Program-made: the position numbers and the translations under genes
Shown here: one piece after another, positions 1 to 64,000 of the stretch
Numbering within the stretch: the first letter of the stretch is position 1
How the letters are laid out: each line of letters opens with the position of its first letter
Notes under the pieces: model-generated
Databases searched by the model: none
What the model saw: the letters and a program-made list of their open reading frames with translations, nothing else
What the model was told of the DNA's origin: nothing
Assembly: GCF_030408755.1 (NCBI RefSeq)
Contig: NZ_CP047209.1
Coordinates: 372,001-436,000 of the forward strand
From: Corynebacterium felinum
GTDB lineage: Bacteria; Actinomycetota; Actinomycetes; Mycobacteriales; Mycobacteriaceae
DNA length: 64,000 nucleotides
Direction: 5' to 3'

Positions 1-664
1 AATTGCCCGCACAGGCTAGACCAATCGTTGCAGCCAACACCCGATCCCTGCGAATCACCTGAAACCCAGCCCAAAAACTTGGCTCCGGGGTGGAATCCTC
101 ACACGTAGCAGAAACGGGGCTTGTGCGGCGGAAGTGATAAAAGGCGAACACACTAGCAGCACTCAAAGCGAACGCAAGACCGAAAGCAAATTCCGTACGC
201 GCATGCAGCACCAGAAAACCCACCATACTCGGGGCTACAATGCTTGCCATCTTATCCGCCGCGCTCAGCCGCGAGACTAGAGTAGACAGCTGATTATCGG
301 GGAAATCACGCGACAACGAGAGCTGACATTGATCCGAACCAATACCCGCTAAAGCAAGCACAGTACTAATCACAATCGCAGCCCACGGCCCCATCAGTCC
401 CGCTGCAACAAGAAGAACCAGACACAGCAGTAGAGCGGTTTTCACCACAAGCACACCAGGAAGTAGCCGACGTGCCCCCACACGATCAACAAACTGCGCA
501 CAGGCAGTGGAAAGAAGCACAACGACCGAGACCGGCGCAGCATTCAAAATAGCCAATTCCACCGGACTAATCGCAGAAGCCGACACCAAATAGAGCGACA
601 ACGTGAAAGCCGCAATGGAACCAGCAAGCGCATCAAGTGAGTTGGAAAATAAAAATGCACGCAT
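1..664 (-). CDS. MFS-type permease, N-terminal part (cut by window start)
   Basis: The minus strand reads open from an ATG at 662-664 to the window edge, giving 221 residues. The product begins MRAFLFSNSLDALAG and is made of repeated hydrophobic stretches of about 20 residues. A short basic cytoplasmic loop (DRVGARRLLPG) follows the second one, as in loop 2-3 of Major Facilitator Superfamily transporters. The substrate cannot be told. A hairpin terminator lies just upstream, so it is not transcribed together with oppA. The C-terminal half lies outside the window. An MFS drug or metabolite exporter is the most likely identity, inferred from hydrophobic pattern only. Confidence 0.75.
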   Translation of the reverse strand, partial: MRAFLFSNSLDALAGSIAAFTLSLYLVSASAISPVELAILNAAPVSVVVLLSTACAQFVDRVGARRLLPGVLVVKTALLLCLVLLVAAGLMGPWAAIVISTVLALAGIGSDQCQLSLSRDFPDNQLSTLVSRLSAADKMASIVAPSMVGFLVLHARTEFAFGLAFALSAASVFAFYHFRRTSPVSATCEDSTPEPSFWAGFQVIRRDRVLAATIGLACAGN

Positions 665-701
665 AAAAGATGTTCACCCTAACCCTACAAACATCAAAAA
701 A

Positions 702-733
702 GGGGGGTCTATCACCGTCGCGATAGACTCCCC
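702..733 (-). terminator. Rho-independent terminator after oppA
   Basis: A 12-bp stem (GGGGGGTCTATC paired with GATAGACTCCCC, one G-T pair) encloses an 8-base loop. On the minus strand it is followed by a run of T (the A run at 696-701). It lies about 40 bases beyond the oppA stop codon. Confidence 0.85.
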
Positions 734-775
734 TTTCAAGGGAGCAAGTCCGTGAAAAGACCTGCGGATTAAAAA

Positions 776-2491
776 CTACTTGGAGTCTTTAGCCCAGCCG
801 ATATCCTGAGTCAAAGGCTTTGCAAAGTAGTTTGCACCAAGGTTTGCCAAGCCTGGGGTGGTGGCAATGATCTGTGGGCCGTTGTACATCGGGATCAAAC
901 CGAAGGTAGCAAAAGCTTCCTTCTCAAGCTTGTTGCCTTCCTTGATCTGCTCAGCCTCAGTTGGCAGCTTCTGCATCGCGGCGATCTTCTTATCCATCTC
1001 TTCGGTAGTAGTACCAGACAGATTCAAAGTGGAATCAGACTTGTAGGTCTGGCCGAAGTAGGCAGCACCCCAAGGTGAGTTCGAGCCAAAGGCCATGAAG
1101 AACAGATCGAAGTCCTTAGCAGAAGTAACCTTGGAGAAATCAGCCACTGGGCGTTCTTCAACCTTGAGGTCGACCCCGATATCCTTCATCATCTTCTGCA
1201 ATGCGGCAGCAAATGCCTTCGAGATTGCGCTATCGCCAATCAAGATATAGCGGATGGACAGCTTTTCACCGTCCTTCTCACGGATGCCGTCAGCGCCTTC
1301 CTTCCAGCCGGCTTCATCCAGAATCTTCTTGGCGTTTTCTGGATCGAACTTGGCGGCAGTGCTGAAGTTATCCTCGTAGCCTTCTTGGTTGGAGTAGAGG
1401 AACAGCGAACCAGGCGCAGTTTCGGTGTAATCCAGACCGTTGAAGCGGATAGCGGCGATCTGAGAACGATCGATACCGTTGACAATCGCTTCGCGAACCT
1501 TGACATCACCCAACAGTGGTGCTTGAGAGTTCAAAACAAGCAGGGAGTTGGCAGGCTGCAGGGTCTTGCGGATGGAAGCCTTATCGCCCATGCCCTTTAC
1601 CTTGGCCAAGTTGTCCTTGTTGCCAGCACCAGTCAGGTCAATCTCGCCAGCTTGGAATGCATTGATTTCAGCCTGAGACTCCATTTGGCGGTAGGTAATC
1701 TTGTCGAGCTTACCTGTGTCGCCCCACCAATTCTCGTTGCGCTTGTAGGTGACGATGCCGCCCTGAGGATCGAACTTATCAATCACATAAGGGCCAGCCC
1801 CCCACTCAGGGCGTGGGTTGTTGATGAAAGCTTCGTTGAATACCTCTGGAGTATTGACCGCAGGGTGCATCACGCTGGTGAAGATACCCTTCCACCATGG
1901 GTATTCGGTTTCGAAGGTGACAACAATCTGGAAATCGTCCTTACCTGGCTCAACAGAAACAACTTGCTCATAGCCATCGGTCGAGGAGGCAACGATGCTC
2001 TTATCCGTGCCGTTGAGCATCTGCCAGCTGTTAACAAATGCCTTCACGTCAATCGGTGTACCGTCATTGAACTTTGCATCAGGGTTCATTGTGTAGGTAA
2101 CAACAGTCTTGCCGTCCTTCACCTCATCCTTGACATCAAGAACGTAGGCGGGGTTCGGAACAAGAGTACCGTCGCCCTCCATGGAGAAGAACTGAGGCGT
2201 CTGCCAGCTTTGAATGTCACGTGCATATCCGGAAGCGTTACCGTGAGAGTCATTCAACTGTTCAGGAATTTCACTGATGGCCAAGCGGAGCTCGCCGCCA
2301 TCTTGAATCTGATCACGGTCGAGCTTGTTGTAATCACCGTTAGGGTTCAACACATGCTCGGTGTTCGAAGAGGAAGAAGAGGAATCGTTGGAAGACTTGC
2401 TTGTATTGTTTTCAACGTTGCTGCATGCGCTAAGCGTTAAAGCAGCTGCCGACAACGAAGCCATAATGGCTACGCGGATATTCTTTTTCAT
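776..2491 (-). CDS. oppA: Oligopeptide ABC transporter substrate-binding lipoprotein
   Basis: This is the extracellular solute-binding subunit (SBP family 5) of a peptide importer, 571 residues from the chosen start. A lipoprotein signal peptide (MKKNIRVAIM, then LTLSACS) places the lipidated Cys at residue 23. A low-complexity Ser/Asn linker follows, then the SBP_bac_5 fold (for example NPAYVLDVKD and FNDGTPIDVKAFVNSW). The ATG at 2489-2491 was chosen over one 14 codons upstream because AAAGGA sits at RBS distance and the product then starts with the lipoprotein signal. It is separated from oppBCDF by about 600 bases and a terminator, so it has its own promoter. The peptide or other substrate is not determined. 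Confidence 0.9.
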   Translation of the reverse strand: MKKNIRVAIMASLSAAALTLSACSNVENNTSKSSNDSSSSSSNTEHVLNPNGDYNKLDRDQIQDGGELRLAISEIPEQLNDSHGNASGYARDIQSWQTPQFFSMEGDGTLVPNPAYVLDVKDEVKDGKTVVTYTMNPDAKFNDGTPIDVKAFVNSWQMLNGTDKSIVASSTDGYEQVVSVEPGKDDFQIVVTFETEYPWWKGIFTSVMHPAVNTPEVFNEAFINNPRPEWGAGPYVIDKFDPQGGIVTYKRNENWWGDTGKLDKITYRQMESQAEINAFQAGEIDLTGAGNKDNLAKVKGMGDKASIRKTLQPANSLLVLNSQAPLLGDVKVREAIVNGIDRSQIAAIRFNGLDYTETAPGSLFLYSNQEGYEDNFSTAAKFDPENAKKILDEAGWKEGADGIREKDGEKLSIRYILIGDSAISKAFAAALQKMMKDIGVDLKVEERPVADFSKVTSAKDFDLFFMAFGSNSPWGAAYFGQTYKSDSTLNLSGTTTEEMDKKIAAMQKLPTEAEQIKEGNKLEKEAFATFGLIPMYNGPQIIATTPGLANLGANYFAKPLTQDIGWAKDSK

Positions 2492-3037
2492 GGATATGTC
2501 CTTTACGTTGCGGGTGCCATGAGTGGCGCACAAAGAGGCCCTTGAACTTTAACTTCAAGCACTGCAGCTTTCGCTCAGAGAAGTTACCTAATGCACCACT
2601 AAGAAGCGGATTCGATCAACTTAGTCCGAGATACTGTGCTCTCCGTCGCTTTTATAATATTAGTGTGGCGCACACTGTGAAAACTTAGCTATGCACCTGA
2701 GCAACCAAGGGAGGGGATGAAACTAATTCTGACCATTGTTTTCTGTAAAGCGATCCAGAATTCGGTCGAACTGGAGGGGGTAATTGGGGGTAAATATTAA
2801 ATAGATCACGTAGCTTATCTGCTCGCCTTCTTTCATTTAGAACGCGGCATAAACTGGTGAAGTCTCGACGCATAAGCGCGACGATATGCACGGGAATGAC
2901 AGGAGCAATTGGGAGGAGTGTCCTCAGGGAAATATTGACAATACTGTCTAAAAGCTTTGGATGTTCTAAGTATTATCCAATGTTTTTTTGGGGAGGAATG
3001 ATGCATGCTTTATGGCTGAATCAATGGCAAAAGAAAA
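2492..3037. other. Intergenic region upstream of oppA
   Basis: About 550 bases without a convincing gene. It is AT-rich, with a TATAATATTA stretch near 2654-2663 that could hold the oppA promoter on the minus strand, but no clear -35 element could be fixed. Short open frames on both strands lack RBS and family features. Confidence 0.5.
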
Positions 3038-3068
3038 ATCCTCGCCACTGGGAGTAAGCGGCGAGGAT
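3038..3068 (-). terminator. Terminator after oppDF
   Basis: A perfect 9-bp stem (ATCCTCGCC with GGCGAGGAT) and a 13-base loop. On the minus strand it is followed by a T-rich tract (TTTTTCTTTT). It lies 20 bases beyond the stop of the fused ATPase gene and separates that unit from oppA. Confidence 0.85.
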
Positions 3069-3087
3069 CAAATGCAGAGGGTGCTAA

Positions 3088-4971
3088 TTAGCGGCGCGCA
3101 ACCGTAGGATCTGGAATTGGAATAGCATTGAGCAACTTCTTGGTGTACTCGTGCTGAGGGTTATCAAAGACCTCATCCACATCGCCTTCCTCAACAAACT
3201 CACCCTTATACATCACAGCGACACGATCAGACAGATGGCGAACCACTGACAAATCGTGGGCAACAAAAAGGAAAGACAAACCAAGCTTTAACTTCAGATC
3301 CTCAAGGAGGTTAATCACACCAGCCTGAATAGACACGTCAAGCGCAGACACAGGCTCATCGAGCACAATAACACTCGGATTAGTAGCCAATGCGCGCGCA
3401 AGACCAATACGCTGACGCTGACCACCAGAAAAATGCCCAGGGAAGCGATCGATTTGACTGGAATCCAAACCAACCAAACTCATCAATTCCGCCACACGCG
3501 CATCCACGTCACCTTCATAGCCCAGCGAATGCAGCGGCTCAGCAATTACCTCACGCACAGTCAAACGCGGATTCAAGGAACTCATAGGGTCCTGGAAAAC
3601 AATCTGAACATCTTTACGCGCCTCCCTACGCTCCTTAGAGCTCATCTCAGCGGCATTTTTGCCATTGAGCTTCAAAAGACCGTTTTGCGGATTCAGATCC
3701 ATGATTTCCAACAAGGTTGTGGTTTTACCGCAACCGGATTCACCCACAATGGACATACATTCGCCTTCGCGAATATCGAAAGAAAGCCCATTGACCGCCT
3801 TGACAGTACCAATCTTGCGCTTAAACAAAGCGCCCTTCGTCAGCGGAAACTCCTTATGCAGATCCTTGACCTCAAGGGTGATTTTGCGCTCCTCACGCGG
3901 AACATCAGCCAGCATACTTTCGCTCAACGCCGGAGGCTTAAAAAGCTTCTCACCATTGATCATGCTGTCTGAAATTTCGTCCGCGCGCAGACACGCAGAC
4001 TCATGAGGCTTCTCAGTAGAGCCGATTTTAAGCAACACAGGCTCCTGTGAACGACAGTCATCCAGAGCCACTGGGCATCGAGGTGCAAACTGGCACTCAT
4101 CCTTCAAATTCACCAGAATTGGAGGATTGCCAACAATAGGGGTCAAAGGTTCAGTTTTGGGAACATCAGGGCGCGGAGTAGAACCCAAAAGCCCGATGGT
4201 ATACGGCATACGTGGCTGCGCAAACACATCAAACACATCGCCCTTTTCCACAGGGCGACCGGCATACATCACTAACACATCATCGGCGGTTTGAGCCACA
4301 ACACCCATATCGTGCGTAATCATGATGCAGGCAGCACCAGTCTCACGTTGAGCCAGTTTGATCACATCGAGGATCTGCGCCTGAATAGTCACATCGAGTG
4401 CGGTAGTAGGTTCGTCGGCAATCAGAACACGCGGATTATTCGCAATCGCAATGGCAATAACAACGCGCTGGCGCATACCGCCAGAAAACTCGTGAGGGAA
4501 AGACTTAATCCGCAGATGAGGCTCAGGGATACCAACCAGATCTAAAAGCTCGATCGCCTGCTTTAAGGCTTGAGCTTTGCTCACCTTTTGGTGCGCCAAA
4601 ATTGCCTCAACAAGCTGCGAACCAATATCGAACACCGGCGTCAATGCGGAGAGCGGATCTTGGAAAATCATTCCAATACCTTTTCCGCGAATTTTCGACA
4701 TCTGGCTATCGGTCTTACCGATCAGCTGCTCACCCTGGAAAAGAACAGAACCGGAAATATTGGCATAAACCGGAAGCAAACCCATAATGGCCATACTGGT
4801 TACCGATTTACCGGAGCCAGATTCACCCACGATACCTAAAGTGCGCCCAGGCAAAAGATCAAAAGAAACGCCACGAACCGCGGAAACAGAACCAGCCTCA
4901 GAAGGGAAATTAACAGTCAGATCCCGCACCGACAAAACAGGTTCATTCTGAGAAACCGAAAGTTGGCTCAT
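3088..4971 (-). CDS. oppDF: Oligopeptide ABC transporter, fused double ATPase (OppD-OppF)
   Basis: This 627-residue protein carries two complete ABC nucleotide-binding domains that drive peptide import. The first has Walker A GESGSGKS at about residue 49, signature FSGGMRQRV and Walker B VLIADEP. It is followed by the oligopeptide-type Cys cluster ([14 protein letters not shown]). The second has Walker A GESGCGKT, signature FSGGQRQRI and Walker B VIVLDEP. In many bacteria OppD and OppF are separate proteins; the fusion is common in actinobacteria. Its start overlaps the oppC stop by 4 bases (ATGA), so translation is probably coupled. It is last in the oppB-oppC-oppDF unit and is followed by a terminator. 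Confidence 0.93.
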
Positions 4972-5888
4972 GCTTTTCCTCCTGAATGAGAATTAGGATC
5001 AATCGCGTCGCGCATGCCATCGGCAATCAGCGCCAAAGAAACAGTAAGTAAAACCAAAGTGCCGGCAGGGAAATAGAACTGCCACGGTGCAGTAATCAGG
5101 GTAGAAGTACCACCAGAAAGCAACGTACCCAAGGAAACATCCGGAAGCTTCACACCCAAGCCCAAGAAGGACAGGCCAGTTTCACTCACAACCGTGCTCA
5201 CCGTACCGAGAACAAGCTGCAAAACAAGCAACGAGCCAATGTTGGGAAGAATATGGCGGAAAATGATACGAACATTGCTCACACCCATGTAGCGGGCAGC
5301 ACGCACGAAATCGTTTTCACGAACAGACAACGACAATGACCACAGCACACGGGCTGAACCCATCCAACCAAAAGCGATCAACACAACGATCAAAAGCTTC
5401 CAGTCACCGCCAGAATCGGAGACCAAAAGGGCGATGATCAAAAACGTTGGAACAGCCATCAGGAAGTGAATGATGGTGAGCACAAATTTCTCAATAGTGC
5501 CACCGTACAAAGCCGCAGCGGCACCAATGAAGGCGGAGATAAGAGTAGTCAGGAAAGACACGATCACCGCAATAGTCAACGAACGACCAAGGCCATGGGC
5601 TACCTGGGCAAAAAGATCGTTACCACCATCGGTGGTGCCAAACCAGTGCTCACTATTCGGAGCAGAAGACAAACTCAAAAAGTCTGGCTCATAATACGGC
5701 CACTTGGCAATCTGAGGGCCAATAATGGCAAAAGCGATCAGAATCCAGAAAATAACAAAACCAACCGCCGCACTACGATTCCGGAAAAATCGTCGAGTGT
5801 ATAGCTTTAACCGCGATGTGCCTTTGACAACCTTAACTTCAGCAACATCTGCAACCTCAACAGCGCTGTGCGAAGAATTCTTAGACAT
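4968..5888 (-). CDS. oppC: Oligopeptide ABC transporter permease (OppC type)
   Basis: An inner-membrane permease subunit of 306 residues. It has a cytoplasmic N-terminus rich in Val/Ala, an OppC-type N-terminal helix (FRNRSAAVGFVIFWILIAF), and the family hallmark LGTDxxG-like segment (HWFGTTDGGNDLF). The EAA-type loop is present (RAARYMGVSNVRIIFRHILPN). It begins directly after the oppB stop codon (TAAATG) and overlaps the ATPase gene, which fits one operon. Confidence 0.92.
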   Translation of the reverse strand: MSKNSSHSAVEVADVAEVKVVKGTSRLKLYTRRFFRNRSAAVGFVIFWILIAFAIIGPQIAKWPYYEPDFLSLSSAPNSEHWFGTTDGGNDLFAQVAHGLGRSLTIAVIVSFLTTLISAFIGAAAALYGGTIEKFVLTIIHFLMAVPTFLIIALLVSDSGGDWKLLIVVLIAFGWMGSARVLWSLSLSVRENDFVRAARYMGVSNVRIIFRHILPNIGSLLVLQLVLGTVSTVVSETGLSFLGLGVKLPDVSLGTLLSGGTSTLITAPWQFYFPAGTLVLLTVSLALIADGMRDAIDPNSHSGGKA

Positions 5889-6872
5889 TTAGCTCACCCT
5901 CACTCGTGGGTCGAGAATAACGATGAAAATATCGGCGAGCATAGCCGACACCGCAGTCATAGCAGCGCCGAAAGCTGCAACAGCCACCACACCGTGGACG
6001 TCATTTTTGGAAATAGTATCGAGGAAATAGACACCCATACCGTTCCACGCAAAGATCTTTTCCGTCATAACCGCACCAGTAAAGATGCCCGGAATGGAAA
6101 ACGCCACCGACGTAGCAACAGGAATGATGGAGGTGCGCAGAGCATGGCGTCGAATAGCTTGACTGCGAGTGAGACCCTTCGCGCGAGCCGTACGAACATA
6201 ATCAGCGTTGAGATTATCCAACAAAAGTGTGCGCTGAGTTAAATGGTAGCCAGCGTAACCGACGATAATCAGTGAGACAGTAGGAAGAACCAAATGCTGC
6301 GCATAATCGATTAACTGAGGGAAAAACCCAGTCACATCAGGATTGGCAGCGCCGGTGACATAGAACACGCGAGTGCCAGCCCAGGTATTAATCTTCAAAG
6401 CCACCGCGACAACAGCAATCGATGCAACAACGATGTGAACATTCATCGTAATAATCGAAATAGCCTGCCAAATGCGATCGCCGCGCTGATACTGGCGGCT
6501 CGCGGTGTACACACCAATGGCCACGCCAATAATAATGGTTAAGACAGTTGCAAGTAACAGCAGCTGCGCAGATACCAAGATGCGGAAACTTACCTGATCA
6601 TTAACACTGCCGCCAGTAGGGGAGCGACCCCAATCCCAGTGCAAAAGAACATTAGTAAGCCAGTACCACCAACGCTCAATAACTGGAACTTCAGGATTGA
6701 GATTATAAGGTTCGAGCAACCTAGTGATTTGCTCGTGACTCAACGGTGGACGTTGGCCTTGGTAATTGGACCGTGGGTCGAGGAACCATGACGCCAAAAA
6801 GTAAGTCAGGTTCGTCGCCAGGAAGACGATGAGTGTCCAGCTCAACGCTTTCCTAATCAGGTATTTGAACAT
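5889..6872 (-). CDS. oppB: Oligopeptide ABC transporter permease (OppB type)
   Basis: A permease subunit of 327 residues that pairs with OppC to form the peptide channel. The N-terminal helix (KALSWTLIVFLATNLTYFLASWFL), the periplasmic loop with YNLNPEVP, and the EAA loop (YVRTARAKGLTRSQAIRRHALR) are typical. The ATG at 6870-6872 was chosen rather than a start 37 codons upstream because the product then begins with the standard MFKYLIRK end and a GGAGACC RBS precedes it. It is the first gene of the oppB-C-DF unit. Confidence 0.9.
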   Translation of the reverse strand: MFKYLIRKALSWTLIVFLATNLTYFLASWFLDPRSNYQGQRPPLSHEQITRLLEPYNLNPEVPVIERWWYWLTNVLLHWDWGRSPTGGSVNDQVSFRILVSAQLLLLATVLTIIIGVAIGVYTASRQYQRGDRIWQAISIITMNVHIVVASIAVVAVALKINTWAGTRVFYVTGAANPDVTGFFPQLIDYAQHLVLPTVSLIIVGYAGYHLTQRTLLLDNLNADYVRTARAKGLTRSQAIRRHALRTSIIPVATSVAFSIPGIFTGAVMTEKIFAWNGMGVYFLDTISKNDVHGVVAVAAFGAAMTAVSAMLADIFIVILDPRVRVS

Positions 6873-8037
6873 GAGTTGAGGGTCTCCATGAATGGGGTCG
6901 ATACATGGGTGTATGTAATTATCTGCCCTCAAAAATGCGTGCAATCTTCCCCTCAAGCTCAAGGGGGTTCGATAAGAGTGCAAACCATGAAGGCAGGAAC
7001 AATCAGTTGGGAAAATCTGAGCTCATGCGCACAACCAACGCATGAGATGACACGAGAGATTCGCAAAAGTTTGTTTTTAATTTACATTCCAAGAAGCTTC
7101 GTTTAACAATCGTGTGCAAGACGTCGCCTCAAGCAATGTTGCGAGCTAGATCACAATTCTAAACCGGTGAATATATAAGGAAAAAATCCTCTATCCTTTT
7201 GTGCTAAAACCTAAGAATCGGGCCACGACCTTGGTGGAAGTGAAAAAATATGGAAAAACCAACCTTATTGCCACTGTTGTGAATGCTTTTCGCTAAGGTG
7301 TGCGAAGTGCATTTGGGGTTAGTTTCTTAATTATTCACAGAAAGAGTGAAGGTTAACATAGGAAGAAAGTTGTGTCTTGGAGGGTTTGTCGTTGCTGTGT
7401 GGTTCCCAGGGGTGGGAACTTCTGCGCGTGGTGAAAAAGTGAGCAAACTCACCAAAAGTGGCGGGGGTTTGCAGCTTGCGCGCTTAGTTTATTCATGCTT
7501 TAATAATCAGGTTGCTTTAACACGATCGCATGCTATCTGCTGCGGTGGTGGTGAAGTAAACATGACACCTTCACTTAAGGTGTTTCAAACATTCTCTACC
7601 AGAAACGGATCCATGCATTGGGTCAACGGTCGTGGTGGGAAGGTTTAAACATCTAGGAGGTTTCTTCAAGGGGAATTGAGCATAATGCCCAGTTCATCTT
7701 GAGGGCCAGGAAAGTGAAATAGGTTGCATGGCAAATAAACAGCGGCAGTATACGTTGGAGATCTTTTGAGAGCGCGCTTATCGCGAGTTTGATGAGTTCC
7801 CTTCCACCTTGACACTGAAAATATTGGGTCTTGTACCCCAGTGTGCTTGGAAACCGCGGCGAAGTTGTGAGCTTTGTAGCCTGAGCGCGTTTCCCGGCGA
7901 AGTCTAAAGACAAAAGTCAAGTGAAACTGGCGTTGTGCCCAGGTAACCAAAGAAACTTCCTGGACAACGTTATAGAGATAGATGAAGCGATTCCCACCAA
8001 TCCTTAGGATGTGGGACAAGCGAGGAAGAGGATAAGC
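6873..8037. other. Divergent intergenic region between oppB and the S10 operon
   Basis: About 1.16 kb without a convincing gene. It must hold the oppB promoter (minus) and the S10 operon promoter and leader (plus). A TTGACA at 7809-7814 is a possible -35 element but the matching -10 is poor. A small hairpin (ACACCTT/AAGGTGT, 7565-7583) followed by TTT could be a weak terminator or leader structure. Open frames here lack RBS and recognisable products. Confidence 0.5.
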
Positions 8038-8343
8038 GTGGCGGGACAAAAGATCCGCATTCGGCTGAAGGCCTACGACCACGAGGCAATCGACGCGTCT
8101 GCGCGCAAGATTGTTGAGACTGTTACCCGTACGGGTGCACGTGTTGTCGGCCCAGTGCCATTGCCAACCGAAAAGAACGTATACGCCGTTATTCGTTCTC
8201 CACATAAGTACAAGGATTCTCGCGAGCACTTCGAGATGCGCACTCACAAGCGCCTGATCGACATCCTCGACCCGACGCCGAAGACGGTTGACGCTCTCAT
8301 GCGTATCGACCTTCCGGCCAGCGTCGACGTGAATATTGCGTAA
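8038..8343 (+). CDS. rpsJ: 30S ribosomal protein S10
   Basis: First gene of the S10 operon, 101 residues. The product ([36 protein letters not shown]) matches the highly conserved uS10 family over its whole length. The GTG at 8038 is used: it lies behind GAGGAAGAGG, and its product has the normal N-terminus. S10 sits in the 30S head and, with NusB, also takes part in antitermination. Confidence 0.98.
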
Positions 8344-8376
8344 TCGACGAAATTCTTGGCATCCGGAGAATAAATA

Positions 8377-9033
8377 ATGAGTGAAAACGAGATCAAGGGC
8401 ATTCTGGGCACCAAGCTCGGCATGACTCAGATCTTCGACGAGGATAACCGCGTTGTTCCGGTTACCGTCGTTGAAGCTGGTCCATGCGTTGTGACCCAGA
8501 TTCGCACCGAAGAAACCGATGGCTACAACGCCATCCAGATCGCCTACGGCGACATCGACCCACGCAAGGTTAACAAGCCAGGCACCGGTCACTTCAACAA
8601 AGCAGGCGTCACCCCTCGTCGCCACGTAGCTGAAATCCGTATGGATGATGTTTCCGGCTACGAGCTCGGCCAGGAAGTTACCGCAGCGATCTTCGAAGGT
8701 GTTACCTTCGTTGACGTTACCGGTACCTCCAAGGGTAAGGGCTACGCTGGTGGTATGAAGCGCCACGGCTTCGCCGGCCAGGGTGCGTCCCACGGTAACC
8801 AGGCAGCTCACCGCCGTGTTGGTGGTATTGGTGCTTGCGCTACCCCAGGTCGTATCTTCAAGGGCAAGCGTATGGCTGGCCGCATGGGTTCCGACCGCGT
8901 CACCACCCAGAACCTCAAGGTTCAGAAGATTGACGCCGATGCTAACCTCATCCTGATCAAGGGTGCGATCCCGGGCAACCGTGGCGGCATCGTTACCGTT
9001 AAGACCGCAGTGAAGGGCGGTGCACACGCATGA
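8377..9033 (+). CDS. rplC: 50S ribosomal protein L3
   Basis: 218 residues. The N-terminus [15 protein letters not shown] and the later [19 protein letters not shown] and [11 protein letters not shown] segments are diagnostic of uL3, which helps to start 50S assembly near the peptidyl-transferase centre. Its last four bases overlap the rplD start (ATGA), indicating coupled translation within the S10 operon. Confidence 0.98.
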
Positions 9034-9683
9034 CAAATCTGAAGTTGGACGTCCACACCGCTGAGGGCACCACTAACGGCACCGTTGAGTTGCCAGCAGA
9101 GATCTTCGATCGCGAAGCATCCATTGCTCTCATGCACCAGGTTGTCAACGCTCAGCTTGCAGCTAAGCGTCAGGGCACCCACTCCACCAAGACCCGTGGT
9201 GAGGTCTCCGGCGGTGGCCGCAAGCCATTCCGCCAGAAGGGTACCGGCCGTGCTCGTCAGGGCTCGATCCGTGCTCCTCACTTCGCTGGTGGTGGCATCG
9301 CGCACGGCCCTAAGCCACGCGATTACTCTCAGCGTACCCCTAAGAAGATGATCAAGGCTGCACTCTACGGTGCACTTTCCGATCGCGCTCGTAACGCACG
9401 TATCCACGTTGTTTCTGAGCTCGTTCCTGGTCAGACTCCTAAGACCAAGTCCGCACGTGCGTTCATCGAGCGCTTGACCGACCGTCGCAACGTGTTGCTG
9501 GTTGTTGGCCGTGAGGACATCACTGCTCAGAAGAGCGCTCGCAACCTGCCAGGCGTTCACATTCTGTTCGCCGACCAGCTGAACACCTACGATGTTTTGA
9601 AGTCTGATGACATCGTGTTCTCTGTTGAGGCTCTTGACACCTTCATCACCCGCGCTACCGGTGCGGCTAAGGAGGAGAACTAA
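9030..9683 (+). CDS. rplD: 50S ribosomal protein L4
   Basis: 217 residues with the uL4 signature: the [35 protein letters not shown] exit-tunnel loop around residues 46-75, then the Rossmann-like globular part. In E. coli L4 regulates the S10 operon; whether it does so here cannot be seen. The stop overlaps the rplW ATG by one base (TAATG). Confidence 0.98.
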
Positions 9684-9985
9684 TGGCTAAGATTGCCAAT
9701 CCGCGCGACATCATCCTCGCCCCGGTTGTCTCTGAGAAGTCTTATGGCTTGATGGAGGAGAACACCTACGTGTTCTTCGTTGCCAAGACCGCTAACAAGA
9801 CTGAAATCAAGATCGCCGTCGAGCAGATCTTCGGTGTGAAGGTCGCCTCCGTGAATACTCTTAACCGTGAGGGCAAGCGCAAGCGCACTCGCTCCGGTTT
9901 CGGTACCCGCAAGGCAACCAAGCGCGCCTACGTGACGCTTCGTGAGGGCAGCGACGCTATCGACATTTTCGGCGCTCAGGCGTAA
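9683..9985 (+). CDS. rplW: 50S ribosomal protein L23
   Basis: 100 residues. [38 protein letters not shown] and the basic [19 protein letters not shown] segment identify uL23. It lies at the tunnel exit and docks the signal recognition particle and trigger factor. Order and spacing are those of the S10 operon. Confidence 0.98.
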
Positions 9986-10010
9986 GGAAAGGTCGAGGTA
10001 AGGAATAACT

Positions 10011-10853
10011 ATGGCTATTCGTAAGTACAAGCCGACAACCCCGGGTCGCCGCCAGAGCTCCGTTTCCATGTTCGAGGAGATCACTCGCTCGACCCCGGAA
10101 AAGTCCCTGGTTCGCCCACTTCCAAAGAAGGGTGGCCGTAACGTTCACGGCCACATCACCGTTCGCCACAAGGGCGGCGGTCACAAGCGCCAGTACCGTC
10201 TGATCGACTTCCGTCGTAACGACAAAGACGGTATCCCAGCGAAGGTCGCTCACATCGAGTACGACCCAAACCGTACCGCTAACATCGCGCTGCTCCACTA
10301 CGTGGACGGCGAGAAGCGTTACATCATCGCTCCTAAGGGCCTGAAGCAGGGCCAGATGCTTGAGTCCGGCGCTACTGCCGACATCAAGGTTGGTAACAAC
10401 CTGCCTCTGCGCAACATCCCAGCTGGTACCGTGATTCACTGTGTTGAGCTCAAGCCTGGCGCTGGCGCTAAGCTTGCTCGTTCCGCTGGTGCTTCCATTC
10501 AGCTGCTGGGTAAGGCTGGCAACTACGCAGTTTTGCGTATGCCATCCTCTGAAATCCGCCGTGTGGACATCCGCTGCCGCGCGACTGTTGGTGAGGTCGG
10601 CAACGCTGACCAGATCAACATTCGTTGGGGTAAGGCTGGCCGTATGCGCTGGAAGGGCGTTCGCCCAACCGTCCGTGGTGTCGTTATGAACCCGGTCGAT
10701 CACCCACACGGTGGTGGTGAAGGTAAGACCTCGGGTGGTCGTCACCCAGTGTCCCCATGGGGCAAGAAGGAAGGTCGCACCCGCAACCCTAACCGTTACA
10801 GCAACAACATGATCGTGCAGCGTCGCCGCACGAAGAACAGCAAGAAGCGCTAA
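10011..10853 (+). CDS. rplB: 50S ribosomal protein L2
   Basis: 280 residues, full uL2 length. [32 protein letters not shown] and the C-terminal [23 protein letters not shown] region are present. That region includes the conserved histidine near the peptidyl-transferase centre. An RBS (AAGGAATAAC) precedes the ATG. Confidence 0.98.
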
Positions 10854-10869
10854 GAGGAGGTAACGAAAG

Positions 10870-11151
10870 ATGCCACGTAGCCTTAAGAAGGGCCCGTTCG
10901 TCGATGAGCACCTCCTCGCAAAGGTTGATGCTCAGAATGAGAAGGGTACCAAGCAGGTAATTAAGACCTGGTCCCGCCGCTCCACCATTCTTCCTGACTT
11001 CATTGGTCACACCTTCGCCGTCCACGACGGTCGTAAGCACGTACCAGTGTTCGTGGACGACTCTATGGTTGGCCACAAGTTGGGTGAATTTGCACCTACC
11101 AAGACCTTCAAGGGTCACATCAAGGACGATAAGAAGAAGGGACGTCGATAA
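10870..11151 (+). CDS. rpsS: 30S ribosomal protein S19
   Basis: 93 residues with the uS19 signature [16 protein letters not shown] and the C-terminal [21 protein letters not shown]19 forms the 30S head with S13. A strong AGAGGAGG RBS sits upstream of the ATG, and rplV follows three bases after the stop. Confidence 0.98.
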
Positions 11152-11154
11152 GCG

Positions 11155-11511
11155 ATGAGCGAAATCACTTCCGCACGCGCGACTGCCCGTTTCGTCCGCG
11201 TTACCCCTATGAAGGCACGCCGTGTAATCGACTTGGTTCGCGGTAAGTCCGTTGAGGAAGCATTGGCTATTTTGAAGTACGCTCCACAGGCTGCTTCTGA
11301 GCCAGTTGCCAAGGTCGTGTTGTCCGCAGCTGCTAACGCTGAGAACAACTTCGGTCTTGATCGCCGCTCTTTGGTTATCTCTGAGGCTTTTGCTGACGAG
11401 GGCCCAACGATGCGTCGTTTCCAGCCGCGCGCTCAGGGTCGCGCATTCCAGATCCGTAAGCGCACCAGCCACATCACCGTGGTTGTTGAGAGCCAGAAGG
11501 CAGGTGCATAA
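11155..11511 (+). CDS. rplV: 50S ribosomal protein L22
   Basis: 118 residues. [21 protein letters not shown] and the tunnel-loop region with [25 protein letters not shown] identify uL22, whose beta hairpin lines the peptide exit tunnel, the site where macrolide resistance mutations are known in other bacteria. No obvious loop change is seen. Confidence 0.98.
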
Positions 11512-11513
11512 CA

Positions 11514-12260
11514 GTGGGACAGAAGATTCACCCACACGGCCTCCGATTGGGCATCACTTCCGATTGGAAGTCCCACTGGTTCGCCGATAAGAACTACGCT
11601 GAGTACCTCGCTGAGGATATTAAGATCCGCGAGTTCCTCACCAAGACCCTCGACCGTGCTGGTATCGCCGATATTGTTATCGAGCGTACCCGCGACCGCG
11701 TTCGCGTCGATATCCACACTGCCCGTCCGGGTATTGTGATCGGCCGTCGCGGCTCTGAGGCTGACCGTTTGCGTCGTGAGCTGGAGAAGCTCACCGGCAA
11801 GCAGGTTGCTCTCAACATCCTTGAGGTTAAGAACATCGACTCCAACGCTCAGTTGGTTGCTCAGTCTGTTGCTGAGCAGCTGACCAACCGTGTGGCATTC
11901 CGCCGCGCGATGCGTAAGGCTATTCAGGGCGCTATGCGTCAGCCTCACGTCAAGGGCATCAAGGTTGTGTGTTCTGGTCGTCTCGGCGGTGCCGAGATGT
12001 CTCGCACCGAGCGCTACCATGAGGGTCGCGTTCCGCTGCACACTCTTCGCGCCGAGATCGATTACGGCACCTATGAAGCTCACACCACTTTCGGCCGCAT
12101 TGGCGTGAAGGTGTGGATCTACAAGGGTGACGTTGTTGGTGGCCGTCGCGAGAGCGAAATTAACGCACCAGCAGAGCGCCGTGGCCGCGGTGACCGCAAC
12201 GCACGTCCGCGTCGTGGTGGCCAGCGTCGTAACCGCGCTGAGCAGAAGCAGGAGGGCTAA
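11514..12260 (+). CDS. rpsC: 30S ribosomal protein S3
   Basis: 248 residues with a GTG start. [15 protein letters not shown], the KH domain with the GxxG loop ([16 protein letters not shown]) and the C-terminal domain ([10 protein letters not shown]) identify uS3 at the mRNA entry channel. The C-terminal tail of about 30 residues is rich in Arg and Gly ([20 protein letters not shown]), a long basic extension usual in actinobacteria. Confidence 0.98.
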
Positions 12261-12264
12261 ACCT

Positions 12265-12681
12265 ATGCTTATCCCTAAGCGCGTGAAGTTCCGCCGTCAG
12301 CACCGTCCTCACCGTGATGGTGTTTCTAAGGGCGGTAACCGCATCAATTTTGGTGATTACGCTATCCAGGCTCTGGAGCCTGCTTACATCACCAACCGTC
12401 AGATCGAGTCTGCACGTATTGCTATCAACCGCCACGTCAAGCGTGGTGGTAAGGTTTGGATCAACATCTTCCCAGACCGTCCACTGACCCAGAAGCCTCT
12501 GGGGGTTCGTATGGGTTCCGGTAAGGGCCCTGTTGAGAAGTGGATTGCAAACGTTAAGCCGGGTCGCATCCTCTTCGAGATGAGCTACCCGAACGAGGAA
12601 ATGGCTCTTGAGGCTCTGCGTCGCGCAGGCCAGAAGCTTCCTTGCAAGGTTCGTATTGTTAAGAAGGAGGACCAGTTCTAA
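12265..12681 (+). CDS. rplP: 50S ribosomal protein L16
   Basis: 138 residues from the ATG at 12265, which yields the conserved [17 protein letters not shown] start; a longer frame upstream runs inside rpsC and is not used. [22 protein letters not shown] is the uL16 core that helps accommodate A-site tRNA. The stop shares a base with the rpmC start. Confidence 0.98.
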
Positions 12682-12911
12682 TGGCTAACGGTACCCCCGC
12701 ACACGAGCTTCGCGAGCTGAACGCCGAGGAGCTTGCTACCCGCCTAGCTGAGGCTAAGGAAGAGCTGTTTAACCTGCGCTTCCAGGCCGCTACCGGTCAG
12801 CTGACCAACAACCGTCGCCTGCGCACGGTCAAGCACGACATTGCCCGCATCTACACCGTTATTCGCGAGCGTGAGCTGGGCCTGTCTGTTGTTCCGGGAG
12901 CTGAGGCTTAA
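12681..12911 (+). CDS. rpmC: 50S ribosomal protein L29
   Basis: 76 residues. [34 protein letters not shown] and the helix ending in [13 protein letters not shown] fit uL29, a small helical protein beside the tunnel exit. It overlaps rplP by one base (TAATG). Confidence 0.97.
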
Positions 12912-12913
12912 TT

Positions 12914-13192
12914 ATGAGTGAGGCAAACGTGAACAAGAAGGTTAAGGGTGCTCGTAAGGTCCGCACCGGCTACGTGGTTTCTGACAAGATGCAGAAGACC
13001 ATCGTGGTTGAGCTTGAGGACCGCAAGCAGCACGGCCTGTACGGTAAGACCATCCGTACCAACTCCAAGGTGAAGGCTCACGACGAGAACGAGATCGCCG
13101 GTATCGGCGACTTGGTCAAGATCGAGGAGACTCGCCCATTGTCTAAGGACAAGCACTTCCGTCTCGTCGAGATCGTCGAGAAGGCTAAGTAA
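12914..13192 (+). CDS. rpsQ: 30S ribosomal protein S17
   Basis: 92 residues. [22 protein letters not shown], the OB-fold part ending in [23 protein letters not shown], matches uS17, a 16S rRNA assembly protein. It is the last gene of this cluster: a strong terminator follows, and rplN, its neighbour in many bacteria, is 32 kb further on. Confidence 0.98.
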
Positions 13193-13219
13193 ATAAAACG
13201 AGGGTTCGCCCCTGTTTTC

Positions 13220-13257
13220 CCGCCCCCAGCACTGTGCGTGTGTGGGGGCGGTTTTTT
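13220..13257 (+). terminator. Terminator of the S10 operon
   Basis: A perfect 9-bp GC stem (CCGCCCCCA with TGGGGGCGG), a 14-base loop and a following TTTTTT, 28 bases after the rpsQ stop. It shows that the S10 and rplN clusters are separate transcription units here. Confidence 0.93.
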
Positions 13258-13766
13258 GCTTGTCGACGCCCTACCGCAGCGTCGCTGCACCATTGACGTC
13301 TTGGCGGGTACATGGCATGTGAGCACGCGGCACCAGTGTATTGCGACGTGTACTCGCGTTGCCTGCTGTAGGTGTACTTTCGTGATGCTTCTCGTGGAGT
13401 ATTTTCGTGACAAATGGGCTGGTTCAGGCTTGGCAGATTGGATGGTTTAGGCTTGGCAGATGGGATGGTAGAGCCTGTTTATGCAGGTAGGGGAGGTGGA
13501 GTGAGAATGTAAAATTTTGCCTACACAAAGGTGTTCAAGTGTGGTGTTGCTCAGGTATCAGATTTCTCGTTTTGTGTTAGTCGTGGCGGGTAATTCATTA
13601 GGGATTCTGACAATGCGGAGAAATAGTAGATGCTTTGCTTCTACTATGATTACGCCGCGATCAAAGACTGGGTGTTGTTTTTTGGTTGGGGCTGAACAAG
13701 GGGGTGGCTTGGGTACTGGTGTTGTTAAAGTACTCTTTACGGACTTTTAATGAATGGAGAATTCGC
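13258..13766. other. Intergenic region upstream of the Mrr-type gene
   Basis: About 500 bases with no supported gene. A short direct duplication (CAGGCTTGGCAGATTGGATGG at about 13425-13447 and TAGGCTTGGCAGATGGGATGG just after it) is visible. Base use is G/T-rich on the plus strand, unlike the flanking genes. Confidence 0.5.
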
Positions 13767-14804
13767 ATGCGGGCATGGGTGATTCGTGCAGGTCGGAACT
13801 CGGAGCGCTTTCAGTGGGCATGGGACAATGGATTTTCTGCTGGGGGTTGGGGTGCTGTGCGCACAGATGTGTCGGTTTTCGCGTCGAAAGAAGAGCTTGC
13901 TACAGCTGTTCGTGGCTTTGAGCCGGACTTAAGCGCCAACCAGATAAGCCAATCGGCGGGGCAATTGTGGAATCTTTCCCATGAGATTAAAGCAGACGAT
14001 CTTGTTATTATGCCTAATAAGATCACTCGTGAGCTGGCGTTAGGGTTGGTGACTCAAGGCTATGAATACTTAGCAGCTAACGAGCCTGATTACCAGCATG
14101 TTGTGCATGTGCAATGGCATCGGCTTATCACTCGAGATGCGGCAAAACAAGACCTTTTGTATGTACTCGGTTCACTACAGACGGTATTTTCCCCCACCCG
14201 CAACGATGCTGTTTCACGTCTAAAAGCGTTGATGGATACTGGTGAAGATCCAGGCATGAACGCTAGGGCGTATACGAAACAAAAAGAAGTGCTAGGTGCT
14301 GCAGCAAACAGTGATGATGAGGCACTTGCAGACATCGAAGAAATTGCCAAAGACCAAGTAGAAAAGCAGATTTCGCAGGAGTTTGCGGGTCATGATCTTG
14401 CGTTTCTGATTGCTGAAGTACTACGTGCCGATGGATTCACAGTGGATATGGCACCTAAAGGTAAAGATGGGGGAATTGACTTACGCCTTGGCCGCGGAAT
14501 CTTAGGTATCGAATCCCCGCGAATTTTAGCGCAGGTGAAAACTGGCAAACTGGAACGTCCAGTGGTCCAGCAGCTGATGGGATTGATCAATTCACGGCAT
14601 GCAGATTTTGGGTTGCTTGTGACATGGGATCAGTTAACTAAAGATGCGCGAGCCGAAGCAGAAGCGCAGGGATTTCGGTTGAAAGTGTGGGAAAAGCATG
14701 ACATTATTGCCAATGTTTTGCGAAACTACGCCAAACTGCCTGAGGAAATCCAACACAAACTTCCGCTGAAACAAGTATGGATTCTGCAGACTGATATCAG
14801 TTGA
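13767..14804 (+). CDS. Mrr-type (type IV-like) restriction endonuclease
   Basis: 345 residues from the ATG at 13767, chosen for the GGAG RBS and the start MRAWVIRAGRNSE. The N-terminal about 130 residues (KADDLVIMPNKITRELALG, then a Tyr-rich GYEYLAA and HVVHVQWH) look like a small beta-barrel sensor domain of the kind that fronts Mrr-like nucleases. The C-terminal about 120 residues form an Mrr fold: a helix (FLIAEVLRADGFTVD), then the catalytic D...QxK pattern in KDGGIDLR and ILAQVKTGK. Such enzymes act alone on modified foreign DNA. No methyltransferase is nearby, supporting a type IV role. The N-terminal assignment is inference. Confidence 0.85.
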   Translation: MRAWVIRAGRNSERFQWAWDNGFSAGGWGAVRTDVSVFASKEELATAVRGFEPDLSANQISQSAGQLWNLSHEIKADDLVIMPNKITRELALGLVTQGYEYLAANEPDYQHVVHVQWHRLITRDAAKQDLLYVLGSLQTVFSPTRNDAVSRLKALMDTGEDPGMNARAYTKQKEVLGAAANSDDEALADIEEIAKDQVEKQISQEFAGHDLAFLIAEVLRADGFTVDMAPKGKDGGIDLRLGRGILGIESPRILAQVKTGKLERPVVQQLMGLINSRHADFGLLVTWDQLTKDARAEAEAQGFRLKVWEKHDIIANVLRNYAKLPEEIQHKLPLKQVWILQTDIS

Positions 14805-15352
14805 CGCAGCGCATGCGACTGCGCACCGGTGTAAGAGGGAGCGGGTGTGCAGCCGTGTGGTAGCGGGGGAGTGCAGGGTTTCTAATATGTGAATGTGTTA
14901 AGAGCTGTGTGGGCGTTGGGATAAATGGGAGTGCCTGCGCTAGATTTTACAGGTGTAAAAAAGGGTATTTTACATGGGTAGATGCGTGTGCTTGTTGGTA
15001 TTTTCGCATGTGTGAGGTGTGCCTGTGCTTGCCTGAAGGCTAGTGGGAATTTTTGCGATAAATACTGATGAGAAAGTCGTGTTTATGGCTGCTCCAGATA
15101 AAGATCCAGCCCACACTCCGAAACATTAACAATGATCCGCAGGCAGGCTGAACGATTAGTCAAACTCTAACAAAATACGATCATTATATGGAAGACATTG
15201 CGGTTTTCTCTTCAGGAGAATGCAGCGTGAAAAGAAAGTGCGGGAGTCGACAGTGCTCTTAGACATGATCGACGTGAAGAGGCAGGAAAGGCCCTGCGCG
15301 CAGCGACCAAAAAGCGTGCCTATGAATGTGTGGGGATTGATTCAAAAATACT

Positions 15353-15424
15353 GATTCGACTTTCAGCGAACAGGTGAAAAATTGACCTGCGGTTTTACGG
15401 GTAGCACTTGCTCTATGTCGAATT
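15353..15424 (-). repeat. 72-bp dispersed element, copy 3 (diverged ends)
   Basis: Read on the minus strand, this 72-bp stretch shares the core ATAGAGCAAGTGCTACC, TAAAACCGCAGGTCA and CTGAAA with two other copies of the same length (47562-47633 and 55312-55383). Its ends are AATTCGAC and GTCGAATC, complementary to each other over 7 of 8 bases, while the other copies have AGTTAGAG and CTCTAACT. Pairing is kept although the sequence changed. Confidence 0.8.
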
Positions 15425-16344
15425 AATACTTCTCTTATCTACTGCAAAGTCCCCATGCTTTTAGCGAGAATAGTGCTGCCGATGCGGAAACGATCACAGA
15501 GTGGATGCGGTGAATGTTGCGCGATTGATTGACTTCCGTGCCCTGGTGCTTTCGTGGGTGGATCGTGGTCGAAACGTAAAGGGGTCACCCAATGTGGCAG
15601 AACATACAAGCACGAGGGGGTTTAAGATCGGTGCGATAATCATGATCCTAACCACTCTGAATACACTCCCTCCCGCGTGCGTGGCCTAGACGTTCCATCC
15701 ACCACACTCTCATAACCACAGGTTGGGGCAGCAGGGGGGTATGTGGGTTGTGTTTGTGATCGGCCGAGTGGATCGAGATCCACTAGTGTCTTGACATTCA
15801 ATGATGGCGTGAGGGCTATTGGGTCCTGGTTACTGGCTACTTGCCTAATGATGGGTGTTGAGAATGCTGTGGATACAAATGCTTATTGCAAGGGGGGTGG
15901 CCGGACAAGAATAGATTCTGCGCATTTCTGTGGGGCACGCTTTGAATTTCGTCAGACTAGCTGGTGGTGTGCTTTGGGTGTGATGGCCGTAGTAGGCCGG
16001 TTGTTTTGGCGGTGAAGTTTTTTGGTTGTGGCGCTGTCCTTCCTGTGGGTGAAATGGTGTTGCTTAAAGTTGAGTGTGGGGAGTGTCGGTTGCGGGGGTA
16101 GATGTTGTGTTAGGGGGTGTTGGCAAAAGGCAGGGGGTAATTTCTTTACGTTTTCATCAGTGTGGGATAAGTGGTTCTTAGGGGTTATTGAGGCATATTT
16201 TTCGAGCATGTAGCGTATTTTCTTCCCCGCTGCCTGGGGTGGTGTTTGCGCAGGGGAGGGGGTATTTTTTGGTTGGGTGATTGGTGTTGGTCGGGGGTGA
16301 TTTTCACTGGGGAGTGCGGGTATTTTTCGCAATCCCTTGAAAAA

Positions 16345-16358
16345 TGTTAGCGCTATCA
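16345..16358. promoter_or_regulatory. LacI-family operator upstream of the fucose operon
   Basis: TGTTAGCGCTATCA is a near-palindrome centred on a CG step. It matches the LacI/CcpA-type consensus TGWAANCGNTNWCA at all but one position. It lies about 170 bases before the first gene of the operon, which itself encodes a LacI-type regulator, so that protein is the natural ligand. Binding is inferred. Confidence 0.65.
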
Positions 16359-16524
16359 TGCATTCTGTTCACAGGATAGAACGTGAGCTAACCCATAAAA
16401 ATTCCCCAGTGTGTTCAAAGTCGCATTACTGAATGTGGGTGCTCACGGGATTGTCAGGAATCACAGCCGCAAGCCTGCTTGGGCTTTGACTGCGCTTCCG
16501 ACCGATCAAGAAAGGACGCTCACC

Positions 16525-18096
16525 ATGACGCAGCCGGTACCCACACGCCCCGAATTGTTGCGCTTGGAGAATATTTCAAAAACCTTCCCCGGGGTGAAGG
16601 CGCTCGACGAAGTTCACCTCGACCTTCGTCATAACGAAGTGCTCGGGTTGTGCGGCGAAAACGGCGCAGGCAAATCCACGCTCATGAAGATTCTCACGGG
16701 CGTGTACACCGCTGATCCTGGCGGCGAGATCTTCATCAACGGTGCGCGAGCCACTGTCACCGGCCCCCGTAACGCCCAAGAGCAGGGAATTTCCATCATT
16801 CACCAGGAGCTCAACCTTGTTCCTGATATGACGGTTGCGCAAAATATTTACATGGGGCGTGAACCCAAGAAAGGCTTTGTGCTTAACGACTCCGCCATGG
16901 TGCGTCAAGCAACCGAACTGCTGAACCGGCTTGCCATCGATGTGAACCCTAAAGCGTATATCCGCGACCTGACCGTTGCGCGTCAGCAAATGGTCGAGAT
17001 CGCTAAGGCGCTGTCCTTCGACTGCAAGATCTTGGTCATGGACGAGCCCACCGCGGCACTGACCGACAGTGAAATCGAAACGCTGATGGGGCTGATCAGA
17101 AACTTCGTCTCCCCCGAAACCGGCATGGTGTACATCTCCCACCGCATGGATGAAATTTCCGAAATCACCGACCGGATCACAGTGCTGCGCGACGGTAAAT
17201 ACGTTGACACCGTGGTCACAAACGACACCCCGATCCGCGATGTCATCGCCTTGATGGTGGGGCGTGAAATCGTCACCGACATCCGCCCCGAACCCAAGAA
17301 CTTCGATGACGCCGAAGTAGTGCTGCGCGTCGACAAGCTCTCCACTCGCGACCTGGTCAAGGATGTCACCTTCGACCTGCGCCGCGGCGAAATCCTCGGT
17401 GTAGCCGGGCTGATGGGCGCGGGACGTACCGAACTCGCCCGCGCTATCGTTGGCGCCGACCCGAAAACCGCAGGTCAGATCTGGGTGCACGGCGCCCAGG
17501 CGAACCTGAAATCGCCTGCCGACGCCGTCAACCGCGGCATCGGATACTTAAGCGAAGACCGCAAACAATTCGGACTGTTGCTCGACATGGATGTGAAAGC
17601 AAATACCGCACTCGCCTCCCTGAGCAACAAATACTCCCAAGCCGGATTCATCAAAGAATCCGCCATCGCCGACGACGCCAAGGCGCAAGTCAAACGCCTG
17701 AATGTGAAAACCCCAAGCATCAACCAGATCATCCGCAACCTCTCCGGCGGAAACCAGCAAAAAGTGATCATCGGCAAATGGTTGGTGCGCGACTGCGACA
17801 TCCTCATCGTGGACGAACCCACCCGCGGCATCGACATCGGCGCCAAAGACGAAATCTATGCCCTGCTCGATGAACTCTGCGCCCTCGGAAAATCACTGAT
17901 CGTGATCTCCTCCGAACTGCCCGAAGTGCTGCGCATCTGCGACCGCATCGCCGTGATGTGCAACGGGCGCATGACCGGAATCCTCGACAACGCCGACGCC
18001 AGCCAAGAATCCATCATGGAACTGGCCACCAAATTCCGCGACAACTCACAACCGAACACAAACCCCACGAACGACGATCACCAGGAGGTGGCCTAA
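16525..18096 (+). CDS. Sugar ABC importer ATPase, double domain (RbsA/XylG type)
   Basis: 523 residues with two ABC domains in one chain, as in CUT2-family monosaccharide importers. The first domain has Walker A GENGAGKST at about residue 45 and Walker B ILVMDEPTAAL. The second has the degenerate Walker A GLMGAGRTE of this family and signature LSGGNQQKV with ILIVDEPTRGID. The ATG at 16525 follows AAGAAAGGA and gives the normal N-terminus; a longer frame upstream is not supported. It begins the fucose operon, with the permease starting directly after the stop. L-fucose as substrate is inferred from the neighbours. Confidence 0.93.
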   Translation: MTQPVPTRPELLRLENISKTFPGVKALDEVHLDLRHNEVLGLCGENGAGKSTLMKILTGVYTADPGGEIFINGARATVTGPRNAQEQGISIIHQELNLVPDMTVAQNIYMGREPKKGFVLNDSAMVRQATELLNRLAIDVNPKAYIRDLTVARQQMVEIAKALSFDCKILVMDEPTAALTDSEIETLMGLIRNFVSPETGMVYISHRMDEISEITDRITVLRDGKYVDTVVTNDTPIRDVIALMVGREIVTDIRPEPKNFDDAEVVLRVDKLSTRDLVKDVTFDLRRGEILGVAGLMGAGRTELARAIVGADPKTAGQIWVHGAQANLKSPADAVNRGIGYLSEDRKQFGLLLDMDVKANTALASLSNKYSQAGFIKESAIADDAKAQVKRLNVKTPSINQIIRNLSGGNQQKVIIGKWLVRDCDILIVDEPTRGIDIGAKDEIYALLDELCALGKSLIVISSELPEVLRICDRIAVMCNGRMTGILDNADASQESIMELATKFRDNSQPNTNPTNDDHQEVA

Positions 18097-19080
18097 ATGT
18101 CAAAGACCGGCACACAGCTGGCAACCCGCATGGGAGCACAACTACAACAGCTCCTCGCGCTCGCCGCGCTGGCTGCGATCTTCCTCTTCTTCTCCTTCTC
18201 CACCGACAACTTCTTCCAATGGAACAACATCACCAACATCTTGCTGTCGTCGGCAGTGATCGGAACCATGGCATTAGGTGCCACCTTCGTGATCGCCACC
18301 GCCGGCATCGACCTGTCTGTCGGCACCGGCATGACCCTCTGCGCAGTGATGACAGGCGTATTCCTCAGTGGTGACTGGCTCGGACTCCCACTGCCCGTCG
18401 GCATCCTGCTCTCCATTGCCTTCGGCGCATTCATGGGCTTTATCAACGGCATTAACGTGGCCATTTTCAAAATCCCGCCCTTCATTGCCACCCTCGCCAT
18501 GATGATGGTCGCCCAAGGCCTAGCGCTGATCATCACCAAGTCCACCCCGATCTACCTCAACGGCGTGAACGGCTTCTCTGGCATCTCCCAAGGCCAACTC
18601 ATCTCCGATTTCCCCAACGCCGCACTGGTATTCATCATCTGCGCTCTCTTCGCCGCAGTCGTCATGTCCAAAACCCTCCTCGGCCGCTACGCCCTGTCCA
18701 TCGGCTCCAATGAAGAAGCCACCCGCATCTCCGGCGTGAACACCCGCCGCTGGCTGGTCGCCATCTACACCTTCGCCGGCATCTTCACCGCCCTTGCAGC
18801 CATCCTGCTCTCCGCGCGTTTGAACTCGGCACAGCCAGCAACCGGCATGGGCTACGAGCTCGAAGCCATCGCCGCCGTGGTCATCGGTGGAACCTCCCTC
18901 TCCGGTGGACGCGCCACCATCTTCGGCACCTTCATCGGTGCACTGCTCATGGCAGTACTAGCCAACGGATTGCAGATCATGTCCATCCCCCAGGAATGGC
19001 AGAAAGTTTCCATCGGCATCGTCATCCTGATCGCTGTGTTCGCCGATAACCTGCGCCGCAGCCGGGAAAAGAAAGTTTAA
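18097..19080 (+). CDS. Sugar ABC importer permease (RbsC type)
   Basis: A 327-residue membrane protein with about eight to ten hydrophobic helices. It has the CUT2 permease motif GIDLSVGTGM, the later ARLNSAQPATGMGYELEAIAAVVIGGTSLSGG-type region and a basic C-terminal end (DNLRRSREKKV). It starts right after the ATPase stop (TAAATG). Together with the ATPase and the lipoprotein at 19343 it forms a complete monosaccharide importer; this operon has no FucP-type symporter, so it is the likely route for L-fucose. Confidence 0.93.
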   Translation: MSKTGTQLATRMGAQLQQLLALAALAAIFLFFSFSTDNFFQWNNITNILLSSAVIGTMALGATFVIATAGIDLSVGTGMTLCAVMTGVFLSGDWLGLPLPVGILLSIAFGAFMGFINGINVAIFKIPPFIATLAMMMVAQGLALIITKSTPIYLNGVNGFSGISQGQLISDFPNAALVFIICALFAAVVMSKTLLGRYALSIGSNEEATRISGVNTRRWLVAIYTFAGIFTALAAILLSARLNSAQPATGMGYELEAIAAVVIGGTSLSGGRATIFGTFIGALLMAVLANGLQIMSIPQEWQKVSIGIVILIAVFADNLRRSREKKV

Positions 19081-19139
19081 AACCATGCACCATAACCAAA
19101 AAATCAAAGATTTTCATCGCCACCGTGATAGACCTAGCC

Positions 19140-19184
19140 GCTAAAAAACCCACAGCAACGACACGGCTTTTAGCACGCGGTAGA
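19140..19184 (+). other. Hairpin between importer permease and binding protein
   Basis: GCTAAAA and TTTTAGC flank a 31-base loop in the 262-base gap between the permease and the binding-protein gene. Such intra-operon hairpins often protect or attenuate transcripts so that the binding protein is made in excess. Role here is inference. Confidence 0.35.
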
Positions 19185-19342
19185 CAATCACAGAAGATAA
19201 AACCGCGCGGGCAAAAGCCACGCTGCACGGTGGGTACGGACGATGATCGACGGCGTCGAAAAGCTCGACACGACAATCCACGATACGTGGACACTCACAC
19301 AACCCCTTTGTGCTTTTCCGCACAGAACGACAAGGAAAACCC

Positions 19343-20332
19343 ATGAACAAGAAGCTCATCTTCACCGCACTGCTGTCAAGCACCGCACTTTTGGCCGCCT
19401 GCTCCGGTGGCGACAAAGCCGCAGAGTCCACCAGCGCAGCAGACGCAGGCGCATCCTCCGACAAGCCCTACATCGCAGTAGTCTCCAAGGGCTACCAGCA
19501 CCAGTTCTGGCAGGCAGTCAAGCAGGGCGCAGAAAAGGCCGCTGACGAGCTCGGCGTCACCATCACCTACGACGGCCCAGACAACGAAACCCAGGTAGAC
19601 AAGCAAATCCAGCAGCTGCAGACCGCACTGTCGAAGAAGCCAGTCGCCGTCGTCTTCGCCGCACTCGACTCCCAAGCAGCCGTACCACTTTTGGAATCCG
19701 CAGAAAAAGACAACATCCCAGTCGTCGCCTTCGACTCCGGTGTTGACTCCGACATCCCAGTAGCCACCGCCGCAACCGACAACAAGGCCGCTGCAGGCGA
19801 GGCCGCAAAGAACGTAGTCGAGCTCGTCGGCGACAGCGGCGAAGTCGGCATCATCTGCCAAGACCAGACCTCCACCACCGCCAAGGACCGCCGCGACGGC
19901 TTCAAGGAATACCTGGAGAAGAACGCACCAAACCTCAAGGTCGTTGACATCCAGTACGGTGGCGGCGACCACCAGAAGTCCGCCGACCTGACCAAGACCA
20001 TGCTTCAGGCGCACTCCGGCATCAAGGCCATGTACGGCTGCAACGAAGGCTCCGCAGTGGGCATCGGCCTGGGCGTAACCGAGGCCGGCAAGAAGGGCTC
20101 CGTGACTGTGGTTGGCTTCGACTCCGGTGAAGCACAGATGAACTTCATCAAGGACGGCACCATCGCAGGCGCAGTCACCCAGGACCCCGTCGACATCGGC
20201 TACCAGGCAGTCAAGGCAGCCTACGCTGCAAGCAAGGGCGAGAAAGTAGAGAAGAACATCGCTACCAACTACGCCTGGTACGACAAGAAGAACATTGACG
20301 ACGCCGACATCCAGACCATGCTCTACAAGTAA
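19343..20332 (+). CDS. Sugar-binding lipoprotein of the importer (periplasmic binding protein family)
   Basis: 329 residues. A lipoprotein signal (MNKKLIFTALL, LLAAC) places the lipidated Cys at residue 20. The mature part has the type I sugar-binding fold: YIAVVSKGYQHQFWQAVKQGA, VVFAALDSQAAVPLL, AMYGCNEGSAVGIGLG and GTIAGAVTQDP correspond to ligand-facing loops of the RbsB family. The start at 19343 is supported by AAGGAAAA. It is the external receptor of the importer and lies directly upstream of fucI. Confidence 0.93.
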   Translation: MNKKLIFTALLSSTALLAACSGGDKAAESTSAADAGASSDKPYIAVVSKGYQHQFWQAVKQGAEKAADELGVTITYDGPDNETQVDKQIQQLQTALSKKPVAVVFAALDSQAAVPLLESAEKDNIPVVAFDSGVDSDIPVATAATDNKAAAGEAAKNVVELVGDSGEVGIICQDQTSTTAKDRRDGFKEYLEKNAPNLKVVDIQYGGGDHQKSADLTKTMLQAHSGIKAMYGCNEGSAVGIGLGVTEAGKKGSVTVVGFDSGEAQMNFIKDGTIAGAVTQDPVDIGYQAVKAAYAASKGEKVEKNIATNYAWYDKKNIDDADIQTMLYK

Positions 20333-20345
20333 GGACTGACACATC

Positions 20346-22115
20346 ATGGCACAACATCCAGTGATCGGCATTCGCCCCATCATCGATGGGCGCCGCCAAG
20401 GCGTACGCGAATCCCTGGAAGAAAAAACCATGTCCATGGCGCACGCCGCCAAAAAACTCATCGAATCCACCCTCACCCACACAGACGGCACCCCCGTTGA
20501 GTGCGTGATCGCAGATAGCACCATCGGACGCGCCGGGGAAGCAGCAGCCTGCGCCGAAAAATTCGCCGCACTGCCCATCGCCGGTGAACTCACCGTCACC
20601 CCCTCCTGGTGCTACGTCACCGAGGTCATGGACTTAAACCCCAACTACCCACACGCAATCTGGGGCTTCAACGGCACCGAGCGCCCTGGCGCAGTGACCC
20701 TCGCTGCCAACCTGGCCGCATACGCGCAGTTCGGTGTTCCCGCCTTCGGCATCTACGGCGAGCATGTCCAAGATGCCTCTGATGAGGACATCCCAGCTGA
20801 GGTAGCAGAGCGCATCTTGCTGTTCGCCCGCTGCGCTATCGCTGTAGGCACCATGCGCGGTCGCAATTACCTGCAAATCGGTTCTGCGTGCATGGGTATT
20901 GCAGGTTCCGTCATCGATCGCCATATGCTGCAGGATTACCTAGGCATGGGCACCGAGAGCGTGGACATGACCGAGGTTGCCCGTCGCGTGGACCGCAACG
21001 TGTTCGCCCCTCAGGAGTACGAGGTTGCGCGACAGTGGGTGCGCGAGCGCATCACCGAGGGTGAGGATAAGAACCCTGAGCATAATCGCTTAAGCGATGA
21101 GCAGCGTGAGCTGCAGTGGGATTATGTGACCAAGATGGTGCTCATTGGCCGGGATCTCATGGAAGGCAACCCACGCCTGACCGAGTTCGGTTTCGAGGAA
21201 GAAGCCGCAGGCCACAACGCTATTTGTGCTGGTTTCCAGGGGCAGCGTCAGTGGACAGATCACCTGCCTAATGGCGATTTTATGGAGACAATCCTCAATA
21301 CCAGCTTCGACTGGACAGGTAAGCGTCGCCCTTATGTGATGGCTACCGAAAACGATGTGCTCAACGGCATCAGCATGCTGTTTAACTTCCTTCTGACCAA
21401 CCGCGCACAGCTGTTCTCGGACGTGCGCACATACTGGTCACCTGAAGCGATCGAGCGCGTCACCGGCGTAAAACCAGAAGGTGCAGCCGCACACGGCTTC
21501 CTTGACCTGCGCAATTCCGGCCCTACCACTTTGGACGCCACCTGCGCTGCGAAGGATGAGAACGGTAACCCCACCATTAAGCCGTGGTGGGAGATGACCG
21601 ATGCGGATATCGATGCCTGCCTTGAGGCCACCACGTTCCACGCGGCAACGCACGAATATTTCCGCGGCGGCGGGTTCTCCACCCACTTCACCACCCCAGG
21701 GGGCGTGCCTGTGACCATGGCGCGCATCAACCTGGTCAAGGGTGTGGGTCCTGTGCTGCAGATCGCCGAAGGTGAGACGGTGTTGCTTGACGACGCCGCC
21801 ACCGCCGCCATCGTCGATCGCACCGACCCCACGTGGCCAACCACCTTCTTCGCCCCACGTCTGACCGGCGAAGGCGCGTTTGAAAGCGTGTACAAGGTGA
21901 TGGATAACTGGGGTGCAAACCACGGTGCTATCGGCTACGGCCACTTCGGCCATGAGCTGATCACCTTGGCTGCGATGCTGCGTATCCCTGTGAATATGCA
22001 CAATGTGGAATCTGAGCGAATCTTCAGGCCTCGCGCCTGGGGTCTGCACGGAACCCAGAATGCTGAGAGCGCAGACTTTAGGGCCTGCGCAAACTACGGA
22101 CCCCTCTACGGCTGA
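20346..22115 (+). CDS. fucI: L-fucose isomerase
   Basis: 589 residues, the usual length of FucI (EC 5.3.1.25), which converts L-fucose to L-fuculose. VIGIRPIIDGRRQGVRESLE at the N-terminus, ATENDVLNGISMLFNFLL (with the catalytic Glu) and the C-terminal HNVESERIFRPRAWGLHG are characteristic; a Mn2+ site of Glu, Asp and His is known in the family. D-arabinose is also accepted by E. coli FucI. The gene starts 13 bases after the binding-protein stop, and its own stop shares a base with the kinase start. Confidence 0.95.
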   Translation: MAQHPVIGIRPIIDGRRQGVRESLEEKTMSMAHAAKKLIESTLTHTDGTPVECVIADSTIGRAGEAAACAEKFAALPIAGELTVTPSWCYVTEVMDLNPNYPHAIWGFNGTERPGAVTLAANLAAYAQFGVPAFGIYGEHVQDASDEDIPAEVAERILLFARCAIAVGTMRGRNYLQIGSACMGIAGSVIDRHMLQDYLGMGTESVDMTEVARRVDRNVFAPQEYEVARQWVRERITEGEDKNPEHNRLSDEQRELQWDYVTKMVLIGRDLMEGNPRLTEFGFEEEAAGHNAICAGFQGQRQWTDHLPNGDFMETILNTSFDWTGKRRPYVMATENDVLNGISMLFNFLLTNRAQLFSDVRTYWSPEAIERVTGVKPEGAAAHGFLDLRNSGPTTLDATCAAKDENGNPTIKPWWEMTDADIDACLEATTFHAATHEYFRGGGFSTHFTTPGGVPVTMARINLVKGVGPVLQIAEGETVLLDDAATAAIVDRTDPTWPTTFFAPRLTGEGAFESVYKVMDNWGANHGAIGYGHFGHELITLAAMLRIPVNMHNVESERIFRPRAWGLHGTQNAESADFRACANYGPLYG

Positions 22116-23497
22116 TGTGTAGTTTCCACATCGTCGTGGACCTCGGGTCTTCCTCCGGCCGCGTCCTCGTGATGGACGCGGCCGGGGGAAGCACCGATGA
22201 GGTGCACCGCTTTGCTCACACCGCGCAGGAGAAAAATGCGCAACTCGTGTGGGATATTGACACCCTCATTACTGAGGTTGTTCGTGGTCTTGGCAAGGCC
22301 AATGAGTTCATTGGCCACCAGCCGGCAACAGTGGGTATCGATACCTGGGGCGTGGATTATGCGCTGCTGGACGAGGCAGGCGATCGTATTGGTGAAGTAG
22401 TGTGCTACCGGGATGAGCGCACCACACGCACATCTGCCCAAGCCGATCAGGCCCTTGAGCAAAAGAAGCATTTTTCACTCACAGGTATTCAACCAGATCC
22501 CATCACCACTGCCCGCCAGCTTTTTGCCCAAGGCGTGGAAGATGGTTTCGATGGTGCGACTGCACTGTTGTTGCTGCCGGACTATGTGGCCTACGAACTG
22601 ACTGGTGAAAAAGGCTGGTCGCAGGCAATTGTTTCCACCAGCGCGCTGGCGGCACCTGGTGCAGGCGACTGGGCGTGGGAGGTCTTTGATGCTTTGAACA
22701 TCCCGCGGCATCTGGTGGGGGAGATTTCCCCTGAACGCAGCGTTGTTGGCCCCATCACCTATGAAGGTTTGAACAATTTAACAGTGGTGCGTTCGGGCAG
22801 CCACGACACGGCCTGCGCCGTGCATGGTCTGCGATTGGAGAGCACCGAGGCGTTCATTTCCTGTGGGTCGTGGTCGTTGTTCGGGTGTGTCAATAGCACG
22901 CCGGTACTCAGCGATGAAGCATTCTCCCGGGGTGTGACCAACGAGGTGTGCACCGATGGGAAGGTGCGCTTGTTACACAACCTTACCGGTTTGTGGATCA
23001 TGCAGCAGTGCTGCCGCAATTTCGCTGACTCGCAGCGAGAAAGCGATATTGCCACTCTAGCGGCCAAGGCGGCGACACTGGATTCGCCTGGTGTGCTAAT
23101 CGATACCACCGACCCCATTTTTACAACACCTAGCGACTACGCCTCACTCATTGCATCGAAGCTTGAAGAACACGGGTACCCAACCCCCGACAGCCCCGAA
23201 GCGATCGTGCGAGTAGTCACGGAATCTCTAGCCACCACCCACGCGCATGCACTGAAAAACCTCGAAGAGGTGACAGGGCGGACGTTTACACGCTTGCGCA
23301 TGATTGGTGGCGGCGTACGTAACACCTTGTTATGCCAGCTCACAGCCGACTATTGCCAGATCCCAGTGGTGGCCGGCCCCCAAGAGGGCACCGCCTTTGG
23401 CTCGGCATTAGCCCAAATCGAAACAATCAGTGACACTCCTCAAAATTCCACTGCGTTGGAGTACAGCACTGTCACCTACCTGCCGAATACAACATAA
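22115..23497 (+). CDS. fucK: L-fuculose kinase (FGGY family, RhaB/FucK-like)
   Basis: 460 residues of the FGGY carbohydrate kinase fold. The phosphate-1 loop VVDLGSSSGRV is at the N-terminus, VGIDTWGVDYALLD and YRDERT hold the sugar-binding and catalytic region, and the C-terminal ATP site includes RMIGGGVRNTLLCQ. Several segments resemble rhamnulokinase more than E. coli FucK, so name and substrate rest on position between fucI and fucA. It overlaps fucI by one base (TGATG). Confidence 0.8.
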   Translation: MCSFHIVVDLGSSSGRVLVMDAAGGSTDEVHRFAHTAQEKNAQLVWDIDTLITEVVRGLGKANEFIGHQPATVGIDTWGVDYALLDEAGDRIGEVVCYRDERTTRTSAQADQALEQKKHFSLTGIQPDPITTARQLFAQGVEDGFDGATALLLLPDYVAYELTGEKGWSQAIVSTSALAAPGAGDWAWEVFDALNIPRHLVGEISPERSVVGPITYEGLNNLTVVRSGSHDTACAVHGLRLESTEAFISCGSWSLFGCVNSTPVLSDEAFSRGVTNEVCTDGKVRLLHNLTGLWIMQQCCRNFADSQRESDIATLAAKAATLDSPGVLIDTTDPIFTTPSDYASLIASKLEEHGYPTPDSPEAIVRVVTESLATTHAHALKNLEEVTGRTFTRLRMIGGGVRNTLLCQLTADYCQIPVVAGPQEGTAFGSALAQIETISDTPQNSTALEYSTVTYLPNTT

Positions 23498-23514
23498 ATC
23501 TGAAGGGAATCATC

Positions 23515-24168
23515 ATGGATGCTCTGGAAACCCAGCTGCGCCAAGAAATCTGCGACATCGGATATAAAGTGTGGATGACCGGCATGGTTGCCGCCAACGA
23601 CGGCAACATTTCGGTTCGTCTGCCCAACGGTGACGTGCTGTGCACCCCCACCGGGGTGAGCAAGGGCTCGTTAACCCCAGAGAAAATCTGCAAGGTGGAT
23701 CTCGACGGCAACGTGCTCGCCGCCAACGAACCCTACAAGCCTTCCTCCGAGGTGAAGGTGCACCTGCGCCTGTACAAGGAGAGTGAGAAGGTGAATGCGG
23801 TGGTGCACGCGCACCCACCCTATGGCACAGCTTTCGCTATCGCTGGTGAGCCAGTGATTAGCAAGATGATGCCGGAAAACATCATCGCTATGCCAGAAAT
23901 CCCCGTAGCTCCTTATGCCACCCCTTCCACCTACGAGCTGGCGGAAATGATCGCCCCATTCACCCACACGCACTCTGCCTGCTTGATGGAAATGCACGGT
24001 GCGCTCAGCTGGGGCGATAGCCTGCTGTCGGCCTACCAAGCCATGGAGCGACTGGAATTTACCTGCAAGCTGACCTTCATCACCCGCCAAATGGGTGTGG
24101 ACCGCCAGCTTCCGGAGGATGAGATTACCAAGCTGATTGGCATGCGCGCCCAGTACGGCATCTGCTAA
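23515..24168 (+). CDS. fucA: L-fuculose-1-phosphate aldolase (class II)
   Basis: 217 residues, the size of FucA (EC 4.1.2.17), which splits L-fuculose-1-phosphate into dihydroxyacetone phosphate and L-lactaldehyde. GMVAANDGNISVRLP and TPTGVSKG form the phosphate-binding region. VVHAHPPYGTAFA gives two zinc-binding His, and the third follows in HTHSACLMEMHGA. An RBS (GAAGGGAA) precedes the ATG. Confidence 0.93.
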   Translation: MDALETQLRQEICDIGYKVWMTGMVAANDGNISVRLPNGDVLCTPTGVSKGSLTPEKICKVDLDGNVLAANEPYKPSSEVKVHLRLYKESEKVNAVVHAHPPYGTAFAIAGEPVISKMMPENIIAMPEIPVAPYATPSTYELAEMIAPFTHTHSACLMEMHGALSWGDSLLSAYQAMERLEFTCKLTFITRQMGVDRQLPEDEITKLIGMRAQYGIC

Positions 24169-24196
24169 CCACCTGTGATAACCGAAAGGCGGAACA

Positions 24197-24616
24197 ATGC
24201 TGAAAAATATTCCCCCAGTTCTATCCCCAGATTTGGTCAAGTCCATGATGGAGATGGGGCACGGCGATGAACTTGTTCTCGCCGACGCGAACTTCCCCGG
24301 CCACAGCCTTGGGGTTCCGGTGGTTCGCGCTGATGGTCTGGGTGTGCCGGAGCTTCTCAATGCTGTCTGCACCCTCATGCCGCTCGACCAATACAATGAT
24401 TTTCAGTACTTTCTCATGGAAACTGTCGGCGATGATCCCACACCCACCATTTGGGCGAAGTACCGTGAGATTATTGCCCCCCACGACCCCAAAGCTGTGG
24501 GCGGGCAGGTAGAGCGGTTTGCTTTCTACGAACAGGCGAAGAAAGCATCAGTGGTTGTTATGACCGGGGAAACCGCACTGTACGGAAATATCATTGTGAA
24601 AAAAGGGGTTGTATAA
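24197..24616 (+). CDS. fucU: L-fucose mutarotase (RbsD/FucU family)
   Basis: 139 residues. MLKNIPPVLSPDLVKSMMEMGHGDELVLADANFP is the FucU signature with the catalytic His of the GHGDE motif. The enzyme speeds anomer exchange so the isomerase gets the alpha form. It has its own RBS (AAAGGCGG) and lies between fucA and the regulator. Confidence 0.93.
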   Translation: MLKNIPPVLSPDLVKSMMEMGHGDELVLADANFPGHSLGVPVVRADGLGVPELLNAVCTLMPLDQYNDFQYFLMETVGDDPTPTIWAKYREIIAPHDPKAVGGQVERFAFYEQAKKASVVVMTGETALYGNIIVKKGVV

Positions 24617-24620
24617 CCTA

Positions 24621-25637
24621 ATGGCTGACCGGGTATTAATGGCAGATGTTGCCCAACTAGCAGGCGTGTCCCTGCAAACCGTGTCCCGCGTGGTCAACGG
24701 TTCCACATTGGTGACTGAAGCCACCAAAACAAAGGTGATGGACGCCATCAATACCCTCGGCTATCGCCCCAACCTCGCCGCCCGCAACCTCGCGGCCAGC
24801 CAAAGCAAAGCTGTCGGGGTGCTGCTGACTGGAGATGTCGATCATGGCATGTCCTCAGCTTTCCGTGCCGTTGAGCACGCCGCCCGCGAACAAGGCTACT
24901 ACCTGTGCGTAGCTACCGCGGAGGATCCGAAACGCTACGAAGTAGCACTCGAACAGCTGGTCGGCCAAGCTGTCGCCGGATGTATCGTGCTTGCCCGCTC
25001 CGCCGACGTGCTCGACGCACTGGATACCTACGCGCCGAGCCTGCCTACCTGTTTGGTGTTCACCGACCACGATCCCGGTGACAATACCGCGGTGGTGGCT
25101 GTGGATCAGAAAAATGGTATCCGCAACCTCATCGATCACCTCACAGATCTCAACCGCACCCGGCTGTGCCACATCACCGGCGATATGAGCTGGGATGATG
25201 CGTTGGCGCGCCGGGAGGCGTTTGTTGATTACTGCCAAGAAATAGGTACTGATTTTCAGGTGGTCACGGGCTACGGCTGGTCGGCTCAGGCCGGGTACGA
25301 TGCGGCATTAGCACTGCTTGACGACGCCGGTGCCAGCGTCGATAAGCAACGCCCCGATGCGATCGTGGCGGCGAACGATAACCTTGCCCTCGGGGTGATC
25401 CGTTGCCTGCATGAGCGGGGTTTGAGGATTCCTGAGGATATCGCGGTGACAGGTTTCGATGATTCGCCATTATCGGCGTGGACGACACCGTCGCTTACGA
25501 CTGTCACTCAGGATTTTACGGCGATTGGTTCAGCCGCACTGCAAGCTCTGATGGAACTGCTTGAGGGCAAACCTGGCCCGAAGGTGATTTTGACTCCAGA
25601 GTTGGTGGTGCGGGAATCAACCGCCGGTAAAACATAG
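24621..25637 (+). CDS. LacI-family transcriptional regulator of the fucose operon
   Basis: 338 residues. The N-terminal HTH (MADVAQLAGVSLQTVSRVVNGS) and hinge (YRPNLAARNLAASQS) bind DNA; the C-terminal about 270 residues form the sugar-sensing domain (VAVTGFDDSPLSAWTTPSLTTV). The ATG at 24621 is five bases after the fucU stop; a second ATG six codons later is possible. Being inside the operon it probably represses it through the operator at 16345 and is released by a fucose pathway sugar. That link is inference. Confidence 0.9.
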   Translation: MADRVLMADVAQLAGVSLQTVSRVVNGSTLVTEATKTKVMDAINTLGYRPNLAARNLAASQSKAVGVLLTGDVDHGMSSAFRAVEHAAREQGYYLCVATAEDPKRYEVALEQLVGQAVAGCIVLARSADVLDALDTYAPSLPTCLVFTDHDPGDNTAVVAVDQKNGIRNLIDHLTDLNRTRLCHITGDMSWDDALARREAFVDYCQEIGTDFQVVTGYGWSAQAGYDAALALLDDAGASVDKQRPDAIVAANDNLALGVIRCLHERGLRIPEDIAVTGFDDSPLSAWTTPSLTTVTQDFTAIGSAALQALMELLEGKPGPKVILTPELVVRESTAGKT

Positions 25638-25640
25638 GGT

Positions 25641-25652
25641 AGCAATATTGCT
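25641..25652. promoter_or_regulatory. Perfect palindrome before aldA
   Basis: AGCAATATTGCT is a perfect 12-base palindrome in the 132-base gap between the regulator and aldA. It may be an operator or a small terminator stem; no T run follows. Function unknown. Confidence 0.3.
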
Positions 25653-25769
25653 GCCGTAATTCCTTGTTCACATGATTCGTTGAAAGGTTGTCCCTCCTTG
25701 TGCGAAGACGGGTTGTGTGAGCATTTTTTCAACACGTGTGATCTTTTGTCAGAAAGGACCTAAAAACTC

Positions 25770-27206
25770 ATGACCGTTACTTATCAAAATTTCATCAATG
25801 GCGAGTTTGTTGATGCCGTTGACACCCACCCTGTCACCAACCCAGCGACCGGCGTGCTGCTCGCTGATGCACCAGAGTCGGATAAAGCAGCCGTCGACCA
25901 GGCTGTTGCTGCAGCCCGCGCAGCCCAGCCAGCATGGGCGAAGCTGACCAACTCGCAGCGCGGCGAATACCTGACCAAGCTCGCTGCGTTGCTGCGTGAT
26001 AACGTAGATCGTTTCGCCACCTACCTCGTGGAAGAGCAAGGCAAGGTGCGCGGTTTGGCTGAGGTTGAGGTGGCGTTTACCGCCGACTACTTCGACTACA
26101 TGGCTGGTTTCGCCCGCCGCATTGAAGGTGAGGTTCTGCCTTCGGATCGCCCAGGTGAGATGATCATGATGACCTACCAGCCCATTGGTGTGGTCGCAGG
26201 CATCCTGCCATGGAACTTCCCCTTCTTCCTCATTGCCCGCAAGATGGCTCCAGCCCTGCTGACCGGTAACACGATCGTGATTAAGCCAAGTGAGGAAACC
26301 CCGATCAACGCTTTCGAGTTCTGCAAGCTGGTGCAGGAAGTTGGCCTGCCTGCGGGCGTGTTCAACATGGTCGGCGGCCGCGGCTCCGTGGTCGGCGAAG
26401 CCCTGACCACCCACCCTGATGTGGACCTGATCTCGATGACCGGCTCCGTTGAGGTGGGCAAGCGCATCATGGAAGCAGCAGGCAAGAACCTCACCCGCGT
26501 CAACCTTGAGTTGGGTGGCAAGGCTCCTGCTATCGTGCTTGCCGACGCCGACCTCGAGCTCGCAGCCACCGCTATCTGGAACTCCCGTGTGATCAACACC
26601 GGCCAGGTCTGCAACTGTGCTGAGGTTGTGCTCGTGGAAGAGTCCGTCCACGACGCGCTGCTGGAGAAGCTCATTGCGAAGATGGATGGCACGAAGTACG
26701 GCAATCCTTCTGAGGTTGTTGAACTCGACATGGGCCCACTAATCAACGCTGAGGCAATGGACAAGCTCGACGAGATGATCGAAAACGCCATCTCTGCAGG
26801 CTGCACGCTGGAACTGGGCGGTGCCCGCGCCACCGACAAGGGCGAGGGCAATTTCTACCAGCCCACCGTACTCTCCGGCGCCACCGCCGATATGGATATT
26901 GCGCGCAAGGAAATCTTCGGCCCAGTGCTGCCGGTGGTGAAGGTGAAGGATCTGGATGAGGCTATTGCGATTGCAAACGCATCCAATTACGGCCTGACCA
27001 GCTCCGTTTTCACCAACGACTTGAATAAGGCACTGAAGGCATCGAACGAGCTGCAGTACGGTGAGACTTATGTCAACCGTGAGCACTTTGAGGCGATGCA
27101 GGGCTTCCACGCTGGCCGCCGCCAATCCGGCATCGGTGGTGCCGACGGCAAGCATGGCCTGATGGAGTACGTCGAGACCCACATGGTGTACATCCAGACG
27201 CACTAA
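25770..27206 (+). CDS. aldA: Lactaldehyde dehydrogenase (AldA type)
   Basis: 478 residues of the NAD-dependent aldehyde dehydrogenase family. PWNFPFFLIARKMAPAL binds cofactor, ELGGKAP holds the general-base Glu, and NTGQVCNCAE holds the catalytic Cys, followed by a second Cys as in E. coli AldA (EC 1.2.1.22). The enzyme oxidises the L-lactaldehyde made by FucA to L-lactate, completing aerobic fucose use; no propanediol oxidoreductase (fucO) is present. RBS AAAGGA. It may have its own promoter after the regulator gene. Confidence 0.9.
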   Translation: MTVTYQNFINGEFVDAVDTHPVTNPATGVLLADAPESDKAAVDQAVAAARAAQPAWAKLTNSQRGEYLTKLAALLRDNVDRFATYLVEEQGKVRGLAEVEVAFTADYFDYMAGFARRIEGEVLPSDRPGEMIMMTYQPIGVVAGILPWNFPFFLIARKMAPALLTGNTIVIKPSEETPINAFEFCKLVQEVGLPAGVFNMVGGRGSVVGEALTTHPDVDLISMTGSVEVGKRIMEAAGKNLTRVNLELGGKAPAIVLADADLELAATAIWNSRVINTGQVCNCAEVVLVEESVHDALLEKLIAKMDGTKYGNPSEVVELDMGPLINAEAMDKLDEMIENAISAGCTLELGGARATDKGEGNFYQPTVLSGATADMDIARKEIFGPVLPVVKVKDLDEAIAIANASNYGLTSSVFTNDLNKALKASNELQYGETYVNREHFEAMQGFHAGRRQSGIGGADGKHGLMEYVETHMVYIQTH

Positions 27207-27222
27207 ACCCATAGGGAGTGAG

Positions 27223-27261
27223 AATCCCCACGATCCCACTTAATTTGGGGGAGTGGGGATT
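27223..27261 (+). terminator. Probable terminator after aldA
   Basis: AATCCCCAC pairs perfectly with GTGGGGATT across a 21-base loop, 17 bases after the aldA stop. Only a short T stretch follows, so strength is uncertain; it closes the fucose operon. Confidence 0.6.
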
Positions 27262-27449
27262 TCGATATGTCTCTAAGGCCCGCGTGTATTGCTATGACGT
27301 TGTAGTCATCATTCCTTGATAGCCATAGGTTGGAATTCCACACGCATTTTTCCGGTGAGTAGTCCTCACCATTTTCGAGTAGTCAGGCAGCTCTGTTATT
27401 ACAAAACCACTGACACTACAACAATTTTCCTTGTCATCTTAGTTCCTAG

Positions 27450-29316
27450 CCCGGATTTTTCATGGGTGTGGGGTGAAAAGGTGAGCAAAAAGTAAAGAAA
27501 GTGCTTCTTGACCTGCTAGAATAGAGATGTTTTGAAGTCAATAATCTAGGCAGAAAGAAACACTTTCAAGGTGAAGACTACCACATACATTCCACGGGTT
27601 GCTAGCTGTTCTCATCTTGTATCCGGTGCGGGGGTGTTACCGTTTGCTCACGTAGCCGAATTGGTGGGAATAAGTGACTGCCTTGATTCCGCTTTGCCGC
27701 GTTCTGGGCTCACGCACACGTTAGGGGATGTGTGGGTGAATCTGGCTTTATCGTTGATTGCTGGTGGGGATGATGTCCACGACATCACCTTGCTTTCTTC
27801 TGTTTCAACCGCGTTAGCATCAAAATCGTTACCGTCAGTGACAACCGCATGGCGGCGGATCACAGAATATGCAGATACCAGCGAGCATGTGCGAGAAGGG
27901 TTTATCCACGCAGCGAAACAAGCTCGCACTAGGGTGTGGGATTTGTTAGGTGATCACGCTCCGCATCGGGTGGCAACAGTTGAACAACCACTGGTTATCG
28001 ATATTGATGCCACGTTGATTACCGCACATTCCGATAAGGAAAACGCGACGCCTACCTATAAGAAAGGCTTTGGTTTCCACCCGTTATGTGCCTTTATTGA
28101 TTACACCAGCATCGGTCTGCCTGGTGGGGAGTTTCTTAACTGCCTGCTTCGACCAGGAAATGCCGGGGCAAACACAATTCGTGATCACTGCCAGCTTGTT
28201 GACGAGATTCTTGCCACCCTGCCTGATCACAGTGATGGTCAACCCTGGGGCAAACGATTAGTCATCCGTGCTGACAGTGCTGGTGGGACAAAGAAATTCA
28301 TCAGTTTCCTCAACGATCACAACCTTGGGTATGTTCTGGGTTATTCCGCCCCGCCGACAGCGCGCATCACCCTTGACCATCACCTTCAATCCCAACAAAC
28401 AACCAACGCTGATACACAACACTTGGGAACCAGTGCTCACACAGGCAAAGACTGTGATCGGTGGGATACTCGGGTGCCGATTGTGCGTGCTTCAGGGGAT
28501 CTGGTTTGTGATGAGAACCATTTCCTTGAAGACATCACCGGACTACTGCGCACCGCAAATATAGATGAGCACCAACCTTTGGTGAATCTTCTAGCTGACT
28601 ACCCCGAGGATATGCGTGTTATCGCACGAATCGAACCACCCCACCCAGGGTGCCAACACAGTCTTTTCAACCAACATGGTGTTCGCGCCCAACTGTGCGT
28701 AACGAACCTTATTGGGAATATTCAACACATTGACTACTGCTACCGTAATCGGTCTTTATGTGAACAACACATCAAAGACACCAAAGACCAAGGCCTTAGT
28801 AAACTGCCGTTTAAACAATTCGGGGCGAACCAAATCTGGTGTTTGATCGTTGCACTATCCCACCAACTTCTTACCTGGACGAAACTCATCGACGCCTGCC
28901 ACCACAAGGATCATTCACACCAAGAAACAAGCAAGCCTTGGTGGACATGGGTGCCGAAGACTATCCGTGTAAGGTTTGTTGCGGTTGCATCAAAAATCAC
29001 CACAAGCAGCAGACGCATCATCCTCCAGCTTGACCAGCACAACCCCCACACCCACACACTGGTCACGCTTATTGGCTACACCCAGAGCCTTCTACAGCCA
29101 CGCTGGAAGAAACGAAAACCCTAACACCCCTAGGCCCACACACGCGATCTGGCAGCCACACTGCAGGCACACCCCAACCCCCAAACCCCACACAACTTTA
29201 TGGACGCACACCTTGCCCTAAAAACCACGAATCAAAGGGCGAAGGTGAACCAACCAACCCCACAAACACACCACCCCAACCCACCACCACCAAACCCACC
29301 CCATGAAAAATCTGGG
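27450..29316 (+). mobile_element. IS1380-family insertion sequence, complete copy
   Basis: A 1867-bp element with imperfect terminal inverted repeats (CCCGGATTTTTCATGGG at the left; CCCATGAAAAATCTGGG at the right, one mismatch). It is flanked by the 4-bp direct repeat CTAG at 27446-27449 and 29317-29320, the target duplication expected for this family. It contains one transposase gene. The second copy at 62776 matches it over the visible part. It separates the fucose operon from the accessory island. Confidence 0.92.
27571..29124 (+). CDS. IS1380-family DDE transposase
   Basis: 517 residues, GTG start. The DDE residues are visible in LVIDIDATLITAHSDKE (first Asp), VIRADSAGGTKKF (second Asp) and RSLCEQHIKDTKDQGLSKLP (Glu), the typical IS1380 context. 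A basic C-terminus follows. It looks intact and is probably active given the clean ends and target duplication. Confidence 0.95.
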   Translation: MKTTTYIPRVASCSHLVSGAGVLPFAHVAELVGISDCLDSALPRSGLTHTLGDVWVNLALSLIAGGDDVHDITLLSSVSTALASKSLPSVTTAWRRITEYADTSEHVREGFIHAAKQARTRVWDLLGDHAPHRVATVEQPLVIDIDATLITAHSDKENATPTYKKGFGFHPLCAFIDYTSIGLPGGEFLNCLLRPGNAGANTIRDHCQLVDEILATLPDHSDGQPWGKRLVIRADSAGGTKKFISFLNDHNLGYVLGYSAPPTARITLDHHLQSQQTTNADTQHLGTSAHTGKDCDRWDTRVPIVRASGDLVCDENHFLEDITGLLRTANIDEHQPLVNLLADYPEDMRVIARIEPPHPGCQHSLFNQHGVRAQLCVTNLIGNIQHIDYCYRNRSLCEQHIKDTKDQGLSKLPFKQFGANQIWCLIVALSHQLLTWTKLIDACHHKDHSHQETSKPWWTWVPKTIRVRFVAVASKITTSSRRIILQLDQHNPHTHTLVTLIGYTQSLLQPRWKKRKP

Positions 29317-29350
29317 CTAGTCGCCCGTAGACTAGGCGAAAGTCTCAATT

Positions 29351-29539
29351 CTAGGAGACCTCGTTGTCTTCCCGAATTGGGTTGCGTGAAAAGAATGAAA
29401 CGATCTCAGGAATATACAAGAGGAAGGTTATTAGTAGCGCAACCCACCAATATTTTAAAGTCTGAGTGAGATGTCCGACGAGCATCATGACTGAAAAGGC
29501 AACTAGTAGTACTCCTAGTAGTTTTGTTAATTTATCCAT
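29351..29539 (-). CDS. Small two-helix membrane protein, possible immunity partner
   Basis: 62 residues from the ATG at 29537-29539. Two hydrophobic helices (LLGVLLVAFSVMMLVGHL and YWWVALLITFLLYIPEIVSFF) are joined by a short turn, with a charged C-terminus (RNPIREDNEVS). It starts 11 bases after the stop of the secreted protein at 29551, on the same strand, so they form one unit. Small membrane proteins next to secreted antimicrobial precursors are often immunity proteins; that role is inferred from position only. Not recognised as a named family. Confidence 0.65.
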   Translation of the reverse strand: MDKLTKLLGVLLVAFSVMMLVGHLTQTLKYWWVALLITFLLYIPEIVSFFSRNPIREDNEVS

Positions 29540-29550
29540 TATGCCCCTAT

Positions 29551-30453
29551 CTAGGTGAAGCATCCCACAGCGGTATCGCCGACACGAACCCAACCATCAG
29601 AATCTGACCTGTACCAAGCCCATCCACCACCAACCGCACAGAGCACAAAAGCTCCGGGGCCTACCCACCTTGCAAAAACTAGCCCTTTTTTAAGTACCCA
29701 TTTTGTACCTCGCCAAAACACTTTACCTGCCTTCTTTGCCCATTCCCAGACTTCTGACCAACTAGGATCTGCAACGATAGGATAAGCGAATTCCCCTGAT
29801 TTATGCTCCACCACCTGGGTAAGCACATTTCCGTCAGTTTCAAACCACGTAGGTACATTCTTCCCGTTGGCGTCAATAGCCCATGGGGTATCAATAACGC
29901 TATCTAAAAGTTGCTCCCCAGAATCATTTACACGGTAGATAAAGGCAGCCCCAGTGTTCTTGTCGATTTCAATGGAAGATGCACCTTCGATCGTATAGGG
30001 TATTCTCTCTGATGCGGTTTTATTTCCAAGGATCGCATGGATTTGCACAGTTTTTCCATCAGAAACTATTGAGAAATCGGGATCTGAGAAACCTTCTTCA
30101 TTGACGATAACTTGTTCGCCGATCATGTTCATAGAAGCTTCTGATGAGACAGGCAAAACTATTTCGCTTGTATCATTAATGTTTCCTCCAAGCTGAATCT
30201 TTACAGAGTCGCTTGAAGTAACAACAGGCGCTGCATCACTATTGCCGAAACCAAATTCGTCATTACCTATAGGGGTGGGTAGCGCTTTATAGTTTCGATC
30301 CCCAATGACATCTAACGCATTATCCGTCGCATCAAATACGGCATGATCTTCCACCGTTTCAGCCATAGCTAATGTTGATGAGCTGAAAAACAGTAAACAT
30401 GCAAACAAGAATGCAGACAAGAGACTTACTTTGTTCCGCCTAGCACTGGTCAT
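29551..30453 (-). CDS. Secreted protein with W/K-rich C-terminus, bacteriocin-precursor-like
   Basis: 300 residues behind a strong AAGGAGG RBS. A signal peptide (about residues 1-30, ending LAMAE) is followed by an acidic region of about 200 residues. Then comes the FAYPIVADPSW motif seen in many actinobacterial secreted proteins of unknown function. The last about 70 residues differ in character: cationic and Trp-rich (WSEVWEWAKKAGKVFWRGTK), then a hydrophobic Gly-rich stretch with one Cys (FVLCAVGGGWAWY) and a final Cys-Phe-Thr. This looks like a propeptide plus a membrane-active C-terminal peptide, but no activity is proven. Confidence 0.7.
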   Translation of the reverse strand: MTSARRNKVSLLSAFLFACLLFFSSSTLAMAETVEDHAVFDATDNALDVIGDRNYKALPTPIGNDEFGFGNSDAAPVVTSSDSVKIQLGGNINDTSEIVLPVSSEASMNMIGEQVIVNEEGFSDPDFSIVSDGKTVQIHAILGNKTASERIPYTIEGASSIEIDKNTGAAFIYRVNDSGEQLLDSVIDTPWAIDANGKNVPTWFETDGNVLTQVVEHKSGEFAYPIVADPSWSEVWEWAKKAGKVFWRGTKWVLKKGLVFARWVGPGAFVLCAVGGGWAWYRSDSDGWVRVGDTAVGCFT

Positions 30454-30497
30454 TTGAAAACCTCCTTAATGAAAATGAGTGCTATTAAGTTAATGAC

Positions 30498-30526
30498 AGA
30501 TTAACAGCGGCGCATCAATAGGTCAA
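30498..30526 (-). promoter_or_regulatory. Promoter of the secreted-protein operon
   Basis: On the minus strand TTGACC (30521-30526) and TAATCT (30498-30503) are separated by exactly 17 bases, a good sigma-A type promoter, about 45 bases upstream of the ATG of the secreted protein. Confidence 0.6.
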
Positions 30527-31246
30527 TGTTTTAGCCTCAAACTTTTTCATTTTTCAGGAATTCAGGTGTGGTGAACTTGGGCAGAGGAGTTAGAATGTGA
30601 GGTATTCTCACCAGGATTTGTTGTGGTTGAGTCGTCATAATTTTGGTTGACGGGAACATCGTTAAAAGAAGGAGGTAGAAGTAATTGGATGTTGTCCCTG
30701 CATAGCTTTGTGTTTGTCTTCACGGGTTATGGCTTTGAATTCTTCAAAATGACCCTATCCGTTCTGATTAGTGCCGAAGTCAAGACAGAGAAAGAGAATG
30801 TTTTCTTGATTAGGCATGACGCAGCACGTCTTTAATAGTGTGGGGCTTTTATCAGAAGCAACTTGAAGTGCTTCGTGGGTGTAGCGATAGCTTTGTGTCT
30901 TGAAGAACGTGTGCATCACGGGCGATGGTCAGGATACTGGTTGCTTAATAAAGCTAGTTTGAGCAGCATGATTGCTTGTGTTGGCCAAGTTGCAGCGCTT
31001 ATGAATAGTCCTAGGCTGGAACTTAAGTGAATACTCGGTGCGGCAGAAAGTACGAGCACGCGGGTGTTCTGAGCAGGGTAATTTTCAAATCTCAAACCAT
31101 TCTGAGTGCAAACCCCCGCATGCTTAGCGTAGAGGTTCCACCCACCAAGACCACACATGGATTTTTCTGTTGAGCAAACCTCATTGGTTCATGTGCTTAC
31201 GTAAAATTAGATGGACCAAGTAGTGATTGTGTGAGAGTGAAAGACG
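30527..31246. other. Intergenic region, no gene seen
   Basis: About 720 bases between the divergent secreted-protein operon and the HTH gene at 31247. Short open frames lack RBS and any recognisable feature. Nothing specific could be identified. Confidence 0.5.
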
Positions 31247-31642
31247 ATGAGCGGTACGGTAATCTATAAGCACCTTGCTAAATCCAGCAAGGCAGAACTT
31301 CAGCGGCTGGCCGAGCAAAGTAAAAATCGAGAGGTCAAAGAACTTCTTAAGTGTATTGCTCAAGCTGCTTCTAATGAAGTACTCATTATTCGGGAGGCAA
31401 AAGATCTGAGCCTAAATGAAGCTGCCAAATTTTTAGGTGTGAGTCTTACTTATATTGAAAGGCTTCTTAATGAGTCGGTGATTTCGTTCTCAATGGTGGG
31501 TTCCCACAAACGTATTCCCATTGATGAACTTTTGCGTTTTGTTCATCAGCGAGAAAATGCACGCCGACGCTTTGCTGAAAACGTTGCTTACCGGGAAAAA
31601 GTCCATGCTCAAGCTGTGGGCGAGCTTCTAGAATTAATGTAG
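31247..31642 (+). CDS. Excisionase/antitoxin-like HTH protein
   Basis: 131 residues. The central LSLNEAAKFLGVSLTYIERLLNE, followed by GSHKRIPIDELLRFVHQRE, is the helix-turn-helix of the excisionase/MerR-like family. An N-terminal helical segment precedes it, and a basic helical tail (ENARRRFAENVAYREK) follows. In actinobacteria such proteins commonly act as antitoxins of PIN-domain toxins or as excisionases. No PIN gene follows: the next gene is convergent 114 bases away. It is therefore an orphan. Confidence 0.7.
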   Translation: MSGTVIYKHLAKSSKAELQRLAEQSKNREVKELLKCIAQAASNEVLIIREAKDLSLNEAAKFLGVSLTYIERLLNESVISFSMVGSHKRIPIDELLRFVHQRENARRRFAENVAYREKVHAQAVGELLELM

Positions 31643-31756
31643 CTATTTTTCTGAAAAGCTACCTAAGCTTGATCAACTGTGAGACTCCTCACCAAAGGCT
31701 TGAAGCGGGGGATAAGCACTTCGCGTCTCAGATAGTGAACGCTTTGCCCCATCAAA

Positions 31757-32552
31757 TCAGACCCCATCACAATCAACGGCTACATCTGGAAGATTCACCA
31801 GTGCGCATTCTTCCCAGTTCATGTGTGGGGCAACGACGCCAATACTTGTGAGTTCTTTTTCTATTTCTTCTTGTGTCTTCCCTTGCACAGTGGCTATTGC
31901 CTGCGCGGAAAGTATCCCTGCTTGGTACCCAGCGATAGCTCTGGCGAGAATTCTTTGCGGGGGGCGCAACTGATTCGAGGCCGTCTTAAGGCTTGTGTAG
32001 TAGCCATCCCAACCAAAACGTAGTGCTAATTCCTTAGTACTCAGCCTGTGCCACTGTTCAACTGTCTTTTGCTGTATATACCCTGCATCGCGTAGTGCAT
32101 TAGCCGCCATCTGTGGGGGTACAAGGAAATGGCGCACTACTCGTGAAAGTAGCTGCAGGGATATGGTTTGATCCTTTTCTCCGAGAATTTCTTCGAGCCC
32201 TGTGTGTGGAACGAGTAAGTGCTGTGCGAATACATCCGCGAAAAACTCTTTGTGACTTTGGGGCAGATCAGACGATAAATCCCACAAAAATATGTACGCA
32301 AGCTCCTGAGCTAGAATGCTTCGCTGACGCATAGGGTAAGGGGTGCATGCCACCCCAATAGTGTACTTTTCCCGCGCCGGATCATACATGGTCAGACCAA
32401 TATCGGAGGAGGGCACATCTAAGACTGCAACCATCGTGCCCAGTGGTGCGTTGGATAAGCTCAGCGAGATCCCCGAGTGGCTGGTTGCCTAGGTTATGCT
32501 GTTGGCGAAATTTCTTCGCTGCTACTTTGGCTTCTCTATCTGCAGGCATCAT
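31757..32552 (-). pseudogene. ImmA/IrrE-type peptidase, frameshifted
   Basis: The gene starts with ATG at 32550-32552, overlapping the XRE stop (ATGA), and reads MMPADREAKVAAKKFRQQHN, then LAELIQRTTGHD. At about 32430 one extra G in GATGGTT shifts the frame; the product continues in another frame as VAVLDVPSSDIGLTMYDP to the end at 31757. Rejoined it would be about 264 residues, the normal ImmA/IrrE size. The zinc motif HExxH of the family is replaced by QELAY (in ILAQELAYIFL), while the later EFFADVFAQHLLVP is intact. Both points argue for a decayed or non-peptidase protein. A sequencing error cannot be excluded for the frameshift. Confidence 0.8.
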
Positions 32553-32875
32553 GTTTCCGGTATTGCTTGGTCGTCGAGATATGCATCAAGCTCCAAGAAA
32601 TAAATGAGTTGTTGCTTTATTTCTTGCATGCAAGAATCGTTGGGAGACTGAGACACACAGTGCACACGGTTCGCTACACTATTTCCAGTGAGCTGGGCAA
32701 CGGTGCAGCCAGTTGCTTCGGCGATCAGAATGATTTCGGGCATTTTGATCGTGCGAGTGCCGTTCAAGATGCCTTCCACGATGGCCTGTGAGATTCCAGT
32801 TCGTTCCGCCAACTCTCGTGGGGAGATTTTCGAAGCACGGCAAGCATTGTGAATTGTGTAGCTGAGGTTTTTCAT
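32549..32875 (-). CDS. XRE-family HTH regulator
   Basis: 108 residues. The HTH (ISPRELAERTGISQAIVEGILNGTRTIKM, then IILIAEATGCTVAQL) is a Cro/C1-type DNA-binding domain; a C-terminal acidic helix follows. It overlaps the ImmA-type gene by four bases. XRE plus ImmA pairs control mobile elements or act as toxin-antitoxin-like units, where the peptidase cuts the repressor. Here the repressor looks intact but its partner is broken. Confidence 0.88.
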   Translation of the reverse strand: MKNLSYTIHNACRASKISPRELAERTGISQAIVEGILNGTRTIKMPEIILIAEATGCTVAQLTGNSVANRVHCVSQSPNDSCMQEIKQQLIYFLELDAYLDDQAIPET

Positions 32876-32964
32876 TACCGCACCTATGTGTCAGTCGCTT
32901 GATAGATAAGTGCCGCACACTGTTTGAATTGATCCAACAGGGAGCATTCTGAACAGCCAAAAAT

Positions 32965-33372
32965 TTATGGCTTGCGTGGGATGAGTTTCAACCCACCGTG
33001 GGGGTGGCGACCTTCCATGGCGTAGCCAGCTTTCTTCAGGCGCTTTTTCACGGTATCGAAAAGATCGACTCTGCTGCTGGAGAATTCCAGTTTTTCCACG
33101 TACTCGGCGTTCCAACCATAGACGTCGATGTAGCCGGAGTGGTCGCCTTTGCAGGTGATTTCCGCCCGGTATTCGGTGCATGGGTAATAGAGCATGGCTT
33201 CGAGGACTGGTCCGAGATCATCAACGGTGGTGTAGGTTCCGTCTTCTTCGAGGCTGAGAAGGTGCAACACGATGGCTGTCATGTCGAAGCGTCCGAGGTT
33301 TCCTCCGGACAGGTCGTCGACTAGCCCCGACACATCATCGAATGCGGCTTGAAAGTCAGGAAAGTTCGGCAT
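32965..33372 (-). CDS. Hypothetical protein
   Basis: 135 residues from the ATG at 33370-33372, behind GAGAGG. It is soluble, with no membrane segment or signal. It reads MPNFPDFQAAFDDVSGLVDDL, then YRAEITCKGDHSGYIDVYGWN and a C-terminal helix with a basic end (GGLKLIPRKP). The alternating beta pattern in the middle suggests a small alpha/beta fold. Not recognised; no function offered. Confidence 0.65.
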   Translation of the reverse strand: MPNFPDFQAAFDDVSGLVDDLSGGNLGRFDMTAIVLHLLSLEEDGTYTTVDDLGPVLEAMLYYPCTEYRAEITCKGDHSGYIDVYGWNAEYVEKLEFSSSRVDLFDTVKKRLKKAGYAMEGRHPHGGLKLIPRKP

Positions 33373-33620
33373 AGCGCACCTCTCACGGGGAAGAAAAACA
33401 ATGTACAAGGAACATGTTCAAGCTTAGTCTCCGGCATGGAAAAGTGGCAGGGGACAGTGGAGTATTCTTGGTCTCGATAACTGAGAAAGTGCAGGCGGTA
33501 ACAGGGGTGACACCGGGCAGTTTCAACACGGGATTGCACAGTTTTTGGTGACCATCTGTCAATAGCTGCCTGCACTGGGATAAAAAGAATGAATGCAGTA
33601 AACCTTTGAGGAAACAACAC

Positions 33621-34526
33621 ATGATCGAAGACAATCAGGCCGTGGATGCACTCCAGCTGTGGGGTTTAACAGAAACACCAGTACGTGAACACAGTGGACT
33701 TAATAAGCACACGTGGAAAGCCGCAACTGGATATTGGCTTGCAGCTGACACTCCTGCAGCTTTCGACCTGTGGTATACCGTGGAGGAAATTCTGCGACAG
33801 CCGGAATTGAAGTATCTCGAATTGCCCCGCGCAGTACCTACAAAGAATGGTGATAATTTAGCCCAATTCAGAGGATACCTGTGGCGTTTGACAACATCTG
33901 TCGAAGGCCGACAACCTGACCCCACCAGCGTCGAGGATCTAGATTCAGTAGCGGTTGGCCTTGCACAATTGCATGCAGCGATGGCGCAACTGCCCCAGAA
34001 ATTTGGTGCCCACGGTATATCCACGCTCACTGTTATCAACCACGCCCGTGACCTTGTGAGCAAAGGATTGTTACCTTTTAACAAGAAGGAAACGGAGACT
34101 ATTCTTGCTGGGATTAGTCTCTTTGAGCAGGCAGACACTGCCGATGAGTGCTACCAATTAATCCACGGCGATCCCTCCTACCCAAACCTGCGCCTGGCGA
34201 AGACTGGTGAACTCAACGGAATTATTGACTGGGAAGGTGTGCGCTGGGATAGCCCCTTGCATGACCTCGCCGTGGTTGGACAAACTGTGCTGTATCGGTC
34301 CGGTTGGGCTGATAAGAACGCTGGCTTGCAGCGACTACTCGACACATATGCGAACGCGGGTGGGCATAAGTACTCAGTGCACCAATTGCTTGTTTCCATC
34401 CTGAGCATCAAGTTCGGAAGCATTGCGCACCATGGGCAGAAGCTACTCGATGGGCGCGGAGATCGCGCACTGGTGCGTTCGCAAGCTGAGAAGATTGCGA
34501 TAGTATGCCGACTACTTTCGCAATGA
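33621..34526 (+). CDS. Aminoglycoside phosphotransferase-like kinase (APH fold)
   Basis: 301 residues, ATG at 33621 behind GAGGAAA. The catalytic loop QLIHGDPSYPNLRL (HGDxxxxN) and the metal-binding IDWEGVRWDSPLHDLA are both intact, as in APH/choline-kinase enzymes. The N-terminal lobe is short and lacks a clear glycine loop. Many corynebacterial proteins of this kind phosphorylate unknown small molecules rather than antibiotics, so resistance should not be assumed. Confidence 0.8.
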   Translation: MIEDNQAVDALQLWGLTETPVREHSGLNKHTWKAATGYWLAADTPAAFDLWYTVEEILRQPELKYLELPRAVPTKNGDNLAQFRGYLWRLTTSVEGRQPDPTSVEDLDSVAVGLAQLHAAMAQLPQKFGAHGISTLTVINHARDLVSKGLLPFNKKETETILAGISLFEQADTADECYQLIHGDPSYPNLRLAKTGELNGIIDWEGVRWDSPLHDLAVVGQTVLYRSGWADKNAGLQRLLDTYANAGGHKYSVHQLLVSILSIKFGSIAHHGQKLLDGRGDRALVRSQAEKIAIVCRLLSQ

Positions 34527-34743
34527 ACCTGCATGTTCCTCACCACAGTGAAGCGTAAAAAACATCTCAGGTAAAGCAGAGTAGGAAAGACAGGGATACG
34601 CCTTGAGCTTAAGAAAACTAGGCTTGAGGATTTTTCACCGATTGTTCACCTTGACGTAAAAGCGGTAAGAGAATACTCGCCTAGGCGTTTGTACATTTGA
34701 TGCCCAATAGAACACCACTACCTACGCTGTTTCACCTATGCGT

Positions 34744-35886
34744 TTAGTTAGATAAATAGTGTTGTCGCAGATACTCACGCATGTACGGGAGGGAAAAATC
34801 TACATACCCGTAGCCAGCAGTCGTAATCATTTCGGCGTCGATGAGACGACGTCGATACGTTCCCGCGTACTGCGGATCAACACCCAACCGTTGAGCAATA
34901 TCAGCCATCTTGGACGCCCCATCATCATGCGCCATCGCTGCAAGAAAAGCGCGATCTTGGGCTGATAGATCAGCAAGCGACGGCTCGTGAACAAGCTCCC
35001 CAAGCCGCTTGCGCGCCCGATCAGCACCAGCCTCAACCGAAGCTACGGTGATTTTCGAACCTTCACGAGCACGGAAAAGATACTGACCAACAAGCTGAAT
35101 CATGAACGGATAACCGCCACACATCTCTACAGCCAGATCAACAGCAGCCTGTTCCCACTCGAAACCAAGATCAGCCAAAGGCGATAACAGTGCTGTGCGC
35201 ACAGCGGAATCAGGAACCAAACCAAGCTCAATCTTGTTCGCCCGACGCAGAAAAGTCACCGGATTCTGGCCAGAATCAGATGCAAGTAATGGCTTCACCG
35301 ATTGGGGAATACCCGCCATAGTCACAGCGATTTCGCGATTCTCACGCACCAAATGCTGAATAGTTGCACCAAAATCTATGAGCTCATCCTTGCGGTTAAA
35401 GTGCAGCTCATCCAACGTGATCAGGAGCCCAACAGGGGGTTGCCCAACGAGGGAATCAATGTGCTCTTGGAGCGTAAAAAATTCAGAAAGAACATCGCGT
35501 AAAGTCATCTCAGGGCGATATGATTCCGCTTCAGCAAACTGCACGCCACCCAGTGAAGCGATGCTCAATCCCGTCAATCGTTTTTCGTGTGTGCGGAAAT
35601 GCGTGTGAATTATCCGGTAAACCGCATCCTGAAGCCGCTGAGTAAAACCAGACGTCGCAGTCTCAGACACAACCCACCATGATTCTGCTCGAGCAGCATC
35701 TTGGAAAGCATTAAGCAACACAGTTTTCCCGACCCCACGCGGACCGGTGATAAGGGAAATCCGTTCGTGCGCGCCGGGCCCATCGAATAGAGCATCTGTG
35801 AAATCGGCGACTTCCTGTTCACGGCCAGCCAGGAATGGTGGGGAAGCACCTAGGGTTGCTTTGAAAGGATTAGGCACACGGTTCAT
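34744..35886 (-). CDS. Solitary AAA/STAND-type ATPase
   Basis: 380 residues. Walker A GPRGVGKT is at about residue 48 and Walker B LLITLDEL at about 156. A sensor-like MAGIPQSVKPLL segment follows, and a winged-helix C-terminus (DIAQRLGVDPQYAGTYRRRLIDAEMI) comes last, as in Orc1/Cdc6-like or archaeal-type ATPases. It has no obvious partner gene on its strand. Such lone ATPases occur in defence and mobile regions; the role is unknown. Direct repeats lie just upstream. Confidence 0.75.
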   Translation of the reverse strand: MNRVPNPFKATLGASPPFLAGREQEVADFTDALFDGPGAHERISLITGPRGVGKTVLLNAFQDAARAESWWVVSETATSGFTQRLQDAVYRIIHTHFRTHEKRLTGLSIASLGGVQFAEAESYRPEMTLRDVLSEFFTLQEHIDSLVGQPPVGLLITLDELHFNRKDELIDFGATIQHLVRENREIAVTMAGIPQSVKPLLASDSGQNPVTFLRRANKIELGLVPDSAVRTALLSPLADLGFEWEQAAVDLAVEMCGGYPFMIQLVGQYLFRAREGSKITVASVEAGADRARKRLGELVHEPSLADLSAQDRAFLAAMAHDDGASKMADIAQRLGVDPQYAGTYRRRLIDAEMITTAGYGYVDFSLPYMREYLRQHYLSN

Positions 35887-35905
35887 GACACAAAGCCTAC
35901 ACCAG

Positions 35906-35943
35906 CTTTACTATCCTTTACTATCTTTATTATCTTTACTAAC
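35906..35943 (-). repeat. Short direct repeats upstream of the ATPase gene
   Basis: On the minus strand four units of the form TAGTAAAG or TAATAAAG follow one another with a 9 to 10-base period, ending 20 bases before the ATPase ATG. The spacing of about one helical turn fits a binding site for a regulator, perhaps the ATPase itself; slippage is also possible. Confidence 0.6.
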
Positions 35944-36053
35944 TTTTGTATTTATACTGGTTATTTGCGTAAGCCTAGTGCTTGGAACAAAGCTCTAGCG
36001 TCCAATGTTGATACTCCAATGGGAAATTCTGGGATAGCCTGTAGTGGTGAGAC

Positions 36054-36255
36054 AAAGCTAGTTTTGGGGATTCGTAATGCGTTGAACTAGCTTTCTAAAA
36101 CAACTGATGGCCTGAAAACAGTTCACTTAGCTTGAATCTCGGGGGTAACCTAGCTCATTGACTTCAGTGAAGCTGTGACGTACGCTCAGAAGCGATAGAT
36201 CCCCAGTCAGGCCTCTCCCTCTATGAGGTGATGCACAAATGGCTGGGGCCTTTTA
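36054..36255 (+). ncRNA. Candidate structured RNA upstream of the AbiF-like gene
   Basis: Three helices can be drawn by eye in this gene-free stretch. One is a perfect 10-bp stem AAAGCTAGTT/AACTAGCTTT (36054-36063 with 36085-36094). A second pairs ACAGTTCACT (36118-36127) with AGTGAAGCTGT (36166-36176), with one bulge. A terminal stem-loop CCCCAG/CTGGGG (36201-36206 with 36243-36248) has an inner CCTC/GAGG and is followed by CCTTTTATT, like a terminator. HEPN proteins of the AbiF class are reported to pair with such RNAs as antitoxins. Expression is not shown. Confidence 0.5.
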
Positions 36256-36279
36256 TTGGGAGAAAGCACTAACAAAAAC

Positions 36280-37236
36280 GTGTCTAAACCATGGAAGAGT
36301 TTCTCTGAACAAGTTGGATTGCTGTCTGAACGTGGGCTCAAGATAGATGACCCAGATGGCGCTGAACGCTTTTTGTCTCTTGTGAGTTATTACCGCTTTT
36401 CGGGGTACTTCCGTTACTGGCAAGTTGATGCAAAAAATGGCAACAATCGTTTCATAGAGGGTGCTTCTTTCGAAACCATCCAGCGCCTTTATGAAGCTGA
36501 ACAAGCATTGGTATTGGTCTGTGATGAAGTTCTGCACCCAATCGAGGTATTACTACGAACGCAATTTGCATATCACTATGCCAATCGTGTGGCGGCTGTT
36601 GGAGGATTTCCACGAGGGCTTGGCTTTACACAATCACCTAACCCTCAGGCTGTGCCTGTAGAGGAGCATGCTTTGGCCAACCTTGATCGGAGCAAGGAAG
36701 CTTTTGTTCGACACTACCGAGATGAGATTAAATCTGGCAGCTGCTATACCCCAGAAGTATATGCTCGGATGCCTATTTGGGTTGCGGTAGAAGCTTTAAC
36801 CTTTGGAAATTTATCTCGTTTTATTGAAGCTTCGGGGGAGTCGGGAGTTCTAACCGATTTAGCAGAATCTCTGCATGTTTCACCTAGAACTCTTCCAAGT
36901 CAAGTTCGATCTTTTGTTTATTTGCGGAACAGATTGGCACATTGCGCGAAGTTGTGGAATCACTCCGTGCTTGACGTTCCTGGTCTCTTGCCCAACATTG
37001 AGCGGCGTGCGAAACGCAACTATCGCCAGTTCTCGAATCACTCGATATATAAGGTATTAGTCGCACTTGATGATGTTGCTACTAAGACTCAGGTTGCGAA
37101 CAAGTGGTTGGAAACGAAGGTGGAGCCCATTCTTGATTCAAATCCTATTCTTGCTGAGGGGATTGTTAACCCCAAGAAGTATGGGGAAATGGATTCACAG
37201 CTGTTGGTTGGTCAAGAAAAAAATGATGGGCAATAA
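36280..37236 (+). CDS. AbiD/AbiF-type HEPN abortive-infection protein (Abi_2)
   Basis: 318 residues from a GTG at 36280, chosen because the product then begins SKPWKSFSEQVGLLSERGL as in the family; a TTG eight codons upstream is possible. LVSYYRFSGYF near residue 50 is the family hallmark. The HEPN ribonuclease motif RxxxxH appears as RNRLAHCAKLW at about residue 230. In other bacteria such proteins stop phage spread by RNA cleavage and are kept in check by a structured RNA. The RNA-like region just upstream fits this. Surrounding genes are of accessory type. Confidence 0.85.
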   Translation: MSKPWKSFSEQVGLLSERGLKIDDPDGAERFLSLVSYYRFSGYFRYWQVDAKNGNNRFIEGASFETIQRLYEAEQALVLVCDEVLHPIEVLLRTQFAYHYANRVAAVGGFPRGLGFTQSPNPQAVPVEEHALANLDRSKEAFVRHYRDEIKSGSCYTPEVYARMPIWVAVEALTFGNLSRFIEASGESGVLTDLAESLHVSPRTLPSQVRSFVYLRNRLAHCAKLWNHSVLDVPGLLPNIERRAKRNYRQFSNHSIYKVLVALDDVATKTQVANKWLETKVEPILDSNPILAEGIVNPKKYGEMDSQLLVGQEKNDGQ

Positions 37237-37308
37237 TGTGCGCTTTGGTGTCCTGATGAGGGCTTGGGTCCTTGTGAATCTTTTTGAAGAATGGAGTTTT
37301 TCATCGCC

Positions 37309-37932
37309 ATGTCAATAATTCTGAGAAAAACATTGGTCACTCTCATTGTTGCTGTTGTTCTCGCCGGGGCGGGTGTTTTTGCAATATTGAAATCTGGTTA
37401 TTTCGATGAACCCGTTGAAACCATTACCGCGAGCACAATTGGTGGTTCCTTCGAGCAAATCGCGGAACTATCGGTGGAAGAGTACAACTTCACTAACGTG
37501 GGTAAGTTTGAAAACGCGGGGCGCAAACTCTACGGCATCACTGTTCCGCTCACCGGCAAGCACTTTTTAATTTCTTACGACGGCGTGGTTAAGGCCGGAA
37601 TTCGTGATTTTACCGCCATTGATGTAGAGATTAGGGACGAGGCGCAGAAAATCGTGCTCACCGCACCCAAGGTGGAAATCACGAACTCAAAGATTGAGCC
37701 CGCCAGCGTCATTGTCTACGACCAGTCCATGAACCCGCTCAATCAGATTAATGTGGGTGACTTGACCAAGTTCCTTTCAATGGAGGAGAAGAATTCGGAG
37801 GAAAAGGCAGTGCGCTTAGGGTTGATTGATCGCGCCACAAAACGTGCTGAAACTTTGATGAAATCCCACGTGGAAGCACTCACGGACGGTACTGATAAGA
37901 ACGCGTATGTGGTGGAAGTGCGCTGGAGCTAA
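37309..37932 (+). CDS. DUF4230-family membrane-anchored protein
   Basis: 207 residues from the ATG at 37309 (a start six codons earlier is possible). One N-terminal helix (LVTLIVAVVLAGAGVFAIL) anchors an external domain. That domain has the DUF4230 pattern: AELSVEEYNFTNVGKFEN, GKHFLISYDGVVKAGI, and a C-terminal helical part ending in YVVEVRWS. The biochemical function of the family is unknown. A strong terminator follows. Confidence 0.82.
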   Translation: MSIILRKTLVTLIVAVVLAGAGVFAILKSGYFDEPVETITASTIGGSFEQIAELSVEEYNFTNVGKFENAGRKLYGITVPLTGKHFLISYDGVVKAGIRDFTAIDVEIRDEAQKIVLTAPKVEITNSKIEPASVIVYDQSMNPLNQINVGDLTKFLSMEEKNSEEKAVRLGLIDRATKRAETLMKSHVEALTDGTDKNAYVVEVRWS

Positions 37933-37942
37933 CAGTAAAACT

Positions 37943-37973
37943 AAGACCCCTACTTATGTGAGGGGTCTTTTTG
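37943..37973 (+). terminator. Terminator after the DUF4230 gene, target of the intron
   Basis: AAGACCCCT pairs with AGGGGTCTT, a 9-base loop separates them and TTTTT follows, 11 bases after the stop. The group II intron begins directly behind the T run. Confidence 0.9.
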
Positions 37974-38352
37974 GTTCGCCCGACATGGGCATGTTCTTAA
38001 GGGTGTGAGTCCCTGATAGTGAAGGTGGTTTAACTATGTAGCTGATGGCAACTGCAGCATCGTGAGGTGTTGTGGGGAGGAAGCTTCAAGCGAAATCCTG
38101 CACCGAGGTATACGAATCACATATAAGGCGCGCTGATCTGGGTAAGGCTGCCGAAGAAGTCGAAGCCTGTTCCATCGAAGTGGTTAGTGTGTAGATGTGG
38201 CGGTTGTAGGAGGAAAGAGCATGTTCTTAATCGGGGAGGCCTGTCACAGACTGTGCCAAGTAGGTGTGGTAAGCCCTGTTGTGGGTTGGTGTGGTAGGAG
38301 TCAGCCGAGGTCATAGTACTCGTGGGAGACACCGCGGTCCGCGGTAGCCCTT

Positions 38353-39831
38353 ATGGTGGGTGAGCGAGGAAGGACTGAACTTTACATTGTTGAGTATGGA
38401 ACCTGGATTGTAGTTATGCATAACGGTGAAAGCTGCCAACCACGTGTGTGTGGGCATTATGGGGAGGATAGGGTGAATCCCGACGATAGCCATGGTGTGC
38501 TTAGTTGTGTGTCTGCCGATGTAGGGGAAGTGTCAACTGGTGCGGGTGCTGATCTGTGGGATCAAGTCTTTTCAGGTGGCAATCTCCGCACTGCATTAGA
38601 GCGGGTTAAGACGAATAAGGGTGCTGCTGGTGTGGACGGGGTAGGTGTTGAGGATATTGACGTTTATCTGCGTGAACACTGGAGTGGCATTCGTGAGCGT
38701 CTTGACGCGGGAACGTATAAGCCGTTGCCGGTTCGTGAGGTGATGATCCTAAAGCCTTCGGGTGGTTGGCGTATGCTTGGTGTTCCGACTGTTGTTGATC
38801 GTGTGATTTGTCAGGCGATCGCGCAGGTACTTACGCCTATCTTTGATGTGGGGTTTGTGCCTGTGTCTTTTGGTTTCAGGCCTCAACGTAGCGCACATAT
38901 GGCGTTAAAGACCGCACGTGGGTTTCTTAACGAGGGGTATGTGTGGGTTGTTGAGGTTGATTTGTCGAAGTATTTCGACACGGTTAATCACGACATGTTG
39001 ATGTCGAGGGTGGCTCGTAAGGTTGACGATAAGCGCGTGTTGAAGCTTATTCGGGCGTATTTAAACGCTGGGATTATGGCTGATGGTGTTGTTCGGTGTA
39101 GTGATGCAGGGACTCCGCAGGGGTCACCGTTATCGCCGTTGTTGAGCAATATCATGTTGGATGATTTTGATCATTATCTTGCATCTAAGGGCACGAAGTT
39201 TGTTCGTTATGCTGATGATATTCGGGTCTTTGTTCGTTCCAAGCGTGCTGCGCAGCGTGCGCTTGCCCAGTCTGGGAAGTTTCTGGAGGGGAAGTTAAAG
39301 CTGCGGGTTAATCAGGAGAAGTCCACTATTTGTCATGCGATTAAGGCGGAGCTTTTAGGCTATGGGTTCTATCTGGTTCGTGGTGATCAGTATCGGTTTC
39401 GACTTACTAAGGCCACGAAGGTGAGGGTTTTAGCCCGAGTGAAAGAGCTTACGGCAAGATCGTGGTCGGTGTCGATGGAGTATCGCATTGACCGGTTAAA
39501 CAAATATTTGCGTGGATGGCTTGGTTATTTCGCGTTGGCGGATGCGAAGGTGTTTCTTAACCGGCTGGATGAGCATCTTCGTCGTCGACTGCGGATGTGC
39601 GTATGGAAGCAGTGGAAACGTATCCGAACGCGGATACGGAACCTCTGCCGCTTGGGTGTGGATAAACAAAAGGCCTATGAGTGGGCTAATACCAGTAAGT
39701 CCTACTGGCGTATCGCTGGCTCGTGGGTGCTTACAACCACGCTTACTAATGCGTATTGGAATGACCAGAACCTCGTATCAGCCGTGGCGTATTGGAACTA
39801 TAAGCACAGTCAATACTCTGTATTGGTGTAA
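38353..39831 (+). CDS. Group II intron reverse transcriptase/maturase
   Basis: Up to 492 residues. LRTALERVKTNKGAAGVDGV opens the RT fingers, GTPQGSPLSPLLSNIML is motif 4, and FVRYADDI holds the YADD catalytic site. The maturase X domain follows (YRIDRLNKYLRGWLGYF, then a basic helix-rich C-terminus ending in WKQWKRIRTRIRNLC and YWRIAGSWVL). No HNH endonuclease is seen. The start is uncertain: about 60 N-terminal residues before the RT domain may be intron RNA, and ATG at 38416 is an alternative. The frame is intact. Confidence 0.9.
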   Translation: MVGERGRTELYIVEYGTWIVVMHNGESCQPRVCGHYGEDRVNPDDSHGVLSCVSADVGEVSTGAGADLWDQVFSGGNLRTALERVKTNKGAAGVDGVGVEDIDVYLREHWSGIRERLDAGTYKPLPVREVMILKPSGGWRMLGVPTVVDRVICQAIAQVLTPIFDVGFVPVSFGFRPQRSAHMALKTARGFLNEGYVWVVEVDLSKYFDTVNHDMLMSRVARKVDDKRVLKLIRAYLNAGIMADGVVRCSDAGTPQGSPLSPLLSNIMLDDFDHYLASKGTKFVRYADDIRVFVRSKRAAQRALAQSGKFLEGKLKLRVNQEKSTICHAIKAELLGYGFYLVRGDQYRFRLTKATKVRVLARVKELTARSWSVSMEYRIDRLNKYLRGWLGYFALADAKVFLNRLDEHLRRRLRMCVWKQWKRIRTRIRNLCRLGVDKQKAYEWANTSKSYWRIAGSWVLTTTLTNAYWNDQNLVSAVAYWNYKHSQYSVLV

Positions 39832-39870
39832 GGAACCGCCGTATGCGATGAACCTCACGTACGGTGGTGT
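39831..39870 (+). ncRNA. Group II intron domain V
   Basis: ACCGCCGTATGCGATGAACC and CACGTACGGTGGT form a hairpin of the size and shape of domain V, the catalytic core of group II introns, in the expected place between the RT stop and the 3' splice end. The arms pair around CCGTA/TACGG. Confidence 0.75.
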
Positions 39871-39958
39871 GAGAGGGCTGCCGGGAAACCCGGCACCCTA
39901 CTCGATCGTCACAGGGTGCATAACTTTCATTGTGTACAATTAAGTAGGAGGTTAGAGG

Positions 39959-40837
39959 TTAGGGGTCCTCGATGATTTCTGCGTCGATGATATTCCACTC
40001 CCCACCTTCGATGGCAGGGGTTGGTGTGGTGAAATAAGTGCTGGTATGAGTGCTGTTGAGCAATGTTTCAAATGTGTCAATGAGTCGCAACCCTAGTGGT
40101 TTGAAGCTCATCCACGTCACAGCGCAGGAGGCGAGCCCGCCGAGAAGTGGGAATGATTTTGTTGCTGTAGTAGCAGCAGCATGTTTGGCTAGTAGGGTGC
40201 ACAGTTGGGTGGCAACCTGCTTCATCAACGGATACCAGGCGGATGTGCGCACGGCGTGGAGGGCAACATGTTGGCCCACAAACATGCCGATACGCGGGGA
40301 TGCGGTGGCCATGAGTTCGAGTGAGCCGGGAATGTTGTACATTGCCCCGAGGTAGGCGGTGAGTCTTAAGGTGGAGAAATCGTCGACTGGGGTGTCGGGC
40401 AGGTGGAGGTCGCTATCGCCGTAAAGGTAGGCGATGTGTTGGGCCATGCGGATGGTGTAGGCGAAATACTGCGCAAGGTCGGCGCTTCCGGCGGGCACCA
40501 TCAGCAGGGGGTGTGCGGCAAGCCCTGTGGCTAGTGCCAGTGCCGATGTCCCTTTTACATTGCGTGCAACTATTGTGCGGGCGTGTTCGCGCAGCTGCGC
40601 AGCGCTGAGGACAGTCTGCGGGCCGTGGGTGAGGATGTCCTCAAGGTGCGGGTGGTTGGCGAACTCCTGTGTTAAAAATGCGGTGCGGTCCACCCGGACG
40701 AAGGGGACGGTAAGGGCTGAGCCGATGAAGTGGAAAAGCTGGGCGGAGGGATCATTGGCTGATGAAAAATGTGGGTGTGGGCACACAATACTTCCTTTCC
40801 TCACGCCACGGTGATCCACACTTGTACCTTGAGGCAT
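39959..40837 (-). CDS. EcsC-like protein
   Basis: 292 residues from the ATG at 40835-40837 (an ATG eight codons upstream is an alternative). The central ALALATGLAAHPLLMVPAGSADLAQYFAYTIRMAQHIAYLYGD has the amphipathic helix pattern ending in YG that marks EcsC-family proteins, whose role is unclear. Its frame is continuous with the end of the decayed nadC upstream, so no stop separates them; the true start is therefore not certain. Confidence 0.65.
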   Translation of the reverse strand: MPQGTSVDHRGVRKGSIVCPHPHFSSANDPSAQLFHFIGSALTVPFVRVDRTAFLTQEFANHPHLEDILTHGPQTVLSAAQLREHARTIVARNVKGTSALALATGLAAHPLLMVPAGSADLAQYFAYTIRMAQHIAYLYGDSDLHLPDTPVDDFSTLRLTAYLGAMYNIPGSLELMATASPRIGMFVGQHVALHAVRTSAWYPLMKQVATQLCTLLAKHAAATTATKSFPLLGGLASCAVTWMSFKPLGLRLIDTFETLLNSTHTSTYFTTPTPAIEGGEWNIIDAEIIEDP

Positions 40838-40921
40838 GTTTGCCCCCAAGACTAGCAGCATGATGCCTGCTAGGTTCGGGATTTTTAGTGAGGTAGTTGG
40901 TTTGATGGCAGGTGAGGAGCG

Positions 40922-41561
40922 AAGGTCGACGCCGAGATCGCACACAGCAGCGAAGTGGGTCAGTGCCCCCACTGCGAGTTAATCCACGCCAGTTGCGTCA
41001 ATAGCGGCAGCGTTTTCGAGTGTCAGCCCGCCGGATGCTTCGGTACGCACACCTTTCGGGCGGGCGATCTGCACCACCGACATGTGATTGAGCAAAATCA
41101 GATCCGCCCGCGCATCAACGGCTTCCACCACCTGGCTAAAGGTGTCACACTCGACCTCAATGGCAATGGCAGGGTTATAGGCGCGAACCGCCTGAAACGC
41201 TTGTGCCACCGAGCCTGCGGCAATGGTGTGATTACCCTTAATCAGTGCCGCATCGCCCAAGCCCAAACGGTGGTTTCCCCCACCGCCGCAGCGCACCGCG
41301 TATTTCTGGAGGAGTCGAAGCCTAGGGATGTTCTTGCCGGTATCGCGAATGCGGGCAGCTGAATCCGCGCAGACATCCACCCAGGCGGCAGTAAGCGTGG
41401 CGGCGCAGGAAAGCTGGCTGAGCATATTTAATAAGGTGCGCTCGATGGACGGTAAGTCACGCGCCAGGCCGCGCACGCTCAGCAGTGTTGTGTCGGCGTC
41501 GAAACGCTGCCCGTTGTTGATAATAACGGTGACGTCATGTGGGCTGTGCGTGCGCGTTGTC
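40922..41561 (-). pseudogene. nadC: nadC remnant (quinolinate phosphoribosyltransferase)
   Basis: Family features survive: IERTLLNMLSQLSCAATLT, DTGKNIPRLRLLQKYAVRCGGGGNHRLGL, ALIKGNHTIAAGS, VEVECDTFSQVVEA and EASGGLTLEN. NadC is normally about 280 residues, but here the first about 80 are missing (a stop precedes at 41562-41564). An in-frame TAA at 40979-40981 also splits GVD from LAVGALTHFAAVCDLGVDL, where Tyr or a similar residue is expected. Neither nadA nor nadB is nearby. De novo NAD synthesis from quinolinate is probably lost here. Confidence 0.85.
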
Positions 41562-41740
41562 CACTAATCCACCACGGCAAGTGTAACGAGGAATGCCCGC
41601 CGCACACACCAGCAATTTTGCGGGGTAGACCTGTGCGGGCAGGTGCGGACTGTGCACAAGATGATGGGCGTGTGAATATTTGGTGAATGTTGTGTGAATA
41701 GTGCGCAGGAATAGTCTTTAACAGATGTTAAAATTCGCCT

Positions 41741-42244
41741 ATGGCTTTGATGAATCCCACAGCTGTCCGCTCCCGCGCCGGACTTCTTTCTGCTGCGGAT
41801 GAGCTTTTGCACGAGCGACATTCTGTCGACATCTCCATCACCGACGTGGTCAAACACGCGGGACTAAGCCGCCCCACTTTCTACCAATACTTCCCTGACC
41901 TCGGCATGCTGTTTGCTACCTGCGGATTTGAGCGCGTGGGGACGCTGATTGAGCAGGCGTCGCAAGGCGATTTCCTCAGCGAACTCTTCGACGGCATGGC
42001 TGCCGACGCCGCTTTCTATTTCCACATTTACGACGGCCCAGGGGGAGTGCTGTTTCAAGTAGGCATGATCCAAGCAATCACGCAGAAGCTTATCGACGAC
42101 GGCGCTACTGCTCCCGCTGCCGAATTCGCCGCCGCGGGCATCGTGTGGAATTTGGTCAAACACCTCGTGGTCGCTGCCGGCGGGGCAGTGGCTGTAGATA
42201 ATCCTGCCGCGCACATTCAACCACTGATGGACCGCTTAGTGTAG
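41741..42244 (+). CDS. TetR-family transcriptional regulator
   Basis: 167 residues, short for the family. The HTH is SITDVVKHAGLSRPTFYQYFPD at about residues 32-53; a helical ligand domain follows (FYFHIYDGPGGVLFQVGM). The only close neighbours are nadC remains (divergent) and a GNAT gene (convergent), so the target is unclear. The start is well placed, but a second Met three codons later could be used. Confidence 0.85.
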   Translation: MALMNPTAVRSRAGLLSAADELLHERHSVDISITDVVKHAGLSRPTFYQYFPDLGMLFATCGFERVGTLIEQASQGDFLSELFDGMAADAAFYFHIYDGPGGVLFQVGMIQAITQKLIDDGATAPAAEFAAAGIVWNLVKHLVVAAGGAVAVDNPAAHIQPLMDRLV

Positions 42245-42255
42245 CGGGAATTTTT

Positions 42256-42678
42256 CTATTCAGTGAAACGGATGAAGGCGCGCAATTCAAAGTCACCGAA
42301 ATCCCTTGACTCGGTAAAGCCCATTGCTTCATAGAATGCGCGCTGGTAGGGCTGGTCGTCGGTAAGCAACACGTGTTGGCGGCAGTGCGCAAAGGGGGCG
42401 AATGCGTGCTCCATCAATACGCGACCAATGCCTTGATGGTGCAGCTCAGGCTTGACCAGAATATCTTGCAGATAGGCGATGACCTCGCCATCGCCAACGA
42501 TGCGGGCAAGGCCGACTAATTCGTCGCCGTGGTAGGCGCAGACCACAAACCGCGATCCTTCCAGCGCTCGCATCAGCTGGTCGGGGTTGCGGGTATAGGC
42601 TTGCCAACCCACCGAGTTGTAGAGGGAAACCGCTTCTTCTTTGGTGGGGAGGTAATTATCACGGATCGTGATATCCAC
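42256..42678 (-). CDS. GNAT-family N-acetyltransferase
   Basis: 140 residues from a GTG at 42676-42678, chosen because AGAAAGGA lies at ideal distance; an upstream ATG is less likely. FVVCAYHGDELVGLARIVGDG and ILVKPELHHQGIGRVLMEHAF (the acetyl-CoA loop QGIG) are GNAT hallmarks, with YEAMGF near the end. Substrate unknown. It converges on the TetR gene 11 bases away. Confidence 0.9.
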   Translation of the reverse strand: MDITIRDNYLPTKEEAVSLYNSVGWQAYTRNPDQLMRALEGSRFVVCAYHGDELVGLARIVGDGEVIAYLQDILVKPELHHQGIGRVLMEHAFAPFAHCRQHVLLTDDQPYQRAFYEAMGFTESRDFGDFELRAFIRFTE

Positions 42679-42724
42679 GACTGATCCTTTCTCTTGATGC
42701 CTATTTTCGATAGTGAACATCATT

Positions 42725-43035
42725 CTAAAGTGTTTGTTTTGGGGGAGAGTGCTACACGATATCCACTCTGGCGCTACTTGATCGTGACCGCTCCGCTACG
42801 AAAAGCTCGTCTGGAACAGGCTTGGGATTGCTGCTGGTCTTGAAGCTTTCGCTGCCGTTCCACCTCTGAAATATCACGATTTGTCGTACTCCCAGTCTTA
42901 TGAGGAAAACGCTCCGTGTCGCCTTGCGAATATTTTGGTAAGTTCGTGACTAAAGCTGCGACGTCGGGGTGCACAAGCGCTGTGGAAAGAATGCACACAA
43001 AGGACGTTGGGGTAGTTTCAGGAAGGTGCGAGTAC
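42725..43035. other. Intergenic region, no gene seen
   Basis: About 310 bases between the divergent GNAT and phosphoesterase genes. Open frames here lack RBS and family features. The promoters of both neighbours should lie here, but no clear element could be fixed. Confidence 0.5.
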
Positions 43036-43662
43036 ATGCGCGATTTCTATATTTCGGACCCGCATTTTGGGCACACGCTTGTGTCCGAGTTGCGAGGATT
43101 TAGATCCCCGCGCGCCCACGATCGCGCACTTTTTGAGGCATGGATGGATGAACTCCCAGCGGACGAAAATATTCGCCTGTGGATTCTTGGGGATAATTCC
43201 TGTGGCACAGAAGAAGACGAAGACTATGCCCTTGGGCAGTTGCAGCGTCTGCGCGAGAATCTCTTGGTGAAGAAAAATTCTCGCCTCGCCCTGCATGGGA
43301 TCGTGGGAAACCATGACAGTATTCACCCGATGTCGACGAAATCGTATAAGCGCCTGCCCACTTTTTTACAGGTGTATGACACTATCCAGTTAGCGGCCAG
43401 CACAAAAATGGCCGGAATGCGGGTGATGCTGAGCCACTTCCCATACACGGGCGATCAATTTGATACTGATCGCATGGAACAATTTCGACTCCGAGATTTA
43501 GGCCAGCCGCTGGTGCATGGGCATACCCACAATAAGGAGATTATTAGCTATTCCGCACAAGGCAGCCTACAGCTGTGCGTGTGCGTAGATGCCTGCGAGG
43601 GGATGCGCCCCATGGAGAAAGAAACCTTAGACAAAATTATTCACCAACATTTTAAACGGTGA
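43036..43662 (+). CDS. Calcineurin-like metallophosphoesterase
   Basis: 208 residues from the ATG at 43036, behind GGAAGG. The dinuclear metal site is complete: DPHFGH (D-x-H), LGDNSCG, GNHD, LSHFPY and GHTH. It resembles small phosphoesterases found in phages and plasmids as well as chromosomes. The substrate is unknown. It stands alone between the GNAT gene and the small-gene pair. Confidence 0.88.
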   Translation: MRDFYISDPHFGHTLVSELRGFRSPRAHDRALFEAWMDELPADENIRLWILGDNSCGTEEDEDYALGQLQRLRENLLVKKNSRLALHGIVGNHDSIHPMSTKSYKRLPTFLQVYDTIQLAASTKMAGMRVMLSHFPYTGDQFDTDRMEQFRLRDLGQPLVHGHTHNKEIISYSAQGSLQLCVCVDACEGMRPMEKETLDKIIHQHFKR

Positions 43663-43887
43663 AATGTGGAGCGCAACGTGTGTAAAGTGTGTATTTGTAA
43701 CTTGACCTTTTTAAGTGTTGTGCAGATACGAATGAAAGTCAATCATCAGTAAGTCAAAAAATGCGAAAATCTAGCAGCGGAATAAAGCTTTATGTGCAGC
43801 CAGGGAAGGTGTGGCCAGTATTGAATATTTATCCGTAGTCAACAACTTAAATATGTGCACATTTTCATTAAAATAAAGAGGTGAGGA

Positions 43888-44322
43888 ATGAGAAGTTTTA
43901 CCCTTGTTTTATATCATTTAAAACATGCCGAAACTTGGGTCAAGCTTTTATTGGTTTATAGCTTTGTTGGCACAATTGCATTGGTTGGGTTTGCTTGGGC
44001 GATAGAGGTTGACAGTAAAGAGTCAGTTGGAATGACGATTGTACCGCTTCTTCAGGCATTTTCACCAATGTTGGCCGCTACTATCGCATGGTTGGGTGTC
44101 CATCACACAGTGCGAAACTCCAGAAAACAGGAATCTCTGAAAGCATGGCACGAAAGCGTGCGGTGGGCATGCGAACTGTGTTTCAGTGAAGATGAAAACA
44201 AGGTGGCTATGGGTCTTGCGCTGTTGGATGCCCTTGACAACCATCCTCAATTGGAGGAGAATGAGCAACAGATTATTGATTCTGCGATTAAGAATGTATG
44301 TAATAAGGGCTTGGAAAAATAG
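43888..44322 (+). CDS. Small membrane protein (two helices)
   Basis: 144 residues behind a strong GAGGTGAGG RBS. Two helices are visible (LLLVYSFVGTIALVGFAWAI and MTIVPLLQAFSPMLAATIAWLGV). They are followed by a cytoplasmic helical tail of about 70 residues (SRKQESLKAWHESVRWACELCF). It lies 27 bases upstream of the basic protein at 44350, probably in one transcript. Not recognised. Confidence 0.7.
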   Translation: MRSFTLVLYHLKHAETWVKLLLVYSFVGTIALVGFAWAIEVDSKESVGMTIVPLLQAFSPMLAATIAWLGVHHTVRNSRKQESLKAWHESVRWACELCFSEDENKVAMGLALLDALDNHPQLEENEQQIIDSAIKNVCNKGLEK

Positions 44323-44349
44323 GAATTTAATAGTGAAAGGAGGGTGGTC

Positions 44350-44733
44350 ATGTCGCATGTTTTGCCACGGAATCATAAAAGAGATTTGGCGCGCAAAGTT
44401 GCCACAAGGCGAAAGGTTGCCACAAAAAAGGACAGACGAGAAAAGTTTTACAAGATAGCTTTGAAAGATGCTCTTTTGTCAGATGGGTCTTTAGAATATG
44501 AAATTGGTGTCCTTTTAAAAAACCTATCAAAAAGTAGTGATAGGCACAATCTACTTGCGAAGCTACGGCTAGTGTCGAGCGGAGGCGAGGGAGAATGGAG
44601 TCCTACAAAAAACCAGATTAAAGCGGCACAACTCCTGATCAAGCGCGTCGCTGAAGGTAAAAGTACAGAAGAAATCACTCCAGAAATTCGTTATATTGCG
44701 CAATTTGGGCAAACTCCTTCATTAAAATCCTAA
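44350..44733 (+). CDS. Small basic hypothetical protein
   Basis: 127 residues from ATG 44350, behind AAAGGAGGG; a GTG two codons earlier is possible. The first about 35 residues are very basic (RNHKRDLARKVATRRKVATK), which suggests nucleic-acid binding; the rest is helical. It pairs with the membrane gene upstream. The combination resembles no system known to the reader of this sequence; a toxin-antitoxin or phage-derived origin is possible. Confidence 0.65.
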   Translation: MSHVLPRNHKRDLARKVATRRKVATKKDRREKFYKIALKDALLSDGSLEYEIGVLLKNLSKSSDRHNLLAKLRLVSSGGEGEWSPTKNQIKAAQLLIKRVAEGKSTEEITPEIRYIAQFGQTPSLKS

Positions 44734-44756
44734 GACCGTGGAGGTCGTGGGGTTTT
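44724..44756 (+). terminator. Probable terminator after the small basic gene
   Basis: AAAATCC...GACC pairs with GGTC...GGGGTTTT across the stop codon (two G-T pairs and an inner mismatch), followed by TTTT. Moderate strength. Confidence 0.45.
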
Positions 44757-45107
44757 CTTGGCTCACCATTTCAAGGCAAGGGCGTAGCCCCGCACTGTGG
44801 GAATGCCTCCTGCGCTATAAGCAGCCCCTTTGTGGTGGGGTCGAAAAGCAATCGCGTAGTGCGCGGATATGTTTGTCGGCTGTGTGTTGCGTGTGGGGGT
44901 GGGGGTGTGGTTAAATTTCTAGGTTGCCTTTCATAGGTCGCATCTTTCCGCTGCTGTTTCCGGAGTGGCGAAGCTGCGAAACCCCTCGACCTTCATGGTT
45001 CGTTGTTTAACCACTACTGGTTTAAATGTGAAAAGCTGCACGTACATAGACCGCGTGCGTCAGTTCGGAAATCTGCCGCACATAAAATATAGGTCAAGGA
45101 GACCCTA
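44757..45107 (+). promoter_or_regulatory. Promoter/leader region of rplN-rplX-rplE
   Basis: About 350 bases with no gene before rplN. TAAAAT at 45083-45088 could be the -10 element, but the -35 is not clear. AAGGAGA at about 45097-45103 is the rplN RBS. The rest is GC-rich and holds no other feature. Confidence 0.4.
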
Positions 45108-45476
45108 GTGATTCAGCAGGAATCGCGTCTGAAGGTCGCCGACAACACCGGTGCACGTGAAATTCTGTGCATCCGCGTTCTCGGTGGATCCACCCGACGT
45201 TTTGCTGGCATTGGTGACGTTATCGTCGCTACTGTCAAGGAAGCAACCCCTGGCGGCAACGTGAAGGCCGGCGAGGTTGTGAAGGCTGTTATCGTTCGTG
45301 CGAAGAAGGAAACCCGTCGTCCAGACGGCTCCTACATCAAGTTCGACGAGAACGCTGCCGTTATCATCAAGAACGACAACGAGCCTAAGGGCACTCGTAT
45401 CTTCGGCCCCGTTGCTCGCGAGCTTCGTGACAAGAAGTTCATGAAGATCGTTTCTCTCGCACCGGAGGTGATCTAA
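45108..45476 (+). CDS. rplN: 50S ribosomal protein L14
   Basis: 122 residues, GTG start behind [35 protein letters not shown] and the C-terminal [24 protein letters not shown] match uL14, which forms part of the subunit interface. It is normally next to rpsQ; here it starts a separate unit. Confidence 0.98.
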
Positions 45477-45479
45477 CTT

Positions 45480-45794
45480 ATGAAGATCCATAAGGGCGAC
45501 ATGGTTGTCGTAATCTCCGGCCCAGACAAGGGCGCACAGGGCAAGGTTATTCAGGCTTTCCCTAAGACCAACAAGGTTCTGGTTGAGGGCGTTAACCGCA
45601 TCAAGAAGCACGTTGCTAACTCCGCACCAGAGCGTGGCGCTGAGTCCGGCGGCATCGTAACCCAGGAAGCACCAATCCACGTGTCTAACGTGATGGTTCT
45701 GGATTCCGATGGCAAGCCAACCCGCGTTGGTTACCGCTTCGATGAGAACGGCAAGAAGGTCCGTATCTCCCGTCGCAATGGGAAGGACATCTAA
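45480..45794 (+). CDS. rplX: 50S ribosomal protein L24
   Basis: 104 residues. The KOW motif ([22 protein letters not shown]) and [14 protein letters not shown] identify uL24, one of the two proteins that start 50S assembly. It begins three bases after the rplN stop. Confidence 0.98.
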
Positions 45795-45796
45795 TC

Positions 45797-46354
45797 ATGA
45801 CCTACACTCCACGTCTGAAGACCCGCTACCGCGAGGAAATCCGCACCAAGCTCAACGAAGAGTTCTCCTACGATAACGTCATGCAGATCCCTGGCGTTGT
45901 CAAGGTTGTTGTGAACATGGGTGTTGGCGACGCTGCTCGCGACTCCAAGCTCATCAACGGTGCATTGGAAGACCTGACCGCGATCACTGGCCAGAAGCCA
46001 GAACTGCGTCGCGCGAAGAAGTCCATCGCTAACTTCAAGCTGCGTGAGGGCATGCCAATCGGCGCCCGCGTCACCCTGCGTGGCGACCGCATGTGGGAGT
46101 TCCTGGACCGCCTGCTGACCGTCGCTCTGCCACGTATTCGTGACTTCCGCGGCCTGTCTGATCAGCAGTTCGACGGCCACGGTAACTACACCTTCGGCCT
46201 GACCGAGCAGACCATGTTCTACGAAATCGACGTTGACAAGGTCGACCGCCCACGCGGTATGGACATCACCGTCGTGACCACTGCTACCAACAATGACGAA
46301 GGCCGCGCGCTGCTGCGCGAACTGGGCTTCCCATTCAAGAAGGCAGATCAGTAA
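45797..46354 (+). CDS. rplE: 50S ribosomal protein L5
   Basis: 185 residues. [28 protein letters not shown] and [19 protein letters not shown] are the uL5 signature; it binds 5S rRNA and contacts P-site tRNA. It follows rplX by two bases and ends the three-gene unit, without rpsN or rpsH beyond it, a split order known in corynebacteria. Confidence 0.98.
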
Positions 46355-46374
46355 AGCACTTTTGCTGAACATTT

Positions 46375-46416
46375 AAAAAGCACACCCATCCTGTATTTAT
46401 GGAGGGTGTGCTTTTT
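46375..46416 (+). terminator. Terminator after rplE
   Basis: A perfect 13-bp stem AAAAAGCACACCC/GGGTGTGCTTTTT with a 16-base loop. It works in both directions and also ends the convergent gene at 46471. Confidence 0.95.
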
Positions 46417-46470
46417 CTATGCCAACAGCACGTGCGTATCGACGCCGGGGCTTTATGTTTCATTGTTGCT

Positions 46471-46971
46471 TTAGCGGGGCGCTTCGATGGTGCGCATGAA
46501 ACGATCCACTAGTTCGGCGGCGCCACGAAGTTCTGTGCCGATGCCTACTTTATACAGGCGATTATCTTTGGTGGTGATGGTGATTGCTTCAGTGCTGGAA
46601 TTAACATCCATGAAAAAGCCAGCCGGTTGATGCGGATTGCCTTTCGCACCCCATTCGCGGTGGATTCGCTGCTCGGAGGGGATAGATTCGAGTGCTATGT
46701 AGGCAATATTTTTCCGTGGTATTTGCTGTTTGATCAGGGGGAGTTGGCCGAAGTGCACGCTGGAATTGTCGATTCGGATATAGGTGCAGATTTTAAACAC
46801 CAGCACGTTTAAGGTGAACAGGATGAGTGCGAGCACAATGAAAGGGATTAGGGAGATGGAATCGTTCCAAAAGCCCACAACGAGAAAAAATGTGGCTACC
46901 GCAAGTATTCCCAGCAGGCCGAGGCGCCATCCGGAGTGGAGGTAGTTGTGCAATTGTAGCGAAGAATTCAT
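46471..46971 (-). CDS. Membrane protein with PH-like domain (hypothetical)
   Basis: 166 residues from the ATG at 46969-46971, behind AAGGA; upstream extensions in the frame lack an RBS and are rich in Pro/Lys, so they are left out. Two helices (LLGILAVATFFLVVGFW and ISLIPFIVLALILFTLNVLVF) are followed by a beta-rich domain (RIDNSSVHFGQLPLI, AITITTKDNRLYKVGI) like small bacterial PH-type domains. Function unknown. Confidence 0.7.
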   Translation of the reverse strand: MNSSLQLHNYLHSGWRLGLLGILAVATFFLVVGFWNDSISLIPFIVLALILFTLNVLVFKICTYIRIDNSSVHFGQLPLIKQQIPRKNIAYIALESIPSEQRIHREWGAKGNPHQPAGFFMDVNSSTEAITITTKDNRLYKVGIGTELRGAAELVDRFMRTIEAPR

Positions 46972-47974
46972 GGGGGTGTCCTTACATTGTGTCAGTTTTT
47001 CCGTATCCTTTGTGCGAATGTTATGCGGGTTAGAGTGCGTGAGTTTTTCACGTTTTATCCGGTTTTCTTTTTCCGGGTTTTTCGTGAACCTCTGCTTAGG
47101 TGGGCAGTAGGGGTGTGGTGAATCTACTGGTCTAGGCGGGGGTATGTGCGCTTTAAGGCCTATAGTAGCAGTTCTGTGTTGGGTGCGGGGGTAGCTGTCG
47201 CTTTTTAAATACCCCCGCTTATAATGTTGCTGGTGTGGTTTTTGTGACTTAGCTGTGTGCAATTAAATTTTTGCGTGTGTTTCCTTTAAGCGCACTGGGT
47301 ACTGGAATAAATGAAGCGTGTATTTTTTAAGGCTTAATGATTGAGCACACAATTAAGATGATAACTACCTTTTGTTAACAGCTATGGTGTACTTATCCTC
47401 CTTCATGTGCCCATGCCTGCTGGATTTTGCTGGAGTTCATGTGTGTTTGATGGGTCGTGTGATTGCGCTGCGTGGGCGGAGGGTCGGGGGCCCTTCTGTG
47501 CTTGGCTTAGTCCGCCCACTTGTTGCTGTGTTTTGGCTTAGTGCACATGTTGGAAATTATCAGTTAGAGATAGAGCAAGTGCTACCAATAAAACCGCAGG
47601 TCAATTTTTGGCTTCGATTCTGAAACTCTAACTCTTAGGCGTGCATCCCTACACAGAGAGCAAAAGCGCACAATTTTTGTGCGGACTAGCCTAGCCACAC
47701 ATGCAGAGATCCGGTTACAGCTTATTCGCACTGGCTTCTTTCCCTGGGAGAAAGCAGGGGATGAGGCGGGCATGTGTGCGTGCCAGCGGTGCTTTAACGC
47801 ACGTGAATGCGGCGGGTAAATCAGCACAATTTCAGCAGCGTGTGTGCAGTTTTTGTGGTGTTGGGAATATTTTTTCCAACCCACTGGTTGCTTATGGGGA
47901 CAGTGTATCTGTTGTGCTTTTTCAACTACCTGTTTGCATTGGCTACAGGAGGCAGTAGTAAAGGAGATGTCGCC
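46972..47974. other. Intergenic region with a 72-bp dispersed element
   Basis: About 1 kb between divergent genes without a supported gene. It holds the 72-bp element at 47562-47633. Open frames starting near 47807 that run into the AhpD-like gene have no RBS at their start and are not used. Confidence 0.5.
47562..47633 (+). repeat. 72-bp dispersed element, copy 1
   Basis: Begins AGTTAGAGATAGAGCAAG and ends CTGAAACTCTAACT; the 8-base ends AGTTAGAG and CTCTAACT are perfect inverted repeats. The copy at 55312-55383 has the same length, ends and core, and the copy at 15353-15424 keeps the core. It lies in a gene-free region and is not within an IS. Confidence 0.85.
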
Positions 47975-48451
47975 ATGAGCACGAACTACCCACAGCAGCT
48001 GGAGCATGGCCCCTATTTGGATAAGAGTTTCCCAGAAGTGTACAAAGCTTTGGCGCTCACCTATTCCACATTGGGTCAAGAATTGGAGAAGGTTGGTTTG
48101 CCTCAGGATCTGGTAGAACTCGTGCTTGTGCGTGCCAGCCAGATTAATGGTTGTGCAACCTGCCTGTCCATTCATGCCCCACAGGCACGCAAGGCTGGTG
48201 TGAGCGAGGTGAAGCTGGATGTGCTAAATGCCTGGCGTGAGACTGATATTTTCAGTGTTCAGGAACGTGCAGCTTTGGATCTGACCGAGGCTTTGACCAT
48301 TTTGCCCACCGGGGCACGGGCTGCTGATGCGCCGCTGAAAGCGTTGGAAGTTTTTAGCCCTGAGCAGGTTGCTGCGTTGGGGTGGGCGATTGCTTTGATT
48401 AATGCTTTCAACCGGGTGTCTTTGGCTTCAGGGCACCCGGTGAAGGGCTAG
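47975..48451 (+). CDS. AhpD-like carboxymuconolactone decarboxylase family protein
   Basis: 158 residues, ATG 47975 behind AAGGAGATG. LVELVLVRASQINGCATCLSIHAPQAR carries the CxxC..H centre of AhpD-type proteins, which act as peroxidase partners or thiol enzymes. The rest is an all-helical bundle (ALALTYSTLGQELEKVGLPQ, ALGWAIALINAFNRVSL). No ahpC is adjacent, so the redox partner is unknown. Confidence 0.9.
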   Translation: MSTNYPQQLEHGPYLDKSFPEVYKALALTYSTLGQELEKVGLPQDLVELVLVRASQINGCATCLSIHAPQARKAGVSEVKLDVLNAWRETDIFSVQERAALDLTEALTILPTGARAADAPLKALEVFSPEQVAALGWAIALINAFNRVSLASGHPVKG

Positions 48452-48477
48452 TTTTTGTTCTGCGTGATCGCACTGGA

Positions 48478-48513
48478 ACAAGGGGTAGGAGGTTATTGAC
48501 TCCTGCCCCTTGT
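48478..48513 (+). terminator. Terminator after the AhpD-like gene
   Basis: ACAAGGGGTAGGAG pairs with CTCCTGCCCCTTGT (14 bp with one G-T pair) around an 8-base loop. GGTATTTC follows, so the T run is weak. Confidence 0.65.
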
Positions 48514-48674
48514 GGTATTTCGCTAGTGTTTGTTTTTCCCACGTCGTGGTTGTGCTCACGGTAGGATCGTGGCAACTGTGAATTTTTTTAGTTGCGCTTA
48601 GAGAGTGCGGGCGGCTGCTTCGTGTGGGGGAGTGCTCACATATAAAGAAGCTGTGGAGAAAGGCTGGTGTGGAC

Positions 48675-50114
48675 ATGGGTGATGATCACTTTGTGCAAGG
48701 TGAAGGTTCGACGGATGCGGCTGGGTTCAATGCCCAGTCGGCGGTGGATGCGCTGATTGCGCATTATGAGAAGTCTTGTGCCTTGGCGCACCGTGTGATC
48801 GCTCGTGGGGAGTATGAACAGTATGCGGCGGTGACTTATCCGAAACTTACGGTGACGGTGCATAGTTGGCATCCGATTGATCGCACGGCCCCGTTTGGCT
48901 ATGTGAACGAGGCGGGTACTTATTCGGCGGTGATTTCTAAGCCACGGTTGATGCGTAGTTATCTGGAAAATCAGTTGAAGCAGTTGTGTGCGCATTATCC
49001 GTGCACGATTACTGTGGGGGATTCTGGCCAGGCGATTCCGCCGGAATATATTGATCAGCTTGATAGCAGTGTGTTGGGTTCGCACCGGCACCCCGCGATT
49101 CCGCGGGCAACGCTCGATGATGTTCATGATGCGATTGTGGATGGTGATTGGGAGGCTTTTCATGGTGAGGAGAAGCCACTGGCGCATTTCACGGCGCACC
49201 GTTTCGATATTGCCTGTGCTCGTATTGAGCACTACACGGGGATGAGTGTTGATACTGTTCAGCGCTATATTTTGTTTACTAATTATGGGATGCATACGCG
49301 CGAGTTTTTGCGCTATGGATTGGCTGAGTTGCAGCGCGCGGGTAGTCGCTATACGAGTCTTGTGGTTGCGGGGATGACTATTACTCGTGCTGAGGCTACC
49401 GCGCTGGATGTGCATGAATTTACAAGCCATGATCGGTTCCAGATGCCGCGTTTTGATCTCGTTGCTGAGGATAATACGGGGATTACGATGGTCAATATTG
49501 GTGTGGGTCCGTCGAATGCGAAGACTATTACTGATTGTTTGGCTGTTCTCCGCCCAGAGGTGTGGGTGATGATTGGGCATTGTGCGGGGCTTGATGGGCG
49601 CATGCGGATGGGGGATTTGATTTTGGGCAATGCGTATCAGCGTTCCGATAATTTGTTGGATAGTCATATCCCGGTGAGCTTGCCTATCCCGGCGGTCCCG
49701 GAGGTGCAGCGTGCGCTTGAGGCGAGTGTGAAGGAGATTTATGGTGACGATCTTGATTTGATGCGCACGGGTACGGTGATTTCTACTGATGATCGGAATT
49801 GGGAGTGGCATACGCCGAAGGCACTGTGGGAGTGGTTGCGGGGATCGACTGCAGCCGCCTGTGACATGGAGTCGGCAACGCTTGCGGCGAATGGGTATCG
49901 TTATCGGATTCCGTATGGCACGTTGTTGAGTGTGTCGGATTTGCCTTTGCATGCGGTACCGAAGCTGCCGGCTGCGGCGCAGGCGTTTTATTCGAATTCT
50001 AAGCAGGCGCATGTGATGTGTGCGGTGCGTGCGGTGGAGTATTTGGCGCAGCGGCCCGAGCGTTTGCGTACCCGCAAGTTGCGTCGTACGGTTGCTGAGG
50101 TGCCGTTTCGCTAG
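48675..50114 (+). CDS. amn: AMP nucleosidase
   Basis: 479 residues. The N-terminal domain (YPKLTVTVHSWHPIDRTAPFGYV) and the C-terminal nucleoside phosphorylase-like domain (GAGLDGRMRMGDLILGNAYQR-type region, CDMESATLAANGYRYRIPYGTLLSVSD) are those of Amn (EC 3.2.2.4), which splits AMP into adenine and ribose-5-phosphate. The catalytic Asp/Glu lies in the MESATLAANG region. The ATG at 48675 is preceded by AGAAAGG; a GTG two codons upstream is possible. Confidence 0.93.
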   Translation: MGDDHFVQGEGSTDAAGFNAQSAVDALIAHYEKSCALAHRVIARGEYEQYAAVTYPKLTVTVHSWHPIDRTAPFGYVNEAGTYSAVISKPRLMRSYLENQLKQLCAHYPCTITVGDSGQAIPPEYIDQLDSSVLGSHRHPAIPRATLDDVHDAIVDGDWEAFHGEEKPLAHFTAHRFDIACARIEHYTGMSVDTVQRYILFTNYGMHTREFLRYGLAELQRAGSRYTSLVVAGMTITRAEATALDVHEFTSHDRFQMPRFDLVAEDNTGITMVNIGVGPSNAKTITDCLAVLRPEVWVMIGHCAGLDGRMRMGDLILGNAYQRSDNLLDSHIPVSLPIPAVPEVQRALEASVKEIYGDDLDLMRTGTVISTDDRNWEWHTPKALWEWLRGSTAAACDMESATLAANGYRYRIPYGTLLSVSDLPLHAVPKLPAAAQAFYSNSKQAHVMCAVRAVEYLAQRPERLRTRKLRRTVAEVPFR

Positions 50115-50655
50115 TGCGCTGCGTGTCGACGTCGGGGGTGAGGCGGCGTCGATACGCATAGTCAGGGTGCGCTGCGGGGGTAGTTGAAGAAAATCCGACC
50201 TAGGTATGATGGTGGTTTGTATCGCCGACGCTGCAGCTGCTGTGTGCTGACGAATTTTCGTATTTTTATTCAGCGTTGAGTGTAGGTGAATGACTGTGAT
50301 TTTCGCGTCCATTTAAACTGTGCTGCGGCTACAGTGTGGGATTGTTATTTTTCACAACCATGGTGCTGCACTTGCAGGTCACGAAGAAAATTCAGCATTC
50401 GGCAAACCCTGCACATAGATACAGTAAGCAGTGGATATACAGTACTCTTATGTGACTGTGCGCGGTGTGGGCTTAGGGGATCTGCGGCGAGGTGACCGTT
50501 GATCCGCTCAGGGGTTGATTTCGGGGTTTTCATCAGGGTTTCCCCCCACCCCAGAAGAGGAGGACACATAGCATTGGTGGCGGGGTGCGTGATACTTTTG
50601 CAGCTAAGACTTCAAGGAAAGTGCAAATATTGTGAAAAGGAAGGCCTAACGGATC
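50115..50655. other. Intergenic region between amn and the export system
   Basis: About 540 bases without a supported gene. The promoter of the export operon should lie here. A long antisense frame over amn extends into this region but is a shadow of amn. Confidence 0.5.
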
Positions 50656-52518
50656 GTGGCTGAGGATCAAGCAACTGGGACTGCCCCGAAATCATCGAAG
50701 AAGACGGCGCTGATCGGTGTAGCATTACTGGCGCTGCTCGCGGCCGCAGGTGGTGGTGTTTATGTGATGACATCGAATAATAAGGAACTCATCACTTCCG
50801 CTGACTATCGTGTTCTTGATACCCGCGATAATGCTCAGCGCGTCTCCGTTAGCGGCCAGGTTGAAGCGTTTAAAACGGTGGCGTTAACCACCCGTTTGCC
50901 AGGCCCGGTACAAACTATTGATGTGCGTGTGGGTGACCGTGTTCAACCTGAGCAAGTGGTGGCAAATATTGATGTTTCTGCCCTTGAGCGGGAGCTGGCG
51001 AATAAGCGGGCGCAGCAAACCGCAAATGATGCTACTGCCTTGAGTCAGATTGAAAACGCTGAGCGTGCGTATAACCAGAACAAGGCCATGGTTGATGAAG
51101 GGTTGAACCCAGAAATCAATGGTGCGGTCGCGGCTTTGCGCCAGGCTGAAGCTAATTACGAGAAGCTTAACGCGGAGTTCGAGTTTGCGCGCACTCAGCA
51201 TGCGCGTGGGAATGATCCGACGATTATTGCGCAGCACGCGGCGGTGCAAGCTGCCCGCGAACAGATGTTGTTGGCGGCGGTTGAGGCAGCCCGCACGGGT
51301 GCTAATGCTGCCTTTACGTCCCAGCAGCAGCAGCGTGATGTGCAAGCGCTTAACGACGCCAACGCGGCCTTAAGTGCGCTGGAACAACAGCGTGCCGCAG
51401 CGAGTGATGAAGAGGAGATTCGTCGCCTTGATTCCGAGATTGCTGCGATGAAGGCACAAGTGTCCCAATTGGAAACAGTGGTGGCGAAATACCCCCAGGC
51501 TTATACTGAGGCTGGTTTAGGGGCGGTGGGTAATGCCGCAGGTTTAAGCGCAGCGCAACGCACCTTGCAGGATTCGCAGCGCACCTTGGATCACACCTTA
51601 GGGGCGACGGATCAAAAACTAGCGGCTACCCAAAAAGATGTGGCTTTAGCTTTTGAAGCGAAAAAAGATGCGGCCACGAGCCTGGAAACGGCACGCCGAA
51701 GTGTGGATAATCAGCTGAAGAATCAGCAAGCCGCTGTCGATGATGCTGTGCGTTCGGCGCGTGCCGCGCGAGTTGCTGCGGGGGCAGGGGATTCCCAACT
51801 GCAGGTCGATATCGCTTCCTCCCAAGTACGCACCCCGACCGAAGGTGTAGTCACGCGCGTGGATGCAAAGGAAGGCGCACCAGCAGCAGGGGCGTTATTA
51901 ACCGTTGCTGATGATCGTCGCCTGATCGTGCGCTCCACTGTCAAAGAGTTGGATGTTTCCAAAGTGGAGGTGGGCCAAAAAGTTGAGTTCACTACTGCCG
52001 GAACTGGGGATAAGAAATTCACCGGCAAGGTTTCTTTCGTATCCCCTGCAGCTGCTCCACCTGAGTTGTTAAACCCAGCACTGGCAGCCGGTGCGAACCA
52101 ATCCTCCTCTACTACTCCGAAGGCAACCTTCCCTATCGAAATTGAGGTCGAAGGCGACCGCGAAGGTCTACGCCTTGGTGCTACCGCGAAGGCCCGGATT
52201 ATTACCAAGCCTGCAAGTACCAACATGCTTGTTGCCAAAGATGCTGTTTTCGAAGGCAAGAATAAGAACGAAAAGTTCGTGCTTGTGGTAGCAGAGCATG
52301 AGGGCAAGACGAAGATTGTCAAGCGTAAGATCACCGTGGGACACGAGTCGGAATTTGATTTTGAGGTCACCGGCGGTGACGCGAAGAAGGGCGATAAAGT
52401 TCTCACCGACTACAAGCGCTTCTTGGGCAAAATCGATGAGGAAGTAGAAGTCGAATCCACCCCAGCTACACCGGGGGAGAAGTCCGATGCCCCTGAGTCG
52501 AAGGAAGCTACGAAATAA
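50656..52518 (+). CDS. Membrane-fusion adaptor protein (MacA/HlyD-like)
   Basis: 620 residues, GTG start behind AAGGAAGG. One N-terminal helix (TALIGVALLALLAAAGGGVYV), then half of a lipoyl-like domain (PGPVQTIDVRVGDRVQPEQVVANID). A long helical coiled coil of about 270 residues follows (repeats of Ala/Glu/Gln, about 110-380), then the second lipoyl half (VRTPTEGVVTRVDAKEGAPAAG) and a barrel domain. The coiled coil is longer than in E. coli MacA. With the two genes downstream it forms an export system; the substrate is unknown. Confidence 0.85.
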   Translation: MAEDQATGTAPKSSKKTALIGVALLALLAAAGGGVYVMTSNNKELITSADYRVLDTRDNAQRVSVSGQVEAFKTVALTTRLPGPVQTIDVRVGDRVQPEQVVANIDVSALERELANKRAQQTANDATALSQIENAERAYNQNKAMVDEGLNPEINGAVAALRQAEANYEKLNAEFEFARTQHARGNDPTIIAQHAAVQAAREQMLLAAVEAARTGANAAFTSQQQQRDVQALNDANAALSALEQQRAAASDEEEIRRLDSEIAAMKAQVSQLETVVAKYPQAYTEAGLGAVGNAAGLSAAQRTLQDSQRTLDHTLGATDQKLAATQKDVALAFEAKKDAATSLETARRSVDNQLKNQQAAVDDAVRSARAARVAAGAGDSQLQVDIASSQVRTPTEGVVTRVDAKEGAPAAGALLTVADDRRLIVRSTVKELDVSKVEVGQKVEFTTAGTGDKKFTGKVSFVSPAAAPPELLNPALAAGANQSSSTTPKATFPIEIEVEGDREGLRLGATAKARIITKPASTNMLVAKDAVFEGKNKNEKFVLVVAEHEGKTKIVKRKITVGHESEFDFEVTGGDAKKGDKVLTDYKRFLGKIDEEVEVESTPATPGEKSDAPESKEATK

Positions 52519-52523
52519 CAGCA

Positions 52524-53351
52524 ATGGCTACTCATGAAACACCCTCCGGCCTGCTCATTGAGATGCACAACATTGTGAAAAAGTTCAACATCGGAACCGA
52601 AAATGAACTCACAGTGTTGCGCAACTGCGAATTCGATGTTGCCCCCGGCGAATTTGTCTCGGTTGTGGGATCGTCCGGTTGTGGTAAATCCACGCTGATG
52701 AACATCATTGGCATGCTTGACCGCCCCACCACGGGTAGTTATCGCCTCAGCGGGGTCGATGTGCTTGCCCTGCGCGATGATGAAGCTGCCCGCTACCGGA
52801 GTTTGCACATTGGCTTCGTTTTCCAAAACTTCAACCTCATCGGGCGTATCAGTGCGCGCAAAAACGTGGAAATGTCCATGATGTATGCCGGGGTAGGGCG
52901 CAAAGAACGCGAAGCCCGCGCTGATGAGCTGCTGGCAATGGTGGGCATGTCTGATCGTGCCGGGCATTCGCCAGCGGAACTGTCTGGTGGTCAAAAGCAG
53001 CGTGTGGCTATTGCCCGCGCCCTCGCCAATAACCCGGACCTGATCCTCGCAGACGAACCCACTGGTGCCCTCGACTCCAAAACAGGACGCATGGTGATGG
53101 ATTTGTTCCATACCCTGAACCAAGAACACGGGGCCACCATTGTGTTTATTACCCACAACCCCGAACTGGCTGCGGAAACCACCCGCATCGTGACTATGCA
53201 TGACGGTGTGATTTCTGGGCCGCGCGCACCCCGAGTACCGCAGCAAGCGCTGCGATTGGGTGTCGATGCTGCCCCTACCGAAGTGATTGCGCGCGCAGAT
53301 ACTGCAAGCAGTAGGGGCGTCGATAAGCATGAAAGGGGCGATCAAGCATGA
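52524..53351 (+). CDS. ABC exporter ATPase (MacB/LolD type)
   Basis: 275 residues. Walker A GSSGCGKST at about residue 52, signature LSGGQKQRVAIARAL, Walker B LILADEPTGALD and the His switch FITHNPELA are all intact. The family powers FtsX-like permeases in lipoprotein, peptide or macrolide export. It starts five bases after the adaptor stop and overlaps the permease start by four bases. Confidence 0.93.
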   Translation: MATHETPSGLLIEMHNIVKKFNIGTENELTVLRNCEFDVAPGEFVSVVGSSGCGKSTLMNIIGMLDRPTTGSYRLSGVDVLALRDDEAARYRSLHIGFVFQNFNLIGRISARKNVEMSMMYAGVGRKEREARADELLAMVGMSDRAGHSPAELSGGQKQRVAIARALANNPDLILADEPTGALDSKTGRMVMDLFHTLNQEHGATIVFITHNPELAAETTRIVTMHDGVISGPRAPRVPQQALRLGVDAAPTEVIARADTASSRGVDKHERGDQA

Positions 53352-54631
53352 GTATCGTCGAATCTTTGCGCCTTGCGCTGAGCAATGTTGCTGGTAACAA
53401 GATGCGCTCGCTGCTTACCCTTTTAGGTGTGGTCATCGGTATCGCCTCGGTAATTGCCATCCTCACTTTGGGTCAGGCGTTGCGTTCGTCGACAACATCG
53501 AGCTTGTCTGATTTTGGCGCGTCCGATTTTTCGATCATTATTCAGCCGATTCCGACGAAGGAAATGCTGGACGAAGTTGGCGGCGAGCAGTTCTATTATT
53601 ATTTCGGCGACCTCGAAGATCCCGATATGGAAATTTCGGAAGACATGGTTGAGGAGCTGCGCAGCTATCTCGGCACCGACCTGCAAGGTATCGCAATCGG
53701 CGATACCGGCTCGGTCAGCGGTGGCTACACCATTGGGGACGAGGAAGTGTCGGGCAACCTAAACTTTATCAATACCGATTTCCAGGACATGCGCGGCATT
53801 AAAATCGAGCATGGTCGAGCACTCAATGAAGACGATATTTTCGGCAACCGACCAGTTGCGGTTGTGTCGAAGCCGCTCGCTGAGAAGCTTTACGACGGCC
53901 AAGCAGCGCGCGCTGTCGGCCAAGAAGTAACCTTCGATACAGGTGAAGCGGAATTGAGAGTCACGATTGTGGGCGTGCAAAAGGAATCACAAGGCGGCCT
54001 CTTAGGAAGCTTCGGACCCCCACCCGCGAACGCCTATGTTCCTTATGGCAACCAAGCGCATTTCAAGGATGAGGTCGGGCACTGGCAAACCATCGCGGTG
54101 CGCAAAACCCCTGAGGCCGACGGCGCGGAATTTCAAAAGAAACTGGAGGAATATTTCGCACCCTACTACCAAGACTCCACCGAATACCGGGTGAAGATCC
54201 GCGATAACAGCACAGACTTGGACACCTTTAACAAGGTGCTCGGCACCATCAGTTCCGTGATCGCCGCCATTGGTGGAATTTCCCTGCTCGTGGGCGGTAT
54301 TGGCGTGATGAACATTATGCTCATCACCGTGACCGAACGCACCCGTGAAATCGGTATCCGCAAAGCACTAGGCGCAACCCGCCGCGATATCCGACGCCAG
54401 TTCGTGATCGAAGCAATGGTAGTGTGCATGATCGGCGGCATTATCGGCATGATCTTAGGCAGCGTGGTCGGTATGGTGGGTGCAACCTTCATGGGGGGAG
54501 TAGTACTCCCACCATTATGGGGTGTACTTGTTTCCTTGCTGTTCTGTTTGGCCATCGGCCTGTTCTTTGGATGGTACCCCGCCAACCGCGCGGCCAAACT
54601 CGACCCCATCGAAGCACTACGCCACGAGTAG
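53348..54631 (+). CDS. ABC exporter permease (MacB/FtsX family)
   Basis: 427 residues. N-terminal helix (KMRSLLTLLGVVIGIASVIAIL), a large external domain of about 230 residues, then three C-terminal helices (GGISLLVGGIGVMNIMLITVTERTREIGIRKALGA is the FtsX hallmark). It overlaps the ATPase gene (ATGA) and is closed by a terminator, so adaptor, ATPase and permease form one tripartite-like system in a Gram-positive organism. Confidence 0.93.
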   Translation: MSIVESLRLALSNVAGNKMRSLLTLLGVVIGIASVIAILTLGQALRSSTTSSLSDFGASDFSIIIQPIPTKEMLDEVGGEQFYYYFGDLEDPDMEISEDMVEELRSYLGTDLQGIAIGDTGSVSGGYTIGDEEVSGNLNFINTDFQDMRGIKIEHGRALNEDDIFGNRPVAVVSKPLAEKLYDGQAARAVGQEVTFDTGEAELRVTIVGVQKESQGGLLGSFGPPPANAYVPYGNQAHFKDEVGHWQTIAVRKTPEADGAEFQKKLEEYFAPYYQDSTEYRVKIRDNSTDLDTFNKVLGTISSVIAAIGGISLLVGGIGVMNIMLITVTERTREIGIRKALGATRRDIRRQFVIEAMVVCMIGGIIGMILGSVVGMVGATFMGGVVLPPLWGVLVSLLFCLAIGLFFGWYPANRAAKLDPIEALRHE

Positions 54632-54644
54632 TACTTGTTCTAAA

Positions 54645-54684
54645 AAACCACCTTCGTGTGCATGCTCACCAACGAAGGTGGTTT
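54645..54684 (+). terminator. Terminator after the export operon
   Basis: AAACCACCTTCGT pairs perfectly with ACGAAGGTGGTTT, 13 bp, around a 14-base loop, just after the permease stop. T run is short on this strand. Confidence 0.8.
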
Positions 54685-54781
54685 GAGCAATTCTAAGCCC
54701 CCATTACTTTTGCTACCGGTAATGATTAGGATGGTACTTAAAAGCCCATTGCTGTGACATGTACTTTGAGGAGGTTGAAAA

Positions 54782-55150
54782 ATGTTCGGCTATATCAATC
54801 TTGTTGTTGGCTTAGTACTCTTTGCTGGTCTGGGTGCTTTTATGGCTACAGCTATTCGCAATAACACGCTCGTGCGCAATGAAGCTCTCGGCATTCGCAC
54901 GAAAGCCACATTGGCATCCGATGCCGCGTGGCGCGCCGGCCATGAGGCTGCCCGCCCCTATTTGCACGGCGTTGTCGTAGTCGGGCTTGTGGGCGCGGGG
55001 GTATCACTTGCAGCTCTTCCTTTTGCGCTGAGCGACGGCGAGTTTGTCCAGTGGGGATTGTATGCTCTACCCGTCGTGTCTTTTGTGATACAGATTATGA
55101 TGTTTATCTGGTCTGCGCAGAAAGCAAATGCGGCAGCGAAAACTGTCTAG
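54782..55150 (+). CDS. SdpI-family membrane protein
   Basis: 122 residues behind GAGGAGG. Three helices; after the first come RNNTLVRNEALGIRTKATLASDAAWRAGHEAARP, the conserved N..GIRT..T..SD.AW segment of the SdpI/YhfL family, in which Bacillus SdpI gives immunity to a secreted toxin. No toxin gene is adjacent; in corynebacteria the role is unknown. Confidence 0.82.
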   Translation: MFGYINLVVGLVLFAGLGAFMATAIRNNTLVRNEALGIRTKATLASDAAWRAGHEAARPYLHGVVVVGLVGAGVSLAALPFALSDGEFVQWGLYALPVVSFVIQIMMFIWSAQKANAAAKTV

Positions 55151-55153
55151 CAC

Positions 55154-55201
55154 AAATCCTGCCCACTAGTCCCAGAAGGGAGCATAGGGGCAGGATTTTT
55201 T
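55154..55201 (+). terminator. Terminator after the SdpI-like gene
   Basis: AAATCCTGCCC pairs with GGGCAGGATTT around a 23-base loop and is followed by a T run, directly after the stop. Confidence 0.85.
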
Positions 55202-55853
55202 CGTGCGCTGTGCGCGGGAGTTAACCTAGCAATCCGCGCATGGAGTGTCCGGGGTAGTTTGGCTTCCAACCGGTTGCTGTGCGCAGGCTGTGGAAGGTGC
55301 TGGAAAATATCAGTTAGAGATAGAGCAAGCGCTACCTGTAAAACCGCAGGTCATTTTTCACCCCCTGCGCTGAAACTCTAACTATTAATTTTGAATCAAT
55401 CTTCACATATTAATAGGCCCCTTGCGGTCACTGGGTACCCGTACGCTTTGCGCATCCTCTTGGTTTTTCACCATCACCACCCGCCTTGTCAATGAATAGG
55501 ATGAGCGCAGCAGGTGGTGGGGATAGCAAGTCCAGGGGTGGGTGTGATGGCGAAGAGCTGCCCTTTTTCGCAGCGGAAAAACCTCCCCCAGGTGCACAGC
55601 GTGCCATCTTTGACCATCTGCTGCTATTGACACAGATTCCCCATGTGCGTACAAAGGAAAGAAACACACATTAGTTCTTTGTGGTTATTTTTTCAACGCC
55701 TTGAAAATAGTGCGTTCACTTCGAATAGATTCTACGAAGTAGTGCCGATAGTCGCAGGGAATTTTTTAAAACTGGGATGCGCGTCGGTGGGGTTACTACC
55801 CCAAGTTGATAGAAATTGTGTACACACTCAAGCTGGATGAAGGTGGCATTCTT
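55202..55853. other. Intergenic region with a 72-bp dispersed element
   Basis: About 650 bases with no supported gene. It carries the second copy of the 72-bp element at 55312-55383. The rest shows no gene or clear promoter. Confidence 0.5.
55312..55383 (+). repeat. 72-bp dispersed element, copy 2
   Basis: Same ends (AGTTAGAG/CTCTAACT) and length as the copy at 47562. The core ATAGAGCAAGCGCTACC, TAAAACCGCAGGTCA and CTGAAA is shared; the middle differs. In this copy an inner pair ACCTG/CAGGT can form. Confidence 0.85.
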
Positions 55854-56171
55854 ATGGGGCGACTGTCTTTTATGGATACTGTGCAAACCCCTGAAGGTGT
55901 TCGTGTTCCCGCCATTGTTTACGCTGCATGGGTCTCCCTTCTTATTACTGCGGGCTCAGCGGTCGGGTTACGAAAATTGGAGTTCCCGTGGTGGGTCTGG
56001 GTGATGAACTTCCTTGTGTTACTGCCTTGTGGTTATCTGATGATTCGTTATGCAATGGTGAAAAATGATGAGGGGGAATGGGTAATGGGGCGAAGGAAAA
56101 ATTTGCTTATCTTCAGTGCCATTTCCGCCACAATTTTCATTATCGTGCTGATCATTTACCGCTTTTTCTAA
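55854..56171 (+). CDS. Small membrane protein (three helices)
   Basis: 105 residues from the ATG at 55854, behind GAAGGTGG. Three helices are seen (VYAAWVSLLITAGSAVGL, WWVWVMNFLVLLPCGYLMI and LIFSAISATIFIIVLIIYRFF). The linker has a basic/acidic loop (KNDEGEWVMGRRKN). No family recognised. Confidence 0.7.
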   Translation: MGRLSFMDTVQTPEGVRVPAIVYAAWVSLLITAGSAVGLRKLEFPWWVWVMNFLVLLPCGYLMIRYAMVKNDEGEWVMGRRKNLLIFSAISATIFIIVLIIYRFF

Positions 56172-56283
56172 GGCGTAATTTTCATGCTGGTTGTGATTTA
56201 CCCAACCAGTATTTTCTGTGGCTGGTGGCAGCTTTCCTCTTCACGACGTTTGGTATGCGCTGCAGGGGTGTGGGCACAAGAAA

Positions 56284-56312
56284 AATCCTGCCCAGTGGTT
56301 TTGGGCAGGATT
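56284..56312 (-). terminator. Terminator of the membrane-anchored His-rich gene
   Basis: AATCCTGCCC pairs with GGGCAGGATT around a 9-base loop; on the minus strand a T-rich run follows. It ends the gene at 56325. Confidence 0.85.
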
Positions 56313-56324
56313 TGTGTGGGGTTG

Positions 56325-57506
56325 TTAGAACTTGAGGTTAGCAAGCAGCTGTGGGAAGAATTGGCGTACCGCTACTGCGATGAGGCCAAAGAGTGCACCA
56401 AGACCAGCGAGTACACCGAGGACGATGGCGATCGTCTTGTTTCGATCGGATGGTGCTGGGGTGGGCTCTGGCTTAGCACTGCTTGGTGGCTGTGAAGTGG
56501 TCGACGCTGGTGCAGAACTGCTTGGTGCCTGTGAGCTGCTTGTGGCAGGCGCGCTGGTAGGCTGCGAAGCTGCCGGTGGCTTGATCTCACCGAAAGCCGT
56601 GAGCAACGTCGCCTTGTTTGCAGTCGCATCAGTGACAAAACCTGGCTTATTTTCCTCAACAGACTTGGAAATATCGCCCTGAGTAACGGTCAAGCTTTTT
56701 GCCGCCTGCGACAGTGGGTGTCCCTTGTAGCTCTTGCGTTCGCCACGACCGTTTGGATTGTAAAGATCATGGCAGGTGTTATCGTCAGATTCGCCCTTTT
56801 CGCATTTGACAAAACCATCCTTGATGCCCCAGTCAACAACAGAGAATGCATCGTATTCGTGGACGGGCTCATTTGCCTTGAGTGCCTTCAGAACATCTGG
56901 CAGTCGCTTCAACGCGTCACCGATGATCGACATGCGGCTGTTGTATAGCTTGACAGTAGCATCATCGATTTCGTTTGCAGCCTTCTTTGCGTCGCGCTCT
57001 TTTTCCAAGCGGGCAGAGTCGGCCTTCAAAAGCTCGATAGCCTTTTCAGTGGTGGCGATATCGAAACCAATCTTAGAAGTATCAAGCTTGCGGGCTTCCT
57101 CATTGCCCTCATACTTCAGCAAGGCAATGGAGGTACGCCCCTTCGCGGTATAGCAACCGTCCTCAGAACGCTGGTGCTTCTCATTGATCGCATTGCGCTC
57201 TTCAGGACTGATCTTTGGGCTGTAGTAATCAGCATACTTCCAACCATAAGCAGCGGAGTGATACAGGTGACGGATCTGGCTGACTGCAAGATACGACTTC
57301 AACTCAGCCTCATACGCGGCGCCGTCTGCAGCAGCCTTGTAATAGTACTTATGAGGCATTGCATCAACGGTGTCATAGTGACCACTATCAGGAGTGCCCA
57401 CATGAGAAGCACCATGATTATGCCCATCATGAGCAAAAGCAGGAACAACAGGGCAAGCAACCGCCACAGCAGCGGCCACAACTAATGCACGAAAAGTAGT
57501 GCGCAT
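56325..57506 (-). CDS. Secreted, membrane-anchored protein with His-rich N-terminus
   Basis: 393 residues from the ATG at 57504-57506, behind GAGAGGATGAAG. The signal peptide ends near residue 25 (PAFA) and the mature protein begins HDGHNHGASHVG, a His cluster that could bind metal or heme. A Lys/Glu-rich helical domain follows, then a Pro/Ser/Thr-rich linker, one C-terminal helix (IVLGVLAGLGALFGLIAVAV) and the end LLANLKF. It lies 70 bases after the HtaA-domain gene and may be the equivalent of CirA, described next to ChtC in C. diphtheriae; this equation is inference. Confidence 0.75.
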   Translation of the reverse strand: MRTTFRALVVAAAVAVACPVVPAFAHDGHNHGASHVGTPDSGHYDTVDAMPHKYYYKAAADGAAYEAELKSYLAVSQIRHLYHSAAYGWKYADYYSPKISPEERNAINEKHQRSEDGCYTAKGRTSIALLKYEGNEEARKLDTSKIGFDIATTEKAIELLKADSARLEKERDAKKAANEIDDATVKLYNSRMSIIGDALKRLPDVLKALKANEPVHEYDAFSVVDWGIKDGFVKCEKGESDDNTCHDLYNPNGRGERKSYKGHPLSQAAKSLTVTQGDISKSVEENKPGFVTDATANKATLLTAFGEIKPPAASQPTSAPATSSSQAPSSSAPASTTSQPPSSAKPEPTPAPSDRNKTIAIVLGVLAGLGALFGLIAVAVRQFFPQLLANLKF

Positions 57507-57576
57507 AACTTCATCCTCTCTCAACAAGAAAGTAGTTCCCCGCGTCGATGAAAGAAGGCGCAGGGAAGAACAGAAA

Positions 57577-59805
57577 CTAGAACTTCAACATTGAACGAAT
57601 CATGCCGATATTTTGAACAACAAAGGCACCGATCGCACCCAGAGCAGCCAAAATTGCAAGAACAATACCAGCGATAGCACCACCCGACAGGCTCGAACCA
57701 CCAGGTGCAGGCTTATCATCATCAGACTCATCGCCTATCGGTGCATCAGGCCAACGCTTTAACAACTCCTGCTTCGCCACATCATAAGTTTGCTGCGCTG
57801 CAGCTAAAGCCGCTTCAGCCTTCTTCACAGCCGTATCATCGCCGGACTTTCGTGCCTCAGCCACAACGTTTTTCGCCTTGGTCAGATTCTTATGTGCATC
57901 GTCATAAATACGCTTGGCAAGCTTTTTGCTTTCGGCAATCTCCCGCTGCTTCGCCTCTTCAGCGGTCTCGCTAGACAAAGGCTCCTTCTTAGGATCAACA
58001 AGGCGCTGCAACTCATAGTGCTCCTTGTGGTCACCAGCCGACTCATTCAACGACTGCACGTAGAAAGAACCATCTGGCTGAGCTAAGAAATTACCCTGAA
58101 TATGATTCGAGGTTTCACGCCCATTAGTAATGGTAAAGGCCTTCTTTTGGCCATCTTCCAACACCGGCTCGAAAGTAGCTGGATTGAACCACACCAACTG
58201 TGAATCCGTGCCCGACAACACCACAGGATTATTCTGATCATCCCAGGCAACGCCAGCCCAACCAGCAATGCTGGACTTAGAAGCAGTCTCAGAAGCAGGA
58301 GTGACATCGCGGTTAGCGTAAGTCAGACGCTGCAGCTGAACGAAGTTGGTGCTGGTGTTGTTATTCCAACGGATAATCTCCGTACCATTCGTGGCATAGC
58401 CAGCCATTCGCTCATTCGTGTCCTCTTTTTGCGAACCCGCCATGAACTTCACCATTTCCTTCGGATCAGTCTGCGAAGGATCAATATTGAGTAGCAACTT
58501 ACGGGCACCGTAACGCCAGCCATCGAAGGTCACATCGGCGTCGGAAGAATACACAAACGTTCCATCGTTCATCGACAGCATGCGAGTGGCAGAAGGCTCA
58601 GGGAAGAAGGAAGGCGCGTACACAGAATCACCGTATTGAGCCTTCTTGCCAGTAACTTCCTCCGTAGTAGGCAGTTGCACCTTCTGTGCAATGCTTGCGC
58701 CCTCAATAATGTTCAGATGCGCAGTGCGGTTGGCAGGGGCAACCCCGAGAGAGTTGTTCTCAACCGAAATCGCAATGATCTTGCCGGTCTTGTCGTGCAC
58801 AGCAAGGCTATACACCATACCTTGGGTCTCACCGACGTTTTCAATCTGGCCAAAACCAGAGGAAGTGACCTTGACACGCTTAATCACATTGCTTAAGCGG
58901 TTCTGATTCGCATCCGGCGATTCAGTGAAGTAGAAATACCCATTGCGCTCATCAAAGTCACCAACATCATGACGGCTGAACGGGAATTCAATCTTTGAAA
59001 CCTCGTTCATATCGGTGCCAACCAGATACAATCCATGGCCGCCTGCGGCAACCAGCACCTTATCGCCCACGCGGTGCAAGGAGTGGTGCTGATCGTAGGT
59101 GGCAGGGGAGCGCCACTTTTGGTCGACAACCTGTAGCTGTGATGCATCAGCTTTTAGTCGCGCACCATCACCCTTTGCGCTGAAGGAGACTGGGTCCATG
59201 CCTTCGCCCACGGTGTAGAAATTGGAGAACATCTTCAATCCCTCTTCGGTGAGGCGGGAAGGGATATTGTTCCAATTCACCATGCCGTCGTTCTTGCTGA
59301 AAGTACCAGCAGCGGTCGACAACGTCACAATCTTCACAGGAGTATCCGGCGCGTAGTACACGCCATCTTCTCCAGCAGAATCCTTGCTCTCAAGGTACTG
59401 GCGGGAACGCACAGTAGCCTCAAGGTAGGAGCCTGATGGATCAATGACTACTTTGGGGTTCGTGAACGTCAGGTCAAGATCGCACTTAACATTGAGGTTC
59501 TTCTCGTTTTCCTTCGTTCCGCAGTACTTGCGGTAACGAATCTTGCCTTTGAATTGGGCTTCGGTGCGCTCCGCTTCCTTGTTAAAGGAATAGGACTGCA
59601 GCGGGAACGAAAAATCGTTGCCTACCTGAGTTGCGCCTTCTTCGATGAAGGTTGCACCGTTGGTGTAGTTGTTAAAGCTTGCCCGGATACCCCACCGGAG
59701 GTGGCCTTCGGTGTTTTCCGTTGCGTGTGCCACGGTGATAGGTACGAGTGAGGCAATTGTTGCGGTGGCGACGATAAAACCGCGACGGGCAAAGGAATGT
59801 GCCAC
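57577..59805 (-). CDS. HtaA-domain heme/hemoglobin-binding surface protein (ChtA/ChtC-like), paralog 2
   Basis: 742 residues, GTG start behind AAGGAG. Signal peptide with a twin-arginine-like ARRGFIV. Residues about 30-215 form an HtaA domain: LRWGIRASFNNYTNGATF, DLTFTNPKVVID, and FSNFYTVGEGMDPVSF, with the Tyr positions used for heme in HtaA. A large beta-rich region follows, like a propeller (GHGLYLVGTDMNEVSKIEF), then a helical stalk (residues about 630-690), one C-terminal helix and the end MIRSMLKF. It should capture heme or hemoglobin at the cell surface and be repressed by DtxR-iron. The paralog at 60258 has the same length. Confidence 0.9.
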   Translation of the reverse strand: MAHSFARRGFIVATATIASLVPITVAHATENTEGHLRWGIRASFNNYTNGATFIEEGATQVGNDFSFPLQSYSFNKEAERTEAQFKGKIRYRKYCGTKENEKNLNVKCDLDLTFTNPKVVIDPSGSYLEATVRSRQYLESKDSAGEDGVYYAPDTPVKIVTLSTAAGTFSKNDGMVNWNNIPSRLTEEGLKMFSNFYTVGEGMDPVSFSAKGDGARLKADASQLQVVDQKWRSPATYDQHHSLHRVGDKVLVAAGGHGLYLVGTDMNEVSKIEFPFSRHDVGDFDERNGYFYFTESPDANQNRLSNVIKRVKVTSSGFGQIENVGETQGMVYSLAVHDKTGKIIAISVENNSLGVAPANRTAHLNIIEGASIAQKVQLPTTEEVTGKKAQYGDSVYAPSFFPEPSATRMLSMNDGTFVYSSDADVTFDGWRYGARKLLLNIDPSQTDPKEMVKFMAGSQKEDTNERMAGYATNGTEIIRWNNNTSTNFVQLQRLTYANRDVTPASETASKSSIAGWAGVAWDDQNNPVVLSGTDSQLVWFNPATFEPVLEDGQKKAFTITNGRETSNHIQGNFLAQPDGSFYVQSLNESAGDHKEHYELQRLVDPKKEPLSSETAEEAKQREIAESKKLAKRIYDDAHKNLTKAKNVVAEARKSGDDTAVKKAEAALAAAQQTYDVAKQELLKRWPDAPIGDESDDDKPAPGGSSLSGGAIAGIVLAILAALGAIGAFVVQNIGMIRSMLKF

Positions 59806-60002
59806 GTTTTCTCCTTGGGGTACTTATTTTCAAAAAGTAGAAAGCCGTGAATGTCAGGCTTTGTACAAGGGGAGGGTGCGCTGCGGAAAGTGCGTGTGCA
59901 CGATGCCCATTCTCAGCTTCCTTCGCAGATGATTTTCATGTGCAAAAAGCAGGGATGCGGCAGGGCATTTCCCGCGCATATCTGAAAATTTAGTCGATTT
60001 TT

Positions 60003-60021
60003 ATAGGATTGCCTAACCTTT
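60003..60021 (-). promoter_or_regulatory. DtxR-binding box
   Basis: ATAGGATTGCCTAACCTTT matches the DtxR consensus TTAGGTTAGCCTAACCTAA at 14 of 19 positions, including the half GCCTAACCT. It lies about 200 bases upstream of the GTG of the HtaA-domain gene at 57577, in its promoter region. Confidence 0.75.
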
Positions 60022-60180
60022 TTTGGTGGGGGTAAGTAAACCAGGGCTAATGGGTACTTCTTGCAGCTTCGATGTCTGTAAAAGTGATGTGGTGGGACTA
60101 TGTTTGTGGACACAACAAGTGCATCTACTTTATGTTGTGCAGTGCACAATATGGGGGTAGTGCATCATGGTTGAAAATGA

Positions 60181-60231
60181 AAAAGCGTCTGCCCAGCCCC
60201 CACCACTGTGGGGGAGTAGGCAAACGCTTTT
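60181..60231 (-). terminator. Terminator after the upstream HtaA-domain gene
   Basis: AAAAGCGT with ACGCTTTT, then CCCCCAC with GTGGGGG, form a two-part stem. On the minus strand a T-rich tract (TTTTTCATTTT) follows. It separates the two HtaA-domain genes. Confidence 0.75.
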
Positions 60232-60257
60232 CTTAAGTTATTCTCGTTTTGCTGAAA

Positions 60258-62486
60258 CTAGAACTTCAGCATTCCACCAAGGTTAGCCAGTAGGCCGGAC
60301 TGGAAAGCAAGAGCAATTCCGGCACCGATTGCTGCAATAATGGCAAGAACAATGCCCACAATCGCACCCACGCTCAAGCCAGGCTTTTCAGGGGTGGGGT
60401 TGGGGTTGGAGGTGTTGTCCTGTTCTGGGTCGGCAACGTAGCTGCCTGGGTGAAGCTTGAGATAATCGGCTTTTGCTTCCGTGAATGCAGCACGCGCCTC
60501 ATCGACCTTTGCCTTGGCTGCATTGATGCGGGCATTATCCTTCGCCTCCTGCGCTGCTTTGAGCTCAGTGAGTGCTTCGCGGAAAATTCGGGTCTTTTCC
60601 TGCAGCTGAGTCTTGGCAATGTACTTGAGCTTATCCTCGTTGTACTGGTTATCATTGCCGTCGTCATCGCCTGGAAGGGGTGCGCTGGAAGGATCTTCGA
60701 GACGAATGAGCTCATAGAGGTTGTCGGAATTGCGGTTGACCGTTGGAACCAGCAAGCTGCCATTGGGGTAAACCAGCATCTCACCTTGGTAGGTGTCCTG
60801 AGTGCCGTTGCCACCCTCAATTCCTGCTTCCTTATCCCGCGTGGGGTTGACGGTGGACTTCACAGGCGCGAAGTTGGTGGTGTCGAACCAGAGCAGTTTC
60901 GACTCAGGCCCAACCAGAACAAAGGGGTTGTCGGCGGCATCCCACGACACATTCGACCAACCGGCCTTTGGAGACTTCTGGAGGTTAATCTGGGTGACAT
61001 TGCGGTCGGCGTAGGTGAATGACTGAACAAAGTTATGATCGTGGTGCTCGTTGTGGGTGTAGCGCACGATTTGATTGCCGTGTGCGCTGAAACCTTCAAG
61101 CGGTGCGATTCTTGAGCTGACGATCGAACCTTTCATGAGCTTAACGACGTCGTCTTGCTCGGCGTTCGGCTTGATGCTGAGGAAAATTCCTGTCTGAGTC
61201 ACACCAGGATGCTTATCGTATTTCAGCTCGGTTTGTGGGTAGTACAGGAAAGTTCCGTCATCCATGCCCTTCAGGTGGGTGGCTTGCATTCGGTTGGCGT
61301 ACAAATTGGCGTACACGGTGCCACCTTCGGTGACTTTTCCGCCAAGAACGGTTTCAGAATTTGGCAACTTGATGCTCTTGGCAATCCCGCCATTTTCAAT
61401 GATGTGCAAATGTGCGTGGCGATCGTTAACGGCAACGTTGTAGGTGTTGTTTTCCACTGAAAGTGCAACAATCTGATTGGTCTTGGGGTGCACCGCAATC
61501 GCATGGACATTGCCTTGGGGATTACCAACAACTTCAGGGGTGCCAAAGCCGGTAGCGGTAACCTGAATGCGCTTCAGGATATTGCTGTGACCGGCGAAAA
61601 CACGAGTGTCTGTGGGGCGCTCAGAATAGTAGAAGTAGCCGTTCTTTTCATCGAAAGCACCAACACCATGCAATGAGTGCGGGGTTTGAACTTTCGCTAC
61701 TTCCTTGAGCGTGGAATCAAGCAGGTAGAGGCCATGTCCACCTACGGCCACCAGAGCTTTGGAACCTACACGGTAGAGGTCGTGGCGGTAGTTATCGTAA
61801 TTGGCAGGAGACGTCCATTTAGCATCGACTGCGCGCAGCGGGCTGGAGTCGTTCGATGGGCGCTCGCCTTCACCCTGTGCGCTGAAAGAGATGGGAGCAA
61901 GGCTGCCACCAGGCTCATAGAAGTTGGAGAAAACCTTGGTGCCACCCTTGGTCAATGTTGCTGGGATCTTCGACCACGAAACCACGCCATTATCTTTGCT
62001 GAAATTACCAGCGCCGGTAGCAAGATGTGCAATAGCTTCGGTGCCATCGTTGGTGTAGGTCTCGTTCTTCAGATACTGCTTCGAACGAACAGTGGCGTAC
62101 AGGTAGGAGCCATCATCATCAATGACCACCTTGGGGTCAGAAATGGTCAAATCCAAATCGCAATAATTCGACTCAACCTTGGGGTCTTTGCCATTGCAGT
62201 ACTTGCGGTAGACAATTTCGCCCTTAAACTGCGCTACAGCCTTTTCTTCCTTAGCGTCATAGGTGTAGCTGGTCAGTGGGAACTGAAAAACTGCGTTCGC
62301 CTTATCTTCAGTGGCGCCCTTGCGCACAAAAGTAGCGCCGTTGGTGTAGCTGTTAAAGCTCTCACGCAAACCCCACGTCAACATGTGTGGGGTGTTTTCC
62401 TGCGCCAACGCTGCAGGGGTTAGGGGTGTGAGAGAAAGGGTGAGGATGCTGGCGATCAGACGCCGACGCACATGGGGGGATTCCAC
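60258..62486 (-). CDS. HtaA-domain heme/hemoglobin-binding surface protein (ChtA/ChtC-like), paralog 1
   Basis: 742 residues, GTG start behind GGGAG. Signal peptide (VRRRLIASILTLSLTPLTPAALA) and HtaA domain at residues about 30-210 (LTWGLRESFNSYTNGATF, DLTISDPKVVID, FSNFYEPGGSLAPISF). The beta-rich middle (HGLYLLDSTLKEVAKV) is homologous to the paralog at 57577. A helical stalk (residues about 625-690), one helix and the end LGGMLKF follow. The two paralogs have the same length and layout but are clearly diverged, so the duplication is old. It sits behind a DtxR-like site and next to the IS copy. Confidence 0.9.
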   Translation of the reverse strand: MESPHVRRRLIASILTLSLTPLTPAALAQENTPHMLTWGLRESFNSYTNGATFVRKGATEDKANAVFQFPLTSYTYDAKEEKAVAQFKGEIVYRKYCNGKDPKVESNYCDLDLTISDPKVVIDDDGSYLYATVRSKQYLKNETYTNDGTEAIAHLATGAGNFSKDNGVVSWSKIPATLTKGGTKVFSNFYEPGGSLAPISFSAQGEGERPSNDSSPLRAVDAKWTSPANYDNYRHDLYRVGSKALVAVGGHGLYLLDSTLKEVAKVQTPHSLHGVGAFDEKNGYFYYSERPTDTRVFAGHSNILKRIQVTATGFGTPEVVGNPQGNVHAIAVHPKTNQIVALSVENNTYNVAVNDRHAHLHIIENGGIAKSIKLPNSETVLGGKVTEGGTVYANLYANRMQATHLKGMDDGTFLYYPQTELKYDKHPGVTQTGIFLSIKPNAEQDDVVKLMKGSIVSSRIAPLEGFSAHGNQIVRYTHNEHHDHNFVQSFTYADRNVTQINLQKSPKAGWSNVSWDAADNPFVLVGPESKLLWFDTTNFAPVKSTVNPTRDKEAGIEGGNGTQDTYQGEMLVYPNGSLLVPTVNRNSDNLYELIRLEDPSSAPLPGDDDGNDNQYNEDKLKYIAKTQLQEKTRIFREALTELKAAQEAKDNARINAAKAKVDEARAAFTEAKADYLKLHPGSYVADPEQDNTSNPNPTPEKPGLSVGAIVGIVLAIIAAIGAGIALAFQSGLLANLGGMLKF

Positions 62487-62590
62487 GATTGAGCTCCCTG
62501 GGTGAGGATGAATAGGAAAATAACGCCAAAAAGTGTGTGCTTTTCAACCTTGAGAATCGAAGGGGCGAAAAAGACTGCAACTTAAAACAC

Positions 62591-62631
62591 TAAGAAATAT
62601 AGCTTACCTAATGAAGGCTTGGCTAACTTTT
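62591..62631 (-). promoter_or_regulatory. Possible DtxR boxes upstream of the first HtaA-domain gene
   Basis: Two overlapping partial matches to the DtxR consensus: AGCTTACCTAA (62601-62611) and GAAGGCTTGGCTAACTTTT (62613-62631, 11 of 19). The first half on the minus strand reads TTAGGTAAGCT. Weaker than the box at 60003. Confidence 0.5.
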
Positions 62632-62775
62632 CAACAGAAAGTCAAGCCTTATATGGTCAATAGGGTTCATTCCGGTGAGAATCGTTTTCATCACACTGTG
62701 CGCAATTGCGATGTGTTGGAAAAGTGATGTGGATTAACTTTGTTTAGGTTGTGCAAGCGTGCAGGGATCGTTTAG

Positions 62776-64000
62776 CCCGGATTTTTCATGGGTGTGGGGT
62801 GAAAAGGTGAGCAAAAAGTAAAGAAAGTGCTTCTTGACCTGCTAGAATAGAGATGTTTTGAAGTCAATAATCTAGGCAGAAAGAAACACTTTCAAGGTGA
62901 AGACTACCACATACATTCCACGGGTTGCTAGCTGTTCTCATCTTGTATCCGGTGCGGGGGTGTTACCGTTTGCTCACGTAGCCGAATTGGTGGGAATAAG
63001 TGACTGCCTTGATTCCGCTTTGCCGCGTTCTGGGCTCACGCACACGTTAGGGGATGTGTGGGTGAATCTGGCTTTATCGTTGATTGCTGGTGGGGATGAT
63101 GTCCACGACATCACCTTGCTTTCTTCTGTTTCAACCGCGTTAGCATCAAAATCGTTACCGTCAGTGACAACCGCATGGCGGCGGATCACAGAATATGCAG
63201 ATACCAGCGAGCATGTGCGAGAAGGGTTTATCCACGCAGCGAAACAAGCTCGCACTAGGGTGTGGGATTTGTTAGGTGATCACGCTCCGCATCGGGTGGC
63301 AACAGTTGAACAACCACTGGTTATCGATATTGATGCCACGTTGATTACCGCACATTCCGATAAGGAAAACGCGACGCCTACCTATAAGAAAGGCTTTGGT
63401 TTCCACCCGTTATGTGCCTTTATTGATTACACCAGCATCGGTCTGCCTGGTGGGGAGTTTCTTAACTGCCTGCTTCGACCAGGAAATGCCGGGGCAAACA
63501 CAATTCGTGATCACTGCCAGCTTGTTGACGAGATTCTTGCCACCCTGCCTGATCACAGTGATGGTCAACCCTGGGGCAAACGATTAGTCATCCGTGCTGA
63601 CAGTGCTGGTGGGACAAAGAAATTCATCAGTTTCCTCAACGATCACAACCTTGGGTATGTTCTGGGTTATTCCGCCCCGCCGACAGCGCGCATCACCCTT
63701 GACCATCACCTTCAATCCCAACAAACAACCAACGCTGATACACAACACTTGGGAACCAGTGCTCACACAGGCAAAGACTGTGATCGGTGGGATACTCGGG
63801 TGCCGATTGTGCGTGCTTCAGGGGATCTGGTTTGTGATGAGAACCATTTCCTTGAAGACATCACCGGACTACTGCGCACCGCAAATATAGATGAGCACCA
63901 ACCTTTGGTGAATCTTCTAGCTGACTACCCCGAGGATATGCGTGTTATCGCACGAATCGAACCACCCCACCCAGGGTGCCAACACAGTCTTTTCAACCAA
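62776..64000 (+). mobile_element. IS1380-family insertion sequence, second copy (cut by window end)
   Basis: Begins with the same CCCGGATTTTTCATGGG end as the element at 27450 and follows its sequence without visible change to the window end (about 1225 of 1867 bases). The 4-base flank on the left is TTAG. The transposase frame starts at the same offset. Same orientation as the first copy, 35.3 kb apart. Confidence 0.92.
62897..64000 (+). CDS. IS1380-family transposase (partial)
   Basis: Open from GTG 62897 to the window end, 368 codons seen. The first two catalytic Asp (DIDATLITAHSDKE and VIRADSAGGTKKF) are present; the Glu-containing end lies outside. It appears identical to the transposase at 27571 over the shared part. 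Confidence 0.93.
   Translation, partial: MKTTTYIPRVASCSHLVSGAGVLPFAHVAELVGISDCLDSALPRSGLTHTLGDVWVNLALSLIAGGDDVHDITLLSSVSTALASKSLPSVTTAWRRITEYADTSEHVREGFIHAAKQARTRVWDLLGDHAPHRVATVEQPLVIDIDATLITAHSDKENATPTYKKGFGFHPLCAFIDYTSIGLPGGEFLNCLLRPGNAGANTIRDHCQLVDEILATLPDHSDGQPWGKRLVIRADSAGGTKKFISFLNDHNLGYVLGYSAPPTARITLDHHLQSQQTTNADTQHLGTSAHTGKDCDRWDTRVPIVRASGDLVCDENHFLEDITGLLRTANIDEHQPLVNLLADYPEDMRVIARIEPPHPGCQHSLFNQ

Follow-up and report, generated by a model that had tools for sequence, protein, structure and literature searches.

Bacterial repeats are usually recognized by their own sequence and by a transposase. ERIC, RUP and BOX elements are multi-copy, foldable and intergenic, with lengths of ~70-150 bp, and in these respects they resemble the 72-bp element described here. 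They are defined by similarity over the whole element, unlike the present family, in which one short core lies between exchangeable matched arms. No description of the 72-bp repeat was found in the literature searched, a search with most subscription papers outside its reach.

Copies in the window

The window is the whole stretch of DNA that was analysed, 64,000 nucleotides from the genome of Corynebacterium felinum. The original prediction placed three copies of the element in it, and both their positions and their exact length of 72 bp were verified. The features are as follows.

15353..15424, minus strand: 72-bp element (L005) with type A arms AATTCGAC/GTCGAATC
15383..15396, minus strand: core motif AAAACCGCAGGTCA of L005
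about 15199..15743, minus strand: MITE-like DNA around the type A copy L005, borders approximate
47562..47633, plus strand: 72-bp element (L006) with type B arms AGTTAGAG/CTCTAACT, lacking the 3' tail that most copies have
47590..47603, plus strand: core motif AAAACCGCAGGTCA of L006
55312..55383, plus strand: 72-bp element (L007) with type B arms AGTTAGAG/CTCTAACT
55340..55353, plus strand: core motif AAAACCGCAGGTCA of L007
55384..55417, plus strand: conserved 3' tail of L007, ending GAATCAATC-N7-ATTNATAGG

The ends had been said to stay complementary despite base change, and they do, with the arms of L005 pairing at 7 of 8 positions. In element coordinates, the MITE-like DNA of L005 shows 5' arm homology to -327 and a 3' end at +217; no 5' terminal repeat was found in this stretch (15199..15743). 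Elsewhere in the window, Rfam RF02001, a group II intron domain, scores 115.5 bits at positions 38056-38225. Two directly repeated 300-bp stretches, 27447-27746 and 62773-63072, are exactly alike, and this repeat extends into a 517-aa ORF (27571-29124), the product of which we take to resemble an insertion-sequence transposase.

Rfam 15 gives no match at the element, either for the window at the gathering score or for 55250-55450 at E<=5, and ARAGORN calls no tRNA gene in the window. Peptide coding is unlikely, given that open frames vary at all codon positions, and a minus-strand promoter would be no more than a guess, as its candidate boxes are wrongly spaced.

The family in the genome

A covariance model seeded with 58 aligned copies finds 70 copies in the 3.24-Mb genome, 69 at E<1e-7 and one weak (E=0.016). 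A 34-bp core pattern with up to 3 mismatches gives 56 matches, against none for the reversed control pattern. The 58 copies aligned first do so without gaps, each at exactly 72 bp (58/58), with a fixed interior of 56 bp between the arms; positions 39-48, next to the right arm, are largely free even though the length is constant in all 58. Most copies are extended by the 3' tail already noted for L007.

Several copies lie close together. Three type A copies stand in tandem at L088 (G000:C1:2633350-2633825) with a spacing of 196 bp, where the flanks of the unit are identical, yet the copies differ from each other by 2-4 bases within the 72 bp; the gene just upstream ends in GGTCGAATCAGTATCTAA, which is identical to the type A right arm and its flank. 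Two type B copies at L041 (G000:C1:2383504-2383783) are also spaced by 196 bp, with an intervening sequence that bears no relation to the one in L088. Type A and type B copies face each other within ~160-210 bp in three cases, all on G000:C1 (L020, 1288519-1288811; L032, 38779-39023; L089, 21239-21496). A truncated type A copy at L110 (G000:C1:173781) keeps the right part and tail, with the core replaced.

That the element is not a normal riboswitch, as originally argued, agrees with its unrelated neighbours, which also speak against a cis-regulator of one gene class: 112 genes were scanned and no Pfam family occurs in more than 4. No partner gene was recognized beside or between copies in this genome. 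A codon-scored gene caller places 0 of 70 copies inside genes, with 63% of the window covered, and a plain ORF listing shows an overlap with an ORF of at least 80 aa for 14 of 58 copies. Therefore, the figures on genomic context are rough.

Matched arms of two types

The arms fall into type A, TTCGAC/GTCGAA (36 copies), and type B, TTAGAG/CTCTAA (31 copies), with no hybrids among the 67 copies counted when the degenerate L093, L094 and L095 are left out. In these 67 copies the innermost five pairs are always intact, and the sixth is intact in 65. The types are fully separated at arm positions -7, -4, -1, 56, 59, 62 and 65, and the best type-separating interior position carries 0.33 of 1 bit. 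In the 58-copy alignment, which holds 56 distinct rows, 95.1% of cells pair across the arms, a value reached by 0 of 500 shuffles, and slid versions give 12-42%. Two further measures are weak: five pairs are changed on both sides (8/500 shuffles as high), and five further pair types occur (500/500 as high).

Compensatory change, which the original prediction read from three copies, holds in that the arms stay matched and in that such change recurs across the genus. Within this genome, however, it amounts to one concerted swap, plus a double change of L054's own at pair -5/60, from TA to GC. The swap may be a single old event; since each type possibly descends from one ancestor, few independent events are counted within the genome. 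Mismatches in type A arms include T-G at pair -10/65 (30/36) and A-C at pair -8/63 (12/36), and therefore favour neither strand.

The core as a shared word

The sequence AAAACCRCAGGTCA occurs 69 times in the genome, against 0 for its control. These divide into 52 G-form sites in 72-bp elements, 16 sites of a one-letter variant, the A-form, and one G-form site in a gene of the window. In this genome the A-form marks an IS5-family element that looks intact, at its transposase-proximal end. For 13 of the 16 sites an IS-type terminal repeat is no more than 40 bp away or the site is part of a MITE end, and the other three (153135, 155859 and 2741356) share 21 bases with the IS. The pattern GAAA-N5-ACCTGYGGTTNT, with at most one mismatch, gives 77 matches, and the 36 exact ones among them all have IS, MITE or element form. 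The G-form site at window 17464-17477, in an ABC-transporter ATPase gene, is the genome's only exact one outside elements and is probably there by chance.

The word also appears in other settings, which are leads and not tests. tRNA-Met genes precede it in L105 and L108, and in Minnie- and Shauna1-related mycobacteriophages it precedes gene 1 at ~57 bp from the end of the genome; gene 1 is annotated as a terminase small subunit in some records and as a minor tail protein in others. In the portions of the papers covered, it is contained in a Northern probe directed at the 3' portion of a prophage sRNA of M. tuberculosis (PMC3861185) and in a promoter fragment (PMC8117764), and a shorter form is contained in the phiJoe int-attP primer (PMC5311408).

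Viral contigs hold at least 120 stretches with the core 14-mer and no match to the longer core pattern. Among the matches listed (83 sites, 80 loci), arms of at least 8 bp flank 7/83 sites against 28/800 random ones. The sequence TGACCTGCGGTTTT is often found just upstream of a small transglycosylase-like gene (L138-L217, among the matches listed), and a PHROG transglycosylase family accounts for 22 of 45 chosen neighbours among the matches listed, these 45 being drawn from 166 listed, plus a few others.

The core in related species

The original prediction asked for further copies in related genomes, and for the 72-bp family itself this check failed. The pattern for the 72-bp family matched 0 of 200 congeners, and the covariance model gave two weak hits among 241, from a scan of 242 genomes in which the best 18 candidates per genome were scored; 60 relatives gave no match. 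For a 2.5-kb stretch of the window, the best match in a congener reaches 76% over 431 bp.

The core AAAACCGCAGGTCA, searched by sequence alone, is present in 11 congeners, and because the search required TT at positions 18-19, congener sites are under-counted. Nine of these congeners carry the G-form, mostly in single copy, and nine sites result when L137, which repeats L132, is left out. Perfect arms of at least 9 bp flank 7 of the 9 sites, compared with 2.4% of 5000 positions taken at random and 1.3% of 3857 in intergenic DNA, and their sequences differ from those of the C. felinum arms. The longest perfect arms at each locus are:

L127: 16 bp
L128: 12 bp
L129: 14 bp
L130: 10 and 7 bp
L131: 7 bp, longer if mismatches are allowed
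L132: 13 bp
L133: 11 bp
L134: 9 bp

Given that L128 resembles L134, and that L130 contributes two sites, about seven sites are independent. Arms of 12 and 16 bp at L124 and L125 stand outside the 7/9 count, as the model that detected these loci includes the arms. In L127, L128, L132, L133 and L134 the left spacer equals the right one to within 1 nt, and in the C. felinum copies the difference is 2 nt; the spacers are not so balanced in L129, L130 and L131. Seven congener sites fold as single-stranded DNA, with z from -3.1 to -6.5. The A-form is carried by two congeners, one of which (G136) has 9 copies, with one of these (L135) at an IS5-type end; the site in the other (L136) is without arms.

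A proposed hairpin that presents the conserved core

The same core between different matched ends in related species, the strongest of the results, suggests that the element is likely a hairpin presenting the core. The reading we prefer, tentatively and at a little short of an even chance, is a selected inverted-repeat hairpin, judged from sequence comparison, in which the arms would need only to match each other and the core AAAACCGCAGGTCA would be recognized in trans. The element would act as a hairpin, of RNA or DNA, that presents the core to a putative factor. Pairing would be the job of the arms, and the reader of the core would be a protein or complex. In favour of this reading are the matched arms, the 56-bp interior of constant length, the slower change of the 72 bp relative to nearby MITE DNA, and the congener sites. 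The points that we count against it are that the arm swap in this genome may be one old event, that two of the pairing measures are weak, that arms hardly vary within a type, that gene conversion could explain the slower change, that the longer core pattern has 6 scattered genome-contig matches outside the genus, with arms of at least 9 bp at 0 of 6, and that such arms occur at 2/83 viral sites, among the matches listed, versus 4/800 random ones.

A broader proposal is possible but doubtful: AAAACCGCAGGTCA with matched arms may be a hairpin signal of the genus, read by a putative host factor, with a word common to an IS5-family transposon and to actinophages, and amplified to ~70 sites in one species. 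Such a signal would combine a fixed core with a free stem, and each species would have a stem of its own.

IS5-type MITEs and the selfish alternative

The original suggestion of a MITE was borne out in part. Homology to the 5' arm of an IS5-type MITE is found in 22 of 70 copies, all type A (weak or partial in L016, L020, L024 and L053), and homology to the 3' arm in 16 of 70; the other 48 copies have no MITE homology. The ends of the MITEs are similar to an IS5-family element of 949 bp that has 10 end-paired copies in the genome, and the product of this element is closest to the IS5-like ISRhosp9 (51%, from plasmid matches). Multiplication in this genome would have occurred partly within IS5-type MITEs, and the copies outside them would have multiplied as non-autonomous mobile DNA. 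A BLASTN search for distant relatives of one type B copy found none on plasmids or phages, and two congener hairpins gave none on plasmids.

Across 12 MITE copies, identity is 93.4% in the 72 bp and 87.6% in the tail, while the 3' MITE arm is 72.5% identical (11 copies) and the 5' arm, taken in two parts, 69.6% and 53.8%. In 14 copies each, 13 of them shared, identity is 73% in the IS-type 3' terminal repeat and 92% in the 72 bp; the figure for the 5' terminal repeat is unreliable, with several forced matches. The 72 bp therefore change more slowly than the surrounding MITE arms, and the element seems to be kept. Constraint on the element would be the simplest reading of this slower change, with selection as its putative cause, and gene conversion among copies could be an alternative source.

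An unlikely reading, although the strongest of the rivals, is a purely selfish micro-MITE, in which the arms would serve as short terminal inverted repeats, with the core as a transposase-binding site in subterminal position, and the copies would appear conserved since only competent ones multiplied. The homology of the 22 copies, the position of the A-form core at an IS5-type end and the presence of ~70 copies in one genome only would fit. It accounts poorly for the 48 copies without MITE arms, for IS-type terminal repeats that are more decayed than the 72 bp, and for congeners that are mostly single-copy with different arms; moreover, no clear target-site duplication was recognized in the flanks of MITE copies, judged by eye.

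RNA hairpin or double-stranded site

More doubtful than the micro-MITE is an RNA hairpin at transcript 3' ends, serving as a signal for termination, processing or stability with a conserved loop. Type B copies lie downstream of a co-oriented gene in 24 of 32 cases (p=0.007), and the gaps at 45 copies with both neighbours called include 15 convergent and 4 divergent ones, counts that come from rough gene calls. Type A, however, has no such preference, with 8/16 among MITE copies and 7/11 among others. Five copies folded as RNA give z of -5.4, -5.4, -2.2, +0.5 and -3.9 against shuffles, so three fold better at about -3.9 or lower, but L006 folds no better than its shuffles; the opposite strand of six copies gives +0.0 to -2.3. 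The tRNA-Met sites and, as far as that source was covered, the prophage sRNA probe would also suit this RNA reading. Covariation is confined to the outer stem: interior helices have 0 covarying pairs in the alignment from this genome, and the two short interior helices added by RNAalifold are both nearly constant. As the mismatches favour neither strand and Rfam is silent, a structured RNA in the narrow sense, one of the original candidates, is unsupported, although RNA may still play a part.

The element is improbable as a double-stranded DNA site that a chromosome-binding protein would read, with arms as fixed half-sites of two specificities and pairing irrelevant. In favour of this reading, the arms are almost invariant within each type, as is expected of a fixed protein site and not of free pairing, the interior length is constant despite nearly free positions near the right arm, and element orientation matches replication in 45/69 copies (p=0.015 if the terminus lies near 1.5-1.6 Mb, as assumed, and 0.05 if it lies at 1.4 Mb). 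Against it, congener arms differ in sequence yet match, which is unexpected of fixed half-sites, and loop length varies among congeners.

Comparison with known systems

REP/REPIN sequences, which work with a RAYT (TnpA-REP), are likewise short inverted repeats that lie between genes and reach tens of copies, but they consist of a 20-40-bp palindrome, whereas the element described here has 72 bp with a 56-bp interior. This system was rejected as a candidate, given that the genome has no RAYT gene (Y1_Tnp, PF01797), while 5 of 14 control genomes were positive. IS5-family MITEs are alike in the arm homology of 22 of 70 copies and in ends that resemble the 949-bp element. They differ in that 48 copies are without MITE arms, in that the IS-type ends are less well preserved than the 72 bp, and in that related species show the core between other arms. 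In short, a 14-bp core stays constant while the matched arms are replaced between species, and therefore the roles of pairing and of the core are directly testable. Through the shared word, one possible recognition factor is linked with a repeat of the chromosome, the end of an insertion sequence and the ends of phage genomes.
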